From positions 434,001-498,000 of the forward strand of contig CANLQL010000003.1 of NCBI GenBank assembly GCA_947493265.1: a DNA stretch of 64,000 bases. The letters are read 5' to 3'. Under the pieces are notes generated by a model that was not told the DNA's origin, searched no databases, and worked only from the letters and a program-made list of their open reading frames with translations. This document shows, piece after piece, positions 1-64,000 of the stretch (its first letter is position 1; every line of letters starts with the position of its first letter). This DNA is from an uncultured Litoreibacter sp. GTDB lineage: Bacteria > Pseudomonadota > Alphaproteobacteria > Rhodobacterales > Rhodobacteraceae. Made by a program: the position numbers and the translations under genes.

Positions 1-567
1 GTCGACTTTTCTGTGGAAGCTGATCGCGACATCAATCCCGATGCCGTATTCAAAATCACTGGTGTCGACTGGGCCAGCCCAACGGAGATCGCGGGCCGGG
101 TTGATCCCCGGCAATTGGACGCGGCCGTATTGAAGCTGGAACCGGTCGCCGGGCGGCCCTTCCCTGCCCCACTGGCCTTGACCGACACCGCCAACGAAAC
201 GGTGGTGACGGATGCCGGTTGGTTCTTCAATGTAGGCCACCCTGGTCAGCCGTTTGGATCCTGGCTTGTCGACACGGAAGATGGTGACAGCGAAACGATT
301 TCGAAAGCGCTTCTTTTTGCGCTGATCGGAGACAGGTTCGGGGTCAAGCGATTGTCACCGGGTTGGATCGATTTCAAACCCGGCAAATTTCCAAACGACG
401 ATGACGCGCATGTCTTTACCCATGACGCAACCACGCTGGGGGGATCTTCAGGTTCGGCCATACTCAGCACGGCGCCTGGGCCATCCATTTGCGGCCTTCA
501 TTTCGCAGGCTTGTTCGGGACGCGCAATTACGCGCATTTCATCCCGGCGATCCGCAACAATTGGTAA
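1..567 (+). CDS. Trypsin-like serine protease, C-terminal part (gene starts before the window)
   Basis: The reading frame is open from base 1, so the gene begins upstream and only about 188 codons are visible. A GTG at base 13 is an in-frame codon, not a convincing start. The visible part has the second half of a chymotrypsin-fold or V8-like peptidase: an L-D-A-A-V-L-K-L stretch near bases 112-136, where the catalytic Asp is expected, and G-G-S-S-G-S-A near bases 439-459, with the nucleophile Ser inside the G-x-S-G element. The catalytic His would lie before the window. Its N-terminal targeting cannot be judged. It is followed after 86 bp by a haem peroxidase gene on the same strand and may share an operon with it. 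Substrate unknown. Confidence 0.75.
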   Translation, partial: VDFSVEADRDINPDAVFKITGVDWASPTEIAGRVDPRQLDAAVLKLEPVAGRPFPAPLALTDTANETVVTDAGWFFNVGHPGQPFGSWLVDTEDGDSETISKALLFALIGDRFGVKRLSPGWIDFKPGKFPNDDDAHVFTHDATTLGGSSGSAILSTAPGPSICGLHFAGLFGTRNYAHFIPAIRNNW

Positions 568-653
568 TTTTTCAAGCCGCCGGAAACGGAGGACAGGCGG
601 CGATCTAGCTAGAACAATTTTCGTTCCAAATCAGCTACTTTAGGAGAACTCAC

Positions 654-2552
654 ATGTTATTTTCACTTGGACATGGCCAGCATATTATTCTGCCAGCAGA
701 CGGCCAAACCGAAAGTGGGACACTTCCCGGAGCCGCCAGACATTTGTCTGCTGTCGCACCCGGCGCAAAGATGGGCAAGATCGCCACAGACGGGGTCGAG
801 GCCGGATTGTCAGGCAGCGACGCACAAAGCTTCGGGTATATGTTTCCAGACGCCGAAGGCGCTGTGGGCAGCGATCCTGCCACGGTTAACGCACTGATCG
901 CGCTTGCGGACGCTATGACTGAAGATCCGGGAGACCCAGCGGCTGCAAATTCGTCCATCCCGCCGATCTTCACCTATCTTGGCCAGTTCATTGACCACGA
1001 TATCACCGCCAACACGGACAGGGATGCCCCGCAGCCAAATCCGATTTCCGAGATGACGGGTCCGGTTGTGCCACCCTTGGACCGCGCCGACGTGGTGTCC
1101 AACATCGTGAATTTGCGCAATGGATCACTGCGCCTCGACAGTCTTTACGGTGAGGGTCCGTCTGATACGCCTTTCACGATCAAAGTGCGCAATGCGCTGC
1201 GTGATCCGTCAGATCGCGCCAAAATGCGGCTTGGCACGCTGGCTCCGTCGCCGGGTGACACAATCGCGTTGCCTGCCGATGGCATGGCCGACCTGCCTCG
1301 CCTGGGCGAGATGGTCGATGATCCCGCCTCTGGCCTCAGTGAGGCGGATATAGACGCCCTGCCAGATGGTCCCTTTAAGAACGGGTTCAAGGAAGGCGGT
1401 CAGTTGAAGCGCGCCCGCGCTATGATCGGTGATGGTCGCAATGACGAGAACCTGATCGTGGCGCAAACGCATCTGGCGTTCCTGCGGTTTCACAATGCAA
1501 TTGCAGCCAGTCTGGAAGGCGATATCGCCGATGCAGACGCGCGGTTTGTTGAAGCAAAACGCATCACGACGATGATCTATCAGTGGCTTGTTGTGAATGT
1601 GTACTTGCCGAAGGTTTGCCAACCATCCGTTGTGGACGGGGTCAAAGCTGCCGGTGCGCCGCTTTACAAAGACTTCCGCGCCCGGGTTGCAAGCTCGGCC
1701 GCGGAGTTGCCGCTGTCACTGGAATTTTCTGTCGCGGCGTTCCGCTTTGGCCATTCGATGGTACGGGCGGAATACGACCATAACAGCAATTTCGGTCGCC
1801 CCGGCACGTTGAAATCCCGCGCGAGTTTCCTTGACATGTTCTCCTTCACCGGAGGGGACCAACTGGGCAACGAGTCAATCGGCCGAACCCATGATCGCTT
1901 GCCGTCAAACTGGGTGATCGACTGGGAGCGTTTTGCAAAGGACGTGCCGGATGAGGCCGACCAGCGCGCGCGCAACATTGATACCAAACTGGCCCCGCCT
2001 TTGACCGACATGTTCAAGGAAAGCAACGCCGGTGGTGAATTGCAGCGGATCTTGCGCCATCTGGCAGAACGAAACCTGCGCCGGTCGCACCGGTTGAATA
2101 TCCCGTCCGGACAGGCGGCTGTCGCTGCGGTCAATGCGTTTGATGCGGCCCCCGGCCCGTCGGTCGAGGCCAGCGTGCATCAAGTGTCCTACAAGGATGA
2201 CTGCCCTGAAATGCCGCCCACCGATCCTTCGGAGGGTATTCAGGTTCTGTCAGAGGCCGTTTTGAATGTCGGTGCGGCAGGCCAAGCGCTTAGCGATGGT
2301 GGTATGCTCGCGACGACACCGCTTTGGTACTACTGCCTGCGCGAAGCCGAAGTGACAGCGGGCGACACATTGGGTCCGCTTGGCAGCCGGATTGTCGCCG
2401 AAACGCTGATCGGGTTGGTTGTCGAAGATGACCAGTCCTACTGGCACGAAGGCAGCGGTGGCGGGGTGTGGACCCCGGCAGATGCTCCGGTTGCGGGCAA
2501 CGCCATCACCGACCTGCCAAAAATGATGGCTGCTGCAGGTCTGATGGCCTGA
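654..2552 (+). CDS. Animal-type haem peroxidase family protein
   Basis: This 632-aa protein belongs to the animal peroxidase (An_peroxidase) superfamily, whose members oxidise halides or organic donors with hydrogen peroxide. The distal haem motif L-G-Q-F-I-D-H-D is at residues 109-116 (His115 distal, Asp116 a candidate covalent haem link). A G-D-G-R-N-D-E-N segment followed by F-L-R-F-H-N is at 259-281, and F-R-F-G-H-S near 363-368 supplies the proximal His367. No Sec signal peptide is visible at the N-terminus, so export, if any, would use another route. The ATG is preceded by a TAGGAGAA ribosome site. The gene lies between a serine protease and a papain-like protein on the same strand and ends at a strong terminator. 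Family assignment is firm; the physiological substrate is not known. Confidence 0.88.
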   Translation: MLFSLGHGQHIILPADGQTESGTLPGAARHLSAVAPGAKMGKIATDGVEAGLSGSDAQSFGYMFPDAEGAVGSDPATVNALIALADAMTEDPGDPAAANSSIPPIFTYLGQFIDHDITANTDRDAPQPNPISEMTGPVVPPLDRADVVSNIVNLRNGSLRLDSLYGEGPSDTPFTIKVRNALRDPSDRAKMRLGTLAPSPGDTIALPADGMADLPRLGEMVDDPASGLSEADIDALPDGPFKNGFKEGGQLKRARAMIGDGRNDENLIVAQTHLAFLRFHNAIAASLEGDIADADARFVEAKRITTMIYQWLVVNVYLPKVCQPSVVDGVKAAGAPLYKDFRARVASSAAELPLSLEFSVAAFRFGHSMVRAEYDHNSNFGRPGTLKSRASFLDMFSFTGGDQLGNESIGRTHDRLPSNWVIDWERFAKDVPDEADQRARNIDTKLAPPLTDMFKESNAGGELQRILRHLAERNLRRSHRLNIPSGQAAVAAVNAFDAAPGPSVEASVHQVSYKDDCPEMPPTDPSEGIQVLSEAVLNVGAAGQALSDGGMLATTPLWYYCLREAEVTAGDTLGPLGSRIVAETLIGLVVEDDQSYWHEGSGGGVWTPADAPVAGNAITDLPKMMAAAGLMA

Positions 2553-2572
2553 GCGACAGTTTGCAAAACCTT

Positions 2573-2609
2573 CCCCTCGCCCGCTTTGCTGGCGAGGGGT
2601 GTTCTTTTA
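2573..2609 (+). terminator. Rho-independent terminator after the peroxidase gene
   Basis: A perfect 9-bp stem (CCCCTCGCC at 2573-2581 pairing with GGCGAGGGG at 2591-2599) with a 9-nt loop is followed by a T-rich stretch (TGTTCTTTT). It lies 20 bases after the peroxidase stop and 15 bases before the TTG start of the next gene, so that gene probably has its own promoter or is reached by read-through. Confidence 0.85.
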
Positions 2610-2623
2610 GATAGGATAACGCG

Positions 2624-4498
2624 TTGCCTGAGCCTTCAACACTCACTGCCTCCGGAGAGGACCGCAAACTGGTTGTTTTGCCGGACGTCATCGACCTGCG
2701 GGACCGCACATATGTTCCATCACTCGTGCCGCTGCACCACGAAACAATCCCGGCTGTGGGTGAACTGACAATTCGCGATCAACATGATGAGGGGTCTTGC
2801 ACAGGCTTTGCCTTGGCAGCCGTGATTGACCGACAATGCAGGCTTGGCAACCGCCCCGGTGATGTCAGCACCCGCATGCTGTTTGAAATGGCCAAACTGC
2901 ATGATGATTTGCCTGATGAGACGACGCGCGGTTCCACCCTGCGCGGGGCGTTGAAGGGCTTTTTTCACAACGGCGTCTGTGATGAAGCATCGGCCCCTTA
3001 TACGCTGCCCCCCGGCTCCCCACCTTGGGAATTGCAGGTCGAAACGGCGCGCAAAGCCCGGGAAGTCACGCTAGGGGCCTATTTCCGTCTCAACCATGAA
3101 ATAAACGACTATCACACCGCCATTAATGAGGCCGGGGCCGTACTGGCGTCGGGTAAAATTCATTCTGGCTGGGCCAATCCCAAAAATGGCGAGATTAAAC
3201 GCTCCTCCCGTCATGAGGGCCGACACGCCTTTGCCATCGTGGGCTACACCCAAGAAGGGTTCGTGGTGCAGAATTCGTGGGGTGTTCACTGGGGCGGATT
3301 TAAAGGTCTGAAGGGCGTTGCCCTCTGGCGCTATGAGGATTGGTTCGAAAACGTCGAAGATGCGTGGGTCATGCGGTTGGCGGTTTCTGCCCCATCTGCA
3401 TTTGACGTGAAGTTTGCCCGCAACCATTCCATCTTCCGAGATCCCAAAGCAGCGCAGGAAGCGTTCGCCCCGCGACGCCTGGATATCAACGGGCATTACC
3501 TGCATCTGGATGACGGAAATTTCGTAACCCGTGGGAAATACACGCAAACCATGGGCTCGGTTGAGGCGACGGCGGGTCTGATCAACAAGGGCACGCGGGG
3601 CGAAGAAGGGGCGCAAGCCTTTAAGCATTTTCTGTTCTTTGGCCATGGGGCGCTGAACAACAACACCGCAATTGCCAAGCGCGTCAAAGCATGGCGCGAC
3701 GTCTACAAAGCCAACGGCATATACCCCATGCACATCATGTGGGAGACGGGATTTAACAACGAAATCGTCGATGTCGTGCAGGATTTACTGTTTAAAACTG
3801 AAGAACGAATGGGCAAAGGGACTGAACATTTGGATGCCCGCCTCGAAGAACTTGCTGGCCCCTTAGGCCGCAAGTTATGGCGCGATCTGAAAACCACTTC
3901 CGGTCTGACGTTCGATCCAAAACGCGATGGCGGCATCGCTTTGCGCAAATTGCTGGTCGCAGCACAACAGAATCCCAAGGTGAAAATTCACTTCGCCAGT
4001 GCAAGCGCCGGGGTTTTCTTGCTGGCGGAGCTTGCCGATGTCATGGCCGAATTGGGCATCCCCTTGGAAAGTGTCAGCCTGATGGCCCCCGCCTGTAGCG
4101 TGCCACACTACAACGCGCGAATCCGACCCCACCTTGGCAAGACGATCCGCAAGTTGAACCAATACAGTCTGATTGATCGGCGTGAGAAATCTGACACGTT
4201 GAACATCTACAACAAATCCCTCTTGTGCCTCGTCTCAAACGCGCTGGAAGACAACGGCGAACGGGACCTACTGGGTATGGAAACCTGTATTCAAGAGTTT
4301 GGCAAACCGGGTCTGGCGGCGTTACCCAAAGAACATCAGGTCTTATTTGCGGGGCGTGACAAGGACCGGACGAACAGCACCGCCCATCGCGGATTTGACC
4401 GTGATCTCAAGACGATGAACGACATTCTTGGTACAATTCTTGGGAAACGGCCCAAATCATCGCTCAGCTTTTCGGCGGCACATCTGAACGGATACTGA
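2624..4498 (+). CDS. Papain-like (C1) cysteine peptidase fused to a probable alpha/beta hydrolase domain
   Basis: The 624-aa product has two recognisable parts. Residues about 20-255 form a C1 (papain) domain: D-Q-H-D-E-G-S-C-T-G-F holds the oxyanion Gln and nucleophile Cys59, G-R-H-A-F-A-I-V-G-Y holds His201, and Q-N-S-W-G holds Asn217. Residues about 330-600 resemble an alpha/beta hydrolase: a G-H-G element near 340, a nucleophile-elbow-like S-A-S-A-G at 459-463 (Ser461), a possible acid in Y-S-L-I-D and a possible His in N-S-T-A-H-R-G-F. The first Gly of the usual G-x-S-x-G is Ser here, so this second domain is less certain. No signal peptide is seen. The start is a TTG at 2624; the N-terminus could be slightly different. 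Function of the fusion is unknown. Confidence 0.78.
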   Translation: MPEPSTLTASGEDRKLVVLPDVIDLRDRTYVPSLVPLHHETIPAVGELTIRDQHDEGSCTGFALAAVIDRQCRLGNRPGDVSTRMLFEMAKLHDDLPDETTRGSTLRGALKGFFHNGVCDEASAPYTLPPGSPPWELQVETARKAREVTLGAYFRLNHEINDYHTAINEAGAVLASGKIHSGWANPKNGEIKRSSRHEGRHAFAIVGYTQEGFVVQNSWGVHWGGFKGLKGVALWRYEDWFENVEDAWVMRLAVSAPSAFDVKFARNHSIFRDPKAAQEAFAPRRLDINGHYLHLDDGNFVTRGKYTQTMGSVEATAGLINKGTRGEEGAQAFKHFLFFGHGALNNNTAIAKRVKAWRDVYKANGIYPMHIMWETGFNNEIVDVVQDLLFKTEERMGKGTEHLDARLEELAGPLGRKLWRDLKTTSGLTFDPKRDGGIALRKLLVAAQQNPKVKIHFASASAGVFLLAELADVMAELGIPLESVSLMAPACSVPHYNARIRPHLGKTIRKLNQYSLIDRREKSDTLNIYNKSLLCLVSNALEDNGERDLLGMETCIQEFGKPGLAALPKEHQVLFAGRDKDRTNSTAHRGFDRDLKTMNDILGTILGKRPKSSLSFSAAHLNGY

Positions 4499-4519
4499 TG
4501 CAGCCCCAAGGCCGCGGAT

Positions 4520-4945
<426 letters not shown>

Positions 4946-5034
4946 TCACTGATACCCCTCCCCGCGTTTGGGAACAATGCAACCCGTCGAAAACGGGCTC
5001 GCGATCGGCAAAACCACGGGTGTCTGATAACCCG

Positions 5035-6096
5035 TCAACCAGCGAGTTTGCGCATCATCGCTTCAATCGGCCCGCGTTTGAACCACCGCTTCCATATAAG
5101 CGCGTAGAGAGTTGCGAGGCCACAGAATAGCAATGATGCCGAGACGGCCTGCCCAATGGTTTGCCCTCCTAGCATTCTCAATGCTTCCAATGTTCCCATG
5201 CCAACCAGAATATGTGCGATATAAAGCGTCAGCGTTTGGCGTCCTGCCGGAACCACGAGGTCTAACACGCCGATTGCTTTCAGACTGTCTGACAGCAACA
5301 AACAAATCCCAATCACGACGGACGCGGCACCAATCCCAGCAAGTGAATAAAGTGGCATTGGCGGTAGGGGCGATGTCGTGGCCAGCACCGCAAGCTCAGG
5401 ATCAATCGCCGCAAATTGGCTGGCAAGAAGGCTGCTTGAAAGTTCAGCCACTGCAACAGCGGCCCCGCCGAATACGACCATCTTGACCTGGGTTGCACGT
5501 TCCGCCAGCGAAATTCGGCTGAGCGCGATCCCAAACAGCAAGAAGCCCAACCACGGGACAACCGGATGCCAGCCGTTGAAAAATAAGTTCCGAACAAAGC
5601 CTGCCGGCGTCCAGATATCTGAATAGGTGTAAGTCTCCCAATTCCATCCCGCGTCATAGTTAAGCGACAGGACCATCCCGACAAAGGCGAAGTTCAATGC
5701 GATGATTATTGCAATCAATCCGGGTATGCGCAGCGGCAAGAGCAAAACACCGAAAAGGAAATAGAACGCATAGTAATGCAGGATGTCTGCGTCAAAGATC
5801 GTCATGTTCAGAAGGCCAATTGCCAGCAGAAATATCGCCCGTTTGATCGTTACAGCGATGGTTTGGCCCATCCTTTTTGCACCGGCCAATCCCAATCCGA
5901 TTCCTGCCAACACGACAAATGTTGCAGCCGCGCGCCCCTCAAGCGCGGAAGTCAGAGAATGAAGCCCACCTGCCCCCTCTTCGGCCCCCATCGCTATCTT
6001 GAAGTTGACAATGACCATCCCGACAAACGCCAAATATCGCGCCAGATCGAGGCCTTCCAGCCGAAGGCTTTTCGGGATTTTTGGGGATTGCTCCAT
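5035..6096 (-). CDS. DUF418-like multipass membrane protein
   Basis: The 353-aa product begins with a short cytoplasmic tail and then S-L-R-L-E-G-L-D-L-A-R-Y-L-A-F-V-G-M, the 'R-x-x-x-x-D-x-x-R' type opening of the DUF418/DUF1624 group of membrane proteins related to membrane acyltransferases. About ten hydrophobic segments follow, and the C-terminal part (T-L-Y-I-A-H near residue 295) matches the conserved end of the family. The frame is open further upstream to 6210, but those 38 residues are Cys-rich and unlike a membrane protein N-terminus, so the ATG at 6096 is chosen. Function is unknown; it stands alone on its strand. Confidence 0.75.
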   Translation of the reverse strand: MEQSPKIPKSLRLEGLDLARYLAFVGMVIVNFKIAMGAEEGAGGLHSLTSALEGRAAATFVVLAGIGLGLAGAKRMGQTIAVTIKRAIFLLAIGLLNMTIFDADILHYYAFYFLFGVLLLPLRIPGLIAIIIALNFAFVGMVLSLNYDAGWNWETYTYSDIWTPAGFVRNLFFNGWHPVVPWLGFLLFGIALSRISLAERATQVKMVVFGGAAVAVAELSSSLLASQFAAIDPELAVLATTSPLPPMPLYSLAGIGAASVVIGICLLLSDSLKAIGVLDLVVPAGRQTLTLYIAHILVGMGTLEALRMLGGQTIGQAVSASLLFCGLATLYALIWKRWFKRGPIEAMMRKLAG

Positions 6097-6248
6097 CTGA
6101 ATACCTGATGTTCTCGCGACACAAAAATCGTGCTTGGTGTTTTCGCCGGACACTAGGATCATGGTGCAAGGTTCACAAGCCGTGCTTGTCGCATTGCAAG
6201 AGCTTCTCACAGAAAAACTAACTGAAATTCTTTAGTGGCTGCGAAGCG

Positions 6249-6872
6249 TTACCCTCTCCGGGTTGCGACGATCCCGCGGCTGGTCCGTGATGGAGGTCCA
6301 GACGGGAACGCGTAGACCTGATCTACGTCAAATCCGGCCTTATCCATAAGGGCTAAAATTTCGTCTTTTTGAAATGTCCGATGACGCCATTGCAACCAAA
6401 TGATTGCATTGCACCAATGCGGTTTGGAGACGACAAGACGCAGCTGCCCGCCCGGAACCAGAAGATCACGCATCTGTCGCAACGCGGTCAACGGATCGGC
6501 GCAATGTTCAATCACATGGGCCGCAAGAACGACATCCGAAGGCTCAAGGTCCGTTTCCCCAAGGAGTGACTGGACCGCCTGGGGGTTAACACCGCGCTTG
6601 TTCAACGCCTCTGTGCCACGTTCGAGCATGACGGGACTTGGCTCAAGCAATATTAACTCGCTTGGCGGACCATGTAGTGCGACCCATGCTTCGGCGAAGG
6701 ACGCTGTCCCCGCACCCACATCAACGACCCGCTTGTTAGGTCCCGCATATCTTGGAGGCGCGGACAAAAAGCCCAGATAGCCATCGTAATACCCAAGGGT
6801 CCGCATCTTGTCGCCCCAACGGGGTGCGGCAACGTCATAGCGTTTTGTCCTGGGGATATCAGTCTCGGCCAT
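6249..6872 (-). CDS. Class I SAM-dependent methyltransferase
   Basis: The 207-aa protein has the Rossmann-fold methyltransferase pattern: motif I R-V-V-D-V-G-A-G-T-A-S-F near residue 45, an acidic end of strand 2 at E-L-I-L-L-E-P-S, D-V-V-L-A-A-H-V-I-E-H for motif II/III, and G-G-Q-L-R-L-V-V. The pattern matches methyltransf_11/25-type small-molecule methyltransferases. Nothing in the neighbours defines the acceptor. The ribosome site is weak. The upstream 247 bases hold no supported gene. Confidence 0.87.
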   Translation of the reverse strand: MAETDIPRTKRYDVAAPRWGDKMRTLGYYDGYLGFLSAPPRYAGPNKRVVDVGAGTASFAEAWVALHGPPSELILLEPSPVMLERGTEALNKRGVNPQAVQSLLGETDLEPSDVVLAAHVIEHCADPLTALRQMRDLLVPGGQLRLVVSKPHWCNAIIWLQWRHRTFQKDEILALMDKAGFDVDQVYAFPSGPPSRTSRGIVATRRG

Positions 6873-7080
6873 ATGGGGAGCCTGCCATCAAAGCGAGGTG
6901 ATTTCCAGCCGAGCCGGAAAAGAAGGTTATTGCGAAAGACGTCGCGACTTTTGCTTTCCGCAAGTTATTAACGCCCAGTTCAATAAAAGTAAGGTGGGAC
7001 GGATCGCTCCACGCGGATGCTTTGAATATCGTTTCTAAAAAATGCCGATCAATCGGGGGCTTGCCACCCGCTAGAAACGT

Positions 7081-7109
7081 CATAGGCCGCGATCAAGTCG
7101 CGGCCTATG
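7081..7109 (-). terminator. Hairpin terminator downstream of the BCCT gene
   Basis: A perfect 12-bp stem (CATAGGCCGCGA at 7081-7092 with TCGCGGCCTATG at 7098-7109) and a 5-nt loop lie 11 bases beyond the BCCT stop codon. The T-rich run is on the + strand side (GTTTTTGCTTTTT); on the - strand it gives an A-rich lead-in and only a short T tract. It may end transcription from either side. Confidence 0.65.
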
Positions 7110-7119
7110 TTTTTGCTTT

Positions 7120-8934
7120 TTAGTCCAGCTTTGCCCTGATGCTATCGCGATAAAGCGCTTTGGTCAGGGAGATCATCATGAACACCATGACAATCGTGAA
7201 CGGCAAGGCCCCGATAATCATCGCATTCTGCAATGCTCCGAATGGATTGGCCTCCGCGCCGCTATTGCCTGCGATGATCAAGGCACCGATAACTGCGGTC
7301 AGGATCAGACCCCAGATGATGCGGTGCTTGATGCCGGTTTCCTGCTTGCCGCCAGACATGATCGTGTTCATCACCAGGATGCCCGAGTCCGCTGATGTGA
7401 CGAGGAACGTCATGATCAGAACCACACACATGATTGTGATGGCAGACAAGAACCCGCCCGAGATCATTTGCTCAAGTGTCGCAAACAATTTCGCCGTGTT
7501 GGTCGCACCGATCAAAGAACCGGCAGCATCGCCGTTCAGTTCCAAGTCAATGGCTGTGCCGCCCAGAATAGTCATCCACAAGAAGCAGACGATTGCTGGT
7601 GCGATGACGCAACCCAAGATGAATTCACGCACTGTGCGGCCCTTGGAGATACGCGCAAGGAACAAGCCAACAAATGGCGAGAACGCGATCCACCATGCCC
7701 AGTAGAACGTGGTCCAACCGGCTTGCCATCCGAACTGGCGGCCTTGTTCACCGGCGGCATAGATCGCCGCGGCATCAAGGCTGGCAGCCGTAGCTGGCAA
7801 TCCTTCTGTGAACCCGGAAAGCGAGCCCCAAGGCGACGTAGCAGACCCGTAGATCGCTGCGACATCTTCTGCAGGCAATGCTTGTGCTGCTTCTGGAATC
7901 GCTGCGGCAAATGCGTCAGCTGTTTGCGGACCGTATGCGCCGAAAGACAGTTCAACAAAGTGCAGGATATAGTCGACCAGACCCGCGCCGAACTTTGTCA
8001 TCGCGAAGAAGAACGAACCGAAGATCACGAAGGTCAGAAGCAAGATCACTGACAAAACCAGGTTGAGGTTTGACAGGTATTTAATCCCACGTCCCACACC
8101 TGACACGGCGGACAGGATCGACAAGCCCATAATCACCAGCAGCGCTGAAATCAGCCCGACTGTGCTTGGCTTAGGCGCTTCTGCATCGCCATTCATCAAC
8201 CACTCCATGCCGGAGACCGCGTAGACCCCGTCAACGAACTGGCTAACACCGAAGCCGATGGTGACAGACACACCAAGGATCGTTGCCACAACGCCAAGCA
8301 CGTCAACCAGATGGCCCAAAAAGCCATTTGCGGTTTTGCCCAGCAAAGGTGTCAACGCTGACCGGATCGTCAGCGGCATTTCACGGGTGTAGGCATAGTA
8401 CGCCAGCGACAACCCTGTTAGCACATAGATGGCCCAGGCGTGAAACCCGTAATGCAGGAACGTGTAGCGGTACGCCGACTGCACAGCCTCAGCGGAGTTC
8501 GGCGCAACGTCGCCAGAGATTACGACGGGGTTTGATCCCCAAAGGCCAAGCGGCTCGGCGGTCGCGAAGACCATCAGACCCACACCCAGACCCGCACCGA
8601 ACATCATCGAAAACCACGAGAAGTTCGAAAATTCCGGTACTGTTTCAGCGGTTCCAAGCTTCTTGCTGCCGGTTGCTGGCAGAATGGCCAGTACAAACAG
8701 AAAGAATGCAAATATGCCGACTGATATGATGTAGAAGCTGTTGAAGCCATTCAGCAAGCTGCTGTTAACAGCCGACAGAACGCTGCTGGCATTTCCTGGC
8801 CAGACAAGCGCCCAGACAACCAGCGCGACCATGATCGCCTTACTGATGAGCGCGATGGGAAGGCTGTAGCCCTCGTAAAATCCGGATGGAGCTTTTTCGA
8901 TCTCCAACTCGGTAAATGGTGGTTTAATAGACAT
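7120..8934 (-). CDS. BCCT family transporter (betaine/carnitine/choline type)
   Basis: The 604-aa membrane protein has the full BCCT signature: F-Y-W-A-W-W-I-A-F-S-P-F-V-G-L-F followed by A-R-I-S-K-G-R-T-V-R-E-F in the region of helix 8, a glycine-rich early segment (F-G-A-G-L-G-V-G-L-M), and about twelve membrane spans. BCCT proteins import quaternary ammonium or sulfonium compounds such as glycine betaine, choline, carnitine or DMSP, driven by sodium or protons. It has a GGGGA ribosome site 5 bases before the ATG. It is monocistronic and ends at a hairpin. A second, partial BCCT gene lies at the right edge of the window. The substrate cannot be read from the sequence. Confidence 0.93.
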   Translation of the reverse strand: MSIKPPFTELEIEKAPSGFYEGYSLPIALISKAIMVALVVWALVWPGNASSVLSAVNSSLLNGFNSFYIISVGIFAFFLFVLAILPATGSKKLGTAETVPEFSNFSWFSMMFGAGLGVGLMVFATAEPLGLWGSNPVVISGDVAPNSAEAVQSAYRYTFLHYGFHAWAIYVLTGLSLAYYAYTREMPLTIRSALTPLLGKTANGFLGHLVDVLGVVATILGVSVTIGFGVSQFVDGVYAVSGMEWLMNGDAEAPKPSTVGLISALLVIMGLSILSAVSGVGRGIKYLSNLNLVLSVILLLTFVIFGSFFFAMTKFGAGLVDYILHFVELSFGAYGPQTADAFAAAIPEAAQALPAEDVAAIYGSATSPWGSLSGFTEGLPATAASLDAAAIYAAGEQGRQFGWQAGWTTFYWAWWIAFSPFVGLFLARISKGRTVREFILGCVIAPAIVCFLWMTILGGTAIDLELNGDAAGSLIGATNTAKLFATLEQMISGGFLSAITIMCVVLIMTFLVTSADSGILVMNTIMSGGKQETGIKHRIIWGLILTAVIGALIIAGNSGAEANPFGALQNAMIIGALPFTIVMVFMMISLTKALYRDSIRAKLD

Positions 8935-9034
8935 CTTTTGTCCCCTGTTTCTTTGATTGCGCCGTCGTTCGATTTCTCACAGTCGTTTGACGCATCAACC
9001 GTGAGATTATTTGTTTTCCCTATTCTGTGTTTCC

Positions 9035-9685
9035 CTATTCATTGTCTGACAAACCGGCACCGGCCCCGAGCAGGCGCGACGCCTCAGTTGCGGGCGCGTA
9101 AGTGCGTTGTGCAAACGCGTCCAGTCGTGCCCAAACCTCAGACGCGACAGCGCCGCGCTGGCTTGGACGTTTGGCGGTGTCATTACGATCTGTTGAAAGC
9201 TGGCATGTGAGCTTTGCGGTTTTGCTGACATTGATTTCGTCCTGCGGGTCGTCGACCCAGATCCCATCCCCGTCCGTGTCGATCCGCACGCTTCGGTAAC
9301 GCAGTTGCACAGGTTGATTGAGATGGATCGCGGCCCACGCCGCAAAGGGCAACACCAGCAATGGGTATGACACATCAGCCGCGTTGACCGACGCATCGTC
9401 TGCCAGCTTATCCGCGCAATCGTTCAGTGCGGTGCCGACCGCAAGTGGGCAAAGATCGCCTTCGGGTGCATGCCATTCGCCATCCAGTGAAACAGGTGCG
9501 ACCTGCTCATGAGGCAGCCCGTCATTTTGCGCCAAGACTTTTGAAAACAGCGCAGGCCCTTCCAGATTATGGGAGGCAAGCCAGCGTGTCGCGCGGGCCG
9601 CTTCTTCCGCCATGCCCCAAGACAGGCCCGCCCCACGGGCGGCGCGTTTTGCGTGGGCTTCAATTTCGTTGAGAGAATGGCTCAT
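9035..9685 (-). CDS. DUF3726-like protein of unknown function
   Basis: The 216-aa product has no signal peptide or membrane span of note and resembles the DUF3726 family: S-L-N-E-I-E-A-H-A-K-R-A-A-R-G-A-G at the N-terminus, a W-G-x-A-E-E-A-A region, and a central P-L-L-V-L-P-F-A-A-W. The longer frame reaches 9718, but the ATG at 9685 overlaps the stop of the upstream 567-aa gene as ATGA, so that start is chosen. It is the last gene of the aldehyde dehydrogenase-dipeptidase operon. The biochemical role is not known; translational coupling suggests it works with the 567-aa protein. Confidence 0.7.
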   Translation of the reverse strand: MSHSLNEIEAHAKRAARGAGLSWGMAEEAARATRWLASHNLEGPALFSKVLAQNDGLPHEQVAPVSLDGEWHAPEGDLCPLAVGTALNDCADKLADDASVNAADVSYPLLVLPFAAWAAIHLNQPVQLRYRSVRIDTDGDGIWVDDPQDEINVSKTAKLTCQLSTDRNDTAKRPSQRGAVASEVWARLDAFAQRTYAPATEASRLLGAGAGLSDNE

Positions 9686-11385
9686 GCCCTGCCCTGCCGT
9701 GCATGCGGATAAACCCAATCATCGCCGTCAACTGAGGCGAGTTCTTCGGGATATGGGGCGTTGCCAAACATGCAAATGCGCACCCAACGATCTGATCTCG
9801 GATCGAAATGCGTGGCCCCGAAGAACGACAATTTGCACCGCAACATATCAATAGGCAGGAGGTCAGACCCGATCGTGTTGTCGCGAATTTCCGCATAGGG
9901 TGCTTGGTTCACGATCTGGGCGCGCCTGACGCTGTGGCGGTGTTCGGGATGAGCCAGGAGGAAAGCCGCCAGATTTCTGTCGCCATCTTCCTCTTTCAAC
10001 GCCGCATAAAGCGCTGCTGCATCCCGGCCTGGTGCCAATGGTTGCTCATAAGGGGCAATCGGTTCTTCGAAACGCTCTCCCAGACGGGGTTCGAGTTTTT
10101 CTTGCGATACGTACCAGGCGCGCGCGCATTGATCTTTTTCGGACCAGTTTATGTCCAATGCCCACCCGTAGGCGCGTTCCAGAATGGCCAGCAATTCGGC
10201 CACCCGCATCGTGCCATCAATGCGGAATGCATGCCGGTCTTTGTCGGACATCTGGTCGGCCAAATGATCAACAAGCCTGCCGTAGGGTTCCAGCATTAAG
10301 GACGCCAAACATTCCTGCGCATCCTCGCCCAACATATCTTCGGCCCAGGAATAGAGCCCATCCCAAGGGTACGGGCCAGAAAAGTCGGCCTGTGCGACAT
10401 GGGCGGCCAGCACTGAAAGATCGCTGCGCAATCTTTCGAGCTTTTCGACCTGGATCGGGTGTTCTGAATGCCAGATATCCGCAGACAGGATGGAGCGGTC
10501 TAACAATCCCCGGAACGTGGCGACTTCGGCCGTGGTCGCTTTGGGCACCATGCGCACAATGGCAATCGCTTCTTCCCGTGCCGAGATCCAGTTGTTGAAG
10601 AGCCTTGGATGATTGACCAGAAACGGGGCCATGCCTAGCCCCGTGGAATTTCCTATGCCCATGCTGCGGGCAATCTCCGCGTCCAACTTCACCGACATCG
10701 ACCCACCTTTCAGGTCCGCCATATGCTGCACCAGATCACGCACATAGGTTCGGATCAGAAACACCGACAGCATTTCTATCTGAAACGGTGAGGCGCATTC
10801 AGGACGGTCCGCGATCATCTCACGGTCTGCGGCACCCAGCTTGCCCGATCCGTAGACCGCCGTCGTGCGCATCAAATATCCGACCTTGTCCACTTCGACC
10901 CGATCAGGTTGCGTTCCTGCAGCAAGGCGCGACACGACGTGATCCCAGAGCCGGACCGACCGGTTTGCACGCGATACAGACAGTTCTTTTTCGCTGACAC
11001 GGCCTGCTTCTTGCAGGGGTATGTTTTTGCGCAAACGCTCAATATCGGCAGTGGTCGGAACGCCGTCAAACAAAGTGAATGTGCTGTCCCAACGCGTGGC
11101 AATTACCCGGTCGGAGCGTTCTTCCGGCGGCAGATCATGGCCAAACGCGATCAGCGAATACGTGCGGTCCGGCGTATGCGCGCAATAGACCGCATGGCCG
11201 ACACCTTTTGCGTCAAATTCAAAAACCGGACGAGAGAATGTCCAGTTTTCGCGGGTCATGCGGCGGGTCAGGATGCGCATAAAAGACAGGCGAGATTGGT
11301 GGAAGGACCCCAGTCGTGACAACCGCATGACCAGCGCTGGATCGCGCTTGGAAATGGTTTGTGATGTGTTCGCCTGTACCCGCAC
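9682..11385 (-). CDS. Conserved-looking 567-aa protein of unknown function
   Basis: I do not recognise this protein. It is a long soluble-looking sequence without signal peptide or obvious membrane span. Features worth noting are R-V-I-A-T-R-W-D-S-T-F-T-L-F-D-G near residues 92-107, Y-G-S-G-K-L-G-A-A-D-R and G-N-S-T-G-L-G-M-A-P-F. The start is GTG at 11385 with GGAGGACAG in front. It follows the dipeptidase stop by 14 bases and its own stop overlaps the DUF3726-like start. Position in a catabolic operon under LysR suggests an enzyme acting on the same substrate, but this is inference only. Confidence 0.7.
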   Translation of the reverse strand: MRVQANTSQTISKRDPALVMRLSRLGSFHQSRLSFMRILTRRMTRENWTFSRPVFEFDAKGVGHAVYCAHTPDRTYSLIAFGHDLPPEERSDRVIATRWDSTFTLFDGVPTTADIERLRKNIPLQEAGRVSEKELSVSRANRSVRLWDHVVSRLAAGTQPDRVEVDKVGYLMRTTAVYGSGKLGAADREMIADRPECASPFQIEMLSVFLIRTYVRDLVQHMADLKGGSMSVKLDAEIARSMGIGNSTGLGMAPFLVNHPRLFNNWISAREEAIAIVRMVPKATTAEVATFRGLLDRSILSADIWHSEHPIQVEKLERLRSDLSVLAAHVAQADFSGPYPWDGLYSWAEDMLGEDAQECLASLMLEPYGRLVDHLADQMSDKDRHAFRIDGTMRVAELLAILERAYGWALDINWSEKDQCARAWYVSQEKLEPRLGERFEEPIAPYEQPLAPGRDAAALYAALKEEDGDRNLAAFLLAHPEHRHSVRRAQIVNQAPYAEIRDNTIGSDLLPIDMLRCKLSFFGATHFDPRSDRWVRICMFGNAPYPEELASVDGDDWVYPHARQGRA

Positions 11386-11399
11386 GGCCTGTCCTCCCC

Positions 11400-12377
11400 C
11401 TAGTTTAATGGTGTGAAATTATCCGCATAAAATCGGTGCCAGTTGTCGCCCATAATGCCCGCGACCTCAGTGTTGTTCAGGCCAACAGCTTTCAGGCCCG
11501 CTTCGATATTCCCAAAATCGCGATTGTCCTTGAACCAGTTTGGCATCGGCGGGAACCCAGCATTGCTAGCACTGCCTTCGCCATAGTCGATCTCTTTGCT
11601 CCAGCGGCCTACGCGCATCCACTCTACGACACTATCGGGCTGGTCCTGACACAGATCCGTCCCAATCCCGAGGTTTTGCGACCCGAATTTGTCAGCTGTG
11701 CGCGCGATCATCTCGCAAAAGCTTTCCAGCGTGCAGTCGGATTTTTCCTTGAGATGGTGCGGATAGACCGAAAAGCCCAGCATCCCGCCGTTTTCGGTTA
11801 CCGCCCGGATCACATCATCCTTCTTGTTGCGCAAAGCTGGCGACCACTCATACGGGTTGGCGTGGGTGATCGCGATGGGACGCTCTGACATTTCCGCAGC
11901 TTCGATCGTTGATCGATCTGCTGAATGGCTCATGTCGACGACCAGACCGACGCGGTTCATTTCTTTGATGACCTGCTTGCCCATGCGGGTGATGCCAGTG
12001 TCTTCCGCCTCATAACAGCCCGTCGCCAGCAAGGACTGGTTGTTATAGGTCAGTTGCATGAAGCGCGCACCAAGCGTGTGCACGATCTCGACCAATCCGA
12101 TATCGTCTTCGATCGGGCTTGGGTTTTGGAAGCCAAAAAAGATCGCCGTCTTGCCTTCGGCTTTCGCGCGGTCCACGTCGCTTGCCCACTGACCTTTCAT
12201 GATCAGGTCAGGGTATTGCTCAAACCAGCGGTTCCATTGCTCAAAATTCAGGACCGTTTCGCGGAAGTTTTCGTGATAGGCGATGGTGACATGCACCGCG
12301 TCGACTCCGCCTTCACGCATCTGGCGAAAGATTTTTTCGGACCAATTGGCATATTGCAGATTGTCGATCAGCATCAT
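11400..12377 (-). CDS. Peptidase M19 (renal dipeptidase)-like metallohydrolase
   Basis: The 325-aa protein has the M19 layout: A-I-F-F-G-F-Q-N early, Q-L-T-Y-N-N in the middle, V-V-D-M-S-H-S, I-T-H-A-N-P for the two metal His, L-G-I-G-T-D-L and the C-terminal I-M-G-D-N-W-H-R. M19 enzymes are zinc TIM-barrel hydrolases cleaving dipeptides or related amides. The usual N-terminal H-x-D metal motif is not visible; the equivalent start reads M-L-I-D-N-L-Q-Y. Its substrate may therefore differ from a plain dipeptide. The ATG overlaps the stop of the aldehyde dehydrogenase (ATGA), showing translational coupling. Confidence 0.85.
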   Translation of the reverse strand: MMLIDNLQYANWSEKIFRQMREGGVDAVHVTIAYHENFRETVLNFEQWNRWFEQYPDLIMKGQWASDVDRAKAEGKTAIFFGFQNPSPIEDDIGLVEIVHTLGARFMQLTYNNQSLLATGCYEAEDTGITRMGKQVIKEMNRVGLVVDMSHSADRSTIEAAEMSERPIAITHANPYEWSPALRNKKDDVIRAVTENGGMLGFSVYPHHLKEKSDCTLESFCEMIARTADKFGSQNLGIGTDLCQDQPDSVVEWMRVGRWSKEIDYGEGSASNAGFPPMPNWFKDNRDFGNIEAGLKAVGLNNTEVAGIMGDNWHRFYADNFTPLN

Positions 12378-13825
12378 GCCGGAACCCCGGATGAGATATA
12401 GGCGGTTTTTACAATCGTGTAGAATTCTGCCGCTGTGCGACCCTGTTCGCGCGGCCCGTAGGAGCTGTCCCCCCGGCCACCAAATGGCACGTGATAGTCA
12501 GTTCCCGCTGTGGGCAAGTTGACCATGACGCAGCCCGATTGCGCATTGCGCCGGAAATGCGTGGCGCGTGCCAAATTTGTGGTGACGATACCCGCCGTCA
12601 GACCAAAGTTCGTGTCGTTGACCACATGCAACGCTTCGTCGTAGCTGGCGACCGGGATCACACAGGCAAGAGGTGCGAACATCTCTTCCCGGTTGATCCG
12701 CATGTCATTGTTGGTGCCGACGAAGACGCCCGGTGACATGTAGTAGCCATCGGTGGCCATTTCCAACCGCTGACCACCACAAAGAAGTTCCGCCCCCTCG
12801 GATGCCGCAAGATCGACATAGGCGAGGTTTTCTTTCAATTGCTGTTCAGAGACGACCGGCCCCATCTGGGTGCCCTCCTCCAGCGCATGGCCGACCTTCA
12901 TTGCCTTGGCACCGGCCACCAGCTTTTCGACAAACTGATCATGGATGGATTGGTGGACAACCAAGCGGGACGATGCCGTACACTTCTGACCAGAGCCGCC
13001 AAAAGCCCCCCCCAAAGCGAGCGAGACCGCAAGGTCCAGGTCTGCGTCATCCATCACGGCCAATGCGTTCTTTGATCCCATCTCCATCTGCACCCGCGTC
13101 AGGTTCTGGATGGCGCTGGCTGCAATGCCTTTGCCCACGGGCACCGAGCCGGTGAAGCTGATCGCATTGACCTTCGGGCTTTCGACCAGGCGATTACCGA
13201 CGGCGCTGCCCGCACCCATCACGAGGGACACCAGGCCTTTGGGGATGTCCTGCCGTGCGATGATCTCAACAAGCGCCACGGCGGAAGCCGGGGTGACATT
13301 TGCAGGTTTCCAAACCACGGCATTGCCGTAGCAAAGCGCTGGCGCGATTTTCCACGAGGCCGTTGCGGTGGGGAAGTTCCAGGGGGAGATCACTGCCACA
13401 ACGCCCACGGGTTCGCGGCGCACATCAATTTCGATCCCATCGCGGACAGAATCCGCCGTATCGCCCATCTGGCGCAGAGTCTCAGCTGCGTAATACGTAA
13501 AGAATTGCCCTGCACGGTAGACTTCGCCTTTGCCTTCGGCCAATGGCTTGCCTTCTTCACGCGCCAGCAAGGTGCCAAGCTCTTCGGCGCGGCTCATCAT
13601 CTCGGTTCCGATGGCCATCAGCACGTTGTATTTCCGTTCGATCCCGTAGGCGGCCCACTCAGCTTGCGCGATCCGCGCTTGCTCAAGTGTCGCATCCAGT
13701 TGATCCGGCGTTGCCTGCGCGAACATCCCGATCAAATCACTGAGATCTGATGGATTGCGGTTTTCGATCTCGGACGCACCCGCCACCCATTCTCCGGCGA
13801 TGTAGTTCAATTTGGTGTCGTGCAT
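12374..13825 (-). CDS. NAD(P)-dependent aldehyde dehydrogenase (semialdehyde dehydrogenase type)
   Basis: The 483-aa product is a standard aldehyde dehydrogenase: V-A-V-I-S-P-W-N-F-P for the cofactor-binding loop, F-T-G-S-V-P-V-G, catalytic Glu in Q-M-E-M-G-S-K-N and catalytic Cys in G-G-S-G-Q-K-C-T-A-S-S-R. The last motif is typical of 2-oxoglutarate semialdehyde and related dehydrogenases, but other aldehydes are possible. The frame is open to 13882; the ATG at 13825 with a GAGGGG ribosome site is preferred. It is the first gene of a four-gene - strand operon, with TTCAG-N5-CTGAA palindromes upstream. Confidence 0.92.
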   Translation of the reverse strand: MHDTKLNYIAGEWVAGASEIENRNPSDLSDLIGMFAQATPDQLDATLEQARIAQAEWAAYGIERKYNVLMAIGTEMMSRAEELGTLLAREEGKPLAEGKGEVYRAGQFFTYYAAETLRQMGDTADSVRDGIEIDVRREPVGVVAVISPWNFPTATASWKIAPALCYGNAVVWKPANVTPASAVALVEIIARQDIPKGLVSLVMGAGSAVGNRLVESPKVNAISFTGSVPVGKGIAASAIQNLTRVQMEMGSKNALAVMDDADLDLAVSLALGGAFGGSGQKCTASSRLVVHQSIHDQFVEKLVAGAKAMKVGHALEEGTQMGPVVSEQQLKENLAYVDLAASEGAELLCGGQRLEMATDGYYMSPGVFVGTNNDMRINREEMFAPLACVIPVASYDEALHVVNDTNFGLTAGIVTTNLARATHFRRNAQSGCVMVNLPTAGTDYHVPFGGRGDSSYGPREQGRTAAEFYTIVKTAYISSGVPA

Positions 13826-13917
13826 GGCTGTACCCCTCTGATCCGCGCGACCATCGCGCGCACGTGTAGGATACGCCTTCAAGCTGATTCAGGCTTTCAG
13901 AATGTATTGTAATTTAC

Positions 13918-13932
13918 TTCAGATTTTCTGAA
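13918..13932. promoter_or_regulatory. Probable LysR operator upstream of the aldehyde dehydrogenase operon
   Basis: TTCAG-ATTTT-CTGAA is a 5+5+5 palindrome with the T-N11-A spacing bound by LysR-type regulators. The same half-sites occur at 14827-14841 on the other side of the lysR gene. It sits in the 108-base gap between the lysR stop and the dehydrogenase start. Confidence 0.65.
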
Positions 13933-13933
13933 T

Positions 13934-13945
13934 TCAGAATTCTGA
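13934..13945. promoter_or_regulatory. Second palindrome of the same type, overlapping the lysR stop codon
   Basis: TCAGAATTCTGA is a perfect 12-bp palindrome beginning one base after the 13918-13932 site. It carries the same TCAG/CTGA halves with closer spacing. Two adjacent sites fit the recognition and activation pair used by LysR tetramers. It includes the stop codon of lysR. Confidence 0.45.
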
Positions 13946-14824
13946 CAGTAAGCTGCCGTCCCGCTTCATTTCAGTGATCAGCTTCAAAAACTCCCGGGCG
14001 GCAGGCATCAGCAGATTGCTGGGGCGCGACATCATATGCACGGTTCGGCGTGCCGTCACATCGGCCAAAGGCAAAAACGCGAATTCATCAAGCACGTTGG
14101 CAACGGTCAGTCGCGGCAGCACCGTTACCCCAACGCCTTCCCTGACCAACCCCAGCAAAGACGCCGTGTTGGGCACCATTAGCCGGGACCGCGCAAGAAT
14201 AGGTGCAAAATCCGGATCAGTAATCTGCTGACACAGGCCATTTGCGATGATCGTCTGATCCCCGAGCGTGCGCCAGGTAAGCTGATCCCAGTTTTCTGCA
14301 AGCGGATGATCTTTCCGGCATACAAGGCCAAACGCGTCGCTGAACAATTCTGTGCGGCGCATCCCGTCGATTTCCGGAAGGGTTCCGATCCCTATATCCG
14401 CCCTCTCCCGATCCAGTTCCCGTGCGATTGTCGCGGAATCCATGTCCCGCAGGTCAATCTGAACTTTCGGATATTTGTCGGCGAATTTGAAAATCACTGC
14501 GGGCAGCAAGGTTGTCGCCACCGATGGCGTGACAGCCAATCTCAGATATCCAAGCTCTGAGCGCGATAGCCCTTCGATGACCGAGACCGTGTTTTCGAAA
14601 TGCGCTACCTCCCGGCGTGCCTCGATCAAAATGAGCTCGCCGATCGGGGTTAGCCGGGACTTGCGCGCGGTTTCAAACAATGCAGACCCGACGTGATCTT
14701 CAAACTGCTTCAGCATCATTGAGACCGCAGACGGCGTTCGTCCGAGGGCATCGGCGGCCTCGGACAGGCTGCCATGGGTGGCCACCATTGTGAAACATCT
14801 CAGCATGTCGATCTTGATCGCCAT
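13934..14824 (-). CDS. LysR family transcriptional regulator
   Basis: The 296-aa protein has the N-terminal winged helix-turn-helix of LysR regulators (M-L-R-C-F-T-M-V-A, S-L-S-E-A-A-D-A-L-G-R-T-P-S-A-V-S, residues 8-40) and a periplasmic-binding-like effector domain from about residue 90. It is of usual length. It lies between two gene sets transcribed away from each other: the dehydrogenase operon in the same direction and the ridA-transporter genes divergently. Matching palindromes lie on both sides, so it probably controls both sets and itself. The effector is unknown but is likely the transported substrate or a breakdown product. Confidence 0.92.
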   Translation of the reverse strand: MAIKIDMLRCFTMVATHGSLSEAADALGRTPSAVSMMLKQFEDHVGSALFETARKSRLTPIGELILIEARREVAHFENTVSVIEGLSRSELGYLRLAVTPSVATTLLPAVIFKFADKYPKVQIDLRDMDSATIARELDRERADIGIGTLPEIDGMRRTELFSDAFGLVCRKDHPLAENWDQLTWRTLGDQTIIANGLCQQITDPDFAPILARSRLMVPNTASLLGLVREGVGVTVLPRLTVANVLDEFAFLPLADVTARRTVHMMSRPSNLLMPAAREFLKLITEMKRDGSLLSEF

Positions 14825-14826
14825 AT

Positions 14827-14841
14827 TTCAGAATTCCTGAA
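14827..14841. promoter_or_regulatory. Probable LysR operator in the lysR-ridA divergent region
   Basis: TTCAG-AATTC-CTGAA is a palindrome with T-N11-A spacing, two bases upstream of the lysR start codon. It matches the site in front of the aldehyde dehydrogenase operon in both half-sites. It is placed to repress lysR and activate ridA. Confidence 0.65.
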
Positions 14842-14947
14842 TTGGATTTGACGAAATCTAGTTTGAATTAATTCTGAACTCATGGCCATATGCTATTTGA
14901 CCCATCCAATCGGCTACGGGCAAAAAACAAATTTGCAAGGAAATCCC

Positions 14948-15289
14948 ATGATCGAACGCATCGACACTGGCATACGCTCTTCTAAAATCGTGAAACATAA
15001 CGGCGTGGCCTATCTGACTGGACAAGTCGCGGAAGGCGACACGATCCAAGAGCAAGTGCAAACCTGTCTGGATAAAATTGACGCCCTGCTAGAACAGGCC
15101 GGGTCGTCACGTGAAAACATGCTGCGGGTGACGATTTGGCTGGCGGATATGCAAGACTTTGCGGGCCTGAATGAAGTCTGGAACGCTTGGGTACCCGAAG
15201 GTCATGCCCCTGCGCGTGCCTGCGGCGAAGCGAAACTGGCCCGCCCCGAGCTGAAGGTAGAATTCATCGTGGATGCAGCATATTCCTGA
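14948..15289 (+). CDS. RidA family (YjgF/YER057c/UK114) protein
   Basis: The 113-aa protein has the RidA fold markers: [10 protein letters not shown] early, [27 protein letters not shown] and a C-terminal [10 protein letters not shown] with the conserved Arg, then E-F-I-V-D-A. RidA proteins hydrolyse reactive enamine/imine intermediates made by PLP enzymes or amine oxidases, which suggests that the substrate handled here contains an amino group. The ATG at 14948 follows AAGGAAAT; the longer frame from 14882 is not used. It is the first + strand gene after lysR. Confidence 0.9.
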
Positions 15290-15481
15290 CGTCTGAAGTT
15301 TTTCGCAGATAGACCTCTCAAACCGCGCGATCAGCTCAATACAAGAGCCGCGCCGAAATGCGCTAGCTATCGGAGCCGCAAACCTTTTTTCCTGTGGTCC
15401 TAAAATCAACGGTGTTGGACATTGATGTTGTGAAACAAAGAAAACCGGGTGCATAGTAAGAAAAAACCTAGGGAGGAAACT

Positions 15482-16456
15482 ATGAAGACTGAATTGAAAG
15501 TACTGCTCGGAGCGTCCGCCATTGCGCTCATGTCTTTGGGTGGGACCGCCTCGGCGCAGGACTGTGAGCGCGGTGATCTGGATGATCGGTTCTGTGACAC
15601 AGACGGTGATCTGATTGCCGACATCCCGACAGATCCGGCCCAGCAGATCGACCCAGACACGTTGATCTTTGCTTATACCCCGGTTGAGGATCCAGCCGTC
15701 TACAAGACTGCATGGTCCGATTTCCTGGAACATCTGGAAACCGCAACCGGTAAGGACGTTGTGTTTTTCCCTGTGCAAAACAATGCGGCGCAAATCGAAG
15801 CCATGCGCTCCGGTCGTCTGCATATTGCCGGGTTCAACACCGGGTCAAACCCACTTGCTGTGAACTGTGCGGGGTTCCGTCCCTTCACGATCATGGCGTC
15901 AAAGGACGGCAATTTCGGGTATGAGATGGAAATCATCACCTTCCCGGGATCAGGCATCGAAAAGGTGGAAGACATCAAAGGCAAGCAGTTGGCCTTTACC
16001 TCTCCCACGTCGAACTCCGGCTTCAAGGCCCCGTCTGCGATCCTGAAAAGCGATTTTGACCTTCTGCCAGATCGTGATTTTGAACCGGTCTATTCCGGCA
16101 AGCACGACAACTCGATCCTCGGCGTGGCCAACAAGGACTATATGGCGGCGTCAATCGCGAACTCTGTGAAATCGCGGATGATCAGCCGGGACGTGATCAA
16201 GGAAGATGACGTCATCACCATCTACAAATCGCAAACTTTCCCAACCACAGGCTTTGGTACAGTCTACAACCTGAAGCCGGAATTGCAGGAAAGCATTCGT
16301 GACGCGTTCTTCAGCTTCGAATGGGAAGGCACCTCGCTTGAGGCCGAGTTCTCCAAGTCGAACGAAGGCCAGTTCCTTGAGATGACGTACCAGGAATTCT
16401 GGGATGTTATCCGCAAGATCGACACAGCCAATGGTGTGTCTTACGCCTGCGAATAA
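15482..16456 (+). CDS. phnD: Phosphonate-type ABC transporter substrate-binding protein (PhnD family)
   Basis: The 324-aa protein has a signal peptide (about residues 1-24, cut after A-S-A) and the PhnD-type core: I-F-A-Y-T-P-V-E-D-P near residue 60, P-V-Q-N-N-A-A-Q-I-E-A-M-R-S-G-R, G-K-Q-L-A-F-T-S-P-T-S-N-S-G and A-N-K-D-Y-M-A-A-S-I-A-N-S. Just after the signal peptide lies a Cys-flanked acidic loop, D-T-D-G-D-L-I-A-D, like a calcium-binding motif. The family binds phosphonates, phosphite or phosphate esters, but members with other ligands are likely. The ATG at 15482 follows GGGAGGAAAC. No C-P lyase genes are nearby, so the symbol denotes family only. Confidence 0.87.
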   Translation: MKTELKVLLGASAIALMSLGGTASAQDCERGDLDDRFCDTDGDLIADIPTDPAQQIDPDTLIFAYTPVEDPAVYKTAWSDFLEHLETATGKDVVFFPVQNNAAQIEAMRSGRLHIAGFNTGSNPLAVNCAGFRPFTIMASKDGNFGYEMEIITFPGSGIEKVEDIKGKQLAFTSPTSNSGFKAPSAILKSDFDLLPDRDFEPVYSGKHDNSILGVANKDYMAASIANSVKSRMISRDVIKEDDVITIYKSQTFPTTGFGTVYNLKPELQESIRDAFFSFEWEGTSLEAEFSKSNEGQFLEMTYQEFWDVIRKIDTANGVSYACE

Positions 16457-16476
16457 GCCAACAAAACAATCAAAAG

Positions 16477-16500
16477 TCAGGCCCGCCAAGGTGGGCCTGA
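16477..16500 (+). terminator. Intercistronic hairpin after the binding-protein gene
   Basis: TCAGGCCC (16477-16484) pairs with GGGCCTGA (16493-16500). No T run follows, so this is more likely an mRNA-stabilising or attenuating hairpin that raises binding-protein output relative to the ATPase and permeases. Confidence 0.55.
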
Positions 16501-16522
16501 TCTGCTATTTCAGGGGCTGGGC

Positions 16523-17317
16523 ATGCTGCAACTCAGGAAACTTACAAAGACCTACAAGACTGGCGATCAGGCCCTGAAGGCAATTGATCTCGACGTTCCG
16601 AAAGGTCAGGTTCTTGCGCTGATTGGCCCGTCCGGTGCCGGTAAATCCACCATGATCCGTTGCATCAACCGTTTGGTTGAACCGACCAGCGGCGAAGCCC
16701 TGCTGGACGGCGTCGACCTAGCAAAACTTGGTGCCAGTGCTCTGCGCAAAGCACGCCGCGAGATGGGGATGATTTTTCAGGAATACGCTCTGGTTGAGCG
16801 GTTGACCGTCATGGAAAATGTGCTCTCCGGGCGCTTGGGTTATGTCGGATTTTGGCGGTCGTTTTTGCGCCGCTATCCCCAGTCCGATGTGGATGAGGCG
16901 TTTCGACTTCTCGACCGCGTAGGTCTTTTGCATATGGCCGACAAGCGTGCGGATGAATTGTCGGGCGGTCAGCGCCAGCGTGTCGGTATCTGCCGCGCGC
17001 TCATACAAAACCCGAAGCTCTTGCTTGTTGATGAACCGACAGCATCGCTTGATCCCAAAACCAGCCGCCAGATCATGCGCTTGATTACGGAGCTGTGCCG
17101 CGAGCGTGACCTTGCCGCCATCATCAACATCCATGATGTGGCGTTGGCGCAAATGTTCGTACCCCGCGTCGTTGGGCTGCGTTTCGGCGAAATCGTCTAT
17201 GACGGCCTGCCGACCGGTCTGACGCCTGACAAACTGACTGAAATCTACGGTGAGGAGGACTGGGAGGCGACCATCGAAAAGGTTGACGGCGAAGACGAGA
17301 TTGAGGCGGCTGAATGA
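16523..17317 (+). CDS. phnC: Phosphonate-type ABC transporter ATP-binding protein
   Basis: The 264-aa ATPase has Walker [10 protein letters not shown] (about residues 33-41), the PhnC-typical [17 protein letters not shown] segment, signature L-S-G-G-Q-R-Q-R-V and Walker [13 protein letters not shown]. An acidic C-terminal tail (G-E-D-E-I-E-A-A-E) is extra. It overlaps the next permease start by 4 bases (ATGA). It energises import of the ligand bound by the upstream PhnD-type protein. Confidence 0.93.
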
Positions 17318-18129
17318 GCGCGGTTGCCCTCGAGGACATGGTTGGGCGACGCTGGCGCAAACCGGCCTTTGTGAAGAACCCCGTTCTGCGCTGGACGTTG
17401 ATCCTGGGCTTTATCGCCTATCTGATCGCCGCGTTCATGACGATCGAAGTCGACTGGGGTCGCGTCTATGACGGTTTGGACCGCGGGTGGGCCTTTGTGC
17501 TTGCATTTACCAGCCCCGATTTCACATCCCGGTGGAGCGACATCTGGAGCGGACTTCTGGAAAGCATCGTGATGACCGTTGCGGCCTCTGTCGTCGGCAT
17601 CCTGATTTCTATCCCGATCGGCCTTGGTGCCGCGCGAAACGTCGCCCCCCTTCCCGTCTACGTGATCTGTCGCGGCATCGTCGCAATCAGCCGGGCTTTG
17701 CAGGAAATTATCGTGGCGATCCTGCTGGTCGCCATTTTTGGCTTTGGCCCCTTGGCAGGCTTTCTGACACTCAGCTTTGCTACCATCGGGTTTCTGTCGA
17801 AACTTCTGGCCGAAGATATCGAAGCGATGGACAAGGTTCAGGCGGAGGCGATCCGGGCCTCTGGGGCGCGCTGGACGCAATGGATCAACTACGGCGTGCA
17901 GCCGCAGGTTATGCCGCGTCTGGTTGGCCTCTCGATTTATCGGATCGACATCAACTTTCGCGAAAGCGCGATCCTCGGGCTTGTTGGTGCGGGTGGGATC
18001 GGGGCAACGCTGAACACCGCCTTCGACCGCTATGAATACGACACGGCTGCCGCGATCCTTCTATTGATCATCGGGATCGTGATGGCACTTGAATACCTGT
18101 CAGGCATCATCCGCGCGAGGGTCCAATAA
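17314..18129 (+). CDS. phnE: Phosphonate-type ABC transporter permease (PhnE family), first
   Basis: The 271-aa inner-membrane protein has about six spans and the permease coupling loop [13 protein letters not shown] followed by [15 protein letters not shown], characteristic of PhnE. It starts inside the end of the ATPase gene and its last base is shared with the first base of the second permease. Two different permeases imply a heterodimeric channel. Confidence 0.92.
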
Positions 18130-18944
18130 TGCCGGTTCTCAAACGTGACGATACGCAAATTTGGCGGCGGCGGACGACCCGCGAAAGCCTGACCCACTGG
18201 TTCGGCTGGCTTCTAGGTGTCGCGGTCTTTGCCTATTGCTGGCAGATCATCTCAGCCTCGACGACATGGTTCTTTGTCTGGGATGCGCCGCGCATTGCAA
18301 ATGACATCTGGACCCGCGCCACTCCGCCCCGTTGGGAATATATCACGCAATTGGGCCGTCCGATCTGGGACACGCTGAACATCGCAACACTAGGGACAAT
18401 CATCGCCTTGTTCCTTGCCGTGCCGGTGGCGTTTCTGGCCGCGCGAAACACGACCCCCTCCCCGCTTTTCATACGGCCGATTGCGCTCCTGATTATCGTG
18501 TCGACCCGGTCGATCAACTCCCTGATCTGGGCGCTGCTGTTGATCGCTATCATCGGCCCCGGCGTCTTTGCAGGCGTGATCGCCATCGCGATCCGGTCCA
18601 TCGGGTTCTGCGCCAAACTACTTTACGAGGCGATAGAAGAGATTGACCACAGCCAGGTAGAAGCCATCACAGCGACGGGCGGCTCGCGCTGGCAGGTCAT
18701 GGCCTACGGGATCGTGCCGCAAATCCTGCCCGCTTTTGCCGGGATCGCGGTGTTCCGCTGGGATATCAACATCCGTGAATCCACCGTTCTGGGCCTCGTC
18801 GGTGCGGGTGGGATCGGCCTGCAGCTTTCAGCGTCCCTGAACGTTCTTGCCTGGCCGCAGGTCAGTCTGATCCTCATCGTGATCCTTGTTGCTGTCGTGA
18901 TCAGCGAATGGGTCTCAGCCAAGGTGCGCGGTGCGATCATATGA
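18129..18944 (+). CDS. phnE: Phosphonate-type ABC transporter permease (PhnE family), second
   Basis: The 271-aa protein is the partner of the preceding permease: same length, same coupling loop (V-E-A-I-T-A-T-G-G-S-R-W) and the PhnE signature [15 protein letters not shown]. Its ATG overlaps the previous stop (TAATG). The stop in turn overlaps the start of a HAD phosphatase gene, tying transport to the phosphatases. Confidence 0.92.
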   Translation: MPVLKRDDTQIWRRRTTRESLTHWFGWLLGVAVFAYCWQIISASTTWFFVWDAPRIANDIWTRATPPRWEYITQLGRPIWDTLNIATLGTIIALFLAVPVAFLAARNTTPSPLFIRPIALLIIVSTRSINSLIWALLLIAIIGPGVFAGVIAIAIRSIGFCAKLLYEAIEEIDHSQVEAITATGGSRWQVMAYGIVPQILPAFAGIAVFRWDINIRESTVLGLVGAGGIGLQLSASLNVLAWPQVSLILIVILVAVVISEWVSAKVRGAII

Positions 18945-19846
18945 TGAACCTCAGCGTGGCGGAGGCTTTTGCGGCCTATGAAAACGCGCGCGTGCGATTG
19001 CCAAGCTGCAGGCCGTCGCAAACGCCTCCAAGGAACATCAAGTCTTTGGCAGAGATCGCCGACGCGTTTGATGTCTTCCTGCTGGATGCGTTTGGGGTTC
19101 TGAACATTGGCGACGAAGCGATTTCCAGCACGCCCGGGCGTGTGCAGGACCTGCAGGCGGCTGGCAAACGCGTCCTCGTCGTCTCAAATGCGGCCAGCGT
19201 GCCACGCGACACCTTGTTGGAGAAATATCACCGCCTCGGCTACGATTTCGACGCCGCCGATGTGTTCACAAGCCGGATGGCAACGCTTGCCGGTCTTGCC
19301 GATGCACCACAGATCACATGGGGTGTGATGGGGTTGCCAAACGTCCCGATGGACGATTTTGGTCCCTTGAATTGGCATCTGCTAGAGGACGACCCCGACG
19401 CGTATGACCGGGCGGAAGGGTTTCTTCTGGTCGGCAGCGGCACTTGGTCGGAGAACCGACAGGCCTTGCTGGAAGCGTCTTTGAGGAAAACACCCCGGCA
19501 AGTGCGGGTTGCAAATCCTGACATTGTCGCCCCCCGCGAAGAGGGGTTTTCAATTGAACCCGGCTATTTTGCCCATAAGGTCGCGCAGTTTCCGTCAATA
19601 GAACCGCAATTCTTCGGCAAACCGTTTCTGAATATCTACGATCTGGTTTTCGAACATCTGGGCCCAGTTGATCGCGCGCGGGTTGCGATGGTTGGCGACA
19701 GTCTACACACCGATATCCTAGGTGCGCAAACAGCGGGGGTTGCCTCTGTCCTGATCTCTGGCTTCGGTTTTCTCGCAGGTCACGACGCTGCTGCTGCCAT
19801 TTCGCAATCGGGGATTGTCCCGGATTTCATAGCGGAGCGACCATGA
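18941..19846 (+). CDS. HAD-superfamily class IIA hydrolase
   Basis: The 301-aa product has the class IIA layout: motif I V-F-L-L-D-A-F-G-V-L near residue 45, motif II V-L-V-V-S-N-A-A-S, a large cap, and motif IV M-V-G-D-S-L-H-T-D-I-L-G-A. The second Asp of the usual D-x-D is replaced by Phe (D-A-F-G), as in some members of this group where D-x-W-G is found. It could be a phosphatase of a phosphorylated intermediate derived from the imported compound. The ATG at 18941 overlaps the permease stop; another ATG follows at 18944. Confidence 0.85.
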   Translation: MMNLSVAEAFAAYENARVRLPSCRPSQTPPRNIKSLAEIADAFDVFLLDAFGVLNIGDEAISSTPGRVQDLQAAGKRVLVVSNAASVPRDTLLEKYHRLGYDFDAADVFTSRMATLAGLADAPQITWGVMGLPNVPMDDFGPLNWHLLEDDPDAYDRAEGFLLVGSGTWSENRQALLEASLRKTPRQVRVANPDIVAPREEGFSIEPGYFAHKVAQFPSIEPQFFGKPFLNIYDLVFEHLGPVDRARVAMVGDSLHTDILGAQTAGVASVLISGFGFLAGHDAAAAISQSGIVPDFIAERP

Positions 19847-20496
19847 CAGCTGCGCGTATCGTTTTTGATCTGGATGGGACGCTGATCGACAGCGCCCCTG
19901 ATATCCAAAATATCGCGAATACCGTGCTTGCAGGCGTCGATGCTGCACCTGTGTCACTCGCAGAAACCCGCAGCTTTATTGGTGAAGGTGTCGGTGTTTT
20001 CGTGGCCAAGATGCGTTCCGCGCGCAGCATTCCTGAAAGCGAACAGTCCAAACTTCTGGATCAGGTCATCGCGCTTTATGACGACGCGGTCCAGCTGACG
20101 GTGCCCTATCCGGGCGCTGTTGAGGCGCTGGAGACGCTCGCGAAAACGCATCGGCTTGGCATCTGCACAAACAAGCTGCACCGACCTTGCGTATCAGTTC
20201 TTAAACACCTGCGCCTCGACGGCTTTTTCGCCACTGTTTGGGGCGGCGACAATCCACTGGGGCGCAAACCGGATCCTGCGGCGCTGCTTGCTGCATTTTC
20301 TGAGCTTGAGGACGGTCCACGTATCTATGTTGGCGACAGTGAGGTCGACGCCGAAACCGCACAGCGCGCGGCGGTTCCCTTTTTCCTGTTCACTGAAGGG
20401 TATCGCAAGCAACCGGTCGACGCGATCCCCCACGATGTCAGCTTTGATGATTTTGGCGACCTGCCGTCGCTCATCAAAAGTCACCTTGAGAATTAA
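19843..20496 (+). CDS. HAD-superfamily phosphatase, phosphoglycolate-phosphatase-like
   Basis: The 217-aa protein has V-F-D-L-D-G-T-L-I-D-S (motif I, both Asp present), I-C-T-N-K (motif II), G-R-K-P-D-P (Lys motif III) and Y-V-G-D-S-E-V-D (motif IV), with a helical cap at about 15-80. This is the Gph/phosphoglycolate phosphatase pattern. The overlap (ATGA) with the preceding HAD gene shows one operon. With a PhnD-type importer it may release phosphate from an imported phosphoester, but that is inference. Confidence 0.9.
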   Translation: MTAARIVFDLDGTLIDSAPDIQNIANTVLAGVDAAPVSLAETRSFIGEGVGVFVAKMRSARSIPESEQSKLLDQVIALYDDAVQLTVPYPGAVEALETLAKTHRLGICTNKLHRPCVSVLKHLRLDGFFATVWGGDNPLGRKPDPAALLAAFSELEDGPRIYVGDSEVDAETAQRAAVPFFLFTEGYRKQPVDAIPHDVSFDDFGDLPSLIKSHLEN

Positions 20497-20908
20497 ATTT
20501 TCGGTTTCAAGTCACGCTATCTGGAAACGAGAACACATCCGACGAACCAAGAAAAGATCGACCCTGCATTGCTCCGTGCCGACATTGCAGCTGGTGCGGG
20601 CATCGAAATTGACTGACCCTTTTTTATCTCCAGTTGAACGACGGATATTCACCGGCTCCGCAGCTTCGTTCACACATCGTTTTGGGTGCGAACCAGCCCT
20701 TTCAAACGACAGAAACGGGATCGCGACCAGTTTTCTAATTGAAGCTGTAGTGTTGACATTTCCAGCCAATGACGCACGGATGAAGACGGTTGAAGTTTCA
20801 GAAGCTAGTGAGCCTCACCCCACGAAAAAAGCAAAGGATGATCGATCTCCAAAGACGGTCGTCGATTTTGAAAACCAGTGAAACGAAACAAACAACAGGG
20901 ATAGACTT
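20497..20908. other. 412-base gap without a supported gene
   Basis: The stretch separates the HAD operon from the amino acid transporter. An 85-codon - strand frame (20512-20769) and the extension of a frame through the HAD gene are the only open stretches; neither has a ribosome site or recognisable domain. The promoter of the next operon should lie near its right end. Its appearance (scrambled, no domain) is that of decayed intergenic sequence. Confidence 0.4.
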
Positions 20909-21706
20909 ATGAATTTGAAAACTCTCGCAACAACGCTTGTGGTGTCAGCACTGAGTATCTCAGCCGCTTCGGCCGACATTCTGGATACGATTAAGGAACG
21001 CGGCAAACTCATCGTCGGCACAAAGGCCGACTATAAACCTTACGGCTTTCTGGACACGTCTGGCGCAATCATCGGCATCGAGCCTGACCTGGCAAGAGAC
21101 GTCGCCGAAAAACTGGGCGTCGAGATTGAATTTGTCCCTGTTGTCAGTTCGAACCGGATGCAGTTTTTGGAACAAGGCAAGATCGATCTGATGATCGCCA
21201 CCATGACTGACAAGCCAGATCGTCGCGAAATCGTTTTGATACCGGATCCCAACTATTACTCTTCAGGCACCAACATCTTAGCTTTGAAAAGCTTGGGCTT
21301 GAAAGAGTGGGAAGACCTCCGTGGCAAGCCGGTTTGCGGCATTCAGGGTGCATTCTACAACAAGGCGACATCGCAAAACTATGGTGCCGAGATTGTTGCG
21401 TTCAAAGGAACTGCAGAAGCGTATTCCGCACTAAAGGGCGGTAACTGTGCGGCGTTCGTTTACGATGACAGCGCCATCGTCGCCAAGGCAGCCGAGCCAG
21501 AATGGGCAGAATATGAAATGCCGCTTCAAACTATCGATGACGCCCCTTGGGGATTGGCCGTCGCATTGGGTGAAGACAACTTCGCCCAACTGATGAGTGA
21601 CATGATCATCGACTGGCACAAGACTGGCCGTATTCTTGAGCTTGAGACCAAGTGGGGCGTGACCAACACCCCGTTTGCGCAAGCCATGCACGATAAATAT
21701 AAATAA
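20909..21706 (+). CDS. Polar amino acid ABC transporter substrate-binding protein
   Basis: The 265-aa protein has a signal peptide (residues 1-22, ending A-S-A) and the SBP_bac_3 pattern: G-K-L-I-V-G-T-K-A-D-Y-K-P-Y-G-F, G-I-E-P-D-L-A-R-D-V-A, D-L-M-I-A-T-M-T and W-G-L-A-V. The family binds polar or charged amino acids. It opens a four-gene operon with two permeases and an ATPase. A hairpin follows the stop. The exact amino acid cannot be told. Confidence 0.92.
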   Translation: MNLKTLATTLVVSALSISAASADILDTIKERGKLIVGTKADYKPYGFLDTSGAIIGIEPDLARDVAEKLGVEIEFVPVVSSNRMQFLEQGKIDLMIATMTDKPDRREIVLIPDPNYYSSGTNILALKSLGLKEWEDLRGKPVCGIQGAFYNKATSQNYGAEIVAFKGTAEAYSALKGGNCAAFVYDDSAIVAKAAEPEWAEYEMPLQTIDDAPWGLAVALGEDNFAQLMSDMIIDWHKTGRILELETKWGVTNTPFAQAMHDKYK

Positions 21707-21716
21707 AAATTGAGGA

Positions 21717-21748
21717 TTGGGCGGGCCTGTTTTATGGACCGCCCGATC
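21717..21748 (+). terminator. Intercistronic hairpin after the amino acid binding protein
   Basis: ATTGGGCGGGCC pairs with GGACCGCCCGAT around an 8-nt loop, with one wobble and one mismatch. It lies between the binding protein and the first permease, where partial termination usually keeps the binding protein in excess. No long T run follows. Confidence 0.55.
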
Positions 21749-21772
21749 CCTGCCTTCTGAGGGGAAGCAGGT

Positions 21773-22519
21773 ATGGAGTTCGTATTCGAGTGGTTTCGTA
21801 CCCTGTATCAGGAGACGGGTATAAACCTTCCCTTTCTCTACGACGAATATGACAGAAACCGGATGATCGACGGGTTTTTCACGACCATCTGGTTGTCGCT
21901 AGTCTGCTTGTTCTTCTCGGTCATCATCGGCATCATTGGGGCGTGGCTACAAGGGTCAGCGTTCAAATGGACGCGGCGCATTGTCAACGGTTATATCCAG
22001 CTGTTCCGAAATACACCGCCATTGGTACAACTTTATTTCTTCTATTTTGCGATCGGAACACTGTTGCCTCGGGTCGAAAACGACTGGGGCGGGCAATCAC
22101 CCATATTGGGCAGCTTTGCCTGGGCGGCGATTTCGCTGTCTTTTTTTGCGGGCGCTTTCAACGTCGAAATTTTCCGTTCAGGCATCGAAGCCGTTCCCAA
22201 ATCAACGGTCGAAGCCGCAGAGGCGCTTGGCTTCTCCAAGTTGCAAATCTATCGCGACATCACCCTACCTCTGGCGTTTCGGGTGGTGCTGCCTGCCCTC
22301 AACAACAACTTGGTAAATTTGGTGAAAACCACAACGCTGGCCTATGCAATTGCAGTTCCTGAAATGCTCTATGAGGCCAATCAAATCTGGTCGGACAATG
22401 TGAATGTGACCGAGATGATGTTCTTCCTGCTTTTGGCCTATTTCGTGTTGGTAGGCGTGCTGGTGGGCGGCATGAACCGTTGGGAACGGGCAATGAAAAT
22501 TCCGGGGTATGGCGGATGA
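21773..22519 (+). CDS. Amino acid ABC transporter permease, first
   Basis: The 248-aa membrane protein shows the HisM/GlnP-type permease signature: Y-I-Q-L-F-R-N-T-P-P-L-V-Q-L-Y-F and the coupling loop E-A-A-E-A-L-G-F-S-K-L-Q-I-Y with L-P-L-A-F-R-V-V-L-P-A-L-N-N. It has about five spans. Its stop overlaps the start of the second permease (ATGA). Confidence 0.92.
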   Translation: MEFVFEWFRTLYQETGINLPFLYDEYDRNRMIDGFFTTIWLSLVCLFFSVIIGIIGAWLQGSAFKWTRRIVNGYIQLFRNTPPLVQLYFFYFAIGTLLPRVENDWGGQSPILGSFAWAAISLSFFAGAFNVEIFRSGIEAVPKSTVEAAEALGFSKLQIYRDITLPLAFRVVLPALNNNLVNLVKTTTLAYAIAVPEMLYEANQIWSDNVNVTEMMFFLLLAYFVLVGVLVGGMNRWERAMKIPGYGG

Positions 22520-23352
22520 CATATAAAACCGACCTGCCCGTAATGCTGCCGATGAAACGGCGCGAAGCTGAGCCATTCCTGAGCCTTAAAATGTGGTACA
22601 TTTTGCCAATTGCGCTTTTGGCTATTCTTGGTCCCAACCTGGTCGTTGCGCAATCCACGCCCGAGAGCCAGTCGCCAATTGCCGTTTTGTTGAACTGGGC
22701 ACCGCTGCTGCTCAAAGGGTTCATTTTCAATCTTGTAATCTCTGTCAGTGCGATGGCCTTGGGGACTTTTGTCGGCGCGATCTTGGGACTTGGACAAATA
22801 TCTCTCTTTGCACCAACACGACACAGTTCTTGGTTCGTGACGCAGTTTTTCCGCAATGCCCCCTGGCTGGTTCTGCTGTTTTTCGCGATGTTTCTTCTGC
22901 CGTTCGAGATTAACCTCTTTGGGTTCAAGATACCGTTTCCGGATTGGTTCAAGGCGATCCTTGGCCTGTCCCTGCCTGTGATGGCCAATGTCTCCGAGAT
23001 CGTGCGGGGCGCGGTCAGATCACTTCCTAGCGGGCAATGGGAAGCGGCCGAGAGCCTTGCTTACACGCGTCTGCAAACCCTTTGGCTGATCATCCTGCCC
23101 CAATGCGTGAAGCGGATGTTGCCGCCTTGGATGAACCTCTACTCCATCCTGACAATGGCGACCGTTTTGGCCTCGATTGTTGGTGTGAACGAAGTCATGA
23201 CGCTGACCGGACAAGCCTTGGCCTCGGAGGGGGGACGCCCCGATCTTTTGGCCCCGTTCTATGGTTTCGTCCTGCTGCTATTCTTCATCTACTGCTATCC
23301 AATCGCGAAATTCACTGTGTGGTTGGAAACGAAATACGCTGTCATATCCTGA
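22516..23352 (+). CDS. Amino acid ABC transporter permease, second
   Basis: The 278-aa protein is the partner permease: an extended N-terminal region with one extra hydrophobic segment, then F-F-R-N-A-P-W-L-V-L-L-F-F and W-E-A-A-E-S-L-A-Y-T-R-L-Q-T-L with L-P-Q-C-V-K-R-M-L-P-P. The start at 22516 overlaps the upstream stop. It precedes the ATPase by 9 bases. Confidence 0.92.
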   Translation: MTYKTDLPVMLPMKRREAEPFLSLKMWYILPIALLAILGPNLVVAQSTPESQSPIAVLLNWAPLLLKGFIFNLVISVSAMALGTFVGAILGLGQISLFAPTRHSSWFVTQFFRNAPWLVLLFFAMFLLPFEINLFGFKIPFPDWFKAILGLSLPVMANVSEIVRGAVRSLPSGQWEAAESLAYTRLQTLWLIILPQCVKRMLPPWMNLYSILTMATVLASIVGVNEVMTLTGQALASEGGRPDLLAPFYGFVLLLFFIYCYPIAKFTVWLETKYAVIS

Positions 23353-23361
23353 GGAACTTTC

Positions 23362-24108
23362 ATGAGCTGGACCCCCGCAGACCCAATGGTCTCCCTAAAG
23401 AACGTGCATAAATCCTTTGGCGATCTGAAAGTGCTGAACGGTGTTTCACTGGATGTCATGAAAGGCGATGTAATCTGCATCATCGGCCCCTCAGGATCAG
23501 GCAAGTCGACCCTGATCCGCTGTGTCAACGCCCTGAACGATATTCAGCAGGGCTCGATTTTGGTGGAGGGCCAAGAGGTCAACGACCCCAAGCTCGACAA
23601 GCTAGAACTGCGCAAGAAAGTTGGAATGGTTTTTCAACAATACAACCTGTTTCCACATAAGACAGCGTTGCAAAATGTAATGATGGCACCGATTCGCGTG
23701 TTGAAGCAGGACAAGGCCCAGGCCGAGGAAACCGCACGAGGATTGATCAAAAAAGTGCGCTTGGAAGGGAAGGAAAACGCCTATCCGGGGGAGCTTTCTG
23801 GCGGCCAGCAACAGCGTGTGGCCATCGCGCGATCCCTCGCAATGCGACCCGATGTTATCTTGTTCGACGAGGTGACCGCCGCACTTGATCCTGAAACTGT
23901 TGGAGAGGTTTTGCAGACAATCAAGGACCTTGCGGAAGACGGAATGACCTGCATTCTGGTAACCCACGAAATGGCTTTTGCCCGTGAAGTTGCGGATCAT
24001 ATTTACTTTACAGATCGTGGTGTCATCGTCGAGCACGGCCCACCGGAGACTTTCTTTCAAAACGCACAAGATCCACGCACCAAAGAGTTCCTCAGCCAGA
24101 TACTTTAG
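23362..24108 (+). CDS. Amino acid ABC transporter ATP-binding protein
   Basis: The 248-aa ATPase has Walker A G-P-S-G-S-G-K-S-T, Q-loop F-Q-Q-Y-N-L-F-P-H, signature L-S-G-G-Q-Q-Q-R-V and Walker B V-I-L-F-D-E-V-T-A-A-L-D, the polar amino acid (HisP/GlnQ) type. It closes the operon. About 230 bases with no gene follow before the truncated permease at the island edge. Confidence 0.94.
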   Translation: MSWTPADPMVSLKNVHKSFGDLKVLNGVSLDVMKGDVICIIGPSGSGKSTLIRCVNALNDIQQGSILVEGQEVNDPKLDKLELRKKVGMVFQQYNLFPHKTALQNVMMAPIRVLKQDKAQAEETARGLIKKVRLEGKENAYPGELSGGQQQRVAIARSLAMRPDVILFDEVTAALDPETVGEVLQTIKDLAEDGMTCILVTHEMAFAREVADHIYFTDRGVIVEHGPPETFFQNAQDPRTKEFLSQIL

Positions 24109-24336
24109 TTTGTTTGGACGTGAACGATCTGCCGGGGTGATGGTTGCATTAGCTTTTTCAATTAAAGCAACATTCGCTGATGTGCAGTACCGAGGGACCA
24201 TGTAACCCGAAGCCAACATTCAGCAAGTTTTCCAGATGCTGCGGTCGCAACCGGCTTTCCGGACACGCCCTGCGTGTGCAAATTTCGTTGTATATTGAGT
24301 TGGTTGTCTGGTGACTTTAAGGCCGCTCTCTAGGTC

Positions 24337-24702
24337 TCAGACAATCCAGCCAAAGAGATACCCCGCCGCGAGCGACCCCAGAACAGCAAGCAGAAGGTAG
24401 AGCACGAATTGCTTCAGTTTGAGAACCGGTGCAATGGCCATAGCCCCCCAAATGCTCACGACACCGCCCGATATAAAGAAGCCCATCGCCGCCCCCTCTG
24501 ACATGCCATTGTCGATCAAACCCCGCGTCATCGGCAGGGCAGCGTAGCCATCAATATACGCCGGGGCACCGACGAAGACTGCAGCGGGTATCGCCCACCA
24601 TTGGTTCTCGCCAACATAGGCAGCGAGTGTACATGGTATCAGAACCGCGTTCAGCGCATATTCCGCTGCAAAAAAGTAAGGTGGCGGACAGACAGTCCGC
24701 AT
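24337..24702 (-). pseudogene. 5'-truncated ArsP-like permease gene abutting the left att site
   Basis: The 121-codon frame encodes only the C-terminal third of a permease of the ArsP/DUF318 type: F-V-G-A-P-A-Y-I-D-G-Y-A-A-L-P-M near residue 43, then G-A-A-M-G-F-F-I-S-G-G and two final membrane spans. Family members have roughly 300-350 residues. The first dozen codons are not permease sequence: they read through the 28-bp tRNA-derived repeat (24668-24695) from an ATG just inside the island. Because the frame continues only to the tRNA 3'-end sequence, the missing 5' part was lost before or during an integration event at this tRNA. Likely non-functional. Confidence 0.75.
24668..24695. repeat. 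Left attachment site of the genomic island (28-bp direct repeat)
   Basis: The 28 bases from GCAAAAAAGTAAGG through GGCGGACAGACAG are identical to 53735-53762, where they overlap the 3' end of tRNA-Ser(GGA). Flanking bases differ on both sides, so the repeat is exactly 28 bp. It contains the last 14 bases of the tRNA gene including CCA and the T-run that follows it. Confidence 0.9.
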
Positions 24703-25070
24703 CTTTATCTGCTTATAATAATGATAGTAAATGTATTTATATTAGATTTTAGAGCTCATACCACACTCACGCAAGCAATCCCTGTCTGCCAGCGGCTTTC
24801 CTGAACGCTTCCTCAATTCAAAAGAAAAATTGACAGCCTCCTGCCGCCAAGGACTGCTGTCCGGGCTCTTCGTGGTCTTTCTCATCGTCCGCTCCTCAGT
24901 GGCTACTATGAGCAACAAACCCTCCCTTAGCAAATACGCCTAATTGGACCCATATGCGCTGACGCCCGACAACTCACGGCAGACATTCGACAGCCAAAGG
25001 CTGGTCTAGAACATCAACAGCAGCTCAGCGGACAAAGCGTGAATTCGCTGCGTCTGCGCGAATGTCTGAT
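24703..25070. other. 368-base AT-rich left end of the island
   Basis: Between the left repeat and the first exporter gene the sequence is AT-rich at first (TTATAATAATGATAG) and holds only a short frame, listed separately. Island ends often carry integrase arm-binding sites, but I cannot identify them by eye. Confidence 0.4.
24742..24885 (-). CDS. Possible 47-aa small protein
   Basis: An ATG at 24885 is preceded by GAGGAG with 6 bases spacing and opens a 47-codon frame rich in Lys, Arg and Ser. There is no recognised domain. It lies at the island end and runs towards the att site. The good ribosome site is the only support; it may equally be chance. Confidence 0.25.
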   Translation of the reverse strand: MRKTTKSPDSSPWRQEAVNFSFELRKRSGKPLADRDCLRECGMSSKI

Positions 25071-25805
25071 TTAGACGTTGCGCCAGAGCAGGGCTAAGGC
25101 AGAGCAGATTGCAAGCCCAAGCGCCCAAGGCCGGATAGCACCACGCTCAAACCGAACTGCGAGTGGCTTCGATAGCGACAGAGCCACAGGGACCAGTGGT
25201 GCAAGAGAGGTAGCGAAAGCCACCTGCGCCAGCGTCATTACCCCAGCTACCGAAAGCGCAATGATCGCAACGAGCGTCCCAAATCCATAGAAGGCGTTTT
25301 GTGTCGCAGCCGACCTCCGCGTTTCTACTTTCGAATAAAGTATGGCCATTGGTGGCGCACCAATGCCAGTCAAGGTTCCCATGAAACCACCAACCGCACC
25401 CGCAACGAACAGAGAGCTGGTCGTGATCGGGAACGAAAGACCCATCAGCGTAAGGGCAACCGCAAAAAGAACGATGAAGCCCACGATTATTGCCAGCGCA
25501 TCGGTTCCAACCACCGCCGTTGCGATATAGGCGGCGATGCCCGCACCCAGAATGCGTCCTGCAAAGCCAGGCGGGAGGTCTCGCCGCTTGACGGCCCCCC
25601 GTGTGTTCAGAATCGCACCCGAGCCAATGACAAAGCCGACAAGAAGCACAGTCCCTGGAACCCACTCTGGTGCAACAAGTGCCATGACCGGGGCCGCAAA
25701 CATCCCGTATCCCGCGCCGGACAAGCGTTGAATGAGAGTGCCGAAGAAGACCGTGATAGCACAGATCATCCACGGTCCGAATGCAGGCAGTAAGGTTTCA
25801 GGCAT
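25071..25805 (-). CDS. TauE/SafE family sulfite or organic anion exporter, first
   Basis: The 244-aa membrane protein has about eight spans and the TauE/SafE repeats: R-L-S-G-A-G-Y-G-M early and G-A-V-G-G-F-M-G-T-L-T-G-I-G-A-P-P in the second half. Members export sulfite, sulfoacetate or related anions, often after sulfonate breakdown. The frame continues upstream to 25991 but that part is Cys/His-rich out-of-frame sequence of the neighbour; the ATG at 25805 is chosen. It follows the second exporter by 35 bases in the same operon, after a GntR-controlled divergent promoter. Confidence 0.88.
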   Translation of the reverse strand: MPETLLPAFGPWMICAITVFFGTLIQRLSGAGYGMFAAPVMALVAPEWVPGTVLLVGFVIGSGAILNTRGAVKRRDLPPGFAGRILGAGIAAYIATAVVGTDALAIIVGFIVLFAVALTLMGLSFPITTSSLFVAGAVGGFMGTLTGIGAPPMAILYSKVETRRSAATQNAFYGFGTLVAIIALSVAGVMTLAQVAFATSLAPLVPVALSLSKPLAVRFERGAIRPWALGLAICSALALLWRNV

Positions 25806-25840
25806 ATATTCGAGTTCTTTCTTAAGGAAGGAGAGAGCTA

Positions 25841-26617
25841 TCAGACGACGATGAAGATGACAGTCATCACTGCCCCAATTGCAATGATGACCCCCCGCAG
25901 CACGTCGATCTGTGTCATGCGACGGACAAATTTCGACGTGACATAGGCACCGCATATATTCGCAACAGCCATAGGGACAGCGGCATCCCATGCGATCAGG
26001 TCGGCAGTCATGAATGTGACCACGGAGAGGATTGACAGGATGGACGCAAGCAGGTTCTTCAACCCGTTTATCCCATGAATATCCCGGTAGCCCTGCAATG
26101 CGAGCGCAGCGAGCAGTATGATACCTAAACCGCCATTAAAGTACCCTCCGTAAATCGTGACCACGAGCAGGGCAATTATTGCCATCGGGGCGGAATGCAG
26201 GCCAACACTGCCACCTTCCGTCATCTTTTGAAGTCGCGGTGCATAAGCGAATAACAGCGTTGCAATCAACAAAAGCCACGGAACGAGCGCGAGAAACGCA
26301 TCTGGCGTTGTGATGATGAGAAGCACAGCGCCTAGAATACCGCCGACAGCCGCGATCATGATGATAGAGCCAAGGCGCAGCGCGCCTTCAGCGCGAACAT
26401 CGTGACGATAGGCCCATGCACTGGCGATGTAGCCGGGGACAGCCATCGTTGTCGCCGTCGCATTCGCGACGACTGGCGGAATGCCAACCCATATCAGGAC
26501 CGGCAACGTGACGAAGGTTCCTCCACCTGCAACAGCGTTCAATGCCCCACAGAGAAATCCAGCAACAACGACGACAATGAATTCTACCACGGCAGTTCCT
26601 TCGACCTCTTTCGACAC
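25841..26617 (-). CDS. TauE/SafE family sulfite or organic anion exporter, second
   Basis: The 258-aa protein has the classic N-terminal repeat F-L-C-G-A-L-N-A-V-A-G-G-G-T and P-V-V-A-N-A-T-A-T near residues 40-58, and about eight spans. Two unlike members side by side suggest either a heteromeric exporter or two substrates. The GTG at 26617 gives the longest frame; a GTG at 26590, preceded by GAAGGAAC, is a credible alternative start nine codons in. It is divergent from the GntR regulator. Confidence 0.9.
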   Translation of the reverse strand: MSKEVEGTAVVEFIVVVVAGFLCGALNAVAGGGTFVTLPVLIWVGIPPVVANATATTMAVPGYIASAWAYRHDVRAEGALRLGSIIMIAAVGGILGAVLLIITTPDAFLALVPWLLLIATLLFAYAPRLQKMTEGGSVGLHSAPMAIIALLVVTIYGGYFNGGLGIILLAALALQGYRDIHGINGLKNLLASILSILSVVTFMTADLIAWDAAVPMAVANICGAYVTSKFVRRMTQIDVLRGVIIAIGAVMTVIFIVV

Positions 26618-26636
26618 CTGCTATCAGTGTGATACA

Positions 26637-26647
26637 TTGGTCTCCAA
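26637..26647. promoter_or_regulatory. Candidate GntR operator between the exporter genes and the regulator
   Basis: TTGG-TCT-CCAA is an inverted repeat of four bases with a 3-base spacer, lying 18 bases before the chosen regulator start at 26665 and 19 bases before the longest exporter start. FadR-subfamily regulators often bind short palindromes of this layout. The half-sites are short, so chance is possible. Confidence 0.4.
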
Positions 26648-26664
26648 ATTGGTCTGGAATATTC

Positions 26665-27378
26665 ATGCGATACACGAATGCAGCCACAGCACTTGCACAG
26701 CTTCGGCACCTTTTGCAGACAGATGGGATGGCCGTTGGTGATAGGTTGCCGTCCGAGCGGGTGTTGGCGCAGAGATTTTCATGCAGCCGCGAAACTTTGC
26801 GACGTGCAATTCTTGTGTTGGAGCAGGAAGGCGAAGTCTGGCGTCATGTGGGCCAAGGCACATTCTATGGTCCACGGCCAGATACAGCTCCGCTTAGGGA
26901 AAACCTTTTGGTGCAGGCTACATCGGTTCAGGAATTGGTGCAGGCACGGTACCTGATCGAGCCTGCGGTTGCAGCGGAAGCTGCACGTAGAGCGACCATA
27001 ACAGATATTGCGAAGCTCAATGAGTGCGTTTTGGCCGGGCGCACAGCACCGGACAGGTTTGCGTGCCAGAAGGCAGATGATAGCTTCCACAGAACCATTG
27101 CAACGGTCGCTCGAAATTCGATCTTATCTTCAATCCTCACATTCCTTTCAGATGCGAGGCGTCGATCAACATGGCAGACGCAGTGGGATCGCACGTACCG
27201 TCACATCGGCATCAGAGAGTTCAAGGAGCAGCACAGCGACCAGCATCAGCGGATCGTTGATGCGATTGCAAACCACAATCCTGAGGAAGCCGAAGCCAAA
27301 ATGAAAACCCATCTGGAAGCAATAATCGAAGCGCTTCAGCTCCCGCCGGGTTCGCCATCGTTTCTCACATCAGGTTAG
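26665..27378 (+). CDS. GntR family (FadR subfamily) transcriptional regulator
   Basis: The 237-aa product has the GntR winged helix (D-R-L-P-S-E-R-V-L-A-Q-R-F-S-C-S-R-E-T-L-R-R-A, roughly residues 26-48) and a FadR/FCD C-terminal helical domain with A-R-Y-L-I-E-P-A-V-A, D-D-S-F-H-R-T-I-A and a late H-Q-R-I-V-D-A-I that supply the metal-binding Asp/His set. The frame extends to a GTG at 26629; the ATG at 26665 fits the domain start better. It is divergent from the two TauE/SafE genes and probably represses them in the absence of an organic acid. Confidence 0.9.
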   Translation: MRYTNAATALAQLRHLLQTDGMAVGDRLPSERVLAQRFSCSRETLRRAILVLEQEGEVWRHVGQGTFYGPRPDTAPLRENLLVQATSVQELVQARYLIEPAVAAEAARRATITDIAKLNECVLAGRTAPDRFACQKADDSFHRTIATVARNSILSSILTFLSDARRRSTWQTQWDRTYRHIGIREFKEQHSDQHQRIVDAIANHNPEEAEAKMKTHLEAIIEALQLPPGSPSFLTSG

Positions 27379-27794
27379 CTGACATTCGTGCTTGACGCAG
27401 CATTTGGAAAAATGGGGCGTTGCCGCCAATGAATATGACGCGGCATCTGGCCAGCCAGCTGAGCCGGATCGGATGAGGACGGCCCAGAGCCGACCTTTGA
27501 CTGTTACTAAAGATGCTGGGGTCGCAGCCCGCATTGCCGCCATTCGCTGCAGGAGCAGCATCCAAGCCTGTCTGAATTCACTGTTTGCGTGACGCAGTTG
27601 CTATTCCCGACAGTCGCTCAAAGGTCCGCTTAATAGTGAGCTGATGCGAATAGATCGAGTCTGGATAGCGGTGTCTTGGCAAGCAGGACTGGGAAAAAGC
27701 AGTGTTCTCAAATACTGTTCACCTCGCCGATGAACCTTCCAAATGTTGATGTGAACTCGGACGCAATCGCTCGTGCTTTCGGCAGAGAGAATCC
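27379..27794. other. 416-base gap with decayed sequence
   Basis: Short overlapping frames on both strands (27365-27592) have no ribosome sites or domains. The sequence looks like a gene or repeat remnant, but I cannot name a parent. Nothing else is seen. Confidence 0.4.
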
Positions 27795-28967
27795 CTAAGG
27801 CGAAAACTTCATTAGGCGTGCCTTGATACTCTGCAAAAAGGTCGTGATTTCCTCATCAAAAATCAAGAATATGATCAGCATTATGATCGGCACTATAAGA
27901 GCGCTTAACTTTCTGAACCAAATCTCAAACTTGTCTGTACGTCTAAACCCGAGGTGCGCCATTAGCTGCTCTGTATCTTTGAAATCAAACTCGGTGGACA
28001 AGTAATCAAAGTTAGGCATTTTCATCGGGAAATACGCTATTTCACCTGAGTAGAAGGGATGGTTTAGCTCTCGTTCTTTCTCAATGACTTCGGAATTGAT
28101 CGGGACTATGTGGCAGTCCTCGGTACGAAACATTCGTGGCCGTCGCCAAGGAAGGAAGATTTCTTTGCTAGGGAACCAATAACCGCTTGGCCAGTTTCCT
28201 AACCAGAAAGCATCTATGTAGCCGTCAAGGTTAATGGACTTTATGGGAATTTCTATCCCTATTTCCTTGTACTCGCCGTCCTTGTCGGTCATGCGCTTTT
28301 TTCGTGGGGCATTTGCGATGCTCGCTATGTCTCCGTCGACCACGGAAAGAAAAAAAGTCTCGGTTTTCGGTTCTATATCTTGTGCTGAAACGCTTATGTG
28401 TAGAGGTACGAAGTTTTGGATGGCAGGTTGTTTGGCTATAAGGTCAAAAACTGTATTTAAAGTCATCTCAATTGGGATTTTTTTGGGAAGCTTTGCTTTT
28501 GTAAGGTCAAGTCCCTCCCCCAGTGTTGCTTGTTGCTTCGGACCAAGCTGATCAATGCAGTACTCAACACGTTTTTTCTTCAAGTAGCTGGATATCCTTC
28601 TAGACTTAAAGAACTCGTGTTCCAGCATCTCACTCATGCCGTGTTCGGACAAAACCTTTGTGATCTTCGACTTAGGCATACAAAATTCATCCGGAACATC
28701 GATGGTGACATTTATGTTTTGCAGAGTTTTTTTCGACGTGTTGCGTATCGCGTATGCCAGTTGGCAGTGCTCAATCGTTGATCCGGGCTCTAGCGAAGTT
28801 AGATACACCAGATGCCGCGGGTTTTTGGTAAGCCTTCGCGAACGAACAGACTGCTCTCCAACTCTAACTGAGAAATTTGGGTGAGAAAGTTGTCGTGACC
28901 GTAGGGCGGTAAAAACGGCTACAGCCAATCCCAATATGGCTACTGCCGTGCCTAAAATAAATTCCAT
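27795..28967 (-). CDS. Membrane-anchored 390-aa protein of unknown function
   Basis: I do not recognise this protein. It starts with one hydrophobic span (residues about 4-22, E-F-I-L-G-T-A-V-A-I-L-G), has a long soluble middle of beta-rich character (I-R-N-T-S-K-K-T-L-Q-N-I-N-V-T-I resembles an Ig-like or CARDB-type strand pattern), and ends with a second span (I-V-P-I-I-M-L-I-I-F-L-I-F) and a basic tail. Both ends would thus be membrane-bound with the body on one side. Base composition is visibly more AT-rich than the neighbours, with Lys/Ile-rich codons. It is alone, flanked by gaps on both sides, which fits a recent acquisition within the island. Confidence 0.8.
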   Translation of the reverse strand: MEFILGTAVAILGLAVAVFTALRSRQLSHPNFSVRVGEQSVRSRRLTKNPRHLVYLTSLEPGSTIEHCQLAYAIRNTSKKTLQNINVTIDVPDEFCMPKSKITKVLSEHGMSEMLEHEFFKSRRISSYLKKKRVEYCIDQLGPKQQATLGEGLDLTKAKLPKKIPIEMTLNTVFDLIAKQPAIQNFVPLHISVSAQDIEPKTETFFLSVVDGDIASIANAPRKKRMTDKDGEYKEIGIEIPIKSINLDGYIDAFWLGNWPSGYWFPSKEIFLPWRRPRMFRTEDCHIVPINSEVIEKERELNHPFYSGEIAYFPMKMPNFDYLSTEFDFKDTEQLMAHLGFRRTDKFEIWFRKLSALIVPIIMLIIFLIFDEEITTFLQSIKARLMKFSP

Positions 28968-29584
28968 GCAGACCTCGTGTGGCGTGGTGGTGCGACCTTA
29001 GTTTTGGCTCGACGGCCCCCGCAAGGGATTTATCGACTCTATTATTTGGTGTTCTTCACTAATGCGGTGAGCGCTTTTCGGATCGAACGAGAGCCTGCGG
29101 GCTTCCTTAGCTGTGGCTCGGAAGCGCGTTGATCGACGTTCCGTGCTTCGGGAGAAGCCTGTGTCTTATACAGCCTCTGCGCAAGAGACAATTGGAAAGC
29201 CTAGTGATACTTCATAGTTGGCGTCGGATAGTTCCACGAGGTATTAACCACTTGTCAAAGACAGGACGTTCGTACTTGTTGCAGCATCGGTTCGTTTGGG
29301 CTCAAACCGGACCTCGTAGGCAGCGCGGCATCTTGGCCATAGAGCGTCCCCATCACGGCCCAAACCGGACTTTGGCCGGGATTAGCGGATGCTGCACGTG
29401 CAGCCCCTATACCGGACATTCGATTTACGTGCGTAGACGTCGTTAGCCCGTCGTTTTTTGGCTCACCAGGATGGCCATGCATGCTCGTGCAACATAGTAG
29501 CGGTCACCTTTTCGACCTTCGTTGGCGCGGCGCTTGGCTCCGAGTTTGTACGAATAGCATGCGATCCCGGTGTGATCCCCGCCG
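28968..29584. other. 617-base gap with degenerate sequence
   Basis: No frame here has a start, ribosome site and domain together. Two near-repeats of CAAACCGGAC are seen (about 29304 and 29361). The stretch reads as decayed DNA between the 390-aa gene and the XRE regulator. Confidence 0.4.
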
Positions 29585-30358
29585 TCACAATGCCTGCTGA
29601 GCGGTCACGCCGTCCGCCAATTCTTTAAGAGCTTGCTCGGTTTCCACGTCCATCGGGAAGTAGAGTTCGATCTTCAGCGATCCGAGTGCGACGTCTTCGG
29701 GCGTCCCGAATTGAGCGATTGTCGCGAACAAAGAGAGCCTTTGATCGCCCTGAACGACGATCGCCGGAATGACGGGTGTTCGGGCGCTGTCAATCGGTTT
29801 GGGGGCCTTCTCAAGATGCGCAATGACCGGACCAAACTCCGGAACGCCACCCTCAGCAGCGCTCTCGGTTCGCAACCGCTTCGCGGCGTGATGGGCGACC
29901 TCTGGCCAGTTTTCCACCACGGATGGAAGCGCGTCGGACACCATCAGGTCCAGCAGGCTGTCGCCGACACCGACCCCGAAGGACCAGAAAAGTGCCAGTG
30001 CGGCAGGGTTTGCCATGCGGATTGTCCAGAGGCGATCAACGGCGAGGCCGGGCATGGGCATGTGATTGGCGAGCGTCTTTTCAATCGCGGCGCGAACCGG
30101 GTCCATTTCTTCGGCGGTCCAATCCGCAGACCGATACCGCGCGGCAAAACCGGCAGCCGTGAGCATTTCGTTCCGGGCCTCCAGCGGAACTTCCAGTGTC
30201 TCACCTAGCCGCACGACCATTTCGCGACTTGGCCGCGCCCGGCCCGTTTCAAGAAACGACAGATGGCGAGAGGAAATGCCCGCCTCGTTCGCCAAGTCGA
30301 GTTGCGAAAACCGCCGGAGGTTTCGCCAATGGCGCAATGTGTCGGGGAAGGCTTGCAT
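29585..30358 (-). CDS. XRE family regulator with MmyB-like ligand-binding domain
   Basis: The 257-aa protein starts with an XRE helix-turn-helix (F-S-Q-L-D-L-A-N-E-A-G-I-S-S-R-H-L-S-F-L-E-T-G-R-A-R-P-S at about 17-44) followed by a C-terminal PAS-like MmyB domain with the marker N-P-A-A-L-A-L-F-W and later E-L-Y-F-P-M-D. MmyB-type regulators bind small ligands, probably fatty acids. The ATG at 30358 is chosen because upstream codons to 30403 lack domain sequence. It is divergent from two small membrane genes and may control them. Confidence 0.88.
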   Translation of the reverse strand: MQAFPDTLRHWRNLRRFSQLDLANEAGISSRHLSFLETGRARPSREMVVRLGETLEVPLEARNEMLTAAGFAARYRSADWTAEEMDPVRAAIEKTLANHMPMPGLAVDRLWTIRMANPAALALFWSFGVGVGDSLLDLMVSDALPSVVENWPEVAHHAAKRLRTESAAEGGVPEFGPVIAHLEKAPKPIDSARTPVIPAIVVQGDQRLSLFATIAQFGTPEDVALGSLKIELYFPMDVETEQALKELADGVTAQQAL

Positions 30359-30468
30359 GTCCGGAAGGTATACGCCGCATCCTGAGCTGTCACTTACCTC
30401 CAAGGTAATTGCTGAGGCCCCCCGGGATTCTTATCAAAGGGGCGAAACGCAAATGGAGTGTGCAAGAC

Positions 30469-30896
30469 ATGTTCGGCCACGCAGCACATAAGTTCTGGAT
30501 GAAATTCTCGGGCGCAGCGCTCATAGGGTTCGGGATATTGGGTTTTTTCGGCACGATGCCGGCGACCAACGAGCCGTTGCGATGGGGCCTCGACTTGCTG
30601 TCGTGGCCGTTGGACGGCTTCCCGTCTTACGAGTCGCGCGAGATATGGTTCTTGTCCGCACTGTCCGGCGGCTTCCTCGCCGGCTGGGCGTGACGATGTT
30701 CTGCGTGTCGCTCTGGCTCTACGACCTTGATGGCGAGCGCTGCCGCAAGACGGTTTTTGCGGGGTTGCTTGGCTGGTTCTTCGTGGACAGCTCCGGGTCG
30801 ATCACCTCGGGCAATTGGGAGAACGCGGCTTGGAACATTCTCGTTCTAATCATATTGGTCGGCCCGATGTGGCGACCGGCTCAGCAAACAACCTAA
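30469..30896 (+). pseudogene. Small membrane protein gene with a frameshift near 30690
   Basis: Two frames join into one plausible protein of about 140 aa. The first (from ATG 30469) gives F-W-M-K-F-S-G-A-A-L-I-G-F-G-I-L-G-F through S-A-L-S-G-G-F-L-A-G-W and then stops at 30693. The second frame continues at once with G-V-T-M-F-C-V-S-L-W-L-Y-D and ends R-P-A-Q-Q-T-T at 30896. A single missing base in the run GGCTGGGCGTGACG explains the break. About four membrane spans result if joined. It could be a true mutation or a sequencing error. Confidence 0.65.
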
Positions 30897-30914
30897 GAAA
30901 GAGGGAAATGCACC

Positions 30915-31253
30915 ATGGCACAGTTTCGCCTGCTCCTCATTGCGATCACGGTTGTGATCATCGTGTTCACCATCGCCGCCGTTGCGAACGACGGGTGGAA
31001 CCTCCTGCCGCACTTCTTCGGCTCGATCATTGCGCTCACCTGGCAAGGACAGTTCAACGTTGACTTCACAACCTATCTGATCCTATCGGGCGTCTGGATG
31101 GCCTGGCGCGGCGGCTTCACAGGTGGGAGTATCGCGCTCGGCCTGTTTGCGCCGCCGTTGGGCATTCTGTTTTTCGCGCCGTATGTGATTTACCTCATTG
31201 GCCGCTCCGGCGGTGACCCGAAGAAACTACTTCTGGGGGTTCATGCCGGCTGA
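30915..31253 (+). CDS. Small four-span membrane protein, unknown function
   Basis: The 112-aa product is almost entirely hydrophobic: spans near 5-23, 32-50 (less clear), 56-66 and 72-95, with W-M-A-W-R-G-G-F-T-G-G between. An AGAGGGAAA ribosome site lies 8 bases before the ATG. It follows the frameshifted membrane gene by 18 bases and is probably its operon partner. No family recognised. Confidence 0.7.
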   Translation: MAQFRLLLIAITVVIIVFTIAAVANDGWNLLPHFFGSIIALTWQGQFNVDFTTYLILSGVWMAWRGGFTGGSIALGLFAPPLGILFFAPYVIYLIGRSGGDPKKLLLGVHAG

Positions 31254-31369
31254 TTTGCAATATGACGCTCTCGTAAGGTGCGGCCCTAAGCCGCCGTTGG
31301 TCACGGTTTATGAATTCTCAACTTGCAGCCCGCAAAGCGAACAATCATCCAAGATGTGAATTCGCGTCT

Positions 31370-31804
31370 TCATATGTGCTTCTTGAGAAAGTGCCTGCAA
31401 TGATGGTCTGGGAAGTATCCTGTGCCGTTCTTCAATACTCCGAATTCTTCAAACCCCAACGACCGGTAGAAATGTAGCGCGCTCAAGTCCGAAGTATCCA
31501 GCCAAACGCTATGGCATCCGATTGCTCTCGCCTGGTCTATCGCTCGCTCGACAAGGCCACGCCCGTGACCGTTCTTACGACTCTGCGCAGCGACCCATAG
31601 AACTTTTATGAGCAACCAGCCATAAGATGTGGACCCGACGAGACCTCCGATCAGAACACCGCTATTGTCCAACAGCTCCAGCGTGATTTGTTTGTTTTCA
31701 CTTTGCTCAGACGTTGACCGCAATTCCTCCAGAAGACTAAGTTCAAGTTGATTGGCGACGCGAGGATCTTCTGTGGTGCAGATAGTGACATTGCTGGCGG
31801 GCAT
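31370..31804 (-). CDS. GNAT family N-acetyltransferase
   Basis: The 144-aa protein has the GNAT core: L-L-I-K-V-L-W-V-A-A-Q-S-R-K-N-G-H-G-R-G-L-V with the acetyl-CoA pyrophosphate loop (R/Q-x-x-G-x-G/A variant N-G-H-G-R-G), A-I-G-C-H-S-V-W-L-D-T and A-L-H-F-Y-R-S-L-G-F-E-E. It follows the lyxose isomerase stop by 4 bases and so is the last gene of the sugar operon, although a role in sugar use is not obvious. Acceptor unknown. Confidence 0.88.
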   Translation of the reverse strand: MPASNVTICTTEDPRVANQLELSLLEELRSTSEQSENKQITLELLDNSGVLIGGLVGSTSYGWLLIKVLWVAAQSRKNGHGRGLVERAIDQARAIGCHSVWLDTSDLSALHFYRSLGFEEFGVLKNGTGYFPDHHCRHFLKKHI

Positions 31805-31808
31805 CGAT

Positions 31809-32450
31809 CTATATCAACCTTTCCGCGTAATCGCTGACCAGCAGATGTTTCGGCGCGACGTCTTCTTCAATAGAGGCAAAACGGCCAATGGGCTCTCGGA
31901 AGACATTGTCGGTTTCGTCGTCATTGACCGTCGAGACCTCACCGATCAAAACATCGCCACCTTCCCCCCAAAACGCATGCCAGTCACCGGGGCGCAGGGT
32001 TACGCTTTCACCCGGTTTGAGCACAAGTTTCTCTCCGGGGCCGTAGTCGCGAAGGATGCCATCGCACATCACTTGCCCGCCCCGATCCTCGGCGCAATTG
32101 CCGTCATCGTCCGAGCCGTACAGCTCAACCACCAGATCAGCACCTCCCCGATTGATGATGTCCTCGGCTTTGATGACATGGGTGTGTATTGGCGACAGCT
32201 GGTCGCGGCGCGAGATCAGGAGTTTTTCCGCGTAGCACATGCCTCCGCCGCCTTGCAGGTCGGATAGTATCCCGTTGCGAAGGGTGAACAGAAACAACCC
32301 CATCTTGTCAAAATTTCCAGCACCATAATCGGTGATATCCCATCCACAACGCGCATCAATCAAATGGCGGGCAGAAGCCGCATTGACCCGGAACTCTTCG
32401 GGCGACCAATAGGCGAAAGGCGGTAGCGCAAAGCCGAAGTTCCGTATCAT
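31809..32450 (-). CDS. D-lyxose (D-mannose) ketol-isomerase family protein
   Basis: The 213-aa cupin protein matches the D-lyxose isomerase family: L-L-I-S-R-R-D-Q-L-S-P-I-H-T-H with the metal-binding H-x-H, K-A-E-D-I-I-N-R-G-G with the metal Glu, and R-P-G-D-W-H-A-F-W with the final His. Known members interconvert D-lyxose/D-xylulose and D-mannose/D-fructose with Mn(II). Its place in an ABC sugar operon with a glycosidase suggests that mannose, lyxose or a related sugar is released inside the cell and isomerised. Confidence 0.85.
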   Translation of the reverse strand: MIRNFGFALPPFAYWSPEEFRVNAASARHLIDARCGWDITDYGAGNFDKMGLFLFTLRNGILSDLQGGGGMCYAEKLLISRRDQLSPIHTHVIKAEDIINRGGADLVVELYGSDDDGNCAEDRGGQVMCDGILRDYGPGEKLVLKPGESVTLRPGDWHAFWGEGGDVLIGEVSTVNDDETDNVFREPIGRFASIEEDVAPKHLLVSDYAERLI

Positions 32451-32504
32451 CTCCTCCGCTTCAGCCAGAATGTCGTTAACAAGTTATCTTTTCACAACTC
32501 TGAC

Positions 32505-33557
32505 CTATACTCTCTGATCGTCCGTGCCGAAGAAATGCAGACGGCTGGTGTCGAACCTCAACCCAACTGTCTTTCCTTCAAGGTCCTCGGTGGAGCCCGC
32601 GGTGCGCACGGTCATCAAGCCCAAAGGGCCACAATCGACGTAGTGAAAATAATCCGCTCCAAGGTATTCACTGACCTGAACCACACCGTCACAATGCCCT
32701 GTGCCGGGAGCAACGACTTCGATGTGCTCGGGACGGGCTCCTAGTTGCACTGCAACCGCTTGATCTTGGTTTTGCAAAGGTCCTACGCCCCCCCCGGTGA
32801 GCGTGAACTGCTCACCACTCGTTCCACATGGCATCAGGTTCATCTTCGGGCTCCCGATAAACTGCGCCACAAAGACATTCTGCGGGTTGTCATAAAGCTC
32901 GCGTGGGGTGCCGACCTGCATGATTTGGCCGTCCTTCAGAACCACGATCCGGTCGGCCAGCGTCATTGCCTCCACCTGATCGTGGGTCACATAGACCATC
33001 GTGCTGGCAAGCGTTTTGTGCAACCGTGCAATCTCGAACCGCATGTCGACGCGTAGCGAAGCGTCGAGATTGGACAGCGGCTCGTCGAACAGGAAACCCT
33101 TGGGTTTGCGCACGATAGCCCGGCCGATGGCCACACGCTGACGTTGCCCGCCCGACAGATCCTTTGGGCGGCGGTCGAGGTAGTCTGTCAGCTTCAGCGT
33201 TTCGGCGGCGTGGTTCACCTTCTCGCTGATCTCAGCTTTTGACGCCCCGCCGGTCATCAGCGCAAAGCCCATATTTTCCTCGACCGACAGGTGCGGATAG
33301 AGCGCGTAGGACTGGAACACCATCGACAATTCCCGCTCGGACGGGACCTTGTGCGTGACATCGTCGCCATCAAGCAGGATTTGCCCGCGGCTGGTCTCCT
33401 CCAGCCCCGCGATCATACGCAGCAATGTGGATTTACCACAGCCCGATGGGCCGACAAAGATGATCAGCTCACCGTCCAGAATTTCAAGATCGACGCCCTT
33501 AATGACTTGAACGTCGCCAAACCATTTTTCGACCGATTGAAGGCTTATTGACCCCAT
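32505..33557 (-). CDS. Sugar ABC transporter ATP-binding protein (UgpC/MalK type)
   Basis: The 350-aa ATPase has Walker A G-P-S-G-C-G-K-S-T (about 38-46), signature [10 protein letters not shown], Walker B G-F-L-F-D-E-P-L-S-N-L-D and the C-terminal TOBE/OB extension (from about 240) of the CUT1 family. It powers the two permeases upstream in the operon. Expected length for the family. Confidence 0.95.
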   Translation of the reverse strand: MGSISLQSVEKWFGDVQVIKGVDLEILDGELIIFVGPSGCGKSTLLRMIAGLEETSRGQILLDGDDVTHKVPSERELSMVFQSYALYPHLSVEENMGFALMTGGASKAEISEKVNHAAETLKLTDYLDRRPKDLSGGQRQRVAIGRAIVRKPKGFLFDEPLSNLDASLRVDMRFEIARLHKTLASTMVYVTHDQVEAMTLADRIVVLKDGQIMQVGTPRELYDNPQNVFVAQFIGSPKMNLMPCGTSGEQFTLTGGGVGPLQNQDQAVAVQLGARPEHIEVVAPGTGHCDGVVQVSEYLGADYFHYVDCGPLGLMTVRTAGSTEDLEGKTVGLRFDTSRLHFFGTDDQRV

Positions 33558-33581
33558 ATTCTTTCCCTATCTCGGGCGGCG

Positions 33582-34859
33582 CTACGCCGCGCCTTTCAAT
33601 TTGTTTTCGTGTTGCCAAGACAGCCAAACGGCGGCAGTCCACGAGAAATTATTGCCCACGCAGCCCTCGCCGGTCAGCGGGTTAAAACACTCCCAAAAGC
33701 CACTTTTCTCAATCGCGCGGCACAGATCGTTTTGTACCCGAGCGGCCATATCCGCCTGGCCCTGCTCGGACAAGCCAAGTGCCGTCATGTAATTCATCTG
33801 CGGCCAAAGCGGACCGCACCAATATCGCTGCGCCTCGAAATCAGGCGCGTTGGGGTCCCAGCTGGGCAGCATAAATCCGACGTTAGTGGCAATTCGGCTC
33901 ATATGATCTAACGTCTTGGCGCGTTGTTCTGGCGACCCGCTATCAGCATAGAAGCAAAGCGCACTGCAATTGCTGAACCCGGTCGAGAATCTGCCAGATC
34001 GCAAATCGCGGGCTGTGAAAGCCTCCAAGTCAGGATTCCAAATTGTATCCGTGGCTGCGTCACCTTTGGCGACCCATGCGTCGATCTGGTCCAAGATCGC
34101 TTGTGGCTTGCCGAGGGATGCCGCGATGGCGCTCAGGTCTTTGTCGGCCCGCAGCAGGACAAAATGCAGATTGGGATCGGCCATCAAGAACGGGCCTTCA
34201 ACCGTCAGGCGGCGCTGATCCCAGCCGATGCTATCGCCGAATTGCACGATGGTCAGGTATTTGTCGTATTGCTCTTGGCTGGGCCGAAAACTTGGATGGA
34301 CATGTTTGTTGTCCATTCGGGTGTAGGGTTCCAGATCGGCGGCGACTTGCATGGCTTTCAGCCCGATATTCCATTCCGGGCAATTATCACGCCCCGTTTC
34401 CCAAGGGTGCACTGTCGCGACTACCCCGTCCACTGTACGCGTGTCGTGCCACCACTTGTGCCATTTAAAAACGGCGTCAAATACCTGCGCGCGACGTGTC
34501 TGGTCTAAGGGCGTACAAGTTTGGGTAAGCTTGCGTATGATCGTTGCCAAAACGGGTGGCTGCGAAATGCCCGTAGATGGGATCGGCCCCGGAGTTTTGC
34601 CCCAACGAGATGGCCCAGGGAAATAGTCCGGATCATCGCTGCGAAAGATAATTGAGGGGATCATCCCATCGGGCCATTGCCCTTCAAGAAGCGACGTAAT
34701 CTCTGTCCAAGCGCGATCCATATCATAGGTGGCAATACCAAGCGCCACAAAAGCGCTGTCCCAGTTCCATTGATAAGGATACAGCCCCGCCGTGGGTATC
34801 GTGAATCCGCCGCGATCATTGCGCGCAAGGATATCAATGGCAGTTTGAGTCAGAGACAT
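33582..34859 (-). CDS. Glycoside hydrolase of the GH63/GH37 clan (mannosylglycerate hydrolase- or trehalase-like)
   Basis: The 425-aa protein has an (alpha/alpha)6 barrel pattern: G-L-Y-P-Y-Q-W-N-W-D-S-A-F near residue 25 (the Asp of W-D-S is the usual general acid), W-P-D-G-M-I-P, W-E-T-G-R-D-N-C-P-E-W near 152 and Y-W-C-G-P-L-W-P-Q-M-N near 345, with a final C-V-G-N-N-F-S-W-T-A. No signal peptide, so it acts in the cytoplasm on an imported glycoside. Related proteins cleave mannosylglycerate, glucosylglycerate or alpha-glucosides. The coding region touches the permease stop (3-base gap). Confidence 0.85.
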   Translation of the reverse strand: MSLTQTAIDILARNDRGGFTIPTAGLYPYQWNWDSAFVALGIATYDMDRAWTEITSLLEGQWPDGMIPSIIFRSDDPDYFPGPSRWGKTPGPIPSTGISQPPVLATIIRKLTQTCTPLDQTRRAQVFDAVFKWHKWWHDTRTVDGVVATVHPWETGRDNCPEWNIGLKAMQVAADLEPYTRMDNKHVHPSFRPSQEQYDKYLTIVQFGDSIGWDQRRLTVEGPFLMADPNLHFVLLRADKDLSAIAASLGKPQAILDQIDAWVAKGDAATDTIWNPDLEAFTARDLRSGRFSTGFSNCSALCFYADSGSPEQRAKTLDHMSRIATNVGFMLPSWDPNAPDFEAQRYWCGPLWPQMNYMTALGLSEQGQADMAARVQNDLCRAIEKSGFWECFNPLTGEGCVGNNFSWTAAVWLSWQHENKLKGAA

Positions 34860-34862
34860 AGG

Positions 34863-36095
34863 TTATCCTTTCACGCTGCCTGCGGTCAGCCCGGCCACAA
34901 GAAAACGTTCGAACCAAAGGAAAAGGGCGAGAACCGGGACGGTCGCAATGACGGCACCAGCCATCAGATGTTGGCGAGGCACTTCGGAAGAGTTCAATTC
35001 GGCAATACCGCGCGACAACGTGAAAAGGTCCACGTTATCGAGGAACATGAAGGCGAACAGGAACTCGTTCCAGGCGATCATAAAAACGTACAAGGCCACT
35101 GAGGCCAGAGCGGGCAGCGCCAACGGCAAGGTGATCTTGCGGATCACGTTAAGCCGCGTCAGACCGTCCATCAGCCCGGCCTCTTCGAGCTCTGCCGGGA
35201 TGCCACGAAAATAGCCTTGCAGCATGTAAAGTGCGACCGGGATGGTAGTCGCCGGGTAGACGAATAGCAGCCCCCAAAGTGTGTTGCGCATCCCCAGCTG
35301 GCTGAAGATCGCGTAAAGCGGGATCACCAACACGATCATCGGCACCATATAGATCAACAGGATCGAGCGTGATAATAAGTTCTGTCCCGGAAAGCGCAGC
35401 CGTGCAACAGCATAGGCTCCCGGCACCGCGAAGAACAGCGTGATAGCCACTGTTGCCACCGAGACCAGTGCGGAATTCATCAGATAGGTGCCGAAATGAT
35501 ATTGGGTGAATAATTCAATGTAGCTGCGAAACAGCGCTGTGAAACCTTGCCCAAAATCGATGGAGAAATCGAGCGGGTTGGACAAAAGCAACTGCTGGTT
35601 CTTCAAGCTCATCATCACCATGACAAAGAACGGCAAGGCCACAGCGATGGTGAAGGACACAAGACCAAAGCCCTTGATGAAGCGCAGGCAAAGGACCTCG
35701 ACGTTGTAGCGTTTCTCGTGGCCCGGTCCGAGATTGCCGCAGGTCAAGTGAATTGACTGGACCGTGACGACAGCCATCAACACGGTGAAGACCAGTTGGC
35801 CCGCGGAATAGCTATCCAAAGGCAGCCCCATCGGTTGTGCACCAGAGGCCAGAACTAGGACCAAAAGAAAGGCGAGCCCTGCCAACACCCGCATACCGAG
35901 CGTGCGTTTGGCCATCGGTTGGGAGACCAGTAGCGCTGCCGCGACAACGCCGGCAATGACGCCAGCAGTGACCTGCGGCTGGAAGGTCAGGCCTGAGATG
36001 AATAGCGCCAGCAGTGTGATTATGATCGCCCAGATCGCGCCCCAAAGAGCACCGAACAACACTGAGAGATAGAAGATGTTTCCAAAGCGGCTCAT
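34863..36095 (-). CDS. Sugar ABC transporter permease, MalG type, with an extra N-terminal membrane region
   Basis: Residues about 140-410 are a standard MalG/CUT1 permease with the coupling loop E-L-E-E-A-G-L-M-D-G-L-T-R and L-P-L-A-L-P-A-L-A-S. The first 130 residues are additional: about four hydrophobic spans (for example L-F-G-A-L-W-G-A-I-W-A-I-I-I and A-G-V-I-A-G-V-V-A-A-A-L-L-V). The usual protein is about 280-300 aa, so this one is roughly 120 longer. The start overlaps the MalF-type stop as ATGA. Confidence 0.9.
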   Translation of the reverse strand: MSRFGNIFYLSVLFGALWGAIWAIIITLLALFISGLTFQPQVTAGVIAGVVAAALLVSQPMAKRTLGMRVLAGLAFLLVLVLASGAQPMGLPLDSYSAGQLVFTVLMAVVTVQSIHLTCGNLGPGHEKRYNVEVLCLRFIKGFGLVSFTIAVALPFFVMVMMSLKNQQLLLSNPLDFSIDFGQGFTALFRSYIELFTQYHFGTYLMNSALVSVATVAITLFFAVPGAYAVARLRFPGQNLLSRSILLIYMVPMIVLVIPLYAIFSQLGMRNTLWGLLFVYPATTIPVALYMLQGYFRGIPAELEEAGLMDGLTRLNVIRKITLPLALPALASVALYVFMIAWNEFLFAFMFLDNVDLFTLSRGIAELNSSEVPRQHLMAGAVIATVPVLALFLWFERFLVAGLTAGSVKG

Positions 36096-37390
36096 GCGTC
36101 ATCCTCCGGCGAGAATTTGAAGAAAATGACCGAGAAACAGAGCAGCACGAAGAACACGACCACCGCGACCGCAGCCCCTGCCCCAAGATTGGAGACCGCG
36201 AAGGCTTGCTCGTACACATTGACCGTCAGTGTGCGCGTGCCAGCCGCGCCACCTGTCAAAAGGAAAATGTCATCGAACTTGTTGAACGTCCAAATAAACC
36301 GAAGCAGGAACAGCACCGCCATGATGCCCATTAGCTGCGGCAGCGAGATGAAGCGGAACTGTTGCAGCGGCGTGGCCCCGTCGATTTCGGCGGCCTCATA
36401 AATGTCGGTGGAAACCGATTGCATCCGGGCCAGAATGAAAAGCATCGCCAGTGGGAAATAGCGCCAGATCTCGAAGATAATCACCACCGTTAGGGCAACC
36501 GGAAAGTCGAAGCTGAGTCCGAGGAGGTTGATCTCGACGGCACGTTGACCGAGGAAGCTGATCGGTCCATCAATAACTCCCAACTGGATCAACAGCGCGT
36601 TCAGGGTGCCACCTGGACCGGGGTCCAAAAGCAGCACCCAGGCCAACGCCACGGCAATGACGGGCGCCACGTAAGGCGACAGGAACAGCCCGCGCAGGAA
36701 GGCTCTGCCGCCGAAGGTGATGTTCATCAGCTGGGCCGCGAACAGCCCCATGACCAGCGCGCCGACAGTCCCAGCGATGGTGTAATACATTGACGCCCAA
36801 AGTACCGGCCAGAAGTCAGATGCGTTGAAGACCCGGCGAAAGTTGTCGAGCGTGAAGTCACCATTGGTCAGGATGTTCTCGGGCTCGAAGGTGAAGGCCG
36901 GCTTTGTATCCTTTATGTCGTCTGGCGCGTCGATAAACGCCTGCGATGCCGCGACGCGGACAATAATGTCTTCGCGCTGACCGGGCGCATAGTCACCCAG
37001 ATCGCAGCGAAGCAACGGGCCGTCGCTGACGCAGCGGTCGTCGACGGTGAGGATGCTTAAACTGTCCGGGATCGTGTCGGTAAAAACCACATCGGCAATC
37101 GCACTTTTCCGCGAGGAATTACGGGCGCGGTAGCGGATATCGGCCTCATCGCCCGCCGCCGCCAAATCGCCCATCAGCCGTTCATTAGCCAAAATCGCGG
37201 GAGCGCGAAGATCGCCTAGCGTTACGGGTTTGAAGCTAATCCAGACATTGGCAATCAGCGGAAACAGGACAACGGATAATACGATGAGGAACGTCGGCAG
37301 CAGCAACAGATACGCAAAACGCATCTCGCGTTTGGCGAGCGGTCCGAGACCTTTGGGCGGGCCCTCGTTCGATGTGTCAGACGTCTGCAT
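36092..37390 (-). CDS. Sugar ABC transporter permease, MalF type, with a DUF11-like periplasmic insertion
   Basis: The 432-aa protein has the MalF/CUT1 core (coupling loop E-A-A-E-I-D-G-A-T-P-L-Q-Q-F-R, L-P-Q-L-M-G-I-M near 345-370). Between the first span (27-48) and the second, residues about 84-150 form a beta-rich segment with N-S-S-R-K-S-A-I-A-D-V-V-F-T-D-T-I-P-D-S, D-R-C-V-S-D-G-P-L-L-R-C-D-L-G-D-Y-A-P-G-Q. This matches the consensus of DUF11 ('conserved repeat') adhesin-like domains, including the paired Cys. It would sit in the periplasm, near the binding protein. Confidence 0.88.
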   Translation of the reverse strand: MQTSDTSNEGPPKGLGPLAKREMRFAYLLLLPTFLIVLSVVLFPLIANVWISFKPVTLGDLRAPAILANERLMGDLAAAGDEADIRYRARNSSRKSAIADVVFTDTIPDSLSILTVDDRCVSDGPLLRCDLGDYAPGQREDIIVRVAASQAFIDAPDDIKDTKPAFTFEPENILTNGDFTLDNFRRVFNASDFWPVLWASMYYTIAGTVGALVMGLFAAQLMNITFGGRAFLRGLFLSPYVAPVIAVALAWVLLLDPGPGGTLNALLIQLGVIDGPISFLGQRAVEINLLGLSFDFPVALTVVIIFEIWRYFPLAMLFILARMQSVSTDIYEAAEIDGATPLQQFRFISLPQLMGIMAVLFLLRFIWTFNKFDDIFLLTGGAAGTRTLTVNVYEQAFAVSNLGAGAAVAVVVFFVLLCFSVIFFKFSPEDDA

Positions 37391-37412
37391 TTTGAATAAT
37401 CCGCATCAAATA

Positions 37413-37442
37413 TGTCCGAGGCAACCAGCGCCGCCCCGGACA
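37413..37442 (-). terminator. Intercistronic hairpin between binding protein and permease genes
   Basis: TGTCCGAGGC (37413-37422) pairs with GCCCCGGACA (37433-37442) with one mismatch around a 10-nt loop. It lies just after the stop of the binding-protein gene on the - strand and likely sets its excess over the permeases. Confidence 0.55.
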
Positions 37443-37448
37443 TCGGGC

Positions 37449-38798
37449 TTAGTTGCCCATCAGAGCTTTGTGCTCAGCGACGATCTTGTCGGCGGCTTCG
37501 TCCACGGACAGATCACCATCGGTCATCTCGCGGATAACTTTCGACATGATCTGGCTGTTGATGATGGTCGAGGCATTGGCCAACTGGCCTGTGTCAACAC
37601 CCCAGCGGTCACCCACGGACAAACCAGCAACGATGTCGTCGATCACTTGTTGCGGGTAGATGTCAGCCAAAGGTGCCTTGCGGTCTACTCCCACATCAAG
37701 GCTAGCCCAAGCAGCCTCGTAGTCGTTGGAGCCTGCAGATGGACCTTTGCGAACCGGGAACTTGCCCTCGGGAGCTTGGCTCAGCCAGTCGCCGTAGCCT
37801 TCAGACAGCAGGAACTTAACAAAGTCCTGCGCCACTTCGGTGTTCGCGTCAGCGGTGATGCCCATGTAACGCACGTCCGACCAAGCCGCGCCATCGGCGT
37901 TGCCGGGACCGGAAACCATGGTGGCAAAGCCGGTGTTTCCAGCCAGTTCCTTGGTTGTTGGGTCGTCGTTGATCGTCACAGGCGCGCTGTCACGCAGGCC
38001 GCCCAGCTCGTCCAAAATGGAAGGCGACCAGATGATCATCGCGGCCTTTCCGTCGAGATACAGCTCGCGCGATTGCGACCAATACAGATCCCCCTCAGGA
38101 GAGGCTGCGACCAGTTCTTTATACATCTCAAGAAGCTGTTTGAGGTTCGTGGTGTCCTCATTAACTGATCCATCAGCATTCACCGGCGTATACCCTGTGG
38201 CAAGCGACAAATGCTCGATCAACTGCATCATATAGCCTTCGTCGATCTTGGTCGCAGCGACAAAGCCGTACATCTCTGGCGGGTTGTGCAGTGCCTTCAG
38301 ACCAGCGCGGATCGCGTCAAAGGATGTGGGTGCTTCAAGACCATTCGCCTCGAACAAATCGTTGCGGTAAACAACCATCTGGGTCCAGCCATCGGTCGGC
38401 ACCGAGACGATTTCCCCATCACTTGACGCCATACGGATCGGACCAGCGGCGAACGTATCGACGCCCAGATCGTTCACCACTTCGTCAGCGGCAGCAGTGT
38501 CCAATAAGCCGGCCTCGGCATAAGGCAGAAGATGCTGGACAGTGTGGTTCAATACGTCCGGTAGATCGCCGGCAGCAAAAGCGGCTGTTGCGCGGGTCTG
38601 GATGTCGGACTCTTCAACCGGAATAAGCTCGACCGTGTGGCCGGTTGCTTCGGTAAATGCAGCAGCCATTTGCTCCTGAATAGCCATGCGTTCCGGCTGA
38701 ACTTCCATTGTCCAGACGCGGATGTTGTCGGCAGATACGGCCCCGGCCAGTGCGGTGGACAGCATCAGCCCCGTGATCAAAGTTGTTGTGCGTTTCAT
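37449..38798 (-). CDS. Sugar ABC transporter extracellular binding protein
   Basis: The 449-aa protein has a signal peptide (residues 1-23, ending A-V-S-A-D) and the SBP_bac_1 features: I-R-V-W-T-M-E-V-Q-P near residue 26, F-A-A-G-D-L-P-D-V and later G-K-A-A-M-I-I-W-S-P. It binds a sugar or glycoside for the MalF/MalG-type permeases. Its ATG overlaps the lacI stop codon by four bases, so the regulator is the first gene of the operon and is co-translated with it. Confidence 0.92.
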   Translation of the reverse strand: MKRTTTLITGLMLSTALAGAVSADNIRVWTMEVQPERMAIQEQMAAAFTEATGHTVELIPVEESDIQTRATAAFAAGDLPDVLNHTVQHLLPYAEAGLLDTAAADEVVNDLGVDTFAAGPIRMASSDGEIVSVPTDGWTQMVVYRNDLFEANGLEAPTSFDAIRAGLKALHNPPEMYGFVAATKIDEGYMMQLIEHLSLATGYTPVNADGSVNEDTTNLKQLLEMYKELVAASPEGDLYWSQSRELYLDGKAAMIIWSPSILDELGGLRDSAPVTINDDPTTKELAGNTGFATMVSGPGNADGAAWSDVRYMGITADANTEVAQDFVKFLLSEGYGDWLSQAPEGKFPVRKGPSAGSNDYEAAWASLDVGVDRKAPLADIYPQQVIDDIVAGLSVGDRWGVDTGQLANASTIINSQIMSKVIREMTDGDLSVDEAADKIVAEHKALMGN

Positions 38799-39865
38799 GG
38801 TGAATCCTCCCTTTCTGAAACGTTAGCTTGGCCTGCGTTTGAACTCACAGGTCCGTCTGTACTGCGCTGCACCAGGTGGGCGCGTTGCAATTCGTGAAAT
38901 TTGGTCGGGTCCGCCCCATCGATGATCGACAAAAGTATGTCCCCTAAGCGTCGCCCGGCATGTGCTTGCGGTTGCGCCATGGTCGTGAGCGGTGGGTTAG
39001 CATGTTTGCCAAAATGCAAACCATCATAGCCGATAACCGACACATCTTTTCCCGGCGTAAGCTTACGTGCATGAAGCGCCTCAAGAGCGCCGAGCGCCAT
39101 CATATCCGTTACACAAACGAGGGCTGTCGGCGGCTGCAGTAGATCCATCAAAATACCCGCTGCTGCGGTACCGCCTTCGTCGGTAAATTCTGCGATCTGA
39201 ACCAATTCTGTTTCATGCGCCAATCCGTTATGGGTCAGTCCACGGATGTACCCATCCAAACGTTCCTGGGCGAATTGATACTGAAGCGGCGCACCGATGA
39301 AGCCAATTCGGCGATGCCCCAACCGCGCCAAATGGTTGATCGCAGTGACAAACGCGTCCTCACCATCCACATCGTACCACGCATAATCATCACATTTTTC
39401 GGTCCGTCCGTGCACCACGAAGGGGCAACCAAGGCTTTGCATCAGATTCACGCGAGGATCATTCTTCAGTGGTCGCGAAATCACCAATCCGGCAATGCGG
39501 CCAGACCGAACCAGCCGCTCAATGCTTGCAAGATCGCCCACCGAGGCATCCGCCTGACTGACCAAGAGATCCCAGTTCCGCTCGTTCAACGCTTCCCCCA
39601 GACCTGCCAAAAGCTGGGCTACGAAGGGCTGCGCATTTGGGCCGATCTGGCGGGGCATCAAATAGCAGACGGTTTCAGGAGTTCCGATGGAGAGCCGCCG
39701 GGCATTTTGGTTGGGCCGGTACCCCAATTGATCCGCGGCAAGCTTTACCCGTTCCCGAGTTGCTGGACTGATGTCAGAGTAGTCATTCAAGGCGCGGCTC
39801 ACTGTGCTAACTGTTAAGTCAAGGTGCGCCGCCAGCGCTTTAAGATTTACAGATTTCTCGCCCAT
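38795..39865 (-). CDS. LacI family transcriptional regulator
   Basis: The 356-aa protein has the LacI helix-turn-helix (L-K-A-L-A-A-H-L-D-L-T-V-S-T-V-S-R-A-L-N-D-Y-S-D, about 8-30), the hinge R-P-N-Q-N-A-R-R-L, and a sugar-binding domain. An ATG at 39865 preceded by GAGGGGGATT is chosen over the longer frame from 39886. Two palindromic operators lie 27-65 bases upstream. It likely represses the entire sugar operon including itself and releases on binding the imported sugar. Confidence 0.93.
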   Translation of the reverse strand: MGEKSVNLKALAAHLDLTVSTVSRALNDYSDISPATRERVKLAADQLGYRPNQNARRLSIGTPETVCYLMPRQIGPNAQPFVAQLLAGLGEALNERNWDLLVSQADASVGDLASIERLVRSGRIAGLVISRPLKNDPRVNLMQSLGCPFVVHGRTEKCDDYAWYDVDGEDAFVTAINHLARLGHRRIGFIGAPLQYQFAQERLDGYIRGLTHNGLAHETELVQIAEFTDEGGTAAAGILMDLLQPPTALVCVTDMMALGALEALHARKLTPGKDVSVIGYDGLHFGKHANPPLTTMAQPQAHAGRRLGDILLSIIDGADPTKFHELQRAHLVQRSTDGPVSSNAGQANVSEREDSP

Positions 39866-39891
39866 CGAATCCCCCTCGCGGATCACCGTAT

Positions 39892-39907
39892 CCGAAACCG
39901 GTTTCGG
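39892..39907. promoter_or_regulatory. LacI-type operator 1
   Basis: CCGAAACCGGTTTCGG is a perfect 16-bp palindrome with the central CG typical of LacI-family operators. It lies 27 bases before the lacI start codon. Confidence 0.8.
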
Positions 39908-39914
39908 AGCGCAA

Positions 39915-39930
39915 CCGAAATCGGTTTCGG
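39915..39930. promoter_or_regulatory. LacI-type operator 2
   Basis: CCGAAATCGGTTTCGG differs from operator 1 at one position, so its palindrome has a single broken pair. The centres of the two operators are 23 bp apart (about two helical turns), placing two dimers on nearly the same DNA face. Confidence 0.78.
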
Positions 39931-40096
39931 AGCAATCGAAGGTGGAAGTCGATCCCGAAGTAGAGACAACGTTCTATGAAACCGCCGCAATAACTAGCTA
40001 CCACTTATCCAACCTTCAATTGGTCATCCAAGCGCGTGTTTCTAACGAACAGCTCGTTGCGGTCTCTTGGTATCTCAGTCTGATACTCTCTCTTTT

Positions 40097-41569
40097 TCAC
40101 GGATTCTTCGCTGCACCAATCCCTGCGCGGCGACCGAAAACAGCGCCCGACGTCAGGCCTGATCCGCCAGGATAGCCGTTGTAGAAAACCCCTCCGACCA
40201 GTTCCCCACAAGCAAAGAGCCCTGGGATTACCATGCCGGCCTTGGAAATTACCGCACCATCGCAATTCACTTTCAGTCCACCATAGGTGAACGTGATACC
40301 ACCAGTCACCGGATAGGCGCGGAACGGGGCACTATCTAGCGTTTGCGCCCAGTTGCTTTTTGCGAGGGCAAGGCCATTCGTGCATTTACCGTCAAGAACG
40401 GTCGGGTCGAATGGGATGTCAGATCGAACGGCTCCGTTAAATTCTTCCAACGTCTGCGCTGCGGCCTCTTTGTCCACTCCTTCAAGTTTGGCGATCAACG
40501 CAGGCAGCGTATCAGCCTGTACAAAATGAGCGTCGTGGAAAGAGTATTCGTCGTAGAGCAAGTCAAACACTTTCGCATCGAAGATCTGCCAAGCAAAATG
40601 CTCCGGTTGATCCATGATCGCCGCGCCGAACTGGGCATAGGTATAGTTGCGGAAGTTGATGCCTTCATCCACAAACCGTTTACCCCTCGCGTTCAGCATC
40701 ACCCCGAGGAAGTAGCAAATTTTGCGGTACTTTTTGCGTTCACCGGCAGGCAAATCGATATTGCCAAAGTCCTTCATATGCAAATCCATCGGCGTCGCGT
40801 GACACCCTGCGTAAAGCCCGTATTCCTGCGCGCTCAACGCCTGTGCCATGACCAGCCCGTCACCAGTATTGTGTGGAGTGCCGCGCACCTTGGCTTTGTC
40901 CCAATTTGGCCCGATATGGGTTTTCCGCAAGCTTTCGCTAGCCTCGAACCCGCCACAAGCGAGGATCACAGCATCTGCTGGCAAGGTTTCTCCTGCGCTG
41001 GTCTTCACTCCGTAGACAACACCATCGCCGTAAACAAGATCTGTCACCGCGCAACCGTATCTGATCTCCCCGCCCAAGCGTTTGAACGCCGCGAGCTCTT
41101 GGTCGAACAGCCCAACGCCTTCATTGTCCGAGGCAAGCGTCAACCCGCCCCAAAACACATGGCGGCCGTGTTTCTCAAAACTCTGACGGGCATAGATCGG
41201 CTGGAACTTCACGTCATGTGACGCGAGCCATCTCACCGTTTCATAACTTTCCGCGACCAGCGTCTTTTGCTCCTCGCTTAGCGGACGCCCATCATTGAAG
41301 CCCAGCAGATCAGCGCCGAATTTCTCTCGCGTGTAGCTCCCAAACTCTGTCCGGGGGAGCCTCGGGTCATCAGGGTCTTTCAACAGCGGAAGCAGCTCAT
41401 CACCCGAGTTGTAGGCAAATCGCATTGCGCCCGCGGTGTATTTCGTGTTTCCCCCCGACATCGCCTCATCGGCTTTCTCAAGCACTAAGACGGACGCCCC
41501 TTGTTCAAGCGCGGCAATTCCAGCGCTCAGAGCGGCGTTTCCTGACCCGGCGATGATGACGCGTTTCAT
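40097..41569 (-). CDS. FAD-dependent dehydrogenase, tricarballylate dehydrogenase (TcuA)-like
   Basis: The 490-aa flavoprotein has the N-terminal dinucleotide fold (I-I-A-G-S-G-N-A-A-L-S-A), the fumarate-reductase-like covalent/FAD contact region S-G-G-N-T-K-Y-T-A-G near residue 40, A-V-I-L-A-C-G-G-F-E-A-S and the C-terminal F-A-C-G-E-L-V-G-G-V-F-Y-N-G-Y-P-G-G-S-G. TcuA oxidises tricarballylate to cis-aconitate. Clustering with a tricarboxylate transporter and a PrpF-type isomerase supports a tricarboxylate substrate. The ATG overlaps the dehydrogenase stop upstream (ATGA). It is the last gene of the operon. Confidence 0.87.
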   Translation of the reverse strand: MKRVIIAGSGNAALSAGIAALEQGASVLVLEKADEAMSGGNTKYTAGAMRFAYNSGDELLPLLKDPDDPRLPRTEFGSYTREKFGADLLGFNDGRPLSEEQKTLVAESYETVRWLASHDVKFQPIYARQSFEKHGRHVFWGGLTLASDNEGVGLFDQELAAFKRLGGEIRYGCAVTDLVYGDGVVYGVKTSAGETLPADAVILACGGFEASESLRKTHIGPNWDKAKVRGTPHNTGDGLVMAQALSAQEYGLYAGCHATPMDLHMKDFGNIDLPAGERKKYRKICYFLGVMLNARGKRFVDEGINFRNYTYAQFGAAIMDQPEHFAWQIFDAKVFDLLYDEYSFHDAHFVQADTLPALIAKLEGVDKEAAAQTLEEFNGAVRSDIPFDPTVLDGKCTNGLALAKSNWAQTLDSAPFRAYPVTGGITFTYGGLKVNCDGAVISKAGMVIPGLFACGELVGGVFYNGYPGGSGLTSGAVFGRRAGIGAAKNP

Positions 41570-42543
41570 GTCGATCTCTTTCTGAAATCCGGGTTGATTA
41601 TGTGAATGGGCGCGCCTTTTGCAAACGCATTGACCTGATCAAAGATGTCGGAAAATTGCAGATCGAATTCGTCTTCCGTGACGTAGCCGATATGCGGCGT
41701 GGGCAGGACATTTGGCTGAGTCAAAAGCGGGTGCGCCCTGTCTGTAAGTGGTTCTTGGTCAAAAACATCGACTGCTGCGAATATCCGGCCCCGCATAATT
41801 TCAGCTTCCAGCGCGCCCTCGCTTACCAGGCCCGCTCGCGACGTATTCACAAACAATGCGCGCGGCGGCATAGCGGCCAAATCTTCCGCAGTGATGCAGC
41901 CACGTGTCGCTGGTTTCAAACGCACATGCACGCTTACAATATCGGAGGTTTCAAAGAACGCCTGACGGGAGGGGGCAACGGTTTCACCATCTGCCTCGGC
42001 CCGTGCCCTGCCCTCGTCCGAGGACCACCATTGTACACGCATCCCCATCGCTTTTGCATAACCCGCGACAGCTTTAGCGATCCTGCCATAGCCATAAAGA
42101 CCCAGCGTTCTGCCACGTAATGTACGGCCCACGCCCGCCTGCCATTGTCCATTTCGGATGTAGGTAACTTGGTCGAATATTTGACGATAGCTCGCAAGGA
42201 TCAAAGCCAAGGTATGTTCCGCTGCGGCATAGGACGGCGTGTCAGAATGCATGTTTGAGCACAAAAGCACCCCGTGGTTCGAACATGCCTCGACATCGAT
42301 ATGAGGGTACACGCTGCGTTGGGATATTAGTTGAAGATTGGGTAACCGCGACAGCAGTTCAGCGCCTATTTTCGTTCGTTCGCGGAATAAAACCAACGCC
42401 TCGGCCTCCTGAACTCGCTTTGCCAGACGGGCTGGGTCTGGTTCATGGTCGGTCCATACGGTGACCTCATGCCCGGAAAGTTTTTCAAAACAAGGCAGCC
42501 CGCGCAAGGTGTCGAACCAGTCATCCAGGATATGGACTTTCAT
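41566..42543 (-). CDS. D-2-hydroxyacid dehydrogenase family protein
   Basis: The 325-aa protein has the NAD-binding signature G-L-Y-G-Y-G-R-I-A-K-A-V-A (about 150-162), catalytic Arg in N-T-S-R-A-G-L-V, Glu in D-V-F-D-Q-E-P-L and His in P-H-I-G-Y-V. It is of usual length for the phosphoglycerate/hydroxypyruvate dehydrogenase group. Its substrate is probably a hydroxy- or keto-acid made in the same pathway. Start overlaps the stop of the small upstream gene as ATGA. Confidence 0.9.
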   Translation of the reverse strand: MKVHILDDWFDTLRGLPCFEKLSGHEVTVWTDHEPDPARLAKRVQEAEALVLFRERTKIGAELLSRLPNLQLISQRSVYPHIDVEACSNHGVLLCSNMHSDTPSYAAAEHTLALILASYRQIFDQVTYIRNGQWQAGVGRTLRGRTLGLYGYGRIAKAVAGYAKAMGMRVQWWSSDEGRARAEADGETVAPSRQAFFETSDIVSVHVRLKPATRGCITAEDLAAMPPRALFVNTSRAGLVSEGALEAEIMRGRIFAAVDVFDQEPLTDRAHPLLTQPNVLPTPHIGYVTEDEFDLQFSDIFDQVNAFAKGAPIHIINPDFRKRST

Positions 42544-42779
42544 CTACTCTCGATTCCGGAATTTGGGACGGGCGTACGAGGTGTCGGAACGAAAACCGCC
42601 TCATCAAGAGAGCGCAGCGCAGCAGAAATCTTCTGCCGCTCGGCAAGCAAAGTATTGAACTGGACGTCGCAGCCAGCAATTGGCGCTGGGTAGCTTGTGA
42701 TTTCACGGTGTATCAACCGCTGCGCCATTGTCAGTTCGGCTCGCGCAGCAACCATGCAGTCCTCAAAACTATCAGTCAT
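42540..42779 (-). CDS. Small 79-aa protein, unknown function
   Basis: A helix-rich small protein (A-R-A-E-L-T-M-A-Q-R-L-I-H-R-E-I) with V-Q-F-N-T-L-L-A-E-R-Q-K-I-S-A-A-L and a Pro-rich tail. No domain recognised. An AAGGAG ribosome site 6 bases before the ATG at 42779 fixes the start; longer starts upstream would place codons in the operator-like sequence. Its stop overlaps the hydroxyacid dehydrogenase start, so it is translated with that enzyme. Confidence 0.65.
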   Translation of the reverse strand: MTDSFEDCMVAARAELTMAQRLIHREITSYPAPIAGCDVQFNTLLAERQKISAALRSLDEAVFVPTPRTPVPNSGIESR

Positions 42780-42797
42780 TGGCATCTCCTTACTCAA

Positions 42798-42818
42798 TTG
42801 TATACCGTAGTATACCAA
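42798..42818. promoter_or_regulatory. Candidate operator inside the tricarboxylate operon
   Basis: The site reads TTGTATAC, then CGTA, then GTATACCAA: two GTATAC palindromes 10 bases apart, framed by TTG and CAA. GntR-family regulators of organic acid genes use TTGTATACAA-like sites. It lies in the gap between the PrpF-like gene and the 79-aa gene, so the last three genes may have their own controlled promoter. Confidence 0.5.
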
Positions 42819-42830
42819 TTTTTCGTGAAG

Positions 42831-43916
42831 TCAATTTCCATTCATAATCTCAGTTGGAACGAAGACTTCGCCCGCTGCAAGTTTTCGTGCCGTTCGCACG
42901 AGCCCTGCTGAGCGCACTTCGAACCCCGACGACGTGTTTGCAAAATCCACAACGACATCAATCGTCCCTGACGCATGTTCCAGCACCAAATGCGCGGGCG
43001 TCTCATTCGGGATAGCTACATCCGCCACGGTACCTGGTGCCAAAACGCAGCAGGCCAGACATTGCGCTCCAGTGACAGCCATAGTTGGGTGACACTTCCA
43101 CGGCATGAAATACCGCGCCGCCACAGTGCCGCCGTGCTTTGGCGGAGCGACCAGCCCAAACTTTGGAGTGACTGAATGCGAGACGTCCCCCATCCCCATC
43201 ATCGCACCCGCTTTCAGGCGGATAGTCTCCATGCGGGCAAAGAAATCTTTGTTATCGTCCAGCTCGGCCACCGTCTCATAGCCCGTCAGCCCAAAGCTGG
43301 CTGCCGTCGCAATCACCATCGGCATCGCGACATCCATGCAGGTGATCTCGATGCCATCGATCACATCGACGAGATTGCCCGTTGGCAAGAATGTCCCCGT
43401 GACGCCGCCCACCGTATCCATAAATTGTAGAGCCACCGGTGCGGAGGTGCCCGGCACCCCGTCAATTACCGTTTCACCTGAGTAGCTGACTACGCTACCA
43501 GGTGTCTGTACGATCGCGGCTACTTTGGCCCCGGTGTTGACTGCGCGAATGTTAACCAGCGTCTCGCCTTCTTGGGCCTCGATCAACCCCATTTCGATGG
43601 CCGCAGGGCCGACACCTGACAGGATGTTCCCGCAGGTGGGTTTATAATCGACCAGCCGATCCTCAACGCTGACCTGTGCAAAGAAGTAGTCAATGTCAGC
43701 CCACGAGTCTTCAGATTTGGACAACATCGCAACCTTGGTGGTCACCGGCGCCCCGCCACCGATGCCGTCAATATTAAGTGGATGACCAGACCCGATGATT
43801 GCCAGGAGGACTTTCGAAAGGCTGTCGAGGTCATCAGGCAAGTCAGCACGATTTAGGTATGGCCCACGCGAGGTGCCGCCGCGCATGAACAAGTAGGGAA
43901 TTGCAGTTTGAGACAT
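42831..43916 (-). CDS. PrpF / 4-oxalomesaconate tautomerase family isomerase
   Basis: The 361-aa protein has the family marks: I-P-Y-L-F-M-R-G-G-T-S-R-G-P near residue 6, I-D-G-I-G-G-G-A-P-V-T-T-K-V-A near 49, D-Y-K-P-T-C-G-N-I-L-S-G-V-G with the catalytic-type Cys, and a diaminopimelate-epimerase-like double domain. Known members shift the double bond of methylaconitate or 4-oxalomesaconate. Here, next to a TcuA-like enzyme and a tricarboxylate transporter, it may interconvert aconitate isomers. Confidence 0.9.
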   Translation of the reverse strand: MSQTAIPYLFMRGGTSRGPYLNRADLPDDLDSLSKVLLAIIGSGHPLNIDGIGGGAPVTTKVAMLSKSEDSWADIDYFFAQVSVEDRLVDYKPTCGNILSGVGPAAIEMGLIEAQEGETLVNIRAVNTGAKVAAIVQTPGSVVSYSGETVIDGVPGTSAPVALQFMDTVGGVTGTFLPTGNLVDVIDGIEITCMDVAMPMVIATAASFGLTGYETVAELDDNKDFFARMETIRLKAGAMMGMGDVSHSVTPKFGLVAPPKHGGTVAARYFMPWKCHPTMAVTGAQCLACCVLAPGTVADVAIPNETPAHLVLEHASGTIDVVVDFANTSSGFEVRSAGLVRTARKLAAGEVFVPTEIMNGN

Positions 43917-43926
43917 TAGCGTACCC

Positions 43927-45954
43927 TCATCCCAACGGCCAAGGGAGGTTTGCGTATTCCTGCAGCAATCCGGGTGGAAAGTCGCGGTTCAGCAGGCCCG
44001 CCATAGCACACATGAAAACGATGCCGCAGGCAGTGTAGATTGCAGCGGAGAGATTGCCGAGCCCAGCCCGGATTTTCAGGAAGGTGAACAAGAACAGTCC
44101 CAAAGCAAGGATAAAACCCAACAGCGACGTAAGGATAAGCAGCCCCGCAAACCACGCCAAAGTCGGCCAGAGCCCATGCGTCGCGTCCGCGTCCTCGCCG
44201 TTCTTTTCACGGTCTGCGAAGATCGTATCCGTTTCAGGCTTCAGCATCATGCGAATCAAAAGCATCAAACATCCAACCAAACAGACGCCTGCTACAAACA
44301 TCGGGAACGTCCTGTCGCGACTAAAAGACGGGATCGAGGCTGCATCGTAGAACGCGTATCCAATATAGCCCGTCACACAAAGCAGGAAGACTAATGGTGC
44401 GCGCTTGCTGCCTGACTGCACATCTCCCTCTGCCATGATGTTCTTGGCCTGTCGCAACCCTAGCACTACCGAGATCACCGTGATTACAATCAGCACAATC
44501 ACGATAGGAGAGAAGATATAGTCCAAGCCTTCTTCAAAGCCCTTGCGAAACCGCGATTGCGCGATTTGCAGCGCTTGGTTGGCGTATGTCTCCGCAGGGT
44601 TCGATAGGACAAACCCGATCAGGAAGGCAGGCCGCGACCAGTCAAATCGGCGCATTAGGATGCCGAGGAAGCCAATGGCAAACAAAGCCACCAAATCCAT
44701 CAGGTTTTGGCCCGATTGAAACGCAGCGAAGCTGATGATCATAAACAGAAACGGTGCCAGCAGCGAGAAGCGAATAGTGGTGAGTTTGGCTATGCCGCCC
44801 GAAGCTGCGATGCAGATCACTGTGCCCACTACGTTGGCCAACGCCAACAGCCATACAATCGAATAGGTGATATCGAGGTTGTTTTTCAGCATTGCTGGTC
44901 CAACCTCAATTTGGCCGGAACCGAGAAGCGCAATTGCTCCAATGAAAATGGCCATGGAACCGGAACCGGGGATACCGAACAGCAGCGTTGGTACAAGACC
45001 GCCGCCTTCTTTCGCGTTGTTGGAGCTTTCCGGACCGATCACGCCACGCACTTCACCTTTGCCAAAGTTAGACTTGTCCGGCGTGGTTTGTACTGCATGG
45101 CCATAGGCGATCCAGTCGACAACCGACCCGCCAAGGCCGGGAATGACCCCGACCACCACCCCAATGATTGAGCAGCGTACAGATAGCCAAATATTGGCGA
45201 ACCAGTCTTTGACGCCTTCGAGCCAGCCACCACCCAACTGTGGTTCTTGGCTAATCGCGCGGTCTTGGCGTAGCAGCGCAATGATTTCGGGGATAGCAAA
45301 GATACCAAGGCCAACAATGACTAGTTTCAGCCCGTCTGTGAGATATGGGAAATCATAGCTCGACATGCGCAGATCGCCTGAAGATGCGCCCTCACCGATC
45401 GTACCGATCAGCATGCCTAGCCCAGCTGCTACCAATCCTTTGATGGCGACACGCCCCGCTAGAATGCCGACCATCGACAAGCCGAAAAGCGTGATCATCA
45501 ATAGCTCTGGCGTGCGAAACTCCAGAACGATAGGCCGCGCCACCAATATGAAAATCGTCAGAAAGCTGGCCCCAACCAGCCCGCCAAATAGCGATGATGC
45601 AAAGGCAGCCGACAGTGCCCGTGCTGCCTGACCGCGCTTGGCCATCGGGAAGCCGTCAAGCACTGTGGCCTGTGACGCTGAGGACCCCGGAATACCCATT
45701 AGTACTGAGGCGAACGTGTCTGAGGTCGGCACGACCGCGACCATGCCGATCATCAATGCAAGGCCAAGGATCGGGTCCATCCCGAACATGAACGGCAGCA
45801 GCAGTGATAGACCCGCAATTCCACCCAGGCCCGGGAACACTCCAATGCAGAGCCCCATTAAAACGCCTAGCACCAGATAACCCAGCACAATAGGCTGCAG
45901 TATCAAGCCCCAGGCGTCACCCAGAGCGGGCAGCGCGGTTGCGATAATGTCCAT
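43927..45954 (-). CDS. tctA: Tripartite tricarboxylate transporter permease, TctA fused to TctB
   Basis: Residues about 1-480 are a TctA large permease: G-V-F-P-G-L-G-G-I-A-G near residue 37, P-G-S-S-A-S-Q-A-T near 89, G-V-I-P-G-L-G-G-S-V and L-F-G-I-P-G-S-G-S-M-A in the second half. A further region of about 170 residues (from about 500) has four spans in the pattern of the small subunit TctB, ending M-A-G-L-L-N-R-D-F-P-P. TctA and TctB are usually separate genes. The ATG at 45954 is preferred to the longer frame from 45993. It mediates sodium-linked uptake of tri- or dicarboxylates delivered by TctC. Confidence 0.9.
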   Translation of the reverse strand: MDIIATALPALGDAWGLILQPIVLGYLVLGVLMGLCIGVFPGLGGIAGLSLLLPFMFGMDPILGLALMIGMVAVVPTSDTFASVLMGIPGSSASQATVLDGFPMAKRGQAARALSAAFASSLFGGLVGASFLTIFILVARPIVLEFRTPELLMITLFGLSMVGILAGRVAIKGLVAAGLGMLIGTIGEGASSGDLRMSSYDFPYLTDGLKLVIVGLGIFAIPEIIALLRQDRAISQEPQLGGGWLEGVKDWFANIWLSVRCSIIGVVVGVIPGLGGSVVDWIAYGHAVQTTPDKSNFGKGEVRGVIGPESSNNAKEGGGLVPTLLFGIPGSGSMAIFIGAIALLGSGQIEVGPAMLKNNLDITYSIVWLLALANVVGTVICIAASGGIAKLTTIRFSLLAPFLFMIISFAAFQSGQNLMDLVALFAIGFLGILMRRFDWSRPAFLIGFVLSNPAETYANQALQIAQSRFRKGFEEGLDYIFSPIVIVLIVITVISVVLGLRQAKNIMAEGDVQSGSKRAPLVFLLCVTGYIGYAFYDAASIPSFSRDRTFPMFVAGVCLVGCLMLLIRMMLKPETDTIFADREKNGEDADATHGLWPTLAWFAGLLILTSLLGFILALGLFLFTFLKIRAGLGNLSAAIYTACGIVFMCAMAGLLNRDFPPGLLQEYANLPWPLG

Positions 45955-45983
45955 TCCAGCGCGTCCCCCGCTTTGCTTATGAA

Positions 45984-46012
45984 AGCGCCCCACCTGTCGC
46001 TGGCGGGGCGCT
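45984..46012 (-). terminator. Intercistronic hairpin between tctC and tctA
   Basis: AGCGCCCC (45984-45991) pairs perfectly with GGGGCGCT (46005-46012). It is 13 bases after the tctC stop on the - strand and lacks a strong T run. Likely reduces transcription into the permease gene. Confidence 0.55.
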
Positions 46013-46025
46013 CAACAAGCAAAGC

Positions 46026-47132
46026 CTATTTCAGCGAAACGCCATACTTTTCTTGCAACCAGTTCACCACGAAAGCCTTCGCTGCCTCAGGCACCTGAGT
46101 TGCACTAGCCAAAGCAGTTTGGGCCTTATTACCAGTCATCTGAGGGTATTTGCCGAGACGCGCGCCGGAAATCTCTGCAAAGTCCGCGCGGGCCTTCACG
46201 TCCTCAAAGGCTTTGGTATAGGTCACGATTGCATCGTTTGACGCCCCGTTTGGCAAGAACACCATTTTTTGTGCAGGGAAGCCCGCCACGAAAAAGGCTT
46301 TCCACGCATCCCATTTCTCACCAGATGTTTCGCAGCCATCAGTGGCCTCGCAAACCTCTTTAAAGGTTGGGATATCGGGGAATGTAGGGTCGCGTACGAT
46401 GTTGCCCGCGTCATCCAACGAACCCCAAGTCATCATCGGCACAGCTGTGCCTGCTTCCACCAAAGGGGTCACGCCTTTAAGGTAGGAAGACGAGGTCTGG
46501 TAGTCGATATTTGCCTCACCGCGCTCGAACATTAGGCGGCCATCGCCGCGTCCCTTGATACCCATCACGCTTTCAACGTTCAGGCCAAGCATTTCCCATG
46601 CCAGCGTCGGCACAAGGTCAAGACGGGTCGCACCCTGGTTACCGTAGATGAAATCCTCACCCTGCAAACCAGCCGCATTCATGCCGTCCATCTTTGCTGC
46701 CATTTCAGGTGGTAGGTAGGCCACGCCGCCGGTGCCTGAAGCCAGAACAACATTCCAATCAGCATAATTATACTTCACGCGTGGATCGCCCAACAGGAAT
46801 GGAAATTGAGTAGATCCCGAAGATCCAAAGATAAGGGTACCGTCCTCATAGGACTGCTCTTGAAAGAAGTTTGCACCCTTGGTGGAGCCGGCACCCGGCA
46901 TAAACTTCACAACGACCGTTGGCTGACCGGGCAAAGCCTCGGACAGAAGCGGCGCATAGAAGTTCGCCCACTTGGCCGACCCACCAGTCTCAGAGAACGG
47001 AATGATCCATTCGACGGTCTTTCCCGCCAAATCAATCCCGTGGCCTCCCGCGTTTGCTTGCAAGCCAAAAGACGCAGCCGCTGCGGCGACAAGGCCAAGC
47101 GCCGCACGACGAGTTGTTTTCAATTTAGACAT
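46026..47132 (-). CDS. tctC: Tripartite tricarboxylate transporter binding protein (TctC/Bug family)
   Basis: The 368-aa protein begins with a twin-arginine-like signal peptide (K-T-T-R-R-A-A-L-G-L, cut near residue 28 after A-N-A) and has the Bug pattern: V-E-W-I-I-P-F-S-E-T-G-G, V-V-V-K-F-M-P-G-A-G-S-T-K-G and G-S-S-G-S-T-Q-F-P. The ATG at 47132 follows GGGAGGAAAAC. It is longer than most TctC proteins (about 320), with an added stretch around residues 260-290 containing C-E-A-T-D-G-C-E-T. It is divergent from tctDE, which probably induces it. Confidence 0.9.
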   Translation of the reverse strand: MSKLKTTRRAALGLVAAAAASFGLQANAGGHGIDLAGKTVEWIIPFSETGGSAKWANFYAPLLSEALPGQPTVVVKFMPGAGSTKGANFFQEQSYEDGTLIFGSSGSTQFPFLLGDPRVKYNYADWNVVLASGTGGVAYLPPEMAAKMDGMNAAGLQGEDFIYGNQGATRLDLVPTLAWEMLGLNVESVMGIKGRGDGRLMFERGEANIDYQTSSSYLKGVTPLVEAGTAVPMMTWGSLDDAGNIVRDPTFPDIPTFKEVCEATDGCETSGEKWDAWKAFFVAGFPAQKMVFLPNGASNDAIVTYTKAFEDVKARADFAEISGARLGKYPQMTGNKAQTALASATQVPEAAKAFVVNWLQEKYGVSLK

Positions 47133-47267
47133 GTTTTCCTCCCTGGAAATGTCACCCCGTCCTCCCGCGGCGGAGCATACATAAACAAAAACCACACGTT
47201 CAGCGCGCAGTTGATCTTCATAAACTGACCTGCGAACCTTGCATGAAACTTGCAGCGGCGAAAAAAC

Positions 47268-47942
47268 ATGCGGATCACGTTGGTCGAAGACAATATCGGG
47301 CTCTCGAAGGGCATCGCGTACCGCTTGCAAGATGCGGGCCATGCGGTCGATGTGTTGCATGACGGAAAGGAAGCGTCCCAGTTTCTGGCGACTGATACAT
47401 CGGATCTCGTCATCCTCGACGTCAATCTGCCCGGCAAGGACGGGCTGGAACTCCTACGAGAGCTACGCGCCCGCGATGACCCTCGCCCAGTTGTTCTGTT
47501 GACCGCACGCGCAGAAATTAAAGATCGGGTGATCGGTCTGGATGCGGGGGCCGACGACTACCTCATCAAACCATTCGAGATGGAAGAATTGGAGGCACGG
47601 GTCCGCGCGCTTAGCCGCCGCAGAGCGGACAAATCCCGACAGGTGTGCAACATCGGGGTGCTACAATTTGACGTGGCCGCGCGCCAGTTAGCAGCGAACG
47701 ATGCGGCGCTGGATATTCCCCGTCGCGAGCTGTCTATCTTTGAATGCCTTATTCAAGCCAACGGTCGTCGCACGACCAAACAGGCACTCCTCGATCATGT
47801 GTACGGCATTGGCGCTGATGTCGAAGAGCGCGTGATCGAGGTCTATATCTCTCGTCTCCGTTCACGGCTGAAACCCTACGGCATCGAAATTAACTCGGCC
47901 CGCGGCCTTGGCTATAAACTTCAACACAAGCCCGGCACATGA
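47268..47942 (+). CDS. tctD: Response regulator, OmpR/TctD type
   Basis: The 224-aa protein has a receiver domain (acidic pair E-D at 7-8, phospho-acceptor Asp in V-I-L-D-V-N-L-P near 51, T in L-L-T-A, Lys in L-I-K-P-F) and a C-terminal OmpR winged helix (R-R-E-L-S-I-F-E-C-L, V-E-V-Y-I-S-R-L-R, G-L-G-Y-K-L). The ATG at 47268 is used rather than the upstream frame. It is divergent from tctC and overlaps the kinase gene (ATGA). Confidence 0.93.
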   Translation: MRITLVEDNIGLSKGIAYRLQDAGHAVDVLHDGKEASQFLATDTSDLVILDVNLPGKDGLELLRELRARDDPRPVVLLTARAEIKDRVIGLDAGADDYLIKPFEMEELEARVRALSRRRADKSRQVCNIGVLQFDVAARQLAANDAALDIPRRELSIFECLIQANGRRTTKQALLDHVYGIGADVEERVIEVYISRLRSRLKPYGIEINSARGLGYKLQHKPGT

Positions 47943-49306
47943 ACACGCGATCCCTCCGCCTGCGGCTGATTTTCATCATCTTGGTCCCCCTTTTGGTCAT
48001 TGCGGGGGTCGCGGCAGTCTGGCAACTCCAAACGACGACGAAACGCGCCGAAGAGATTTTTGATCGCGGCCTGCTCTCAGCCGCACTTGCCATTTCACGT
48101 GATGTCGCGCTGTCAAGCGGTGACGCGCTAAGTCCCTCAACACGGCGATTGGTGAACGACACGTCGGGGGGAGAGCTTTTCTATCACGTCTTCGCCCCTG
48201 ACGGTGTGTTTGTTACGGGCTACTCTACCCCTCCTGCATTGGGTGCTAACCTGATAATCGATCAGGAAGATCCCTACTATTATGACGCTGTGTATCAGGG
48301 TCAGGACGTTCGTGTACTCCGTTTTCGCGATGCAATGTCCGTGGACGGACTTACAGGTCTGTTCACCATCACTGTCTGGCAACCAACGCAGGTCAGGGCC
48401 TCCTTTGTTCAGGCGGTCGGCATGAGGGCTATCGGGGTTATCGCACTGATTGTGAGTTCGGTGGGCGCAATCGTCTGGTTTGGCGTCGGGCTGGGTCTGC
48501 GCCCACTTCTGGACCTGCAAGACGCCATTGCGAAGCGCAGTCCAAGCGAGCTTGAACCCATTCGACGCAGCGTCCCTGTCGAAGTCAGGGGCGTCGTGTC
48601 AACGCTCAATTCGCTACTCGACAGGGTGTCACGGCGGATCAGCTCGAAAGACGAATTTATCTCTAACGCCGCACATCAGCTCCGCAACCCCTTAGCGGGC
48701 ATCCTCGCTTTGGCGGAGGCGGTTGAAAGCGCACCAAACGCCAATGCAGCGAAATCCCGGAACAAGGAACTGGTCGCCGCGGCCCGTGACGCAACCCATC
48801 TGACCAATCAACTCCTCTCCTTCGAACGTGCCAGTGGCGATTCTCAGGAAACTCGGCGGGACCACGTTGACGTTTCGGAGATCATCGCCACATGCCTGAC
48901 CCGCCTTAACAAGGATATTGCAAACCGAGATGTTGAAATCATAATTGTCCCAACTTCAGAGCATCTTTTCCTCCAGGGTGACGCGTTAATGTTGCAAGAA
49001 GCCATTTTGAACCTTCTCAACAATGCACTGGTTCACGGCGGGCCTACATTGTCCCGGATTGAAGTTTCTGCGCGCCGCAGTGGAAAAAATATAGAGATTG
49101 CGATTCAAGATGATGGGTGCGGGATCCCGCCTGAAAAGCTCGATCAGGCGCGTGTCCGCTTCGGTCAAGCCGATGCAGGTCCGGGGAGCGGGCTTGGTCT
49201 TTCCATCGTTGAACGGGTTTTGGAAAACCACAACGGTCATCTCAGCCTTAGGCCGACAAGCGAGGGCTTGAGCGCTTTGATATCGTTGCCGTCCATCCAG
49301 TCTTAG
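47939..49306 (+). CDS. tctE: Sensor histidine kinase, TctE type
   Basis: The 455-aa kinase has an N-terminal span (about 10-30), a periplasmic TctE-type sensor domain with Y-H-V-F-A-P-D-G and D-P-Y-Y-Y-D, a second span near 165-185, a HisKA box F-I-S-N-A-A-H-Q-L-R-N-P-L-A-G, and HATPase motifs N-L-L-N-N-A-L-V-H, D-D-G-C-G-I-P and G-S-G-L-G-L-S-I-V. It is predicted to sense extracellular tricarboxylate and activate TctD. Confidence 0.93.
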   Translation: MNTRSLRLRLIFIILVPLLVIAGVAAVWQLQTTTKRAEEIFDRGLLSAALAISRDVALSSGDALSPSTRRLVNDTSGGELFYHVFAPDGVFVTGYSTPPALGANLIIDQEDPYYYDAVYQGQDVRVLRFRDAMSVDGLTGLFTITVWQPTQVRASFVQAVGMRAIGVIALIVSSVGAIVWFGVGLGLRPLLDLQDAIAKRSPSELEPIRRSVPVEVRGVVSTLNSLLDRVSRRISSKDEFISNAAHQLRNPLAGILALAEAVESAPNANAAKSRNKELVAAARDATHLTNQLLSFERASGDSQETRRDHVDVSEIIATCLTRLNKDIANRDVEIIIVPTSEHLFLQGDALMLQEAILNLLNNALVHGGPTLSRIEVSARRSGKNIEIAIQDDGCGIPPEKLDQARVRFGQADAGPGSGLGLSIVERVLENHNGHLSLRPTSEGLSALISLPSIQS

Positions 49307-49660
49307 TAGTCCTTCGTTGCCGAGAAGGCGCGGAAGCGTAGTCAAAACTGAAGTAAAAAATTGAAGTCGGCAGCAGACAATTGAGCTGCACACTGGCAGC
49401 GATCTACCTTTTCTCATCAGTCAGTGCACAAATTTGGTTCAGTCGAATGTTTCAATTCCAAGTCCACATTCGGAAGGTGATGAAGTGGATTTTGCTGCCG
49501 CAGCGAAAGTCTGCTTCCCGCCCATCAGCAACTACCTAGTTCGCCGGTAACACAATACGCATCTTCCAGAATTTCATTGCTTACTAAGATTTCCTTTTGG
49601 TCAAGAAGTCGAGACTCAATTCAGACAATAAATACAGCGCTCACGCAGCATGCGCTAAGT
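49307..49660. other. 354-base gap between the kinase and the recombinase gene
   Basis: A - strand frame (48986-49417) mostly shadows the kinase. No other coding signal, repeat or RNA is seen. AT content rises towards the recombinase. Confidence 0.4.
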
Positions 49661-51241
49661 TCATTTGAGTTTATCCATCCCCGCAAACTGTGAGACTCCT
49701 TCAAAAATACGGTCGAAAATCTCAAGCTTTATTTCATCGGGAATGGTTTCCAGGCTGACGCCCTTGTTTTCGGATATGCTTTCAATCACTTCTACGCGCT
49801 CACTATCGGATAGCCTACCGTAGTGTATCGTAGTAACTTCCCCTTCGTGTCCCATATTTTCCGAGAACGCGCGGCGCTGCATTTGCGTCAATTGAAGTAA
49901 ATCACGTTCTGCAGAGAGTGTGTGCCTGGCAGAATGTGGCGTGAAGTTGGAAACACAGTTTCGGCAGGCAATCGAAAATGCTTCGGTCACTGCATAGCCT
50001 GTTGACATCGGCGGGATTGGCGGACGGTTTTCGGCTCTAAGTTTTTTGTTGCCGTTAAGCCAGCTGCTGCTTGGGAACAAAGCATCCCGCTCATTAAACC
50101 CATCATCTTCCAACATCCGCACCCAATCGATGATTGTTTTTGAAAAGATTTCTGGTGTCGGGAACCAAGCGATAATCAGGCTCTTTCCATTCTTCGCTCG
50201 AACGACAGATGCGTCTTGGACAATGCACTTTCGTTCAATATTCAGGTGACATATTCTTAGCGATACCAACGTGTTCACTCTTAACGCACCAAGAAATGCT
50301 ATCGCAAAAATCGCGCGGGCGCGCAAATCCATGCGCGAGCGATCGGGCATGTTATTCAAAAGCTCTTCCGCCATTTTCATCGAAGGGTATTCCTTCGGCG
50401 CGGGAGGCAGGGGTTCGGAGTAAACTCGTTTCGGTGGTTCAAAGTATTGCGGAAGATCTCGCGGCAAGCGCTTGAACCCGTCTTGAATGATCAACCATTC
50501 AAAAAACCTCGTCAAATGCGAAACGATGTGGCGAATGGTTGACTTCGACCTTCTGGAGGCACCCTCCGCATTGAGCGACTTCACCAAACAATCGCGAACA
50601 TACGATACATCTGCGATTGTGTATTTTTCAAAGGGCTTTCCAGAATTTACCTGCTCGCAGAGCCGGATGGAGCGAAGGTAGGCGTCGGTTGTGCTTTCTT
50701 CAAATTTTCCGCAATAAAATTGCCATTTGTAAACGATCCGATCGTTTGCAGACCGAATAACTCGGTCAGTCTTGTTCGAGATAGTCCCAATACCACCGGG
50801 ACCTTGTTCGTTTTCTTCGTGTGGGCAGTCCACAGTGGTATTGGGATTTAGGTTTCCTGCTAAAAGGTCTCGATCTGCTTGTGTCGGAAACTTAAATGCA
50901 TAGCTGCCACATTCCGGACATCGAGCAACTAAGCGTACAGAGCCGTTTTTCTGTTGCCGCTCAAACATCGTACTCAACTCAGGAAAAACAGCAAGCTTGC
51001 AACCAAAGCACTTAAATTCTCCTGTTCTGAGATTGATCTTCGTTCGTTCAAGTCTTGCTTTGTGAAATCGGATCACCGCAGAGCCATTGAAAAGATAAGG
51101 TTTCGCGTTGTCTGTTGGCTCGAGTCCGCCTTTGACCCAGTTCGAAATTGTGTTGGCAGAAACATTAAAAAGTTTCTGCAAGTTTTCACCGGAATATACC
51201 CGGTGTGTCTTGGCAAGTATTCCTTTGTAGGAGCGGCTCAT
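49661..51241 (-). CDS. Tyrosine recombinase-like protein with N-terminal HTH and zinc-ribbon
   Basis: The 526-aa protein has a phage-integrase catalytic part at about 285-480: Arg321 in F-L-G-A-L-R-V-N-T-L-V, H436-x-x-R439 in T-P-H-S-A-R-H, His465 in M-G-H-E-G and Tyr474 in T-I-H-Y-G-R. The N-terminal third is unusual: a helix-turn-helix-like L-Q-K-L-F-N-V-S-A-N-T-I-S-N-W (22-36) and two C-x-x-C pairs (Cys78/81 and Cys108/111) forming a probable zinc ribbon. It is of low GC compared with chromosomal genes. It may be a second recombination factor of this island or the remnant activity of another element. Confidence 0.83.
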   Translation of the reverse strand: MSRSYKGILAKTHRVYSGENLQKLFNVSANTISNWVKGGLEPTDNAKPYLFNGSAVIRFHKARLERTKINLRTGEFKCFGCKLAVFPELSTMFERQQKNGSVRLVARCPECGSYAFKFPTQADRDLLAGNLNPNTTVDCPHEENEQGPGGIGTISNKTDRVIRSANDRIVYKWQFYCGKFEESTTDAYLRSIRLCEQVNSGKPFEKYTIADVSYVRDCLVKSLNAEGASRRSKSTIRHIVSHLTRFFEWLIIQDGFKRLPRDLPQYFEPPKRVYSEPLPPAPKEYPSMKMAEELLNNMPDRSRMDLRARAIFAIAFLGALRVNTLVSLRICHLNIERKCIVQDASVVRAKNGKSLIIAWFPTPEIFSKTIIDWVRMLEDDGFNERDALFPSSSWLNGNKKLRAENRPPIPPMSTGYAVTEAFSIACRNCVSNFTPHSARHTLSAERDLLQLTQMQRRAFSENMGHEGEVTTIHYGRLSDSERVEVIESISENKGVSLETIPDEIKLEIFDRIFEGVSQFAGMDKLK

Positions 51242-51325
51242 CGTTAAGAACCGCTGCCAACTGTTGTTGGAAGTGTAAGAAACGCCGGATGGCCGAAGGA
51301 GGTATCTGGACTAGGCAGCATTGGA

Positions 51326-51532
51326 TTATTCAATGCCTGAGGGGCAAATCTTATTGGATTCCGCCCATACATTCAGATCGGAACCCTGATAGACGATCTT
51401 GCGCCCCAGCTTGTAATACGCTGGGCCTGTTCCCTTGTGCCGCCACTGACCCAATTTTTCCCGGTCACCGATCAGCTCCAGTTCTGGATCACCAAGAATG
51501 TAGCACCGAGTGTCGTCAAATAGTTTCGGCAT
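51326..51532 (-). CDS. AlpA-like / excisionase-family DNA-binding protein
   Basis: The 68-aa protein shows the MerR-like helix-turn-helix of AlpA and excisionase proteins: W-R-H-K-G-T-G-P-A-Y-Y-K-L-G-R-K-I-V-Y followed by D-L-N-V-W. Such proteins usually direct excision or regulate the integrase of P4-like islands. It is upstream of the 526-aa recombinase by 84 bases on the same strand. The frame begins at ATG 51532. Confidence 0.75.
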   Translation of the reverse strand: MPKLFDDTRCYILGDPELELIGDREKLGQWRHKGTGPAYYKLGRKIVYQGSDLNVWAESNKICPSGIE

Positions 51533-51616
51533 GTTTCGAGCTCCGTCACACTGATTGCGGTGCTCTCAACTGGATTGAATGTCGCGTTTTCGGCAAGACG
51601 GACAAAAGGGACAAAA

Positions 51617-52069
51617 CTAATTTCGAGTTTTGTCCGTCCTTTTTTGGGAATCCAATGAGCGTTTCAGAGTTTTTATCGACACATCAAATCCGAATTGCGC
51701 AAAAATTTCATTGCAGGCCGTTTGCCAGCTTCCACGATGACCATCCGGGAACAATTCGTGATAGTACTTTCTTGCTTGTTGCTGCTTACCCGTTCTTCCA
51801 ATCTTGCGAGATTGATCAAAACCTAGAGTTATCTTCCATTCCGACTTTCGAATATTTCGCAATCGCCACTCTTTAGCTTGGCTTTCATCTAGGCATATTG
51901 ATTGACCAAGAAAATCTGGAACGTTCAACTGTGCATAGAACCCGCCGATCGCATCATCACACCAAGGCGGAAGTGACATAGGCATAGTGAACTTAAATCT
52001 CTCAAAACGATAAGGAAGGGTATGAAACGGTATCTGCCCTACATCCAGGGATCTACTCTTCCCGTTCAC
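51617..52069 (-). CDS. 150-aa island protein, unknown function
   Basis: No domain recognised. The sequence has a basic C-terminal half with helical character (R-K-I-G-R-T-G-K-Q-Q-Q-A-R-K-Y-Y-H-E-L-F-P) that could bind DNA. It is set between two other small genes in the integrase module (12-base gap to the upstream gene) and reads in the same direction. It may help replication or excision, but that is guesswork. Confidence 0.6.
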   Translation of the reverse strand: MNGKSRSLDVGQIPFHTLPYRFERFKFTMPMSLPPWCDDAIGGFYAQLNVPDFLGQSICLDESQAKEWRLRNIRKSEWKITLGFDQSRKIGRTGKQQQARKYYHELFPDGHRGSWQTACNEIFAQFGFDVSIKTLKRSLDSQKRTDKTRN

Positions 52070-52081
52070 ATACTCGTCCGC

Positions 52082-52483
52082 TCAAAGCCGTATTCTCCCA
52101 TGAAGTTCGGGCCAAGGTTTGAAGTGGCTCGATCCCATTTGATGTAGCCAAAATGCTCCTTGACCTGCTTCTTCTGGATCTTGAGCGATCAATGTTCTTT
52201 CCAGCACAGTTGTTCGTTGAAAAAGTTTGGAAAAGGGATCAGAAAATTCTGGCCTCAGATTGGTTGCGACGCCATCCAGAGAACAAAACGACACCGTTTG
52301 TGGTTCCAAGCTCTTGAGAAATACGTCTTCCACGAAATCTGCGGGTGATCCGAATTCTACGATTGGTGAAAATCCGTCTTCTTGATATTTCTGCCGCGCG
52401 ATATAGGCGATTTCTTCGCCCCACTTCAGGACGAACGCGTGCCACAAATCTGCCAATGAAACGTAACCTTGAGGACTAAACAC
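52082..52483 (-). CDS. 133-aa island protein, unknown function
   Basis: No family recognised. The N-terminus Y-V-S-L-A-D-L-W-H-A-F-V-L-K-W-G resembles an aromatic-rich helical region. It overlaps the end of the integrase gene by 8 bases, implying one transcript integrase - 133 aa - 150 aa - AlpA-like - recombinase. Confidence 0.6.
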   Translation of the reverse strand: MFSPQGYVSLADLWHAFVLKWGEEIAYIARQKYQEDGFSPIVEFGSPADFVEDVFLKSLEPQTVSFCSLDGVATNLRPEFSDPFSKLFQRTTVLERTLIAQDPEEAGQGAFWLHQMGSSHFKPWPELHGRIRL

Positions 52484-53684
52484 TTAATTCCACCTTCTGC
52501 ATTTGAGTGTTGTCCGCAACGAACCCGGACCACCGCTCCATCAAAATACGTCGCTTTTCAAGCAGGTCAGACCGCGCATACGCGCGCTCGACATCCGACC
52601 CGACCTTATGGGCGAGGCTCATTTCAGCGACTTCACGCGGCGCATTGGCGGTCTCAGAGGCCCAATTGCGGAACGTTGACCGGAAGCCATGCACTGTGAT
52701 GCCTTCGACGTTCATCCGACGTAACAACATCAACATCGACATATTGGACAAAGGCTGATGCCGCTTTTGACCCTCGAAGACATATTGTGATTGCAACGCC
52801 TTTAGCGGCTCGATGATTTCCAGCATTTCTTCTGTGAGCGGCACGCGATGGTCTTCGCCGCCCTTCATGCGAATATCGGGACAGGTCCAGAGGCGTTGCT
52901 CAAAATCCACCTCATTCCACTGCATTCCCAACACTTCGCTGGTGCGCGATCCTGTAAGGCAGGTGAACATCAACGCTTTAGCTGACATTGCATTGCGGGT
53001 TTTCAGGTCGGCGTAGAAGGCCGGGACGTCTTTCCACTCCATCGCTTTATGATGCTTTGGTTTTGCGACGACTTTGGGCAGTACACCTGCGTCCTTGATC
53101 GCCGTCACCGGGTTTTCACCCTCGCGGAAACCTTTCGACTTCGCGACATCCAGCACCACCTTGATCCGCTGCGACAACCGTCGGGCCGTTTCATGCTTGC
53201 TGGTCCAGATCGGCGACAAGCACATCAGCACTTCCGGCTGACCAATACTATCCACCGGCATCTTCCCGATTTTCGGAAAGGCGTACTCGCGCAAGGTGTT
53301 GATCCACTGCTGCCCATGCTTGGCATTCTTCCATGTTGGCATCCGGTCAATATGCACTTGCTGCGCGATCTCTTCAAAGTTTGGAATATCCAATTTGGCA
53401 TTGTAGCGAGGGTTGAGGCCTTGTTTGGCCATGCGACGGTACTCAAGAGCCCGCTCGCGCGCTTGGTTAATCGTAACGATGTCTGCGCCGCCAAGACCGA
53501 AGTCTGTGCGCAGAGGCGCGCCCATCTTGTTCTTCTGACCTTTGACGACCACACGAACAATCCAGCGCCGTGCGCCTGAGGGGTCAACAATGAGATACAA
53601 CCCGTTCCCATCGCCATGGCGACCAGGCCCCAGATTCTCAACCAGCTTCTTTGTCAGCTTCCCAGATAGCGCCATTGCCGCCAA
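52476..53684 (-). CDS. int: Tyrosine-type site-specific integrase, P4/DUF4102 class
   Basis: The 402-aa protein has an N-terminal arm-binding domain (L-T-K-K-L-V-E-N-L-G-P-G-R-H-G-D-G-N-G-L-Y-L-I at 10-32, DUF4102 type), a central SAM-like core-binding domain, and catalytic residues Arg247 (T-G-S-R-T-S-E-V), His332 and Arg335 (H-G-F-R-S-T-F-R), His359 (L-A-H-K-V) and Tyr369 (R-A-Y-A-R-S-D). Integrases of this class insert at tRNA 3' ends, which agrees with its place 51 bases from the tRNA-side repeat. All catalytic residues are present, so it may be active. Confidence 0.95.
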   Translation of the reverse strand: MAAMALSGKLTKKLVENLGPGRHGDGNGLYLIVDPSGARRWIVRVVVKGQKNKMGAPLRTDFGLGGADIVTINQARERALEYRRMAKQGLNPRYNAKLDIPNFEEIAQQVHIDRMPTWKNAKHGQQWINTLREYAFPKIGKMPVDSIGQPEVLMCLSPIWTSKHETARRLSQRIKVVLDVAKSKGFREGENPVTAIKDAGVLPKVVAKPKHHKAMEWKDVPAFYADLKTRNAMSAKALMFTCLTGSRTSEVLGMQWNEVDFEQRLWTCPDIRMKGGEDHRVPLTEEMLEIIEPLKALQSQYVFEGQKRHQPLSNMSMLMLLRRMNVEGITVHGFRSTFRNWASETANAPREVAEMSLAHKVGSDVERAYARSDLLEKRRILMERWSGFVADNTQMQKVELSV

Positions 53685-53734
53685 GGCTATGTTGAAAACG
53701 CTAATGTGCCCTCGAAAGCGGCCTGATCAAACTA

Positions 53735-53762
53735 GCAAAAAAGTAAGGTGGCGGACAGACAG
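53735..53762. repeat. Right attachment site of the genomic island (28-bp direct repeat)
   Basis: Identical over 28 bases to 24668-24695. Bases 53749-53762 are the 3' end of tRNA-Ser including the encoded CCA; the rest is the T-rich stretch after the gene. The tRNA remains complete after integration. Confidence 0.9.
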
Positions 53763-53838
53763 GGATTCGAACCCTGGAGACGGTCTCCCGCCTACACACT
53801 TTCCAGGCGTGCGCCTTCGACCACTCGGCCACCTGTCC
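53749..53838 (-). tRNA. tRNA-Ser (anticodon GGA)
   Basis: The 90-nt gene folds as a class II tRNA: acceptor stem GGACAGG with TCTGTCC, anticodon stem CACGC/GTGTG enclosing loop CTGGAAA (anticodon GGA), a long variable arm (GGGAGACCGTCTC region), T arm CAGGG-TTCGAAT-CCCTG, discriminator G and encoded CCA. GGA reads UCC and UCU serine codons. It is the integration target of the adjacent island. Confidence 0.95.
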
Positions 53839-53928
53839 GTGTCGCGGGGTTTAGCGGGTCTGGGCCATCGGATGCAAGCCGTTTTTTATCCGCTTGGGCA
53901 AGTGTTACCTGCCTGCACGATCGGGGGC

Positions 53929-56469
53929 CTAGCGTTCATCCCCCTCCGCAGCGGGTAAGTCATCGGCGTCGATCTGCGCGCGGGCGGATTTTCGGGACTT
54001 CGCCGGTTTTTTTGCCGTTTTCTCGCCCGTGTTTTCGGTGGTCGGCTCAGATGACGTGTCCGCGTCTGCCTTGGCTGCCAAGGTCTCCGGATTGCGCAGC
54101 CAAACGTCGCGCTGAGCAAATGGGATTTCGATCCCTTCTTCAAGGAAGCGACGGTTGATTTCGTGGTTAATGTCCGAGCGGGTTGAAATGATATAGTTGA
54201 CGTCCCGCAGGATCGCGCGAATTTCAAAATCCAGAGAATCCGCCCCGAACCCCATGAAAATAACTGCTGGCGGCGGCGTGACGACAACGCCGGGCGCATC
54301 CATCGCAACTTCTTGCAGGATCTTTTCAACCTTGCGCGTATCCGTACCATAAGCCACCCCGACGGGCAGGATCAAACGGCCGTTCAAGTTGCCCTTGGTC
54401 CAGTTTGTCACCGTCCCCGAGATCAGGTCCGCGTTGGGCACGATCACATCTGTGCGGTCGAACGTCTCCACCCGCGTGGCGCGCACCGAGATGTCTTTAA
54501 CGACCCCCATCGTGCCACCAACTTCGATCCAGTCGCCTTCGCTGATTGGGCGCTCAATCAGCAAGATGATCCCGGAGACGAAGTTCGACACAATTGTTTG
54601 CAGGCCAAAACCGATGCCAACCGACAGGGCCCCGGCGACAATTGCCAGGCTGGACAGATCAATGCCTGCGCTGGTGATCGCCACCACAGCGGCAAGAAAG
54701 ATGCCCACATAGCCTGTGCCTGCGACGATCGCATTGCGTCCACCGGTATCCAGTTTGGTCTTTGGCAAAATCTGCGTTTTCAGCGTGCTCTGGAACAGCC
54801 GGGTCAGTGAATAGAGCAGCGCGAACAGCACCACGAATGTCAGGAAATCGGAGGGGGAAATCCGGCTTTCACCTAGCTGGACGCCGTTTGACAGAAGGGT
54901 CCAGGCTTCACGCAAGTCGCTGACACGTGCGCCCCAGATCAACGCAAGGATTGGCAGCGAACAGATCGCGATCGCAAACCCCATAAGAACAGGGATCAAG
55001 CCGTCTCGTGCAGCATCATCGCCTAGGATCACAGCATAAATATCGCGGGCAAGGCGTTGCAAAACAGCGATGGCAGCGACGACCGCAAGGGTTTGAACCG
55101 TGGCATTCACCAAGGTGCTGCCAGCGGTTGCGTAGCCCAGTGCGGACAGCAATGGACCGATGACAGCAACGCCCAAGCTGGCACGGGCAAGGAAGCGGAT
55201 GATGCGCCCGGACGCACCGGACATTGAAACAAGATCGTTTTCGTCTTCTTCCTCGACCCGGCGGGTGCCCAGAATCAGGATTTGGGCAAAGCGGAACAGG
55301 ATCAAACCTGAGGCCAATGTCACAGGGAATAGCAGGACAGACCGTGCGGTCAGGCTAAGCGCATCGGCAAGCGGCCCGACCAGGGGCACGGTGTCAATCG
55401 CGTAGCTGAACGAGACCAGAAGCGCCAATAGAACCGTGTAAAGCCGTGCTTCGCGTTGCCGCGCATCCGGAATATTCAGTATTTTGCTGGGGGGATAGGT
55501 CGGCGGAAACAACTGACGCGACAACCATCTTGCGGCATAGAGCACACCAACCAGGACAATGGTGAGGCCCAGAATTTGTCGACCAACCGGGCCATCCAAC
55601 CCAATCTGATCAATCGCTGTCAGGATCGCGATGATCCCCAACGCTGGAATGGCGACAGCCAGCAAGGAGGCCACGAATGTCGCAATCCGCAGCCCTGCCC
55701 CCCCGCTTCCATATTGGTCACGGATCACGGACATGATCCAATCAACCCATCCGGGGGACCGGGTCAGCAGCACGATACCAACGATTGCAAACAGGATCGT
55801 CAGCGGCAGCGAGTTTCGTAGCGCCTGGCGTTGCGCCTCAGAGGTATAATTCTCCGCAATCTCACGGCGAACTTCACCCGAAATCACTGTCAAAGCGGCG
55901 GGCGCTGTCGCCCAATTGGCAGGGTTCAGCGGTGTTGGGTCCAGTTGCAAAACCTTGTTGGTTTGCCGCTCCCGAACGGTGCTGTCCAATTCATTGATCA
56001 ACCCACCGGCTTGCGTAAACGCCTCTTCTGCGCGGCGAACAGGCGCGGTGAGGTTTTGCAGCTGGGTCGCCAGCTCGTCGCGGCGGGCAGCGATATCGGT
56101 CGATTCTTTTTCACCCTCAGCAGGTGCCGGTCCCAGCGTCTCAATCTGTTCGCGCACAGTTCTGATACGCGCATCATTTACCGATTGCCGTTCGAGGAAC
56201 GCTTCTCGCCACGCGACAAGGTCGGTTCGCAGGGCATCCAGTTGTGACAGCTCTGTCTGAGGATCCGAAATCGACGCCTCCGCAGTTTCTGCCAGGTCTT
56301 CCCAGAGTTCATACCGCGGCGCGCCATCGCTGTTGATTTCGACCGGGGTGCTTTGTGCGATCGCAGCACCGCCTGCGGGGTCACCCACTCCTGTGATGCC
56401 GAAAGACAGGATCAGCAGGGCCGCCAAAACAGCCACCACACGCGTTAGAATTTTCGCTAAAAACGTCAT
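53929..56469 (-). CDS. MscS family mechanosensitive channel with large N-terminal region (DUF3772 type)
   Basis: The 846-aa protein has a signal peptide, a periplasmic coiled-coil-rich region (about 35-200), many spans, and a C-terminal MscS domain: V-G-I-G-F-G-L-Q-T-I-V-S-N-F-V-S-G near 620-636, then G-D-W-I-E-V-G-G-T-M-G-V-V-K-D-I and I-V-P-N-A-D-L-I. A charged, low-complexity C-terminal tail follows. It releases solutes on hypo-osmotic shock. Its ATG overlaps the cysK stop, so it is the last gene of the trg operon. Confidence 0.93.
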   Translation of the reverse strand: MTFLAKILTRVVAVLAALLILSFGITGVGDPAGGAAIAQSTPVEINSDGAPRYELWEDLAETAEASISDPQTELSQLDALRTDLVAWREAFLERQSVNDARIRTVREQIETLGPAPAEGEKESTDIAARRDELATQLQNLTAPVRRAEEAFTQAGGLINELDSTVRERQTNKVLQLDPTPLNPANWATAPAALTVISGEVRREIAENYTSEAQRQALRNSLPLTILFAIVGIVLLTRSPGWVDWIMSVIRDQYGSGGAGLRIATFVASLLAVAIPALGIIAILTAIDQIGLDGPVGRQILGLTIVLVGVLYAARWLSRQLFPPTYPPSKILNIPDARQREARLYTVLLALLVSFSYAIDTVPLVGPLADALSLTARSVLLFPVTLASGLILFRFAQILILGTRRVEEEDENDLVSMSGASGRIIRFLARASLGVAVIGPLLSALGYATAGSTLVNATVQTLAVVAAIAVLQRLARDIYAVILGDDAARDGLIPVLMGFAIAICSLPILALIWGARVSDLREAWTLLSNGVQLGESRISPSDFLTFVVLFALLYSLTRLFQSTLKTQILPKTKLDTGGRNAIVAGTGYVGIFLAAVVAITSAGIDLSSLAIVAGALSVGIGFGLQTIVSNFVSGIILLIERPISEGDWIEVGGTMGVVKDISVRATRVETFDRTDVIVPNADLISGTVTNWTKGNLNGRLILPVGVAYGTDTRKVEKILQEVAMDAPGVVVTPPPAVIFMGFGADSLDFEIRAILRDVNYIISTRSDINHEINRRFLEEGIEIPFAQRDVWLRNPETLAAKADADTSSEPTTENTGEKTAKKPAKSRKSARAQIDADDLPAAEGDER

Positions 56470-57497
56470 GAAATTAGTGCACTCGGCAGGTTCAGGTCTT
56501 GCGGCTCAAGCCAGTCTGGAACAGGAAGCTCTTTGCTGCGCAGGAAAGCCGGGTTCCAGACTTTGGATTGATAGCGCGTGCCGTAGTCGCACAAAATCGT
56601 AACGATCGTCTTACCCTTGCCCAGATCACGCGCCATGCGAACAGCACCGGCCATGTTGATCGCGGTCGATCCGCCCATGCACAACCCTTCGTTGCGCAGC
56701 AGATCGAAAATCAATGGCAACGCCTCATCGTCTTTGATGTGATACTGATAGTCCGGCGTAAACCCTTCGAGATTGGCCGTGATACGCCCCTGCCCGATCC
56801 CTTCACTGATTGAGCCACCTTCGGATTTCAACGCACCGTTTTCATAATGCTCAAACAAGGCAGACCCGCCGGGATCCGCCAAGGCGATCTTGACCCCTTT
56901 GGGCTGCAGCACGGAGGCGACGCCCGCCAACGTACCGCCCGAGCCTACTGCACTGACGAAACCGTCAACATTGCCACCGGTCTGATCCCAAATCTCAGGA
57001 CCCGTTGTTTCAATATGCGCCTGACGGTTTGCGGTGTTGTCAAACTGGCCTGCCCAAATCGCGCCATTTGGCAGTGTTTCATTCAGCTTTTCGGCCAAAC
57101 GTTGCGAATAGTGCACGTAGTTATTGGGGTTCTTGTAGGGCGCTGCGGGGACTTCGACCAACTGCGCGCCTGCAAGCCGCAACATGTCCTTCTTTTCCTG
57201 GCTTTGTGTCTCAGGAATGACGATTACGCTTTTGAAGCCCATCGATGCGCCGACCAGCGCCAAACCGATCCCGGTATTGCCGGCCGTGCCTTCCACGATC
57301 GTGCCGCGTGGTTTTAGCCGTCCGCTTTCAACCGCAGATTTGATCATGAAATAAGCCGCTCGGTCTTTGACAGATTGGCCCGGGTTCATAAACTCCGCCT
57401 TGCCGAGAATTTCGCAGCCCGTGGCGTCGCTAATCGCGTTCAACCGCACCAAAGGCGTGTTTCCGATCAAGTCGACAAGTCCGGATTTTACTGACAT
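56466..57497 (-). CDS. cysK: Cysteine synthase A
   Basis: The 343-aa enzyme has the O-acetylserine sulfhydrylase motifs: P-G-Q-S-V-K-D-R-A with PLP Lys44, the substrate loop E-G-T-A-G-N-T-G-I near 69-77, and V-G-S-G-G-T-L for the PLP phosphate. It makes cysteine from O-acetylserine and sulfide. It follows trgB, as in the Rhodobacter sphaeroides trgAB-cysK locus tied to tellurite resistance. About 20-30 residues longer than many CysK proteins. Confidence 0.93.
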   Translation of the reverse strand: MSVKSGLVDLIGNTPLVRLNAISDATGCEILGKAEFMNPGQSVKDRAAYFMIKSAVESGRLKPRGTIVEGTAGNTGIGLALVGASMGFKSVIVIPETQSQEKKDMLRLAGAQLVEVPAAPYKNPNNYVHYSQRLAEKLNETLPNGAIWAGQFDNTANRQAHIETTGPEIWDQTGGNVDGFVSAVGSGGTLAGVASVLQPKGVKIALADPGGSALFEHYENGALKSEGGSISEGIGQGRITANLEGFTPDYQYHIKDDEALPLIFDLLRNEGLCMGGSTAINMAGAVRMARDLGKGKTIVTILCDYGTRYQSKVWNPAFLRSKELPVPDWLEPQDLNLPSALIS

Positions 57498-57570
57498 GGC
57501 CTATCCTTTTAAATCTGTGCAGCCTAGCCGCAAAGGCGTCAAAGATACCTACGCCGCAACGCTTGCGAAC

Positions 57571-58707
57571 TCAACCAATGCCGCGCAAATTTGCCCGCTC
57601 TCTTTGCAGCCAAAGCGCGGAGATCATCAGTGGGCCGTTTTCAACTTCGCCGTCCTGCAACGCGGTCTCAAGCTCGGCAAATGGCAGGACCATTCTACGG
57701 ATATCCTCGTTTTCGGTTTCCAGCCCTCCGACCCCTTCGGACTTGCCCGACAGATCGCAGATCGCAACGTAGGAATGCAGGTATTCGGTCTTCGCACCGG
57801 GGGAGGAATAGTACCGACCGACAAGGTGCAGGCGACCAAGGGTCAAACCGGCCTCTTCGTCCGCTTCGCGGTGCGCGGCGTCTTCAGGTGTCTCATTGGC
57901 ATCGATCCGTCCCGCGATGGCCTCCAAGCCCCAAGGAAGCGGGTCGTGGCGCAGATAGGGCCCTGCGCGAAACTGCTCGATGATCAGAACCTCGTCGCGG
58001 ACCGGATCATAGGGCAGAACCGTCACTGCATCGGCAGACACGAAGATGGCGCGTTCGATCACTGGGCTGGGTCGCTTGGAAAACTGCGGATAGCACAGCG
58101 CAACCTCGTCGATTGTATAGAAATTCGAATACGGGCGAGATTGTTGCAGCATCTCAACTTCCGCCCACCCTGCCCCTTTGCGCAGCTTGCGCGGTGTCGT
58201 GCTGGCTTTCCCAAATAGCCGCGCCTGCGCCCGGGTCAGAATGACAGACATCTTGCTGGCAACTTCGGTGGCAGAAAACACACCGAAATAGCCCATGATT
58301 TCCGGTGCGGCTTCCAAGATCACTGCGCCATAACGCGCTTGCCAATCCGTCAGGTGCCACGGGTCGGCAGGGATTGGACCGGGGTGTGGCGGCAGAAAGA
58401 CCTCCGCCTTGATCGCCGTCCCATCGGCGTCCAGAACCACCGGAGCAAGAGTGTAGCCGTAAGGGCCTTCATAGAAGGTAAGCCGTTCAATATCCGCTGC
58501 TGTCAGGTTTTTCAGCACCAGACCTTCGGCAACCAGTCCCTTTTGAGGGCTAATCATCGGATAGGTTGCATCTTTCGCCCAGAACACACCGTGATCCGAC
58601 AGGGTCGCTTGCGCGGCGTCAGGCAGCCGTCCCAGAACTATTTTCAGAAGATCGAGATCGCGCAGCGTGCCGTAGACAAAAAGATCGCGGGGGCTTTCTA
58701 GCCCCAT
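57571..58707 (-). CDS. trgB: TrgB-like protein: gamma-glutamylcyclotransferase-like domain fused to a Nudix hydrolase
   Basis: The 378-aa protein has an AIG2/GGCT-like N-terminal domain (V-Y-G-T-L-R at 11-16, F-Y-E-G-P-Y-G-Y with Glu80) and a C-terminal Nudix domain with the box G-R-I-D-A-N-E-T-P-E-D-A-A-H then R-E-A-D-E-E-A-G-L (266-288), close to ADP-ribose pyrophosphatases. Gene order (trgA, trgB, cysK) matches the Rhodobacter tellurite locus. It overlaps the end of trgA by 10 bases. Confidence 0.9.
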   Translation of the reverse strand: MGLESPRDLFVYGTLRDLDLLKIVLGRLPDAAQATLSDHGVFWAKDATYPMISPQKGLVAEGLVLKNLTAADIERLTFYEGPYGYTLAPVVLDADGTAIKAEVFLPPHPGPIPADPWHLTDWQARYGAVILEAAPEIMGYFGVFSATEVASKMSVILTRAQARLFGKASTTPRKLRKGAGWAEVEMLQQSRPYSNFYTIDEVALCYPQFSKRPSPVIERAIFVSADAVTVLPYDPVRDEVLIIEQFRAGPYLRHDPLPWGLEAIAGRIDANETPEDAAHREADEEAGLTLGRLHLVGRYYSSPGAKTEYLHSYVAICDLSGKSEGVGGLETENEDIRRMVLPFAELETALQDGEVENGPLMISALWLQRERANLRGIG

Positions 58708-59141
58708 TTTCTATGCGCCCACAGACCCAGCACGCCTGAACTGACAGCGCCGACAGCCATGATCGCCAAAGGTCCGGGATGCAGAAGCAATTGCCCAAGT
58801 TCCAGCAGAATGCCGAACATGTTCAGCACTGCTTCCACCGGACCGCTATATTGCTTGTTCATCGATCGCTCGATCATCTCGGCGAATGCGAAGGCGCCAA
58901 CGGTAAAAAACACCGCGACAGCCATCGCGTAAAACCCTGCATTCAGGCTTTGTCTGTACCCGCCGCGCGGAACGTATTTGCCAATAACGCGCCAGCCGCA
59001 GATCACCGGGATAACGATGCTCCACAAGGTTAATTGCTTGGCGGGGGCAGATTCAGGCAGATAGCCCCTTACAGCGTCCGCTGTCAGATAGCCGGTAATC
59101 GCGAAGATGATAGCAGCCATGAGTTTTGCAGCGGTGGGCAT
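58698..59141 (-). CDS. trgA: TrgA family membrane protein
   Basis: The 147-aa protein has four hydrophobic spans (about 5-23, 38-54, 70-90, 115-140) with P-T-A-A-K-L-M-A-A at the N-terminus and G-W-R-V-I-G after span 2, consistent with TrgA of Rhodobacter sphaeroides. TrgA contributes to high-level tellurite resistance there by an unknown mechanism. It begins 18 bases after the cyclopropane synthase-like gene. Confidence 0.88.
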   Translation of the reverse strand: MPTAAKLMAAIIFAITGYLTADAVRGYLPESAPAKQLTLWSIVIPVICGWRVIGKYVPRGGYRQSLNAGFYAMAVAVFFTVGAFAFAEMIERSMNKQYSGPVEAVLNMFGILLELGQLLLHPGPLAIMAVGAVSSGVLGLWAHRKWG

Positions 59142-59159
59142 TGGGTCGTCTGGCCTGTT

Positions 59160-60371
59160 CTACTTGGGTCTGGTGATCGTAATCTGCGTCACGTCACAGT
59201 TTCCACTCCAAAACGTGGAGGCGCAAGAGGTCAGATAAAAATTCCACATCCGCCGGAAACGATCATCAAAACCCAATGCGGCCACATCGTCCCACTTCTC
59301 ATTGAAGGATTGGTGCCAGCGCCGCAGGGTCTGGTCATAGCTGGACCCGAACTCGATCGAGCCCTTGAGAGACAATCCAGCCTTAAGAACTTCGGATTTC
59401 AGCACGGACGGGCTGGGCAGCATTCCCCCCGGGAAGATGTATTTCTGAATGAAATCCACACCGCGCTTGTAGACATGCCAGCGCCGATCATCGACCGTGA
59501 TGATCTGAAGTGTTGCGTTTTTGCCGGGCTTTAGCCGCTCGCGGACCGTGTCGAAATAGACGGGCCAGTATTTTTCACCCACCGCCTCAAACATCTCGAT
59601 GGAAGCGATGCCGTCATAAGTGCCGGTTTCTTCGCGGTAATCCTGCATCTTGATCTCGACCATATTCGACAGGCCCGCGTTTGAGATCCGTTCCACCGCG
59701 TAGTCATGCTGTTCTTTTGAGATCGTCAGCCCCGTGACCTTCAAGCCGCGCTCACGGGCCGCATATTCCGCAAACCCGCCCCATCCGCAGCCAATCTCCA
59801 GGACATGGTCGCCCGGTTGTGCGCCCATCTGATCGATCATCGACGCGTATTTTTGTTCCTGCGCTTTTTCCAGGCTTTCCTGCCCGGTTTTGAAAAGCGC
59901 GGAGGAATAGGTCATCGTGTCGTCAAGCCAAAGCCGGTAGAACGAATTGCCCAGATCGTAGTGATAGCTGATGTTCTTCTTCGCTTGCGATTTGGAGTTC
60001 GACTGCATCCAGAAGCGCATCTTCTCGTAGGCCCGCACAAGCATCATGCCGGGGTAGCCGTCATAGACGTCTTCGTTGTCTGCGTGGACAAGATCCATGA
60101 AGGCTTGCAGGTCGGGTGTTGACCACCACCCATCGAGATACGCGTCGCAAAAGCCCAGGTCACCTTCCCGGATCAGGCGCGAAAACAGGTCAGGATTGTG
60201 AACAGTGAATTCCGCAACCGGGCCGGGTTCCGTCCCTTCGGCGCGAAAAATCCGGCCATCCTCCAGCTTCATGTCAAGACGCCCGTATTTCATCTTTTTC
60301 GCCGTGGCGAAGGCCTGCGCGAAATAGCGTGGCAGGTCGGACTGGCCGTCAGTTGTCGTGTGGATGTTCAT
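59160..60371 (-). CDS. Cyclopropane-fatty-acyl-phospholipid synthase family methyltransferase
   Basis: The 403-aa protein has N-I-S-Y-H-Y-D-L-G-N-S-F-Y near residue 125, the SAM site V-L-E-I-G-C-G-W-G-G-F near 185-195 and G-Y-P-G-M-M-L with a C-terminal W-R-x-W-H-type region, as in CfaS. Members add a methylene bridge or methyl group to unsaturated membrane fatty acids. The ATG at 60371 has a GGGGGGAA ribosome site and is chosen over the frame from 60419. Confidence 0.92.
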   Translation of the reverse strand: MNIHTTTDGQSDLPRYFAQAFATAKKMKYGRLDMKLEDGRIFRAEGTEPGPVAEFTVHNPDLFSRLIREGDLGFCDAYLDGWWSTPDLQAFMDLVHADNEDVYDGYPGMMLVRAYEKMRFWMQSNSKSQAKKNISYHYDLGNSFYRLWLDDTMTYSSALFKTGQESLEKAQEQKYASMIDQMGAQPGDHVLEIGCGWGGFAEYAARERGLKVTGLTISKEQHDYAVERISNAGLSNMVEIKMQDYREETGTYDGIASIEMFEAVGEKYWPVYFDTVRERLKPGKNATLQIITVDDRRWHVYKRGVDFIQKYIFPGGMLPSPSVLKSEVLKAGLSLKGSIEFGSSYDQTLRRWHQSFNEKWDDVAALGFDDRFRRMWNFYLTSCASTFWSGNCDVTQITITRPK

Positions 60372-60454
60372 ATTCCCCCCAGAATTGCCAGCGATTTTAA
60401 ACAGATACGTATGGCGCACTCAAGGAGTTTCAAAATACCCTGCGTGACCTTAGG

Positions 60455-61858
60455 TCAGCCGCGGTTTTGGTAAGCTTCCAATGCGCGTTCGCGTCCCGCA
60501 GACAGGGGCACCAGCGGCTGCGGGTAGTCATCCGTCGCGCTGAGGTTCCATGACTTCGGGATGGCGTCGAAGAAATCTTCCGCGCTTTGGGCGTGATTGG
60601 CATAGATTTCCGCCAGATACGTCGCGCGATAAATGCGGTCGCCGTCGAACTTCTCTGCCTGCGTTTCGGGGTTGAAAATCCGAAAATAGGGGGATGCATC
60701 CGGACCTGATCCAGCCGTCCATTGCCACCCCATCGCGTTTGAGGCCGGGTCCCAGTCAATCAAGCAGTCTTCAAACCAGTCCAGCCCGATCTTCCAGTGG
60801 GTCATCATGTGTTTGGTCAGGTAGGACGCGACGATCATGCGCCCGCGATTGTGCATCATCCCGGTGACGTACATCTCGCGCATGGCGGCATCGACCAATG
60901 GGAGACCCGTACGACCTTGCTTCCACCTAAGCGCTGCATCGTCGTCCATCGACCAAGGGAAATTGTCCCATTCCGGACGCCAGTTTCCGGTGGTGATATG
61001 AGGCGTGTGATAAGCCAGATGGTAAGCAAACTCGCGCCAAACAAGTTCTTTGAGGAACGTCTCCGCGCCTTTTTTGCCTTGATGGAAGGCCTGCCAGCCT
61101 GCGTGCCAGCACTGGCGCGGAGAAATCTCGCCATAGGTCAACGGCTCTGACAGGCGCGATGTGCCATCGGCACTTAGAATATCGCGGGTTTCTTTGTAGT
61201 CCGCGATTATGTCTTGGGTGAATTCTGTGAGCCGAGCCTGCGCCTTTTCTTCACCGACACGAACATGTTTGCCGACGATTGCCGCCCCGCGCCGCATCGC
61301 GGCCCCCATCGCCCAATCGTCGAGATTGTCACTGGCAGGCCAGGTGTCAGGGGTTTGCAACGATGTCACCTTTGGCAAAGCGTCAGCCACCGGCAGGTCG
61401 CGCACGGCTTTCCATAGCGGTGTGAACACCCGGTAGAACCCGCCGGTTTTGGTCTCCACCGTCCAAGGTTCAAACAGAATGTGGCCAGTGTGGCTGACCG
61501 CTTCTATCCCGTCGGACTTCAAACCGGATTTTACGGCCGTATCGCGGGCAATGGCGGCCGGATCGTAACCCCGGGACCAATGCACAGCCCCTGCCCCAGT
61601 TTCAGCGATCAGATCTTGCAGAACGTCCAATGCGGTCCCGCGGCGGAGGATCAGACGCGATCCGATCTTTTCCAACTCAGTGGCAAAATGCGCGAAACCA
61701 AGACCCAAGCGCCATTTTGGGGCCGCGCCATGGGTTTCAACAACCTCATCATGGATGAAGACCGGGATAACCGGGCGACCCATCGCGGCGACAGCTGTCA
61801 GCCCAGGATGATCGCTCAGGCGTAGATCACGGCGGATCCAGAAAATTACAGGGGTCAT
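60455..61858 (-). CDS. phrB: Deoxyribodipyrimidine photolyase
   Basis: The 467-aa flavoprotein has the N-terminal antenna fold (I-F-W-I-R-R-D-L-R-L-S-D-H) and the FAD domain with F-L-K-E-L-V-W-R-E-F-A-Y-H-L, G-R-T-G-L-P-L-V-D-A-A-M-R-E-M, T-G-M-M-H-N-R-G-R-M and the C-terminal W-D-P-A-S-N-A-M-G-W-Q-W-T-A-G-S-G-P-D. It repairs cyclobutane pyrimidine dimers using light. It is upstream of the cfa-like and trg genes; in Rhodobacter such genes belong to the singlet-oxygen response. Confidence 0.95.
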   Translation of the reverse strand: MTPVIFWIRRDLRLSDHPGLTAVAAMGRPVIPVFIHDEVVETHGAAPKWRLGLGFAHFATELEKIGSRLILRRGTALDVLQDLIAETGAGAVHWSRGYDPAAIARDTAVKSGLKSDGIEAVSHTGHILFEPWTVETKTGGFYRVFTPLWKAVRDLPVADALPKVTSLQTPDTWPASDNLDDWAMGAAMRRGAAIVGKHVRVGEEKAQARLTEFTQDIIADYKETRDILSADGTSRLSEPLTYGEISPRQCWHAGWQAFHQGKKGAETFLKELVWREFAYHLAYHTPHITTGNWRPEWDNFPWSMDDDAALRWKQGRTGLPLVDAAMREMYVTGMMHNRGRMIVASYLTKHMMTHWKIGLDWFEDCLIDWDPASNAMGWQWTAGSGPDASPYFRIFNPETQAEKFDGDRIYRATYLAEIYANHAQSAEDFFDAIPKSWNLSATDDYPQPLVPLSAGRERALEAYQNRG

Positions 61859-61876
61859 CGGGCCTCGCAGGTCAGT

Positions 61877-61888
61877 GTGTTATAACAC
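61877..61888. promoter_or_regulatory. Perfect 12-bp palindrome upstream of the photolyase gene
   Basis: GTGTTATAACAC overlaps the stop codon of the upstream aminotransferase-like gene and lies 18 bases before the photolyase ATG. On the - strand TGATTT and TATAAC occur 18 bases apart here, a layout loosely like an ECF sigma factor promoter. Either reading is tentative. Confidence 0.3.
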
Positions 61889-63109
61889 CTGATCTAGCGC
61901 CGAAATCAGCCGGTCAACCTCGTCTTGTGACGTGTAGTGCACAAAGGAGACGCGCAAGACACCTTTGCCCATATCAACACCCAAAGATTGCAGGGTGCGC
62001 ACGGCGTAAAAATCACCGCCACCGGCCATGATCCCCAAGGGGGCCAGCTTGGCTGCGACCTCTTCGGCATTGCTTTGAAGCGCCATCGCGACGGTTGGTG
62101 CGCGACGTGCCGCATCTTGCGGGCCGATCAATCTGACAGAGTTTCGCGCGGACGCGAAATCCAGCAAAGGCTGCAAAATCGCAACCTCCTGGCCGCGCAT
62201 CAGGTCATGGACCAGCGCGCCTTTCTTGTTGGCCGGCGCATCGTCTGCACCGTCGTGATGGGCATGAAGCAGATCGATATAGTCTGCCATGCCAGCGCTT
62301 GCTGCGACTTGTGCGTGATCCGGCCCCGCGGGAGTGAACCGTTTGGACAGATAATCCGCGTTGAAATAGTGCCCTTGGTTGGGCAGTTTCATCCCCAGTT
62401 CTTCGCGGATGACCATCAAACCCTGATGAGGGCCGTAGGTTTTATAGGCCGAAAACATGTAGATATCCGCCCCAAGGACACCGACATCCGGCAATCCGTG
62501 CGGCGCATAGGAAACACCGTCGACACAGGTGACAGCACCCGCTTCGTGGACCTGTGCGGTGATCGCCGCGACATCATTGATCTCCCCCACCACGTTGGAG
62601 CAGTGCGGAAAACAGACCAGCTTCACCTTGGCATCCAGAAGATCAGAAAGTGCGACCGGGTCCAGATGACCCGTTTCCGGATCAATCTGCCACTCGCGAA
62701 CCTCTATTCCAGCATCCGCCAGACGCCGCCAAGCCCCGGTATTGGCCTCATGGTCCTGATCCGTGACGATGATGGCGTCGCCTTCGGACAGGTGCTGGCG
62801 AAAGGCCTGCGCCAGAACATAGACATTCTGGGTGGTCGAGGGACCAAAAGACAGCTCATGCGGGGCGACACCCAGAATTGCGGACAGGCGGTTGGCGGCC
62901 TCGTCCATCTCTTCCCCGCCGAGGCGGGAGGCGTCATAGGGTGCGTAGGGTTGAACCTTGCGCTCCAGGTAGAAGCGGTGAAGGCGGTCGATGACCTGCT
63001 TGCAGGTATATGAGCCACCCGCATTCTCAAAAAACGCCTGTTCCTGTAGACTGGGTTGAGAGAATGCCGGGAATTGCGCCCGCACGAAGTCGAGATCCAG
63101 AGCCGTCAC
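61880..63109 (-). CDS. Cysteine desulfurase-like class V aminotransferase fold protein
   Basis: The 409-aa protein is a PLP enzyme of the class V group: A-F-F-E-N-A-G-G-S-Y near residue 24, G-P-S-T-T-Q-N-V near 88, D-Q-D-H-E-A-N for the cofactor contact, and the PLP Lys in Y-M-F-S-A-Y-K-T-Y-G-P-H. It resembles the cysteine-desulfurase-like subgroup whose substrate is not settled. The ATG at 63145 lies inside the terminator hairpin, so the GTG at 63109, preceded by AAGGACA, is taken as the start. Confidence 0.88.
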   Translation of the reverse strand: MTALDLDFVRAQFPAFSQPSLQEQAFFENAGGSYTCKQVIDRLHRFYLERKVQPYAPYDASRLGGEEMDEAANRLSAILGVAPHELSFGPSTTQNVYVLAQAFRQHLSEGDAIIVTDQDHEANTGAWRRLADAGIEVREWQIDPETGHLDPVALSDLLDAKVKLVCFPHCSNVVGEINDVAAITAQVHEAGAVTCVDGVSYAPHGLPDVGVLGADIYMFSAYKTYGPHQGLMVIREELGMKLPNQGHYFNADYLSKRFTPAGPDHAQVAASAGMADYIDLLHAHHDGADDAPANKKGALVHDLMRGQEVAILQPLLDFASARNSVRLIGPQDAARRAPTVAMALQSNAEEVAAKLAPLGIMAGGGDFYAVRTLQSLGVDMGKGVLRVSFVHYTSQDEVDRLISALDQVL

Positions 63110-63131
63110 ATCATTGTCCTTCAAAAAGTAA

Positions 63132-63157
63132 AAGCCCCGGCACATTGGCCGGGGCTT
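63132..63157 (-). terminator. Rho-independent terminator after the second BCCT gene
   Basis: AAGCCCCGGC (63132-63141) pairs perfectly with GCCGGGGCTT (63148-63157) around a 6-nt loop. On the - strand the stem is followed by TTACTTTTTGA. It lies 26 bases after the BCCT stop. Confidence 0.9.
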
Positions 63158-63183
63158 AAACTGTGTTCAATCAATTTCTTGAT

Positions 63184-64000
63184 CTATTCGGCAGGTGTGC
63201 CCTCCATTTGACCCGTGGTCGTGGCCACGCCAGCAGCTTCACGTCTGCCGTCATTCCAAATGGCCTTGATCAGCGCGATACACATCAGCGCCATCACCAC
63301 CGAGAAGGGCAATGCACCGATCACCATCGCGGTCTGGATCGCACCTGTCCCGCCCGAGATCAGCAAGCCGCCAACCACAAGCGCCAGCGCACCACCCCAG
63401 AACAGGATATGTGGACGCGCCTTCGGACCTTCGTCGCCCGCTGCATTGATCGTGTTCACAATCAAAACCGCGGAGTCAGCTGAGGTCACCAGGAAGGTCA
63501 TCAGCAGGACAACGATCATCACCGCCATTGCCCAAGCCAGCGCTTCAGCAATCGGTGCCAGCATGAACTCGGTCATTGCGAAGATCTTGTCGCCATTGGC
63601 TGCATCCAGGATAACCCCGTTTGCATTGCCGTTCAGCTCCAGATCGATGGCTGTGCCCCCGGCCCAAGCGAACCAGACAAAGCACATCAGGGACGGCACG
63701 ATCATCGCGCCCAGCACGAATTCGCGGATGGTCCGACCACGTGAGATACGTGCCAGGAACAAGCCCACGAATGGCGCAAACGCGATCCACCAAGCCCAGT
63801 AGAAGACCGGCCACCAGCCCTGCCATTGTGTCAGCAAGAACGCTTCAGACCCTTCGACACCGTCTGAGGAATAGACGTTGAAGCTGAGCCATGGCAACGC
63901 GACCAGATAGTCGAAGATCCCTACGAAGAACGCAGAAGCCCCGAACCAAGTGGCTCCGAAGATGATGAAGAAGCCCAGAAGGACAATCGACAAAACCATG
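63184..64000 (-). CDS. BCCT family transporter, C-terminal part (gene continues past the window)
   Basis: About 271 codons are visible, entering from the right edge. The segment has the BCCT signature F-Y-W-A-W-W-I-A-F-A-P-F-V-G-L-F and A-R-I-S-R-G-R-T-I-R-E-F, followed by T-F-L-V-T-S-A-D-S-A-V-L. It is clearly related to the BCCT gene at 7120-8934 but not identical. The ATG visible near 63999 is an internal codon. Substrate likely a betaine-like osmolyte. Confidence 0.9.
   Translation of the reverse strand, partial: MVLSIVLLGFFIIFGATWFGASAFFVGIFDYLVALPWLSFNVYSSDGVEGSEAFLLTQWQGWWPVFYWAWWIAFAPFVGLFLARISRGRTIREFVLGAMIVPSLMCFVWFAWAGGTAIDLELNGNANGVILDAANGDKIFAMTEFMLAPIAEALAWAMAVMIVVLLMTFLVTSADSAVLIVNTINAAGDEGPKARPHILFWGGALALVVGGLLISGGTGAIQTAMVIGALPFSVVMALMCIALIKAIWNDGRREAAGVATTTGQMEGTPAE

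Follow-up and report, generated by a model that had tools for sequence, protein, structure and literature searches.

Two features of the 64-kb window analysed here (a stretch of 64,000 nucleotides from a Litoreibacter-like marine alphaproteobacterium), a tRNA-Ser(GGA) gene with an adjoining integrase and a distant second copy of the tRNA end, raise the question of whether the DNA between them is a mobile element and what it carried in. We read the segment, about 29 kb long, as an integrative genomic island of the P4 type at tRNA-Ser(GGA), with a probability of about 0.77.

The repeat and its tRNA gene

The segment is bounded by the perfect 28-bp direct repeat given in the preliminary description, with copies at 24668-24695 and 53735-53762 and a start-to-start spacing of 29067. 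This is the longest among the four direct-repeat families of the window; assuming equal base use, about 3e-8 such pairs are expected by chance in 64 kb. A search of the whole genome gives two occurrences of the 15-mer CTGTCTGTCCGCCAC, one in each repeat copy, and none of the reversed control.

The right copy (attL-like, minus strand) had been described as the 3' end of the tRNA. This is correct for 14 of its 28 bp (53749-53762), which form the 3' end with encoded CCA of the intact tRNA-Ser(GGA) gene (53749-53838, minus strand), but the other 14 bp lie downstream of the tRNA. On the element side of the left copy (attR-like, minus strand), GCGGACTGTCTGTCCGCC forms an imperfect inverted repeat around TGTCT. 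All five far copies, from the island here and its siblings, have GACTGTCTG in place of the tRNA's CCCTGTCTG. The integrase would have recombined the tRNA 3' end with a core present on the island (GGAC-TGTCT-GTCC), so that the tRNA stayed intact and its end came to be duplicated at the far side.

Integrase and backbone genes

The integrase gene (52476-53684, minus strand) starts 50 bp from the right copy and encodes a P4-type tyrosine integrase of 402 aa with the Pfam domains Arm-DNA-bind_3, Phage_int_M and Phage_integrase. The catalytic motif of tyrosine integrases consists of R, H-x-x-R, H and Y, and all of these residues were present in an alignment inspected by eye. The earlier view of this integrase as complete is borne out. 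Among the 293 phage and 713 plasmid records that matched, none contained an integrase relative with at least 60% identity.

The genes that follow lie on the same strand. They encode a 133-aa protein (52082-52483) that is 30% identical to the ORF adjoining the integrase of relative G005, a 150-aa protein without family match (51617-52069), an AlpA/excisionase-like protein of 68 aa (51326-51532; HTH_17, 25 bits with a cut-off of 27) that is a candidate directionality factor, and a second tyrosine recombinase of 526 aa (49661-51241), whose N-terminal part matches HTH_17 weakly and below the cut-off. The AlpA-like gene, whose product is 62-68% identical to its counterparts, and a relative of the second recombinase are found in all four examinable sibling islands as well as here; both are additions to the earlier description. 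The integrase, the small ORFs, the excisionase candidate and the second recombinase would form a backbone at the tRNA end, followed by cargo. A PADLOC scan of ten island proteins gave weak matches only: the second recombinase matched mad1 with 25 bits, and the regulator matched HTH-bearing models. A defence role for the island's own ORFs was rejected on these grounds.

An intact P4-type tyrosine integrase thus lies by a tRNA 3' end, and a tRNA-end repeat is present at both borders. The 26 ORFs between the repeats that were scanned with NCBIfam or Pfam include no relaxase or conjugation genes, the mark of an integrative conjugative or mobilizable element. Like known P4-type islands at tRNA 3' ends, this one has an integrase with arm-binding, core and catalytic domains beside the tRNA, a duplicated tRNA end, a small AlpA-like protein and, past the backbone, cargo; its site, too, is used by several islands. 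The island differs from the usual ones by its second tyrosine recombinase in the backbone and its rearranged left edge. As genomic islands go, it is a good example of a kind already known, but not an unusual one.

A plasmid of Ruegeria conchae carries a backbone in the same gene order (P4-type integrase, AlpA, HTH protein, second integrase), with an integrase about 28% identical to that of the island. On a plasmid of Ruegeria sp. TM1040, AlpA, a regulator and a second recombinase are directly followed by a methyltransferase and a specificity subunit. One might speculate, although we consider it rather improbable, that the island studied and its siblings form a two-recombinase family, in which a P4-type integrase serves the tRNA, an AlpA-like protein acts as switch, and the second tyrosine recombinase, which has a small HTH-like protein as fusion or partner, marks, regulates or recombines an adjoining cargo slot where restriction-modification or catabolic modules are exchanged across the Rhodobacteraceae. 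In titles and abstract openings, the literature matches listed make no mention of tRNA-Ser(GGA) as an integration site; for Litoreibacter together with a genomic island, the matches listed include a paper on iodate reduction.

The tRNA-Ser(GGA) locus in relatives

The locus was read in 18 same-genus genomes, with G011 and G019 left out. An integrase 81-86% identical to the one studied adjoins the same tRNA in five of these (G003, G005, G006, G014 and G018). A second tRNA-end copy is present 17.6-36.6 kb away in all four that have enough contig: at 23.4 kb in G003, 36.4 kb in G006, 17.6 kb in G014 (14 bases) and 36.6 kb in G018 (one mismatch). G005 stands outside this count because its contig ends after 1.9 kb. 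These siblings uphold the proposal that an island bounded by an integrase lies at the 3' end of the tRNA, and they make the locus a worked case of a tRNA-Ser(GGA) integration hotspot within one genus. A clean insertion is apparent from G006 and G017, since the DNA past the second copy in G006 matches the post-tRNA DNA of G017 within about 50 bp.

An empty site, with a single repeat copy joining the tRNA to the 24.6-kb side, had been predicted for strains lacking the island and was not found in the 18 relatives. The neighbour of the tRNA varies across the genus; G008, G002, G010 and G014 have another one in common, pieces of which are scattered in the genome studied. Cargo in the same order in a relative without integrase had been named as evidence against an island. 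Taken literally, G015, a distant relative, is such a case, as both operons also adjoin this tRNA there, collinear over 17.5 kb (31.6-49.3 kb of the window). However, it keeps an integrase scrap of 37-38 aa of the same kind at the tRNA, and we therefore read it as a decayed island.

The contents of the site also suit an account in which the tRNA-Ser flank is a variable hotspot whose resident islands exchange cargo mostly by homologous recombination; the integrase would have brought the backbone only, and the two operons would have entered by a later swap. The sibling islands of two species (G003 and G014) have type I and type IIG restriction-modification genes in the slot that holds catabolic operons here, and G015 combines the operon pair of the genome studied with an adjoining sarcosine-oxidase-like module as in the G006 island. 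Furthermore, ten operon loci in seven relatives (G018, G006, G017, G014, G007, G009 and G005) have no DNA stretch longer than 300 bp in common outside the operons. We nevertheless regard later exchange as unlikely, since the whole segment is still enclosed by an exact att pair and no join mark was seen between the operons and the backbone.

The left edge

The preliminary description treated the 24.6-kb side as undisturbed chromosome, a view that the data do not support. The left copy is fused to a gene for an ArsP_1-family permease (24337-24702, minus strand) that is broken at the repeat and lacks its first two thirds, with profile matches limited to the C-terminal part; G004 has an intact homolog of 345 aa. 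The lost part was not found in the organism's own genome, where only the fragment itself (76%) and a 41% paralog matched. Moreover, the DUF6505 operon, a neighbour common to G017, G006 and G012, lies directly after the tRNA in G017 and after the island in G006; its distance is 26 kb in G012 and 62.6 kb in the genome studied, where no att copy was found beside it. This distance and the truncated permease show that the chromosome edge does not lie at the left repeat. On the island reading, flanking DNA past the left copy was lost or rearranged, before or after insertion, and the left edge is a scar rather than a clean join. A second island to the left of 24668 was considered; neither a relative of the integrase nor an outer att copy was found there.

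The stepwise distances of the DUF6505 operon could also mean that the whole 62.6 kb was inserted as two accreted islands, with the copy at 24668 as an internal join and the outer att site lost. None of the 13 relatives read beyond DUF6505 has the genes of the genome studied directly beside it, and G008 has the zinc-transporter set 10-13 kb from DUF6505. Against this, the outer 33.5-kb part lacks a relative of the integrase, no att copy marks its far end, and its genes are ordinary ones, among them a ZnuA-type zinc-uptake set and a Fur-family gene. Accretion, which is partly compatible with a 29-kb island, is possible but the less probable course.

Within the 29-kb island, the far end (24696-31300) is not common to G015. 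It contains two TauE-type permeases (25071-25991 and 25841-26617, minus strand), a GntR-type regulator (26629-27378, plus strand), a 390-aa ORF without match (27795-28967, minus strand) and an HTH/MLTR_LBD regulator (29585-30403, minus strand). Collinearity with G015 stops within the next gene, for a GNAT acetyltransferase (31370-31804, minus strand).

The two catabolic operons

The cargo had been described as two catabolic operons with their own regulators, and these were found as a LacI-type regulator and a two-component pair. The glycoside operon (31809-39886, minus strand) encodes a D-lyxose/D-mannose isomerase, an ABC ATPase, an MGH1-like hydrolase (33582-34859, minus strand), two permeases, a solute-binding protein and the LacI-type regulator. 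The hydrolase matches the mannosylglycerate hydrolase of Thermus thermophilus (PDB 2z07/4wva) over nearly its full length with 326 bits, as compared to 179-186 bits for the mycobacterial glucosylglycerate hydrolase (5ohc), and with 295 bits it does not reach the cut-off of 550 of the NCBIfam glucosylglycerate hydrolase model. A mannosylglycerate operon would be expected to combine an MGH-type hydrolase and a transporter with enzymes for each of the two products; the hydrolase and the isomerase are present here, and judged by sequence the operon probably serves mannosylglycerate-type compounds. In Paracoccus seriniphilus, a related operon on a plasmid includes a glycerate kinase in addition, which was not seen in the island's operon.

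The second operon (40097-47360, minus strand) encodes a TcuA-like FAD dehydrogenase, a D-2-hydroxyacid dehydrogenase, a 92-aa ORF, a 4-oxalomesaconate tautomerase, a 688-aa TctA permease and a 444-aa ORF. The latter has no Pfam match and is TctC-like by position; a plasmid gene placed like it is annotated as a tricarboxylate transporter. The two-component pair (47250-49306, plus strand) consists of a response regulator (47250-47942) and a 2CSK_N sensor kinase (47939-49306). The gene content suggests that tricarboxylates are the substrates. Plasmid p3 of Sagittula sp. MA-2, 69% identical to the island query at the DNA level over 66% of the query, shows the same arrangement of TctA-type permease, tautomerase, D-2-hydroxyacid dehydrogenase, response regulator and kinase genes. 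Unlike the island, the p3 stretch shown contains a gene for a universal stress protein but none for a TcuA-like protein.

Origin of the cargo

The phylogeny of the two operons was compared with that of the host using trees under the LG+G4 model. In the core tree (5 proteins, each kept only if present in at least 11 of 12 genomes; 3290 columns, 12 genomes), G015, G018, G006 and G017 form a clade (100/99) with the genome studied outside, and forcing the latter together with G015 was rejected (p 2.3e-5). By contrast, the genome studied groups with G015, G018 and G006 in the tricarboxylate tree (8 rows) and with G015 and G018 in the glycoside tree (7 rows), both at 100/100. Forcing G015, G018, G006 and G017 together, a clade picked from rpoB/rpoC-region identities, was rejected for both (p 6.5e-52 for tricarboxylate, 2.3e-5 for glycoside). 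The cargo trees include only loci fetched whole or nearly whole, and so omit weaker or partial matches in G002, G016, G004, G011 and G005 (tricarboxylate) and partial operon matches in G013, G016, G007, G009, G004 and others (glycoside). Because both operons nest inside a set from which the core proteins exclude the genome, the trees support the claim of horizontal acquisition, with import from within the genus; for the two operons, cargo phylogeny is thus unlike that of the host. This is a case of carbon-use operons that cross between marine species, and in two of them they lie at the same tRNA.

Protein identity to G015 is 91.5% for the tricarboxylate and 92.7% for the glycoside operon, values not below the 91.1% of the core proteins. 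At the DNA level, cargo and rpoB region have about equal raw identity (82-83%), and the case for transfer rests on the trees. In the glycoside operon G015 is closer to G018 (94.6%) than to the genome studied (92.7%), so that direct transfer between the latter and G015 is not shown.

The claim that everything was acquired as one unit stands in part. Collinearity with the tRNA locus of G015 covers both operons (31.6-49.3 kb), but the 24.7-31.5 kb region is not common to G015, the two trees differ, and the operons of G018 and G006 are separated from each other and located away from this tRNA. They can thus move without this integrase, and partly separate histories are indicated. Under the reading of a 29-kb island, the operons would have been carried in by this integrase, and the island may still be able to excise.

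The GC content of the operons (0.53-0.58) resembles that of the flanks; lower values are confined to 27-29 kb and 49-53 kb. Base composition was thus uninformative about a foreign origin of the operons, as expected if the donors belong to the same genus. The drop to 0.46-0.51 in the 49.4-53.7 kb recombinase segment would fit a scheme in which only that segment is mobile, with the cargo native to the chromosome and no connection to the left repeat, although GC also falls at 27-29 kb; G015 likewise has the operons without an intact integrase. This scheme is very improbable, as no att-like copy was found near 49.3 kb (16-mer, up to 3 mismatches), the 28-bp exact match is not due to chance and the cargo trees conflict with the core tree.

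Around mscS, cysK and their neighbours, DNA identity to the relatives is mostly about 67-75%, with 78-85% for the last gene against some genomes. This stretch may evolve fast, and the rpoB/rpoC region was therefore used as the core reference.

The att repeat and the tRNA-Ser(GGA) hotspot

The island is a real and well-supported member of a known island kind, and both its left border and its description as one unit need qualifying. As the preliminary description had stated, an exact 28-bp direct repeat (24668-24695 and 53735-53762) accompanies an intact tRNA-Ser(GGA) (53749-53838, minus strand). Half of the repeat is tRNA and half is DNA downstream of it. The tRNA part plus one more base occurs exactly twice in the 3.52-Mb, five-contig genome (the window lies within contig C3), and the reversed control of this oligomer was found nowhere in that genome. 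The best matches of the mscS protein, a neighbour of the island, are Litoreibacter records, which makes the host a Litoreibacter-like member of the Rhodobacteraceae.

We read the tRNA-Ser(GGA) flank in 18 of 20 same-genus relatives (all but G011 and G019), over at most 20 kb each and in some over much less. An integrase 81-86% identical to the island's P4-type enzyme (52476-53684, minus strand) directly adjoins the tRNA in five of the 18 (G003, G005, G006, G014, G018), and G015 has only an integrase scrap of 37-38 residues there. All four integrase-bearing relatives with enough contig carry the tRNA end once more, 17.6 to 36.6 kb off, as a copy that spans 14 bases in G014 and has one mismatch in G018. 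Beyond this copy, G006 matches the DNA after the tRNA of G017, within about 50 bp; this is the comparison of empty and filled sites proposed earlier, made on a sibling island. In a scan of ten proteins of G003 and G014, a restriction enzyme, methyltransferase and specificity subunit of type I turned up in G003 and a type IIG enzyme in G014. The site is an integration hotspot.

All five far copies, that of this island included, have GA at the two positions preceding the shared core, and the tRNA has CC there. The core here is an inverted repeat, GGAC-TGTCT-GTCC, as the binding arms of a recombinase would show. Elsewhere in the genome, C2:248792-249200 is 77% identical to the tRNA-Ser region, and about 110 bases from it lies an integrase-like relic interrupted by three stop codons; this may be a dead island of broadly the same type. 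Further integrases at C3:640251-641396 and C1:882737-883876 are 44% and 34% identical to that of the island.

Backbone genes

The segment from the integrase to the cargo contains two small ORFs, an AlpA/excisionase-like protein of 68 residues (51326-51532, minus strand), absent from the preliminary description, and a second tyrosine recombinase of 526 residues (49661-51241, minus strand). HTH_17 matches the AlpA-like protein with 25 bits and the recombinase with 17 bits, both below the Pfam cut-off of 27. In G003, G006, G014 and G018 (the contig of G005 ends too early for this comparison), the AlpA-like protein has counterparts 62-68% identical and the recombinase has relatives 25-39% identical; in the first three, a part related to the recombinase N-terminus is a separate small gene. 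A Ruegeria conchae plasmid is annotated with the same order of integrase, two ORFs, AlpA, HTH protein and second integrase.

In G003, G014 and Ruegeria sp. TM1040, restriction-modification genes come immediately after a small HTH-like protein and a second tyrosine recombinase; in Legionella adelaidensis this combination lies a few genes away from a restriction-modification methylase.

Predicted function of the cargo

The hydrolase of the glycoside operon (31809-39886, minus strand) scores 326 bits against the Thermus mannosylglycerate hydrolase (structure 4wva, identified as the Thermus enzyme in PMC6608630) versus 179-186 bits against mycobacterial glucosylglycerate hydrolases. The operon also encodes a D-lyxose/D-mannose isomerase, and a related operon in Paracoccus seriniphilus has a glycerate kinase in addition. 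We infer that the substrate would be mannosylglycerate or a close relative. Mannosylglycerate is made by red algae, as digeneaside. The tricarboxylate operon (40097-47360, minus strand) has a TctA permease, and its 4-oxalomesaconate tautomerase and TcuA-like dehydrogenase score above NCBIfam cut-offs; its substrates are likely tricarboxylates.

Operon trees and the core tree

In a core tree of five rpoB/rpoC-region proteins (3290 columns, 12 genomes), G015, G018, G006 and G017 form a clade (support 100/99) with this genome outside. The tricarboxylate-operon tree (8 rows) groups this genome with G015, G018 and G006, against G017, and the glycoside-operon tree (7 rows) groups it with G015 and G018, against G006 and G017 (100/100 in both). 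Holding the four-genome clade together, a clade chosen after seeing core identities, was rejected with p 6.5e-52 (tricarboxylate) and 2.3e-5 (glycoside). Both operons have thus crossed lineages and are imported, and the proposed horizontal acquisition stands.

Acquisition as one unit stands in part. In G015 the pair keeps the order seen here, over 17.5 kb and adjoining the same tRNA, which provides the best evidence that the operons would have moved as a pair; for a tree holding this genome alone with G015 the test gave p 0.46 and 0.083, which speaks neither for nor against that grouping. On the other side, the operons are separate from each other and distant from this tRNA in G018 and G006, and G006 combines the tricarboxylate type of this genome with the glycoside type of G017, so the two did not always transfer together. 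In G017 they are adjacent, about 160 kb from the tRNA. A 92-aa ORF (42540-42818) lies between tautomerase and dehydrogenase, where about 285 bp are missing in G015.

The left edge and the wider variable stretch

That the 24.6-kb side would be undisturbed chromosome was not supported. The left repeat copy is fused to a permease gene of which the last third alone remains. An intact homolog occurs in G004, and a search with it in this genome returned only the left-edge fragment and a paralog of 41% identity. In G017 the tRNA is followed by an operon that lies here at a distance of 62.6 kb from the tRNA, and no att copy was found at that join. G006 and G012 have this neighbour too, and G008, G002, G010 and G014 have a different one, so which is ancestral can be told only by inference. 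The unit between the att copies measures 29 kb and lies within a variable region of greater length; adjacent to its left end, DNA has been lost or rearranged.

The DUF6505 gene of that operon (C3:425167, some 8.8 kb beyond the left end of the window) is present in all 13 relatives read, and in none of them do this genome's next genes directly adjoin it; its position is a second variable boundary. The 110 bp at 24863-24972 are 89% identical to C2:532974-533083 of G018, with no long match listed for the surroundings there, and could at a guess be the end of an insertion sequence.
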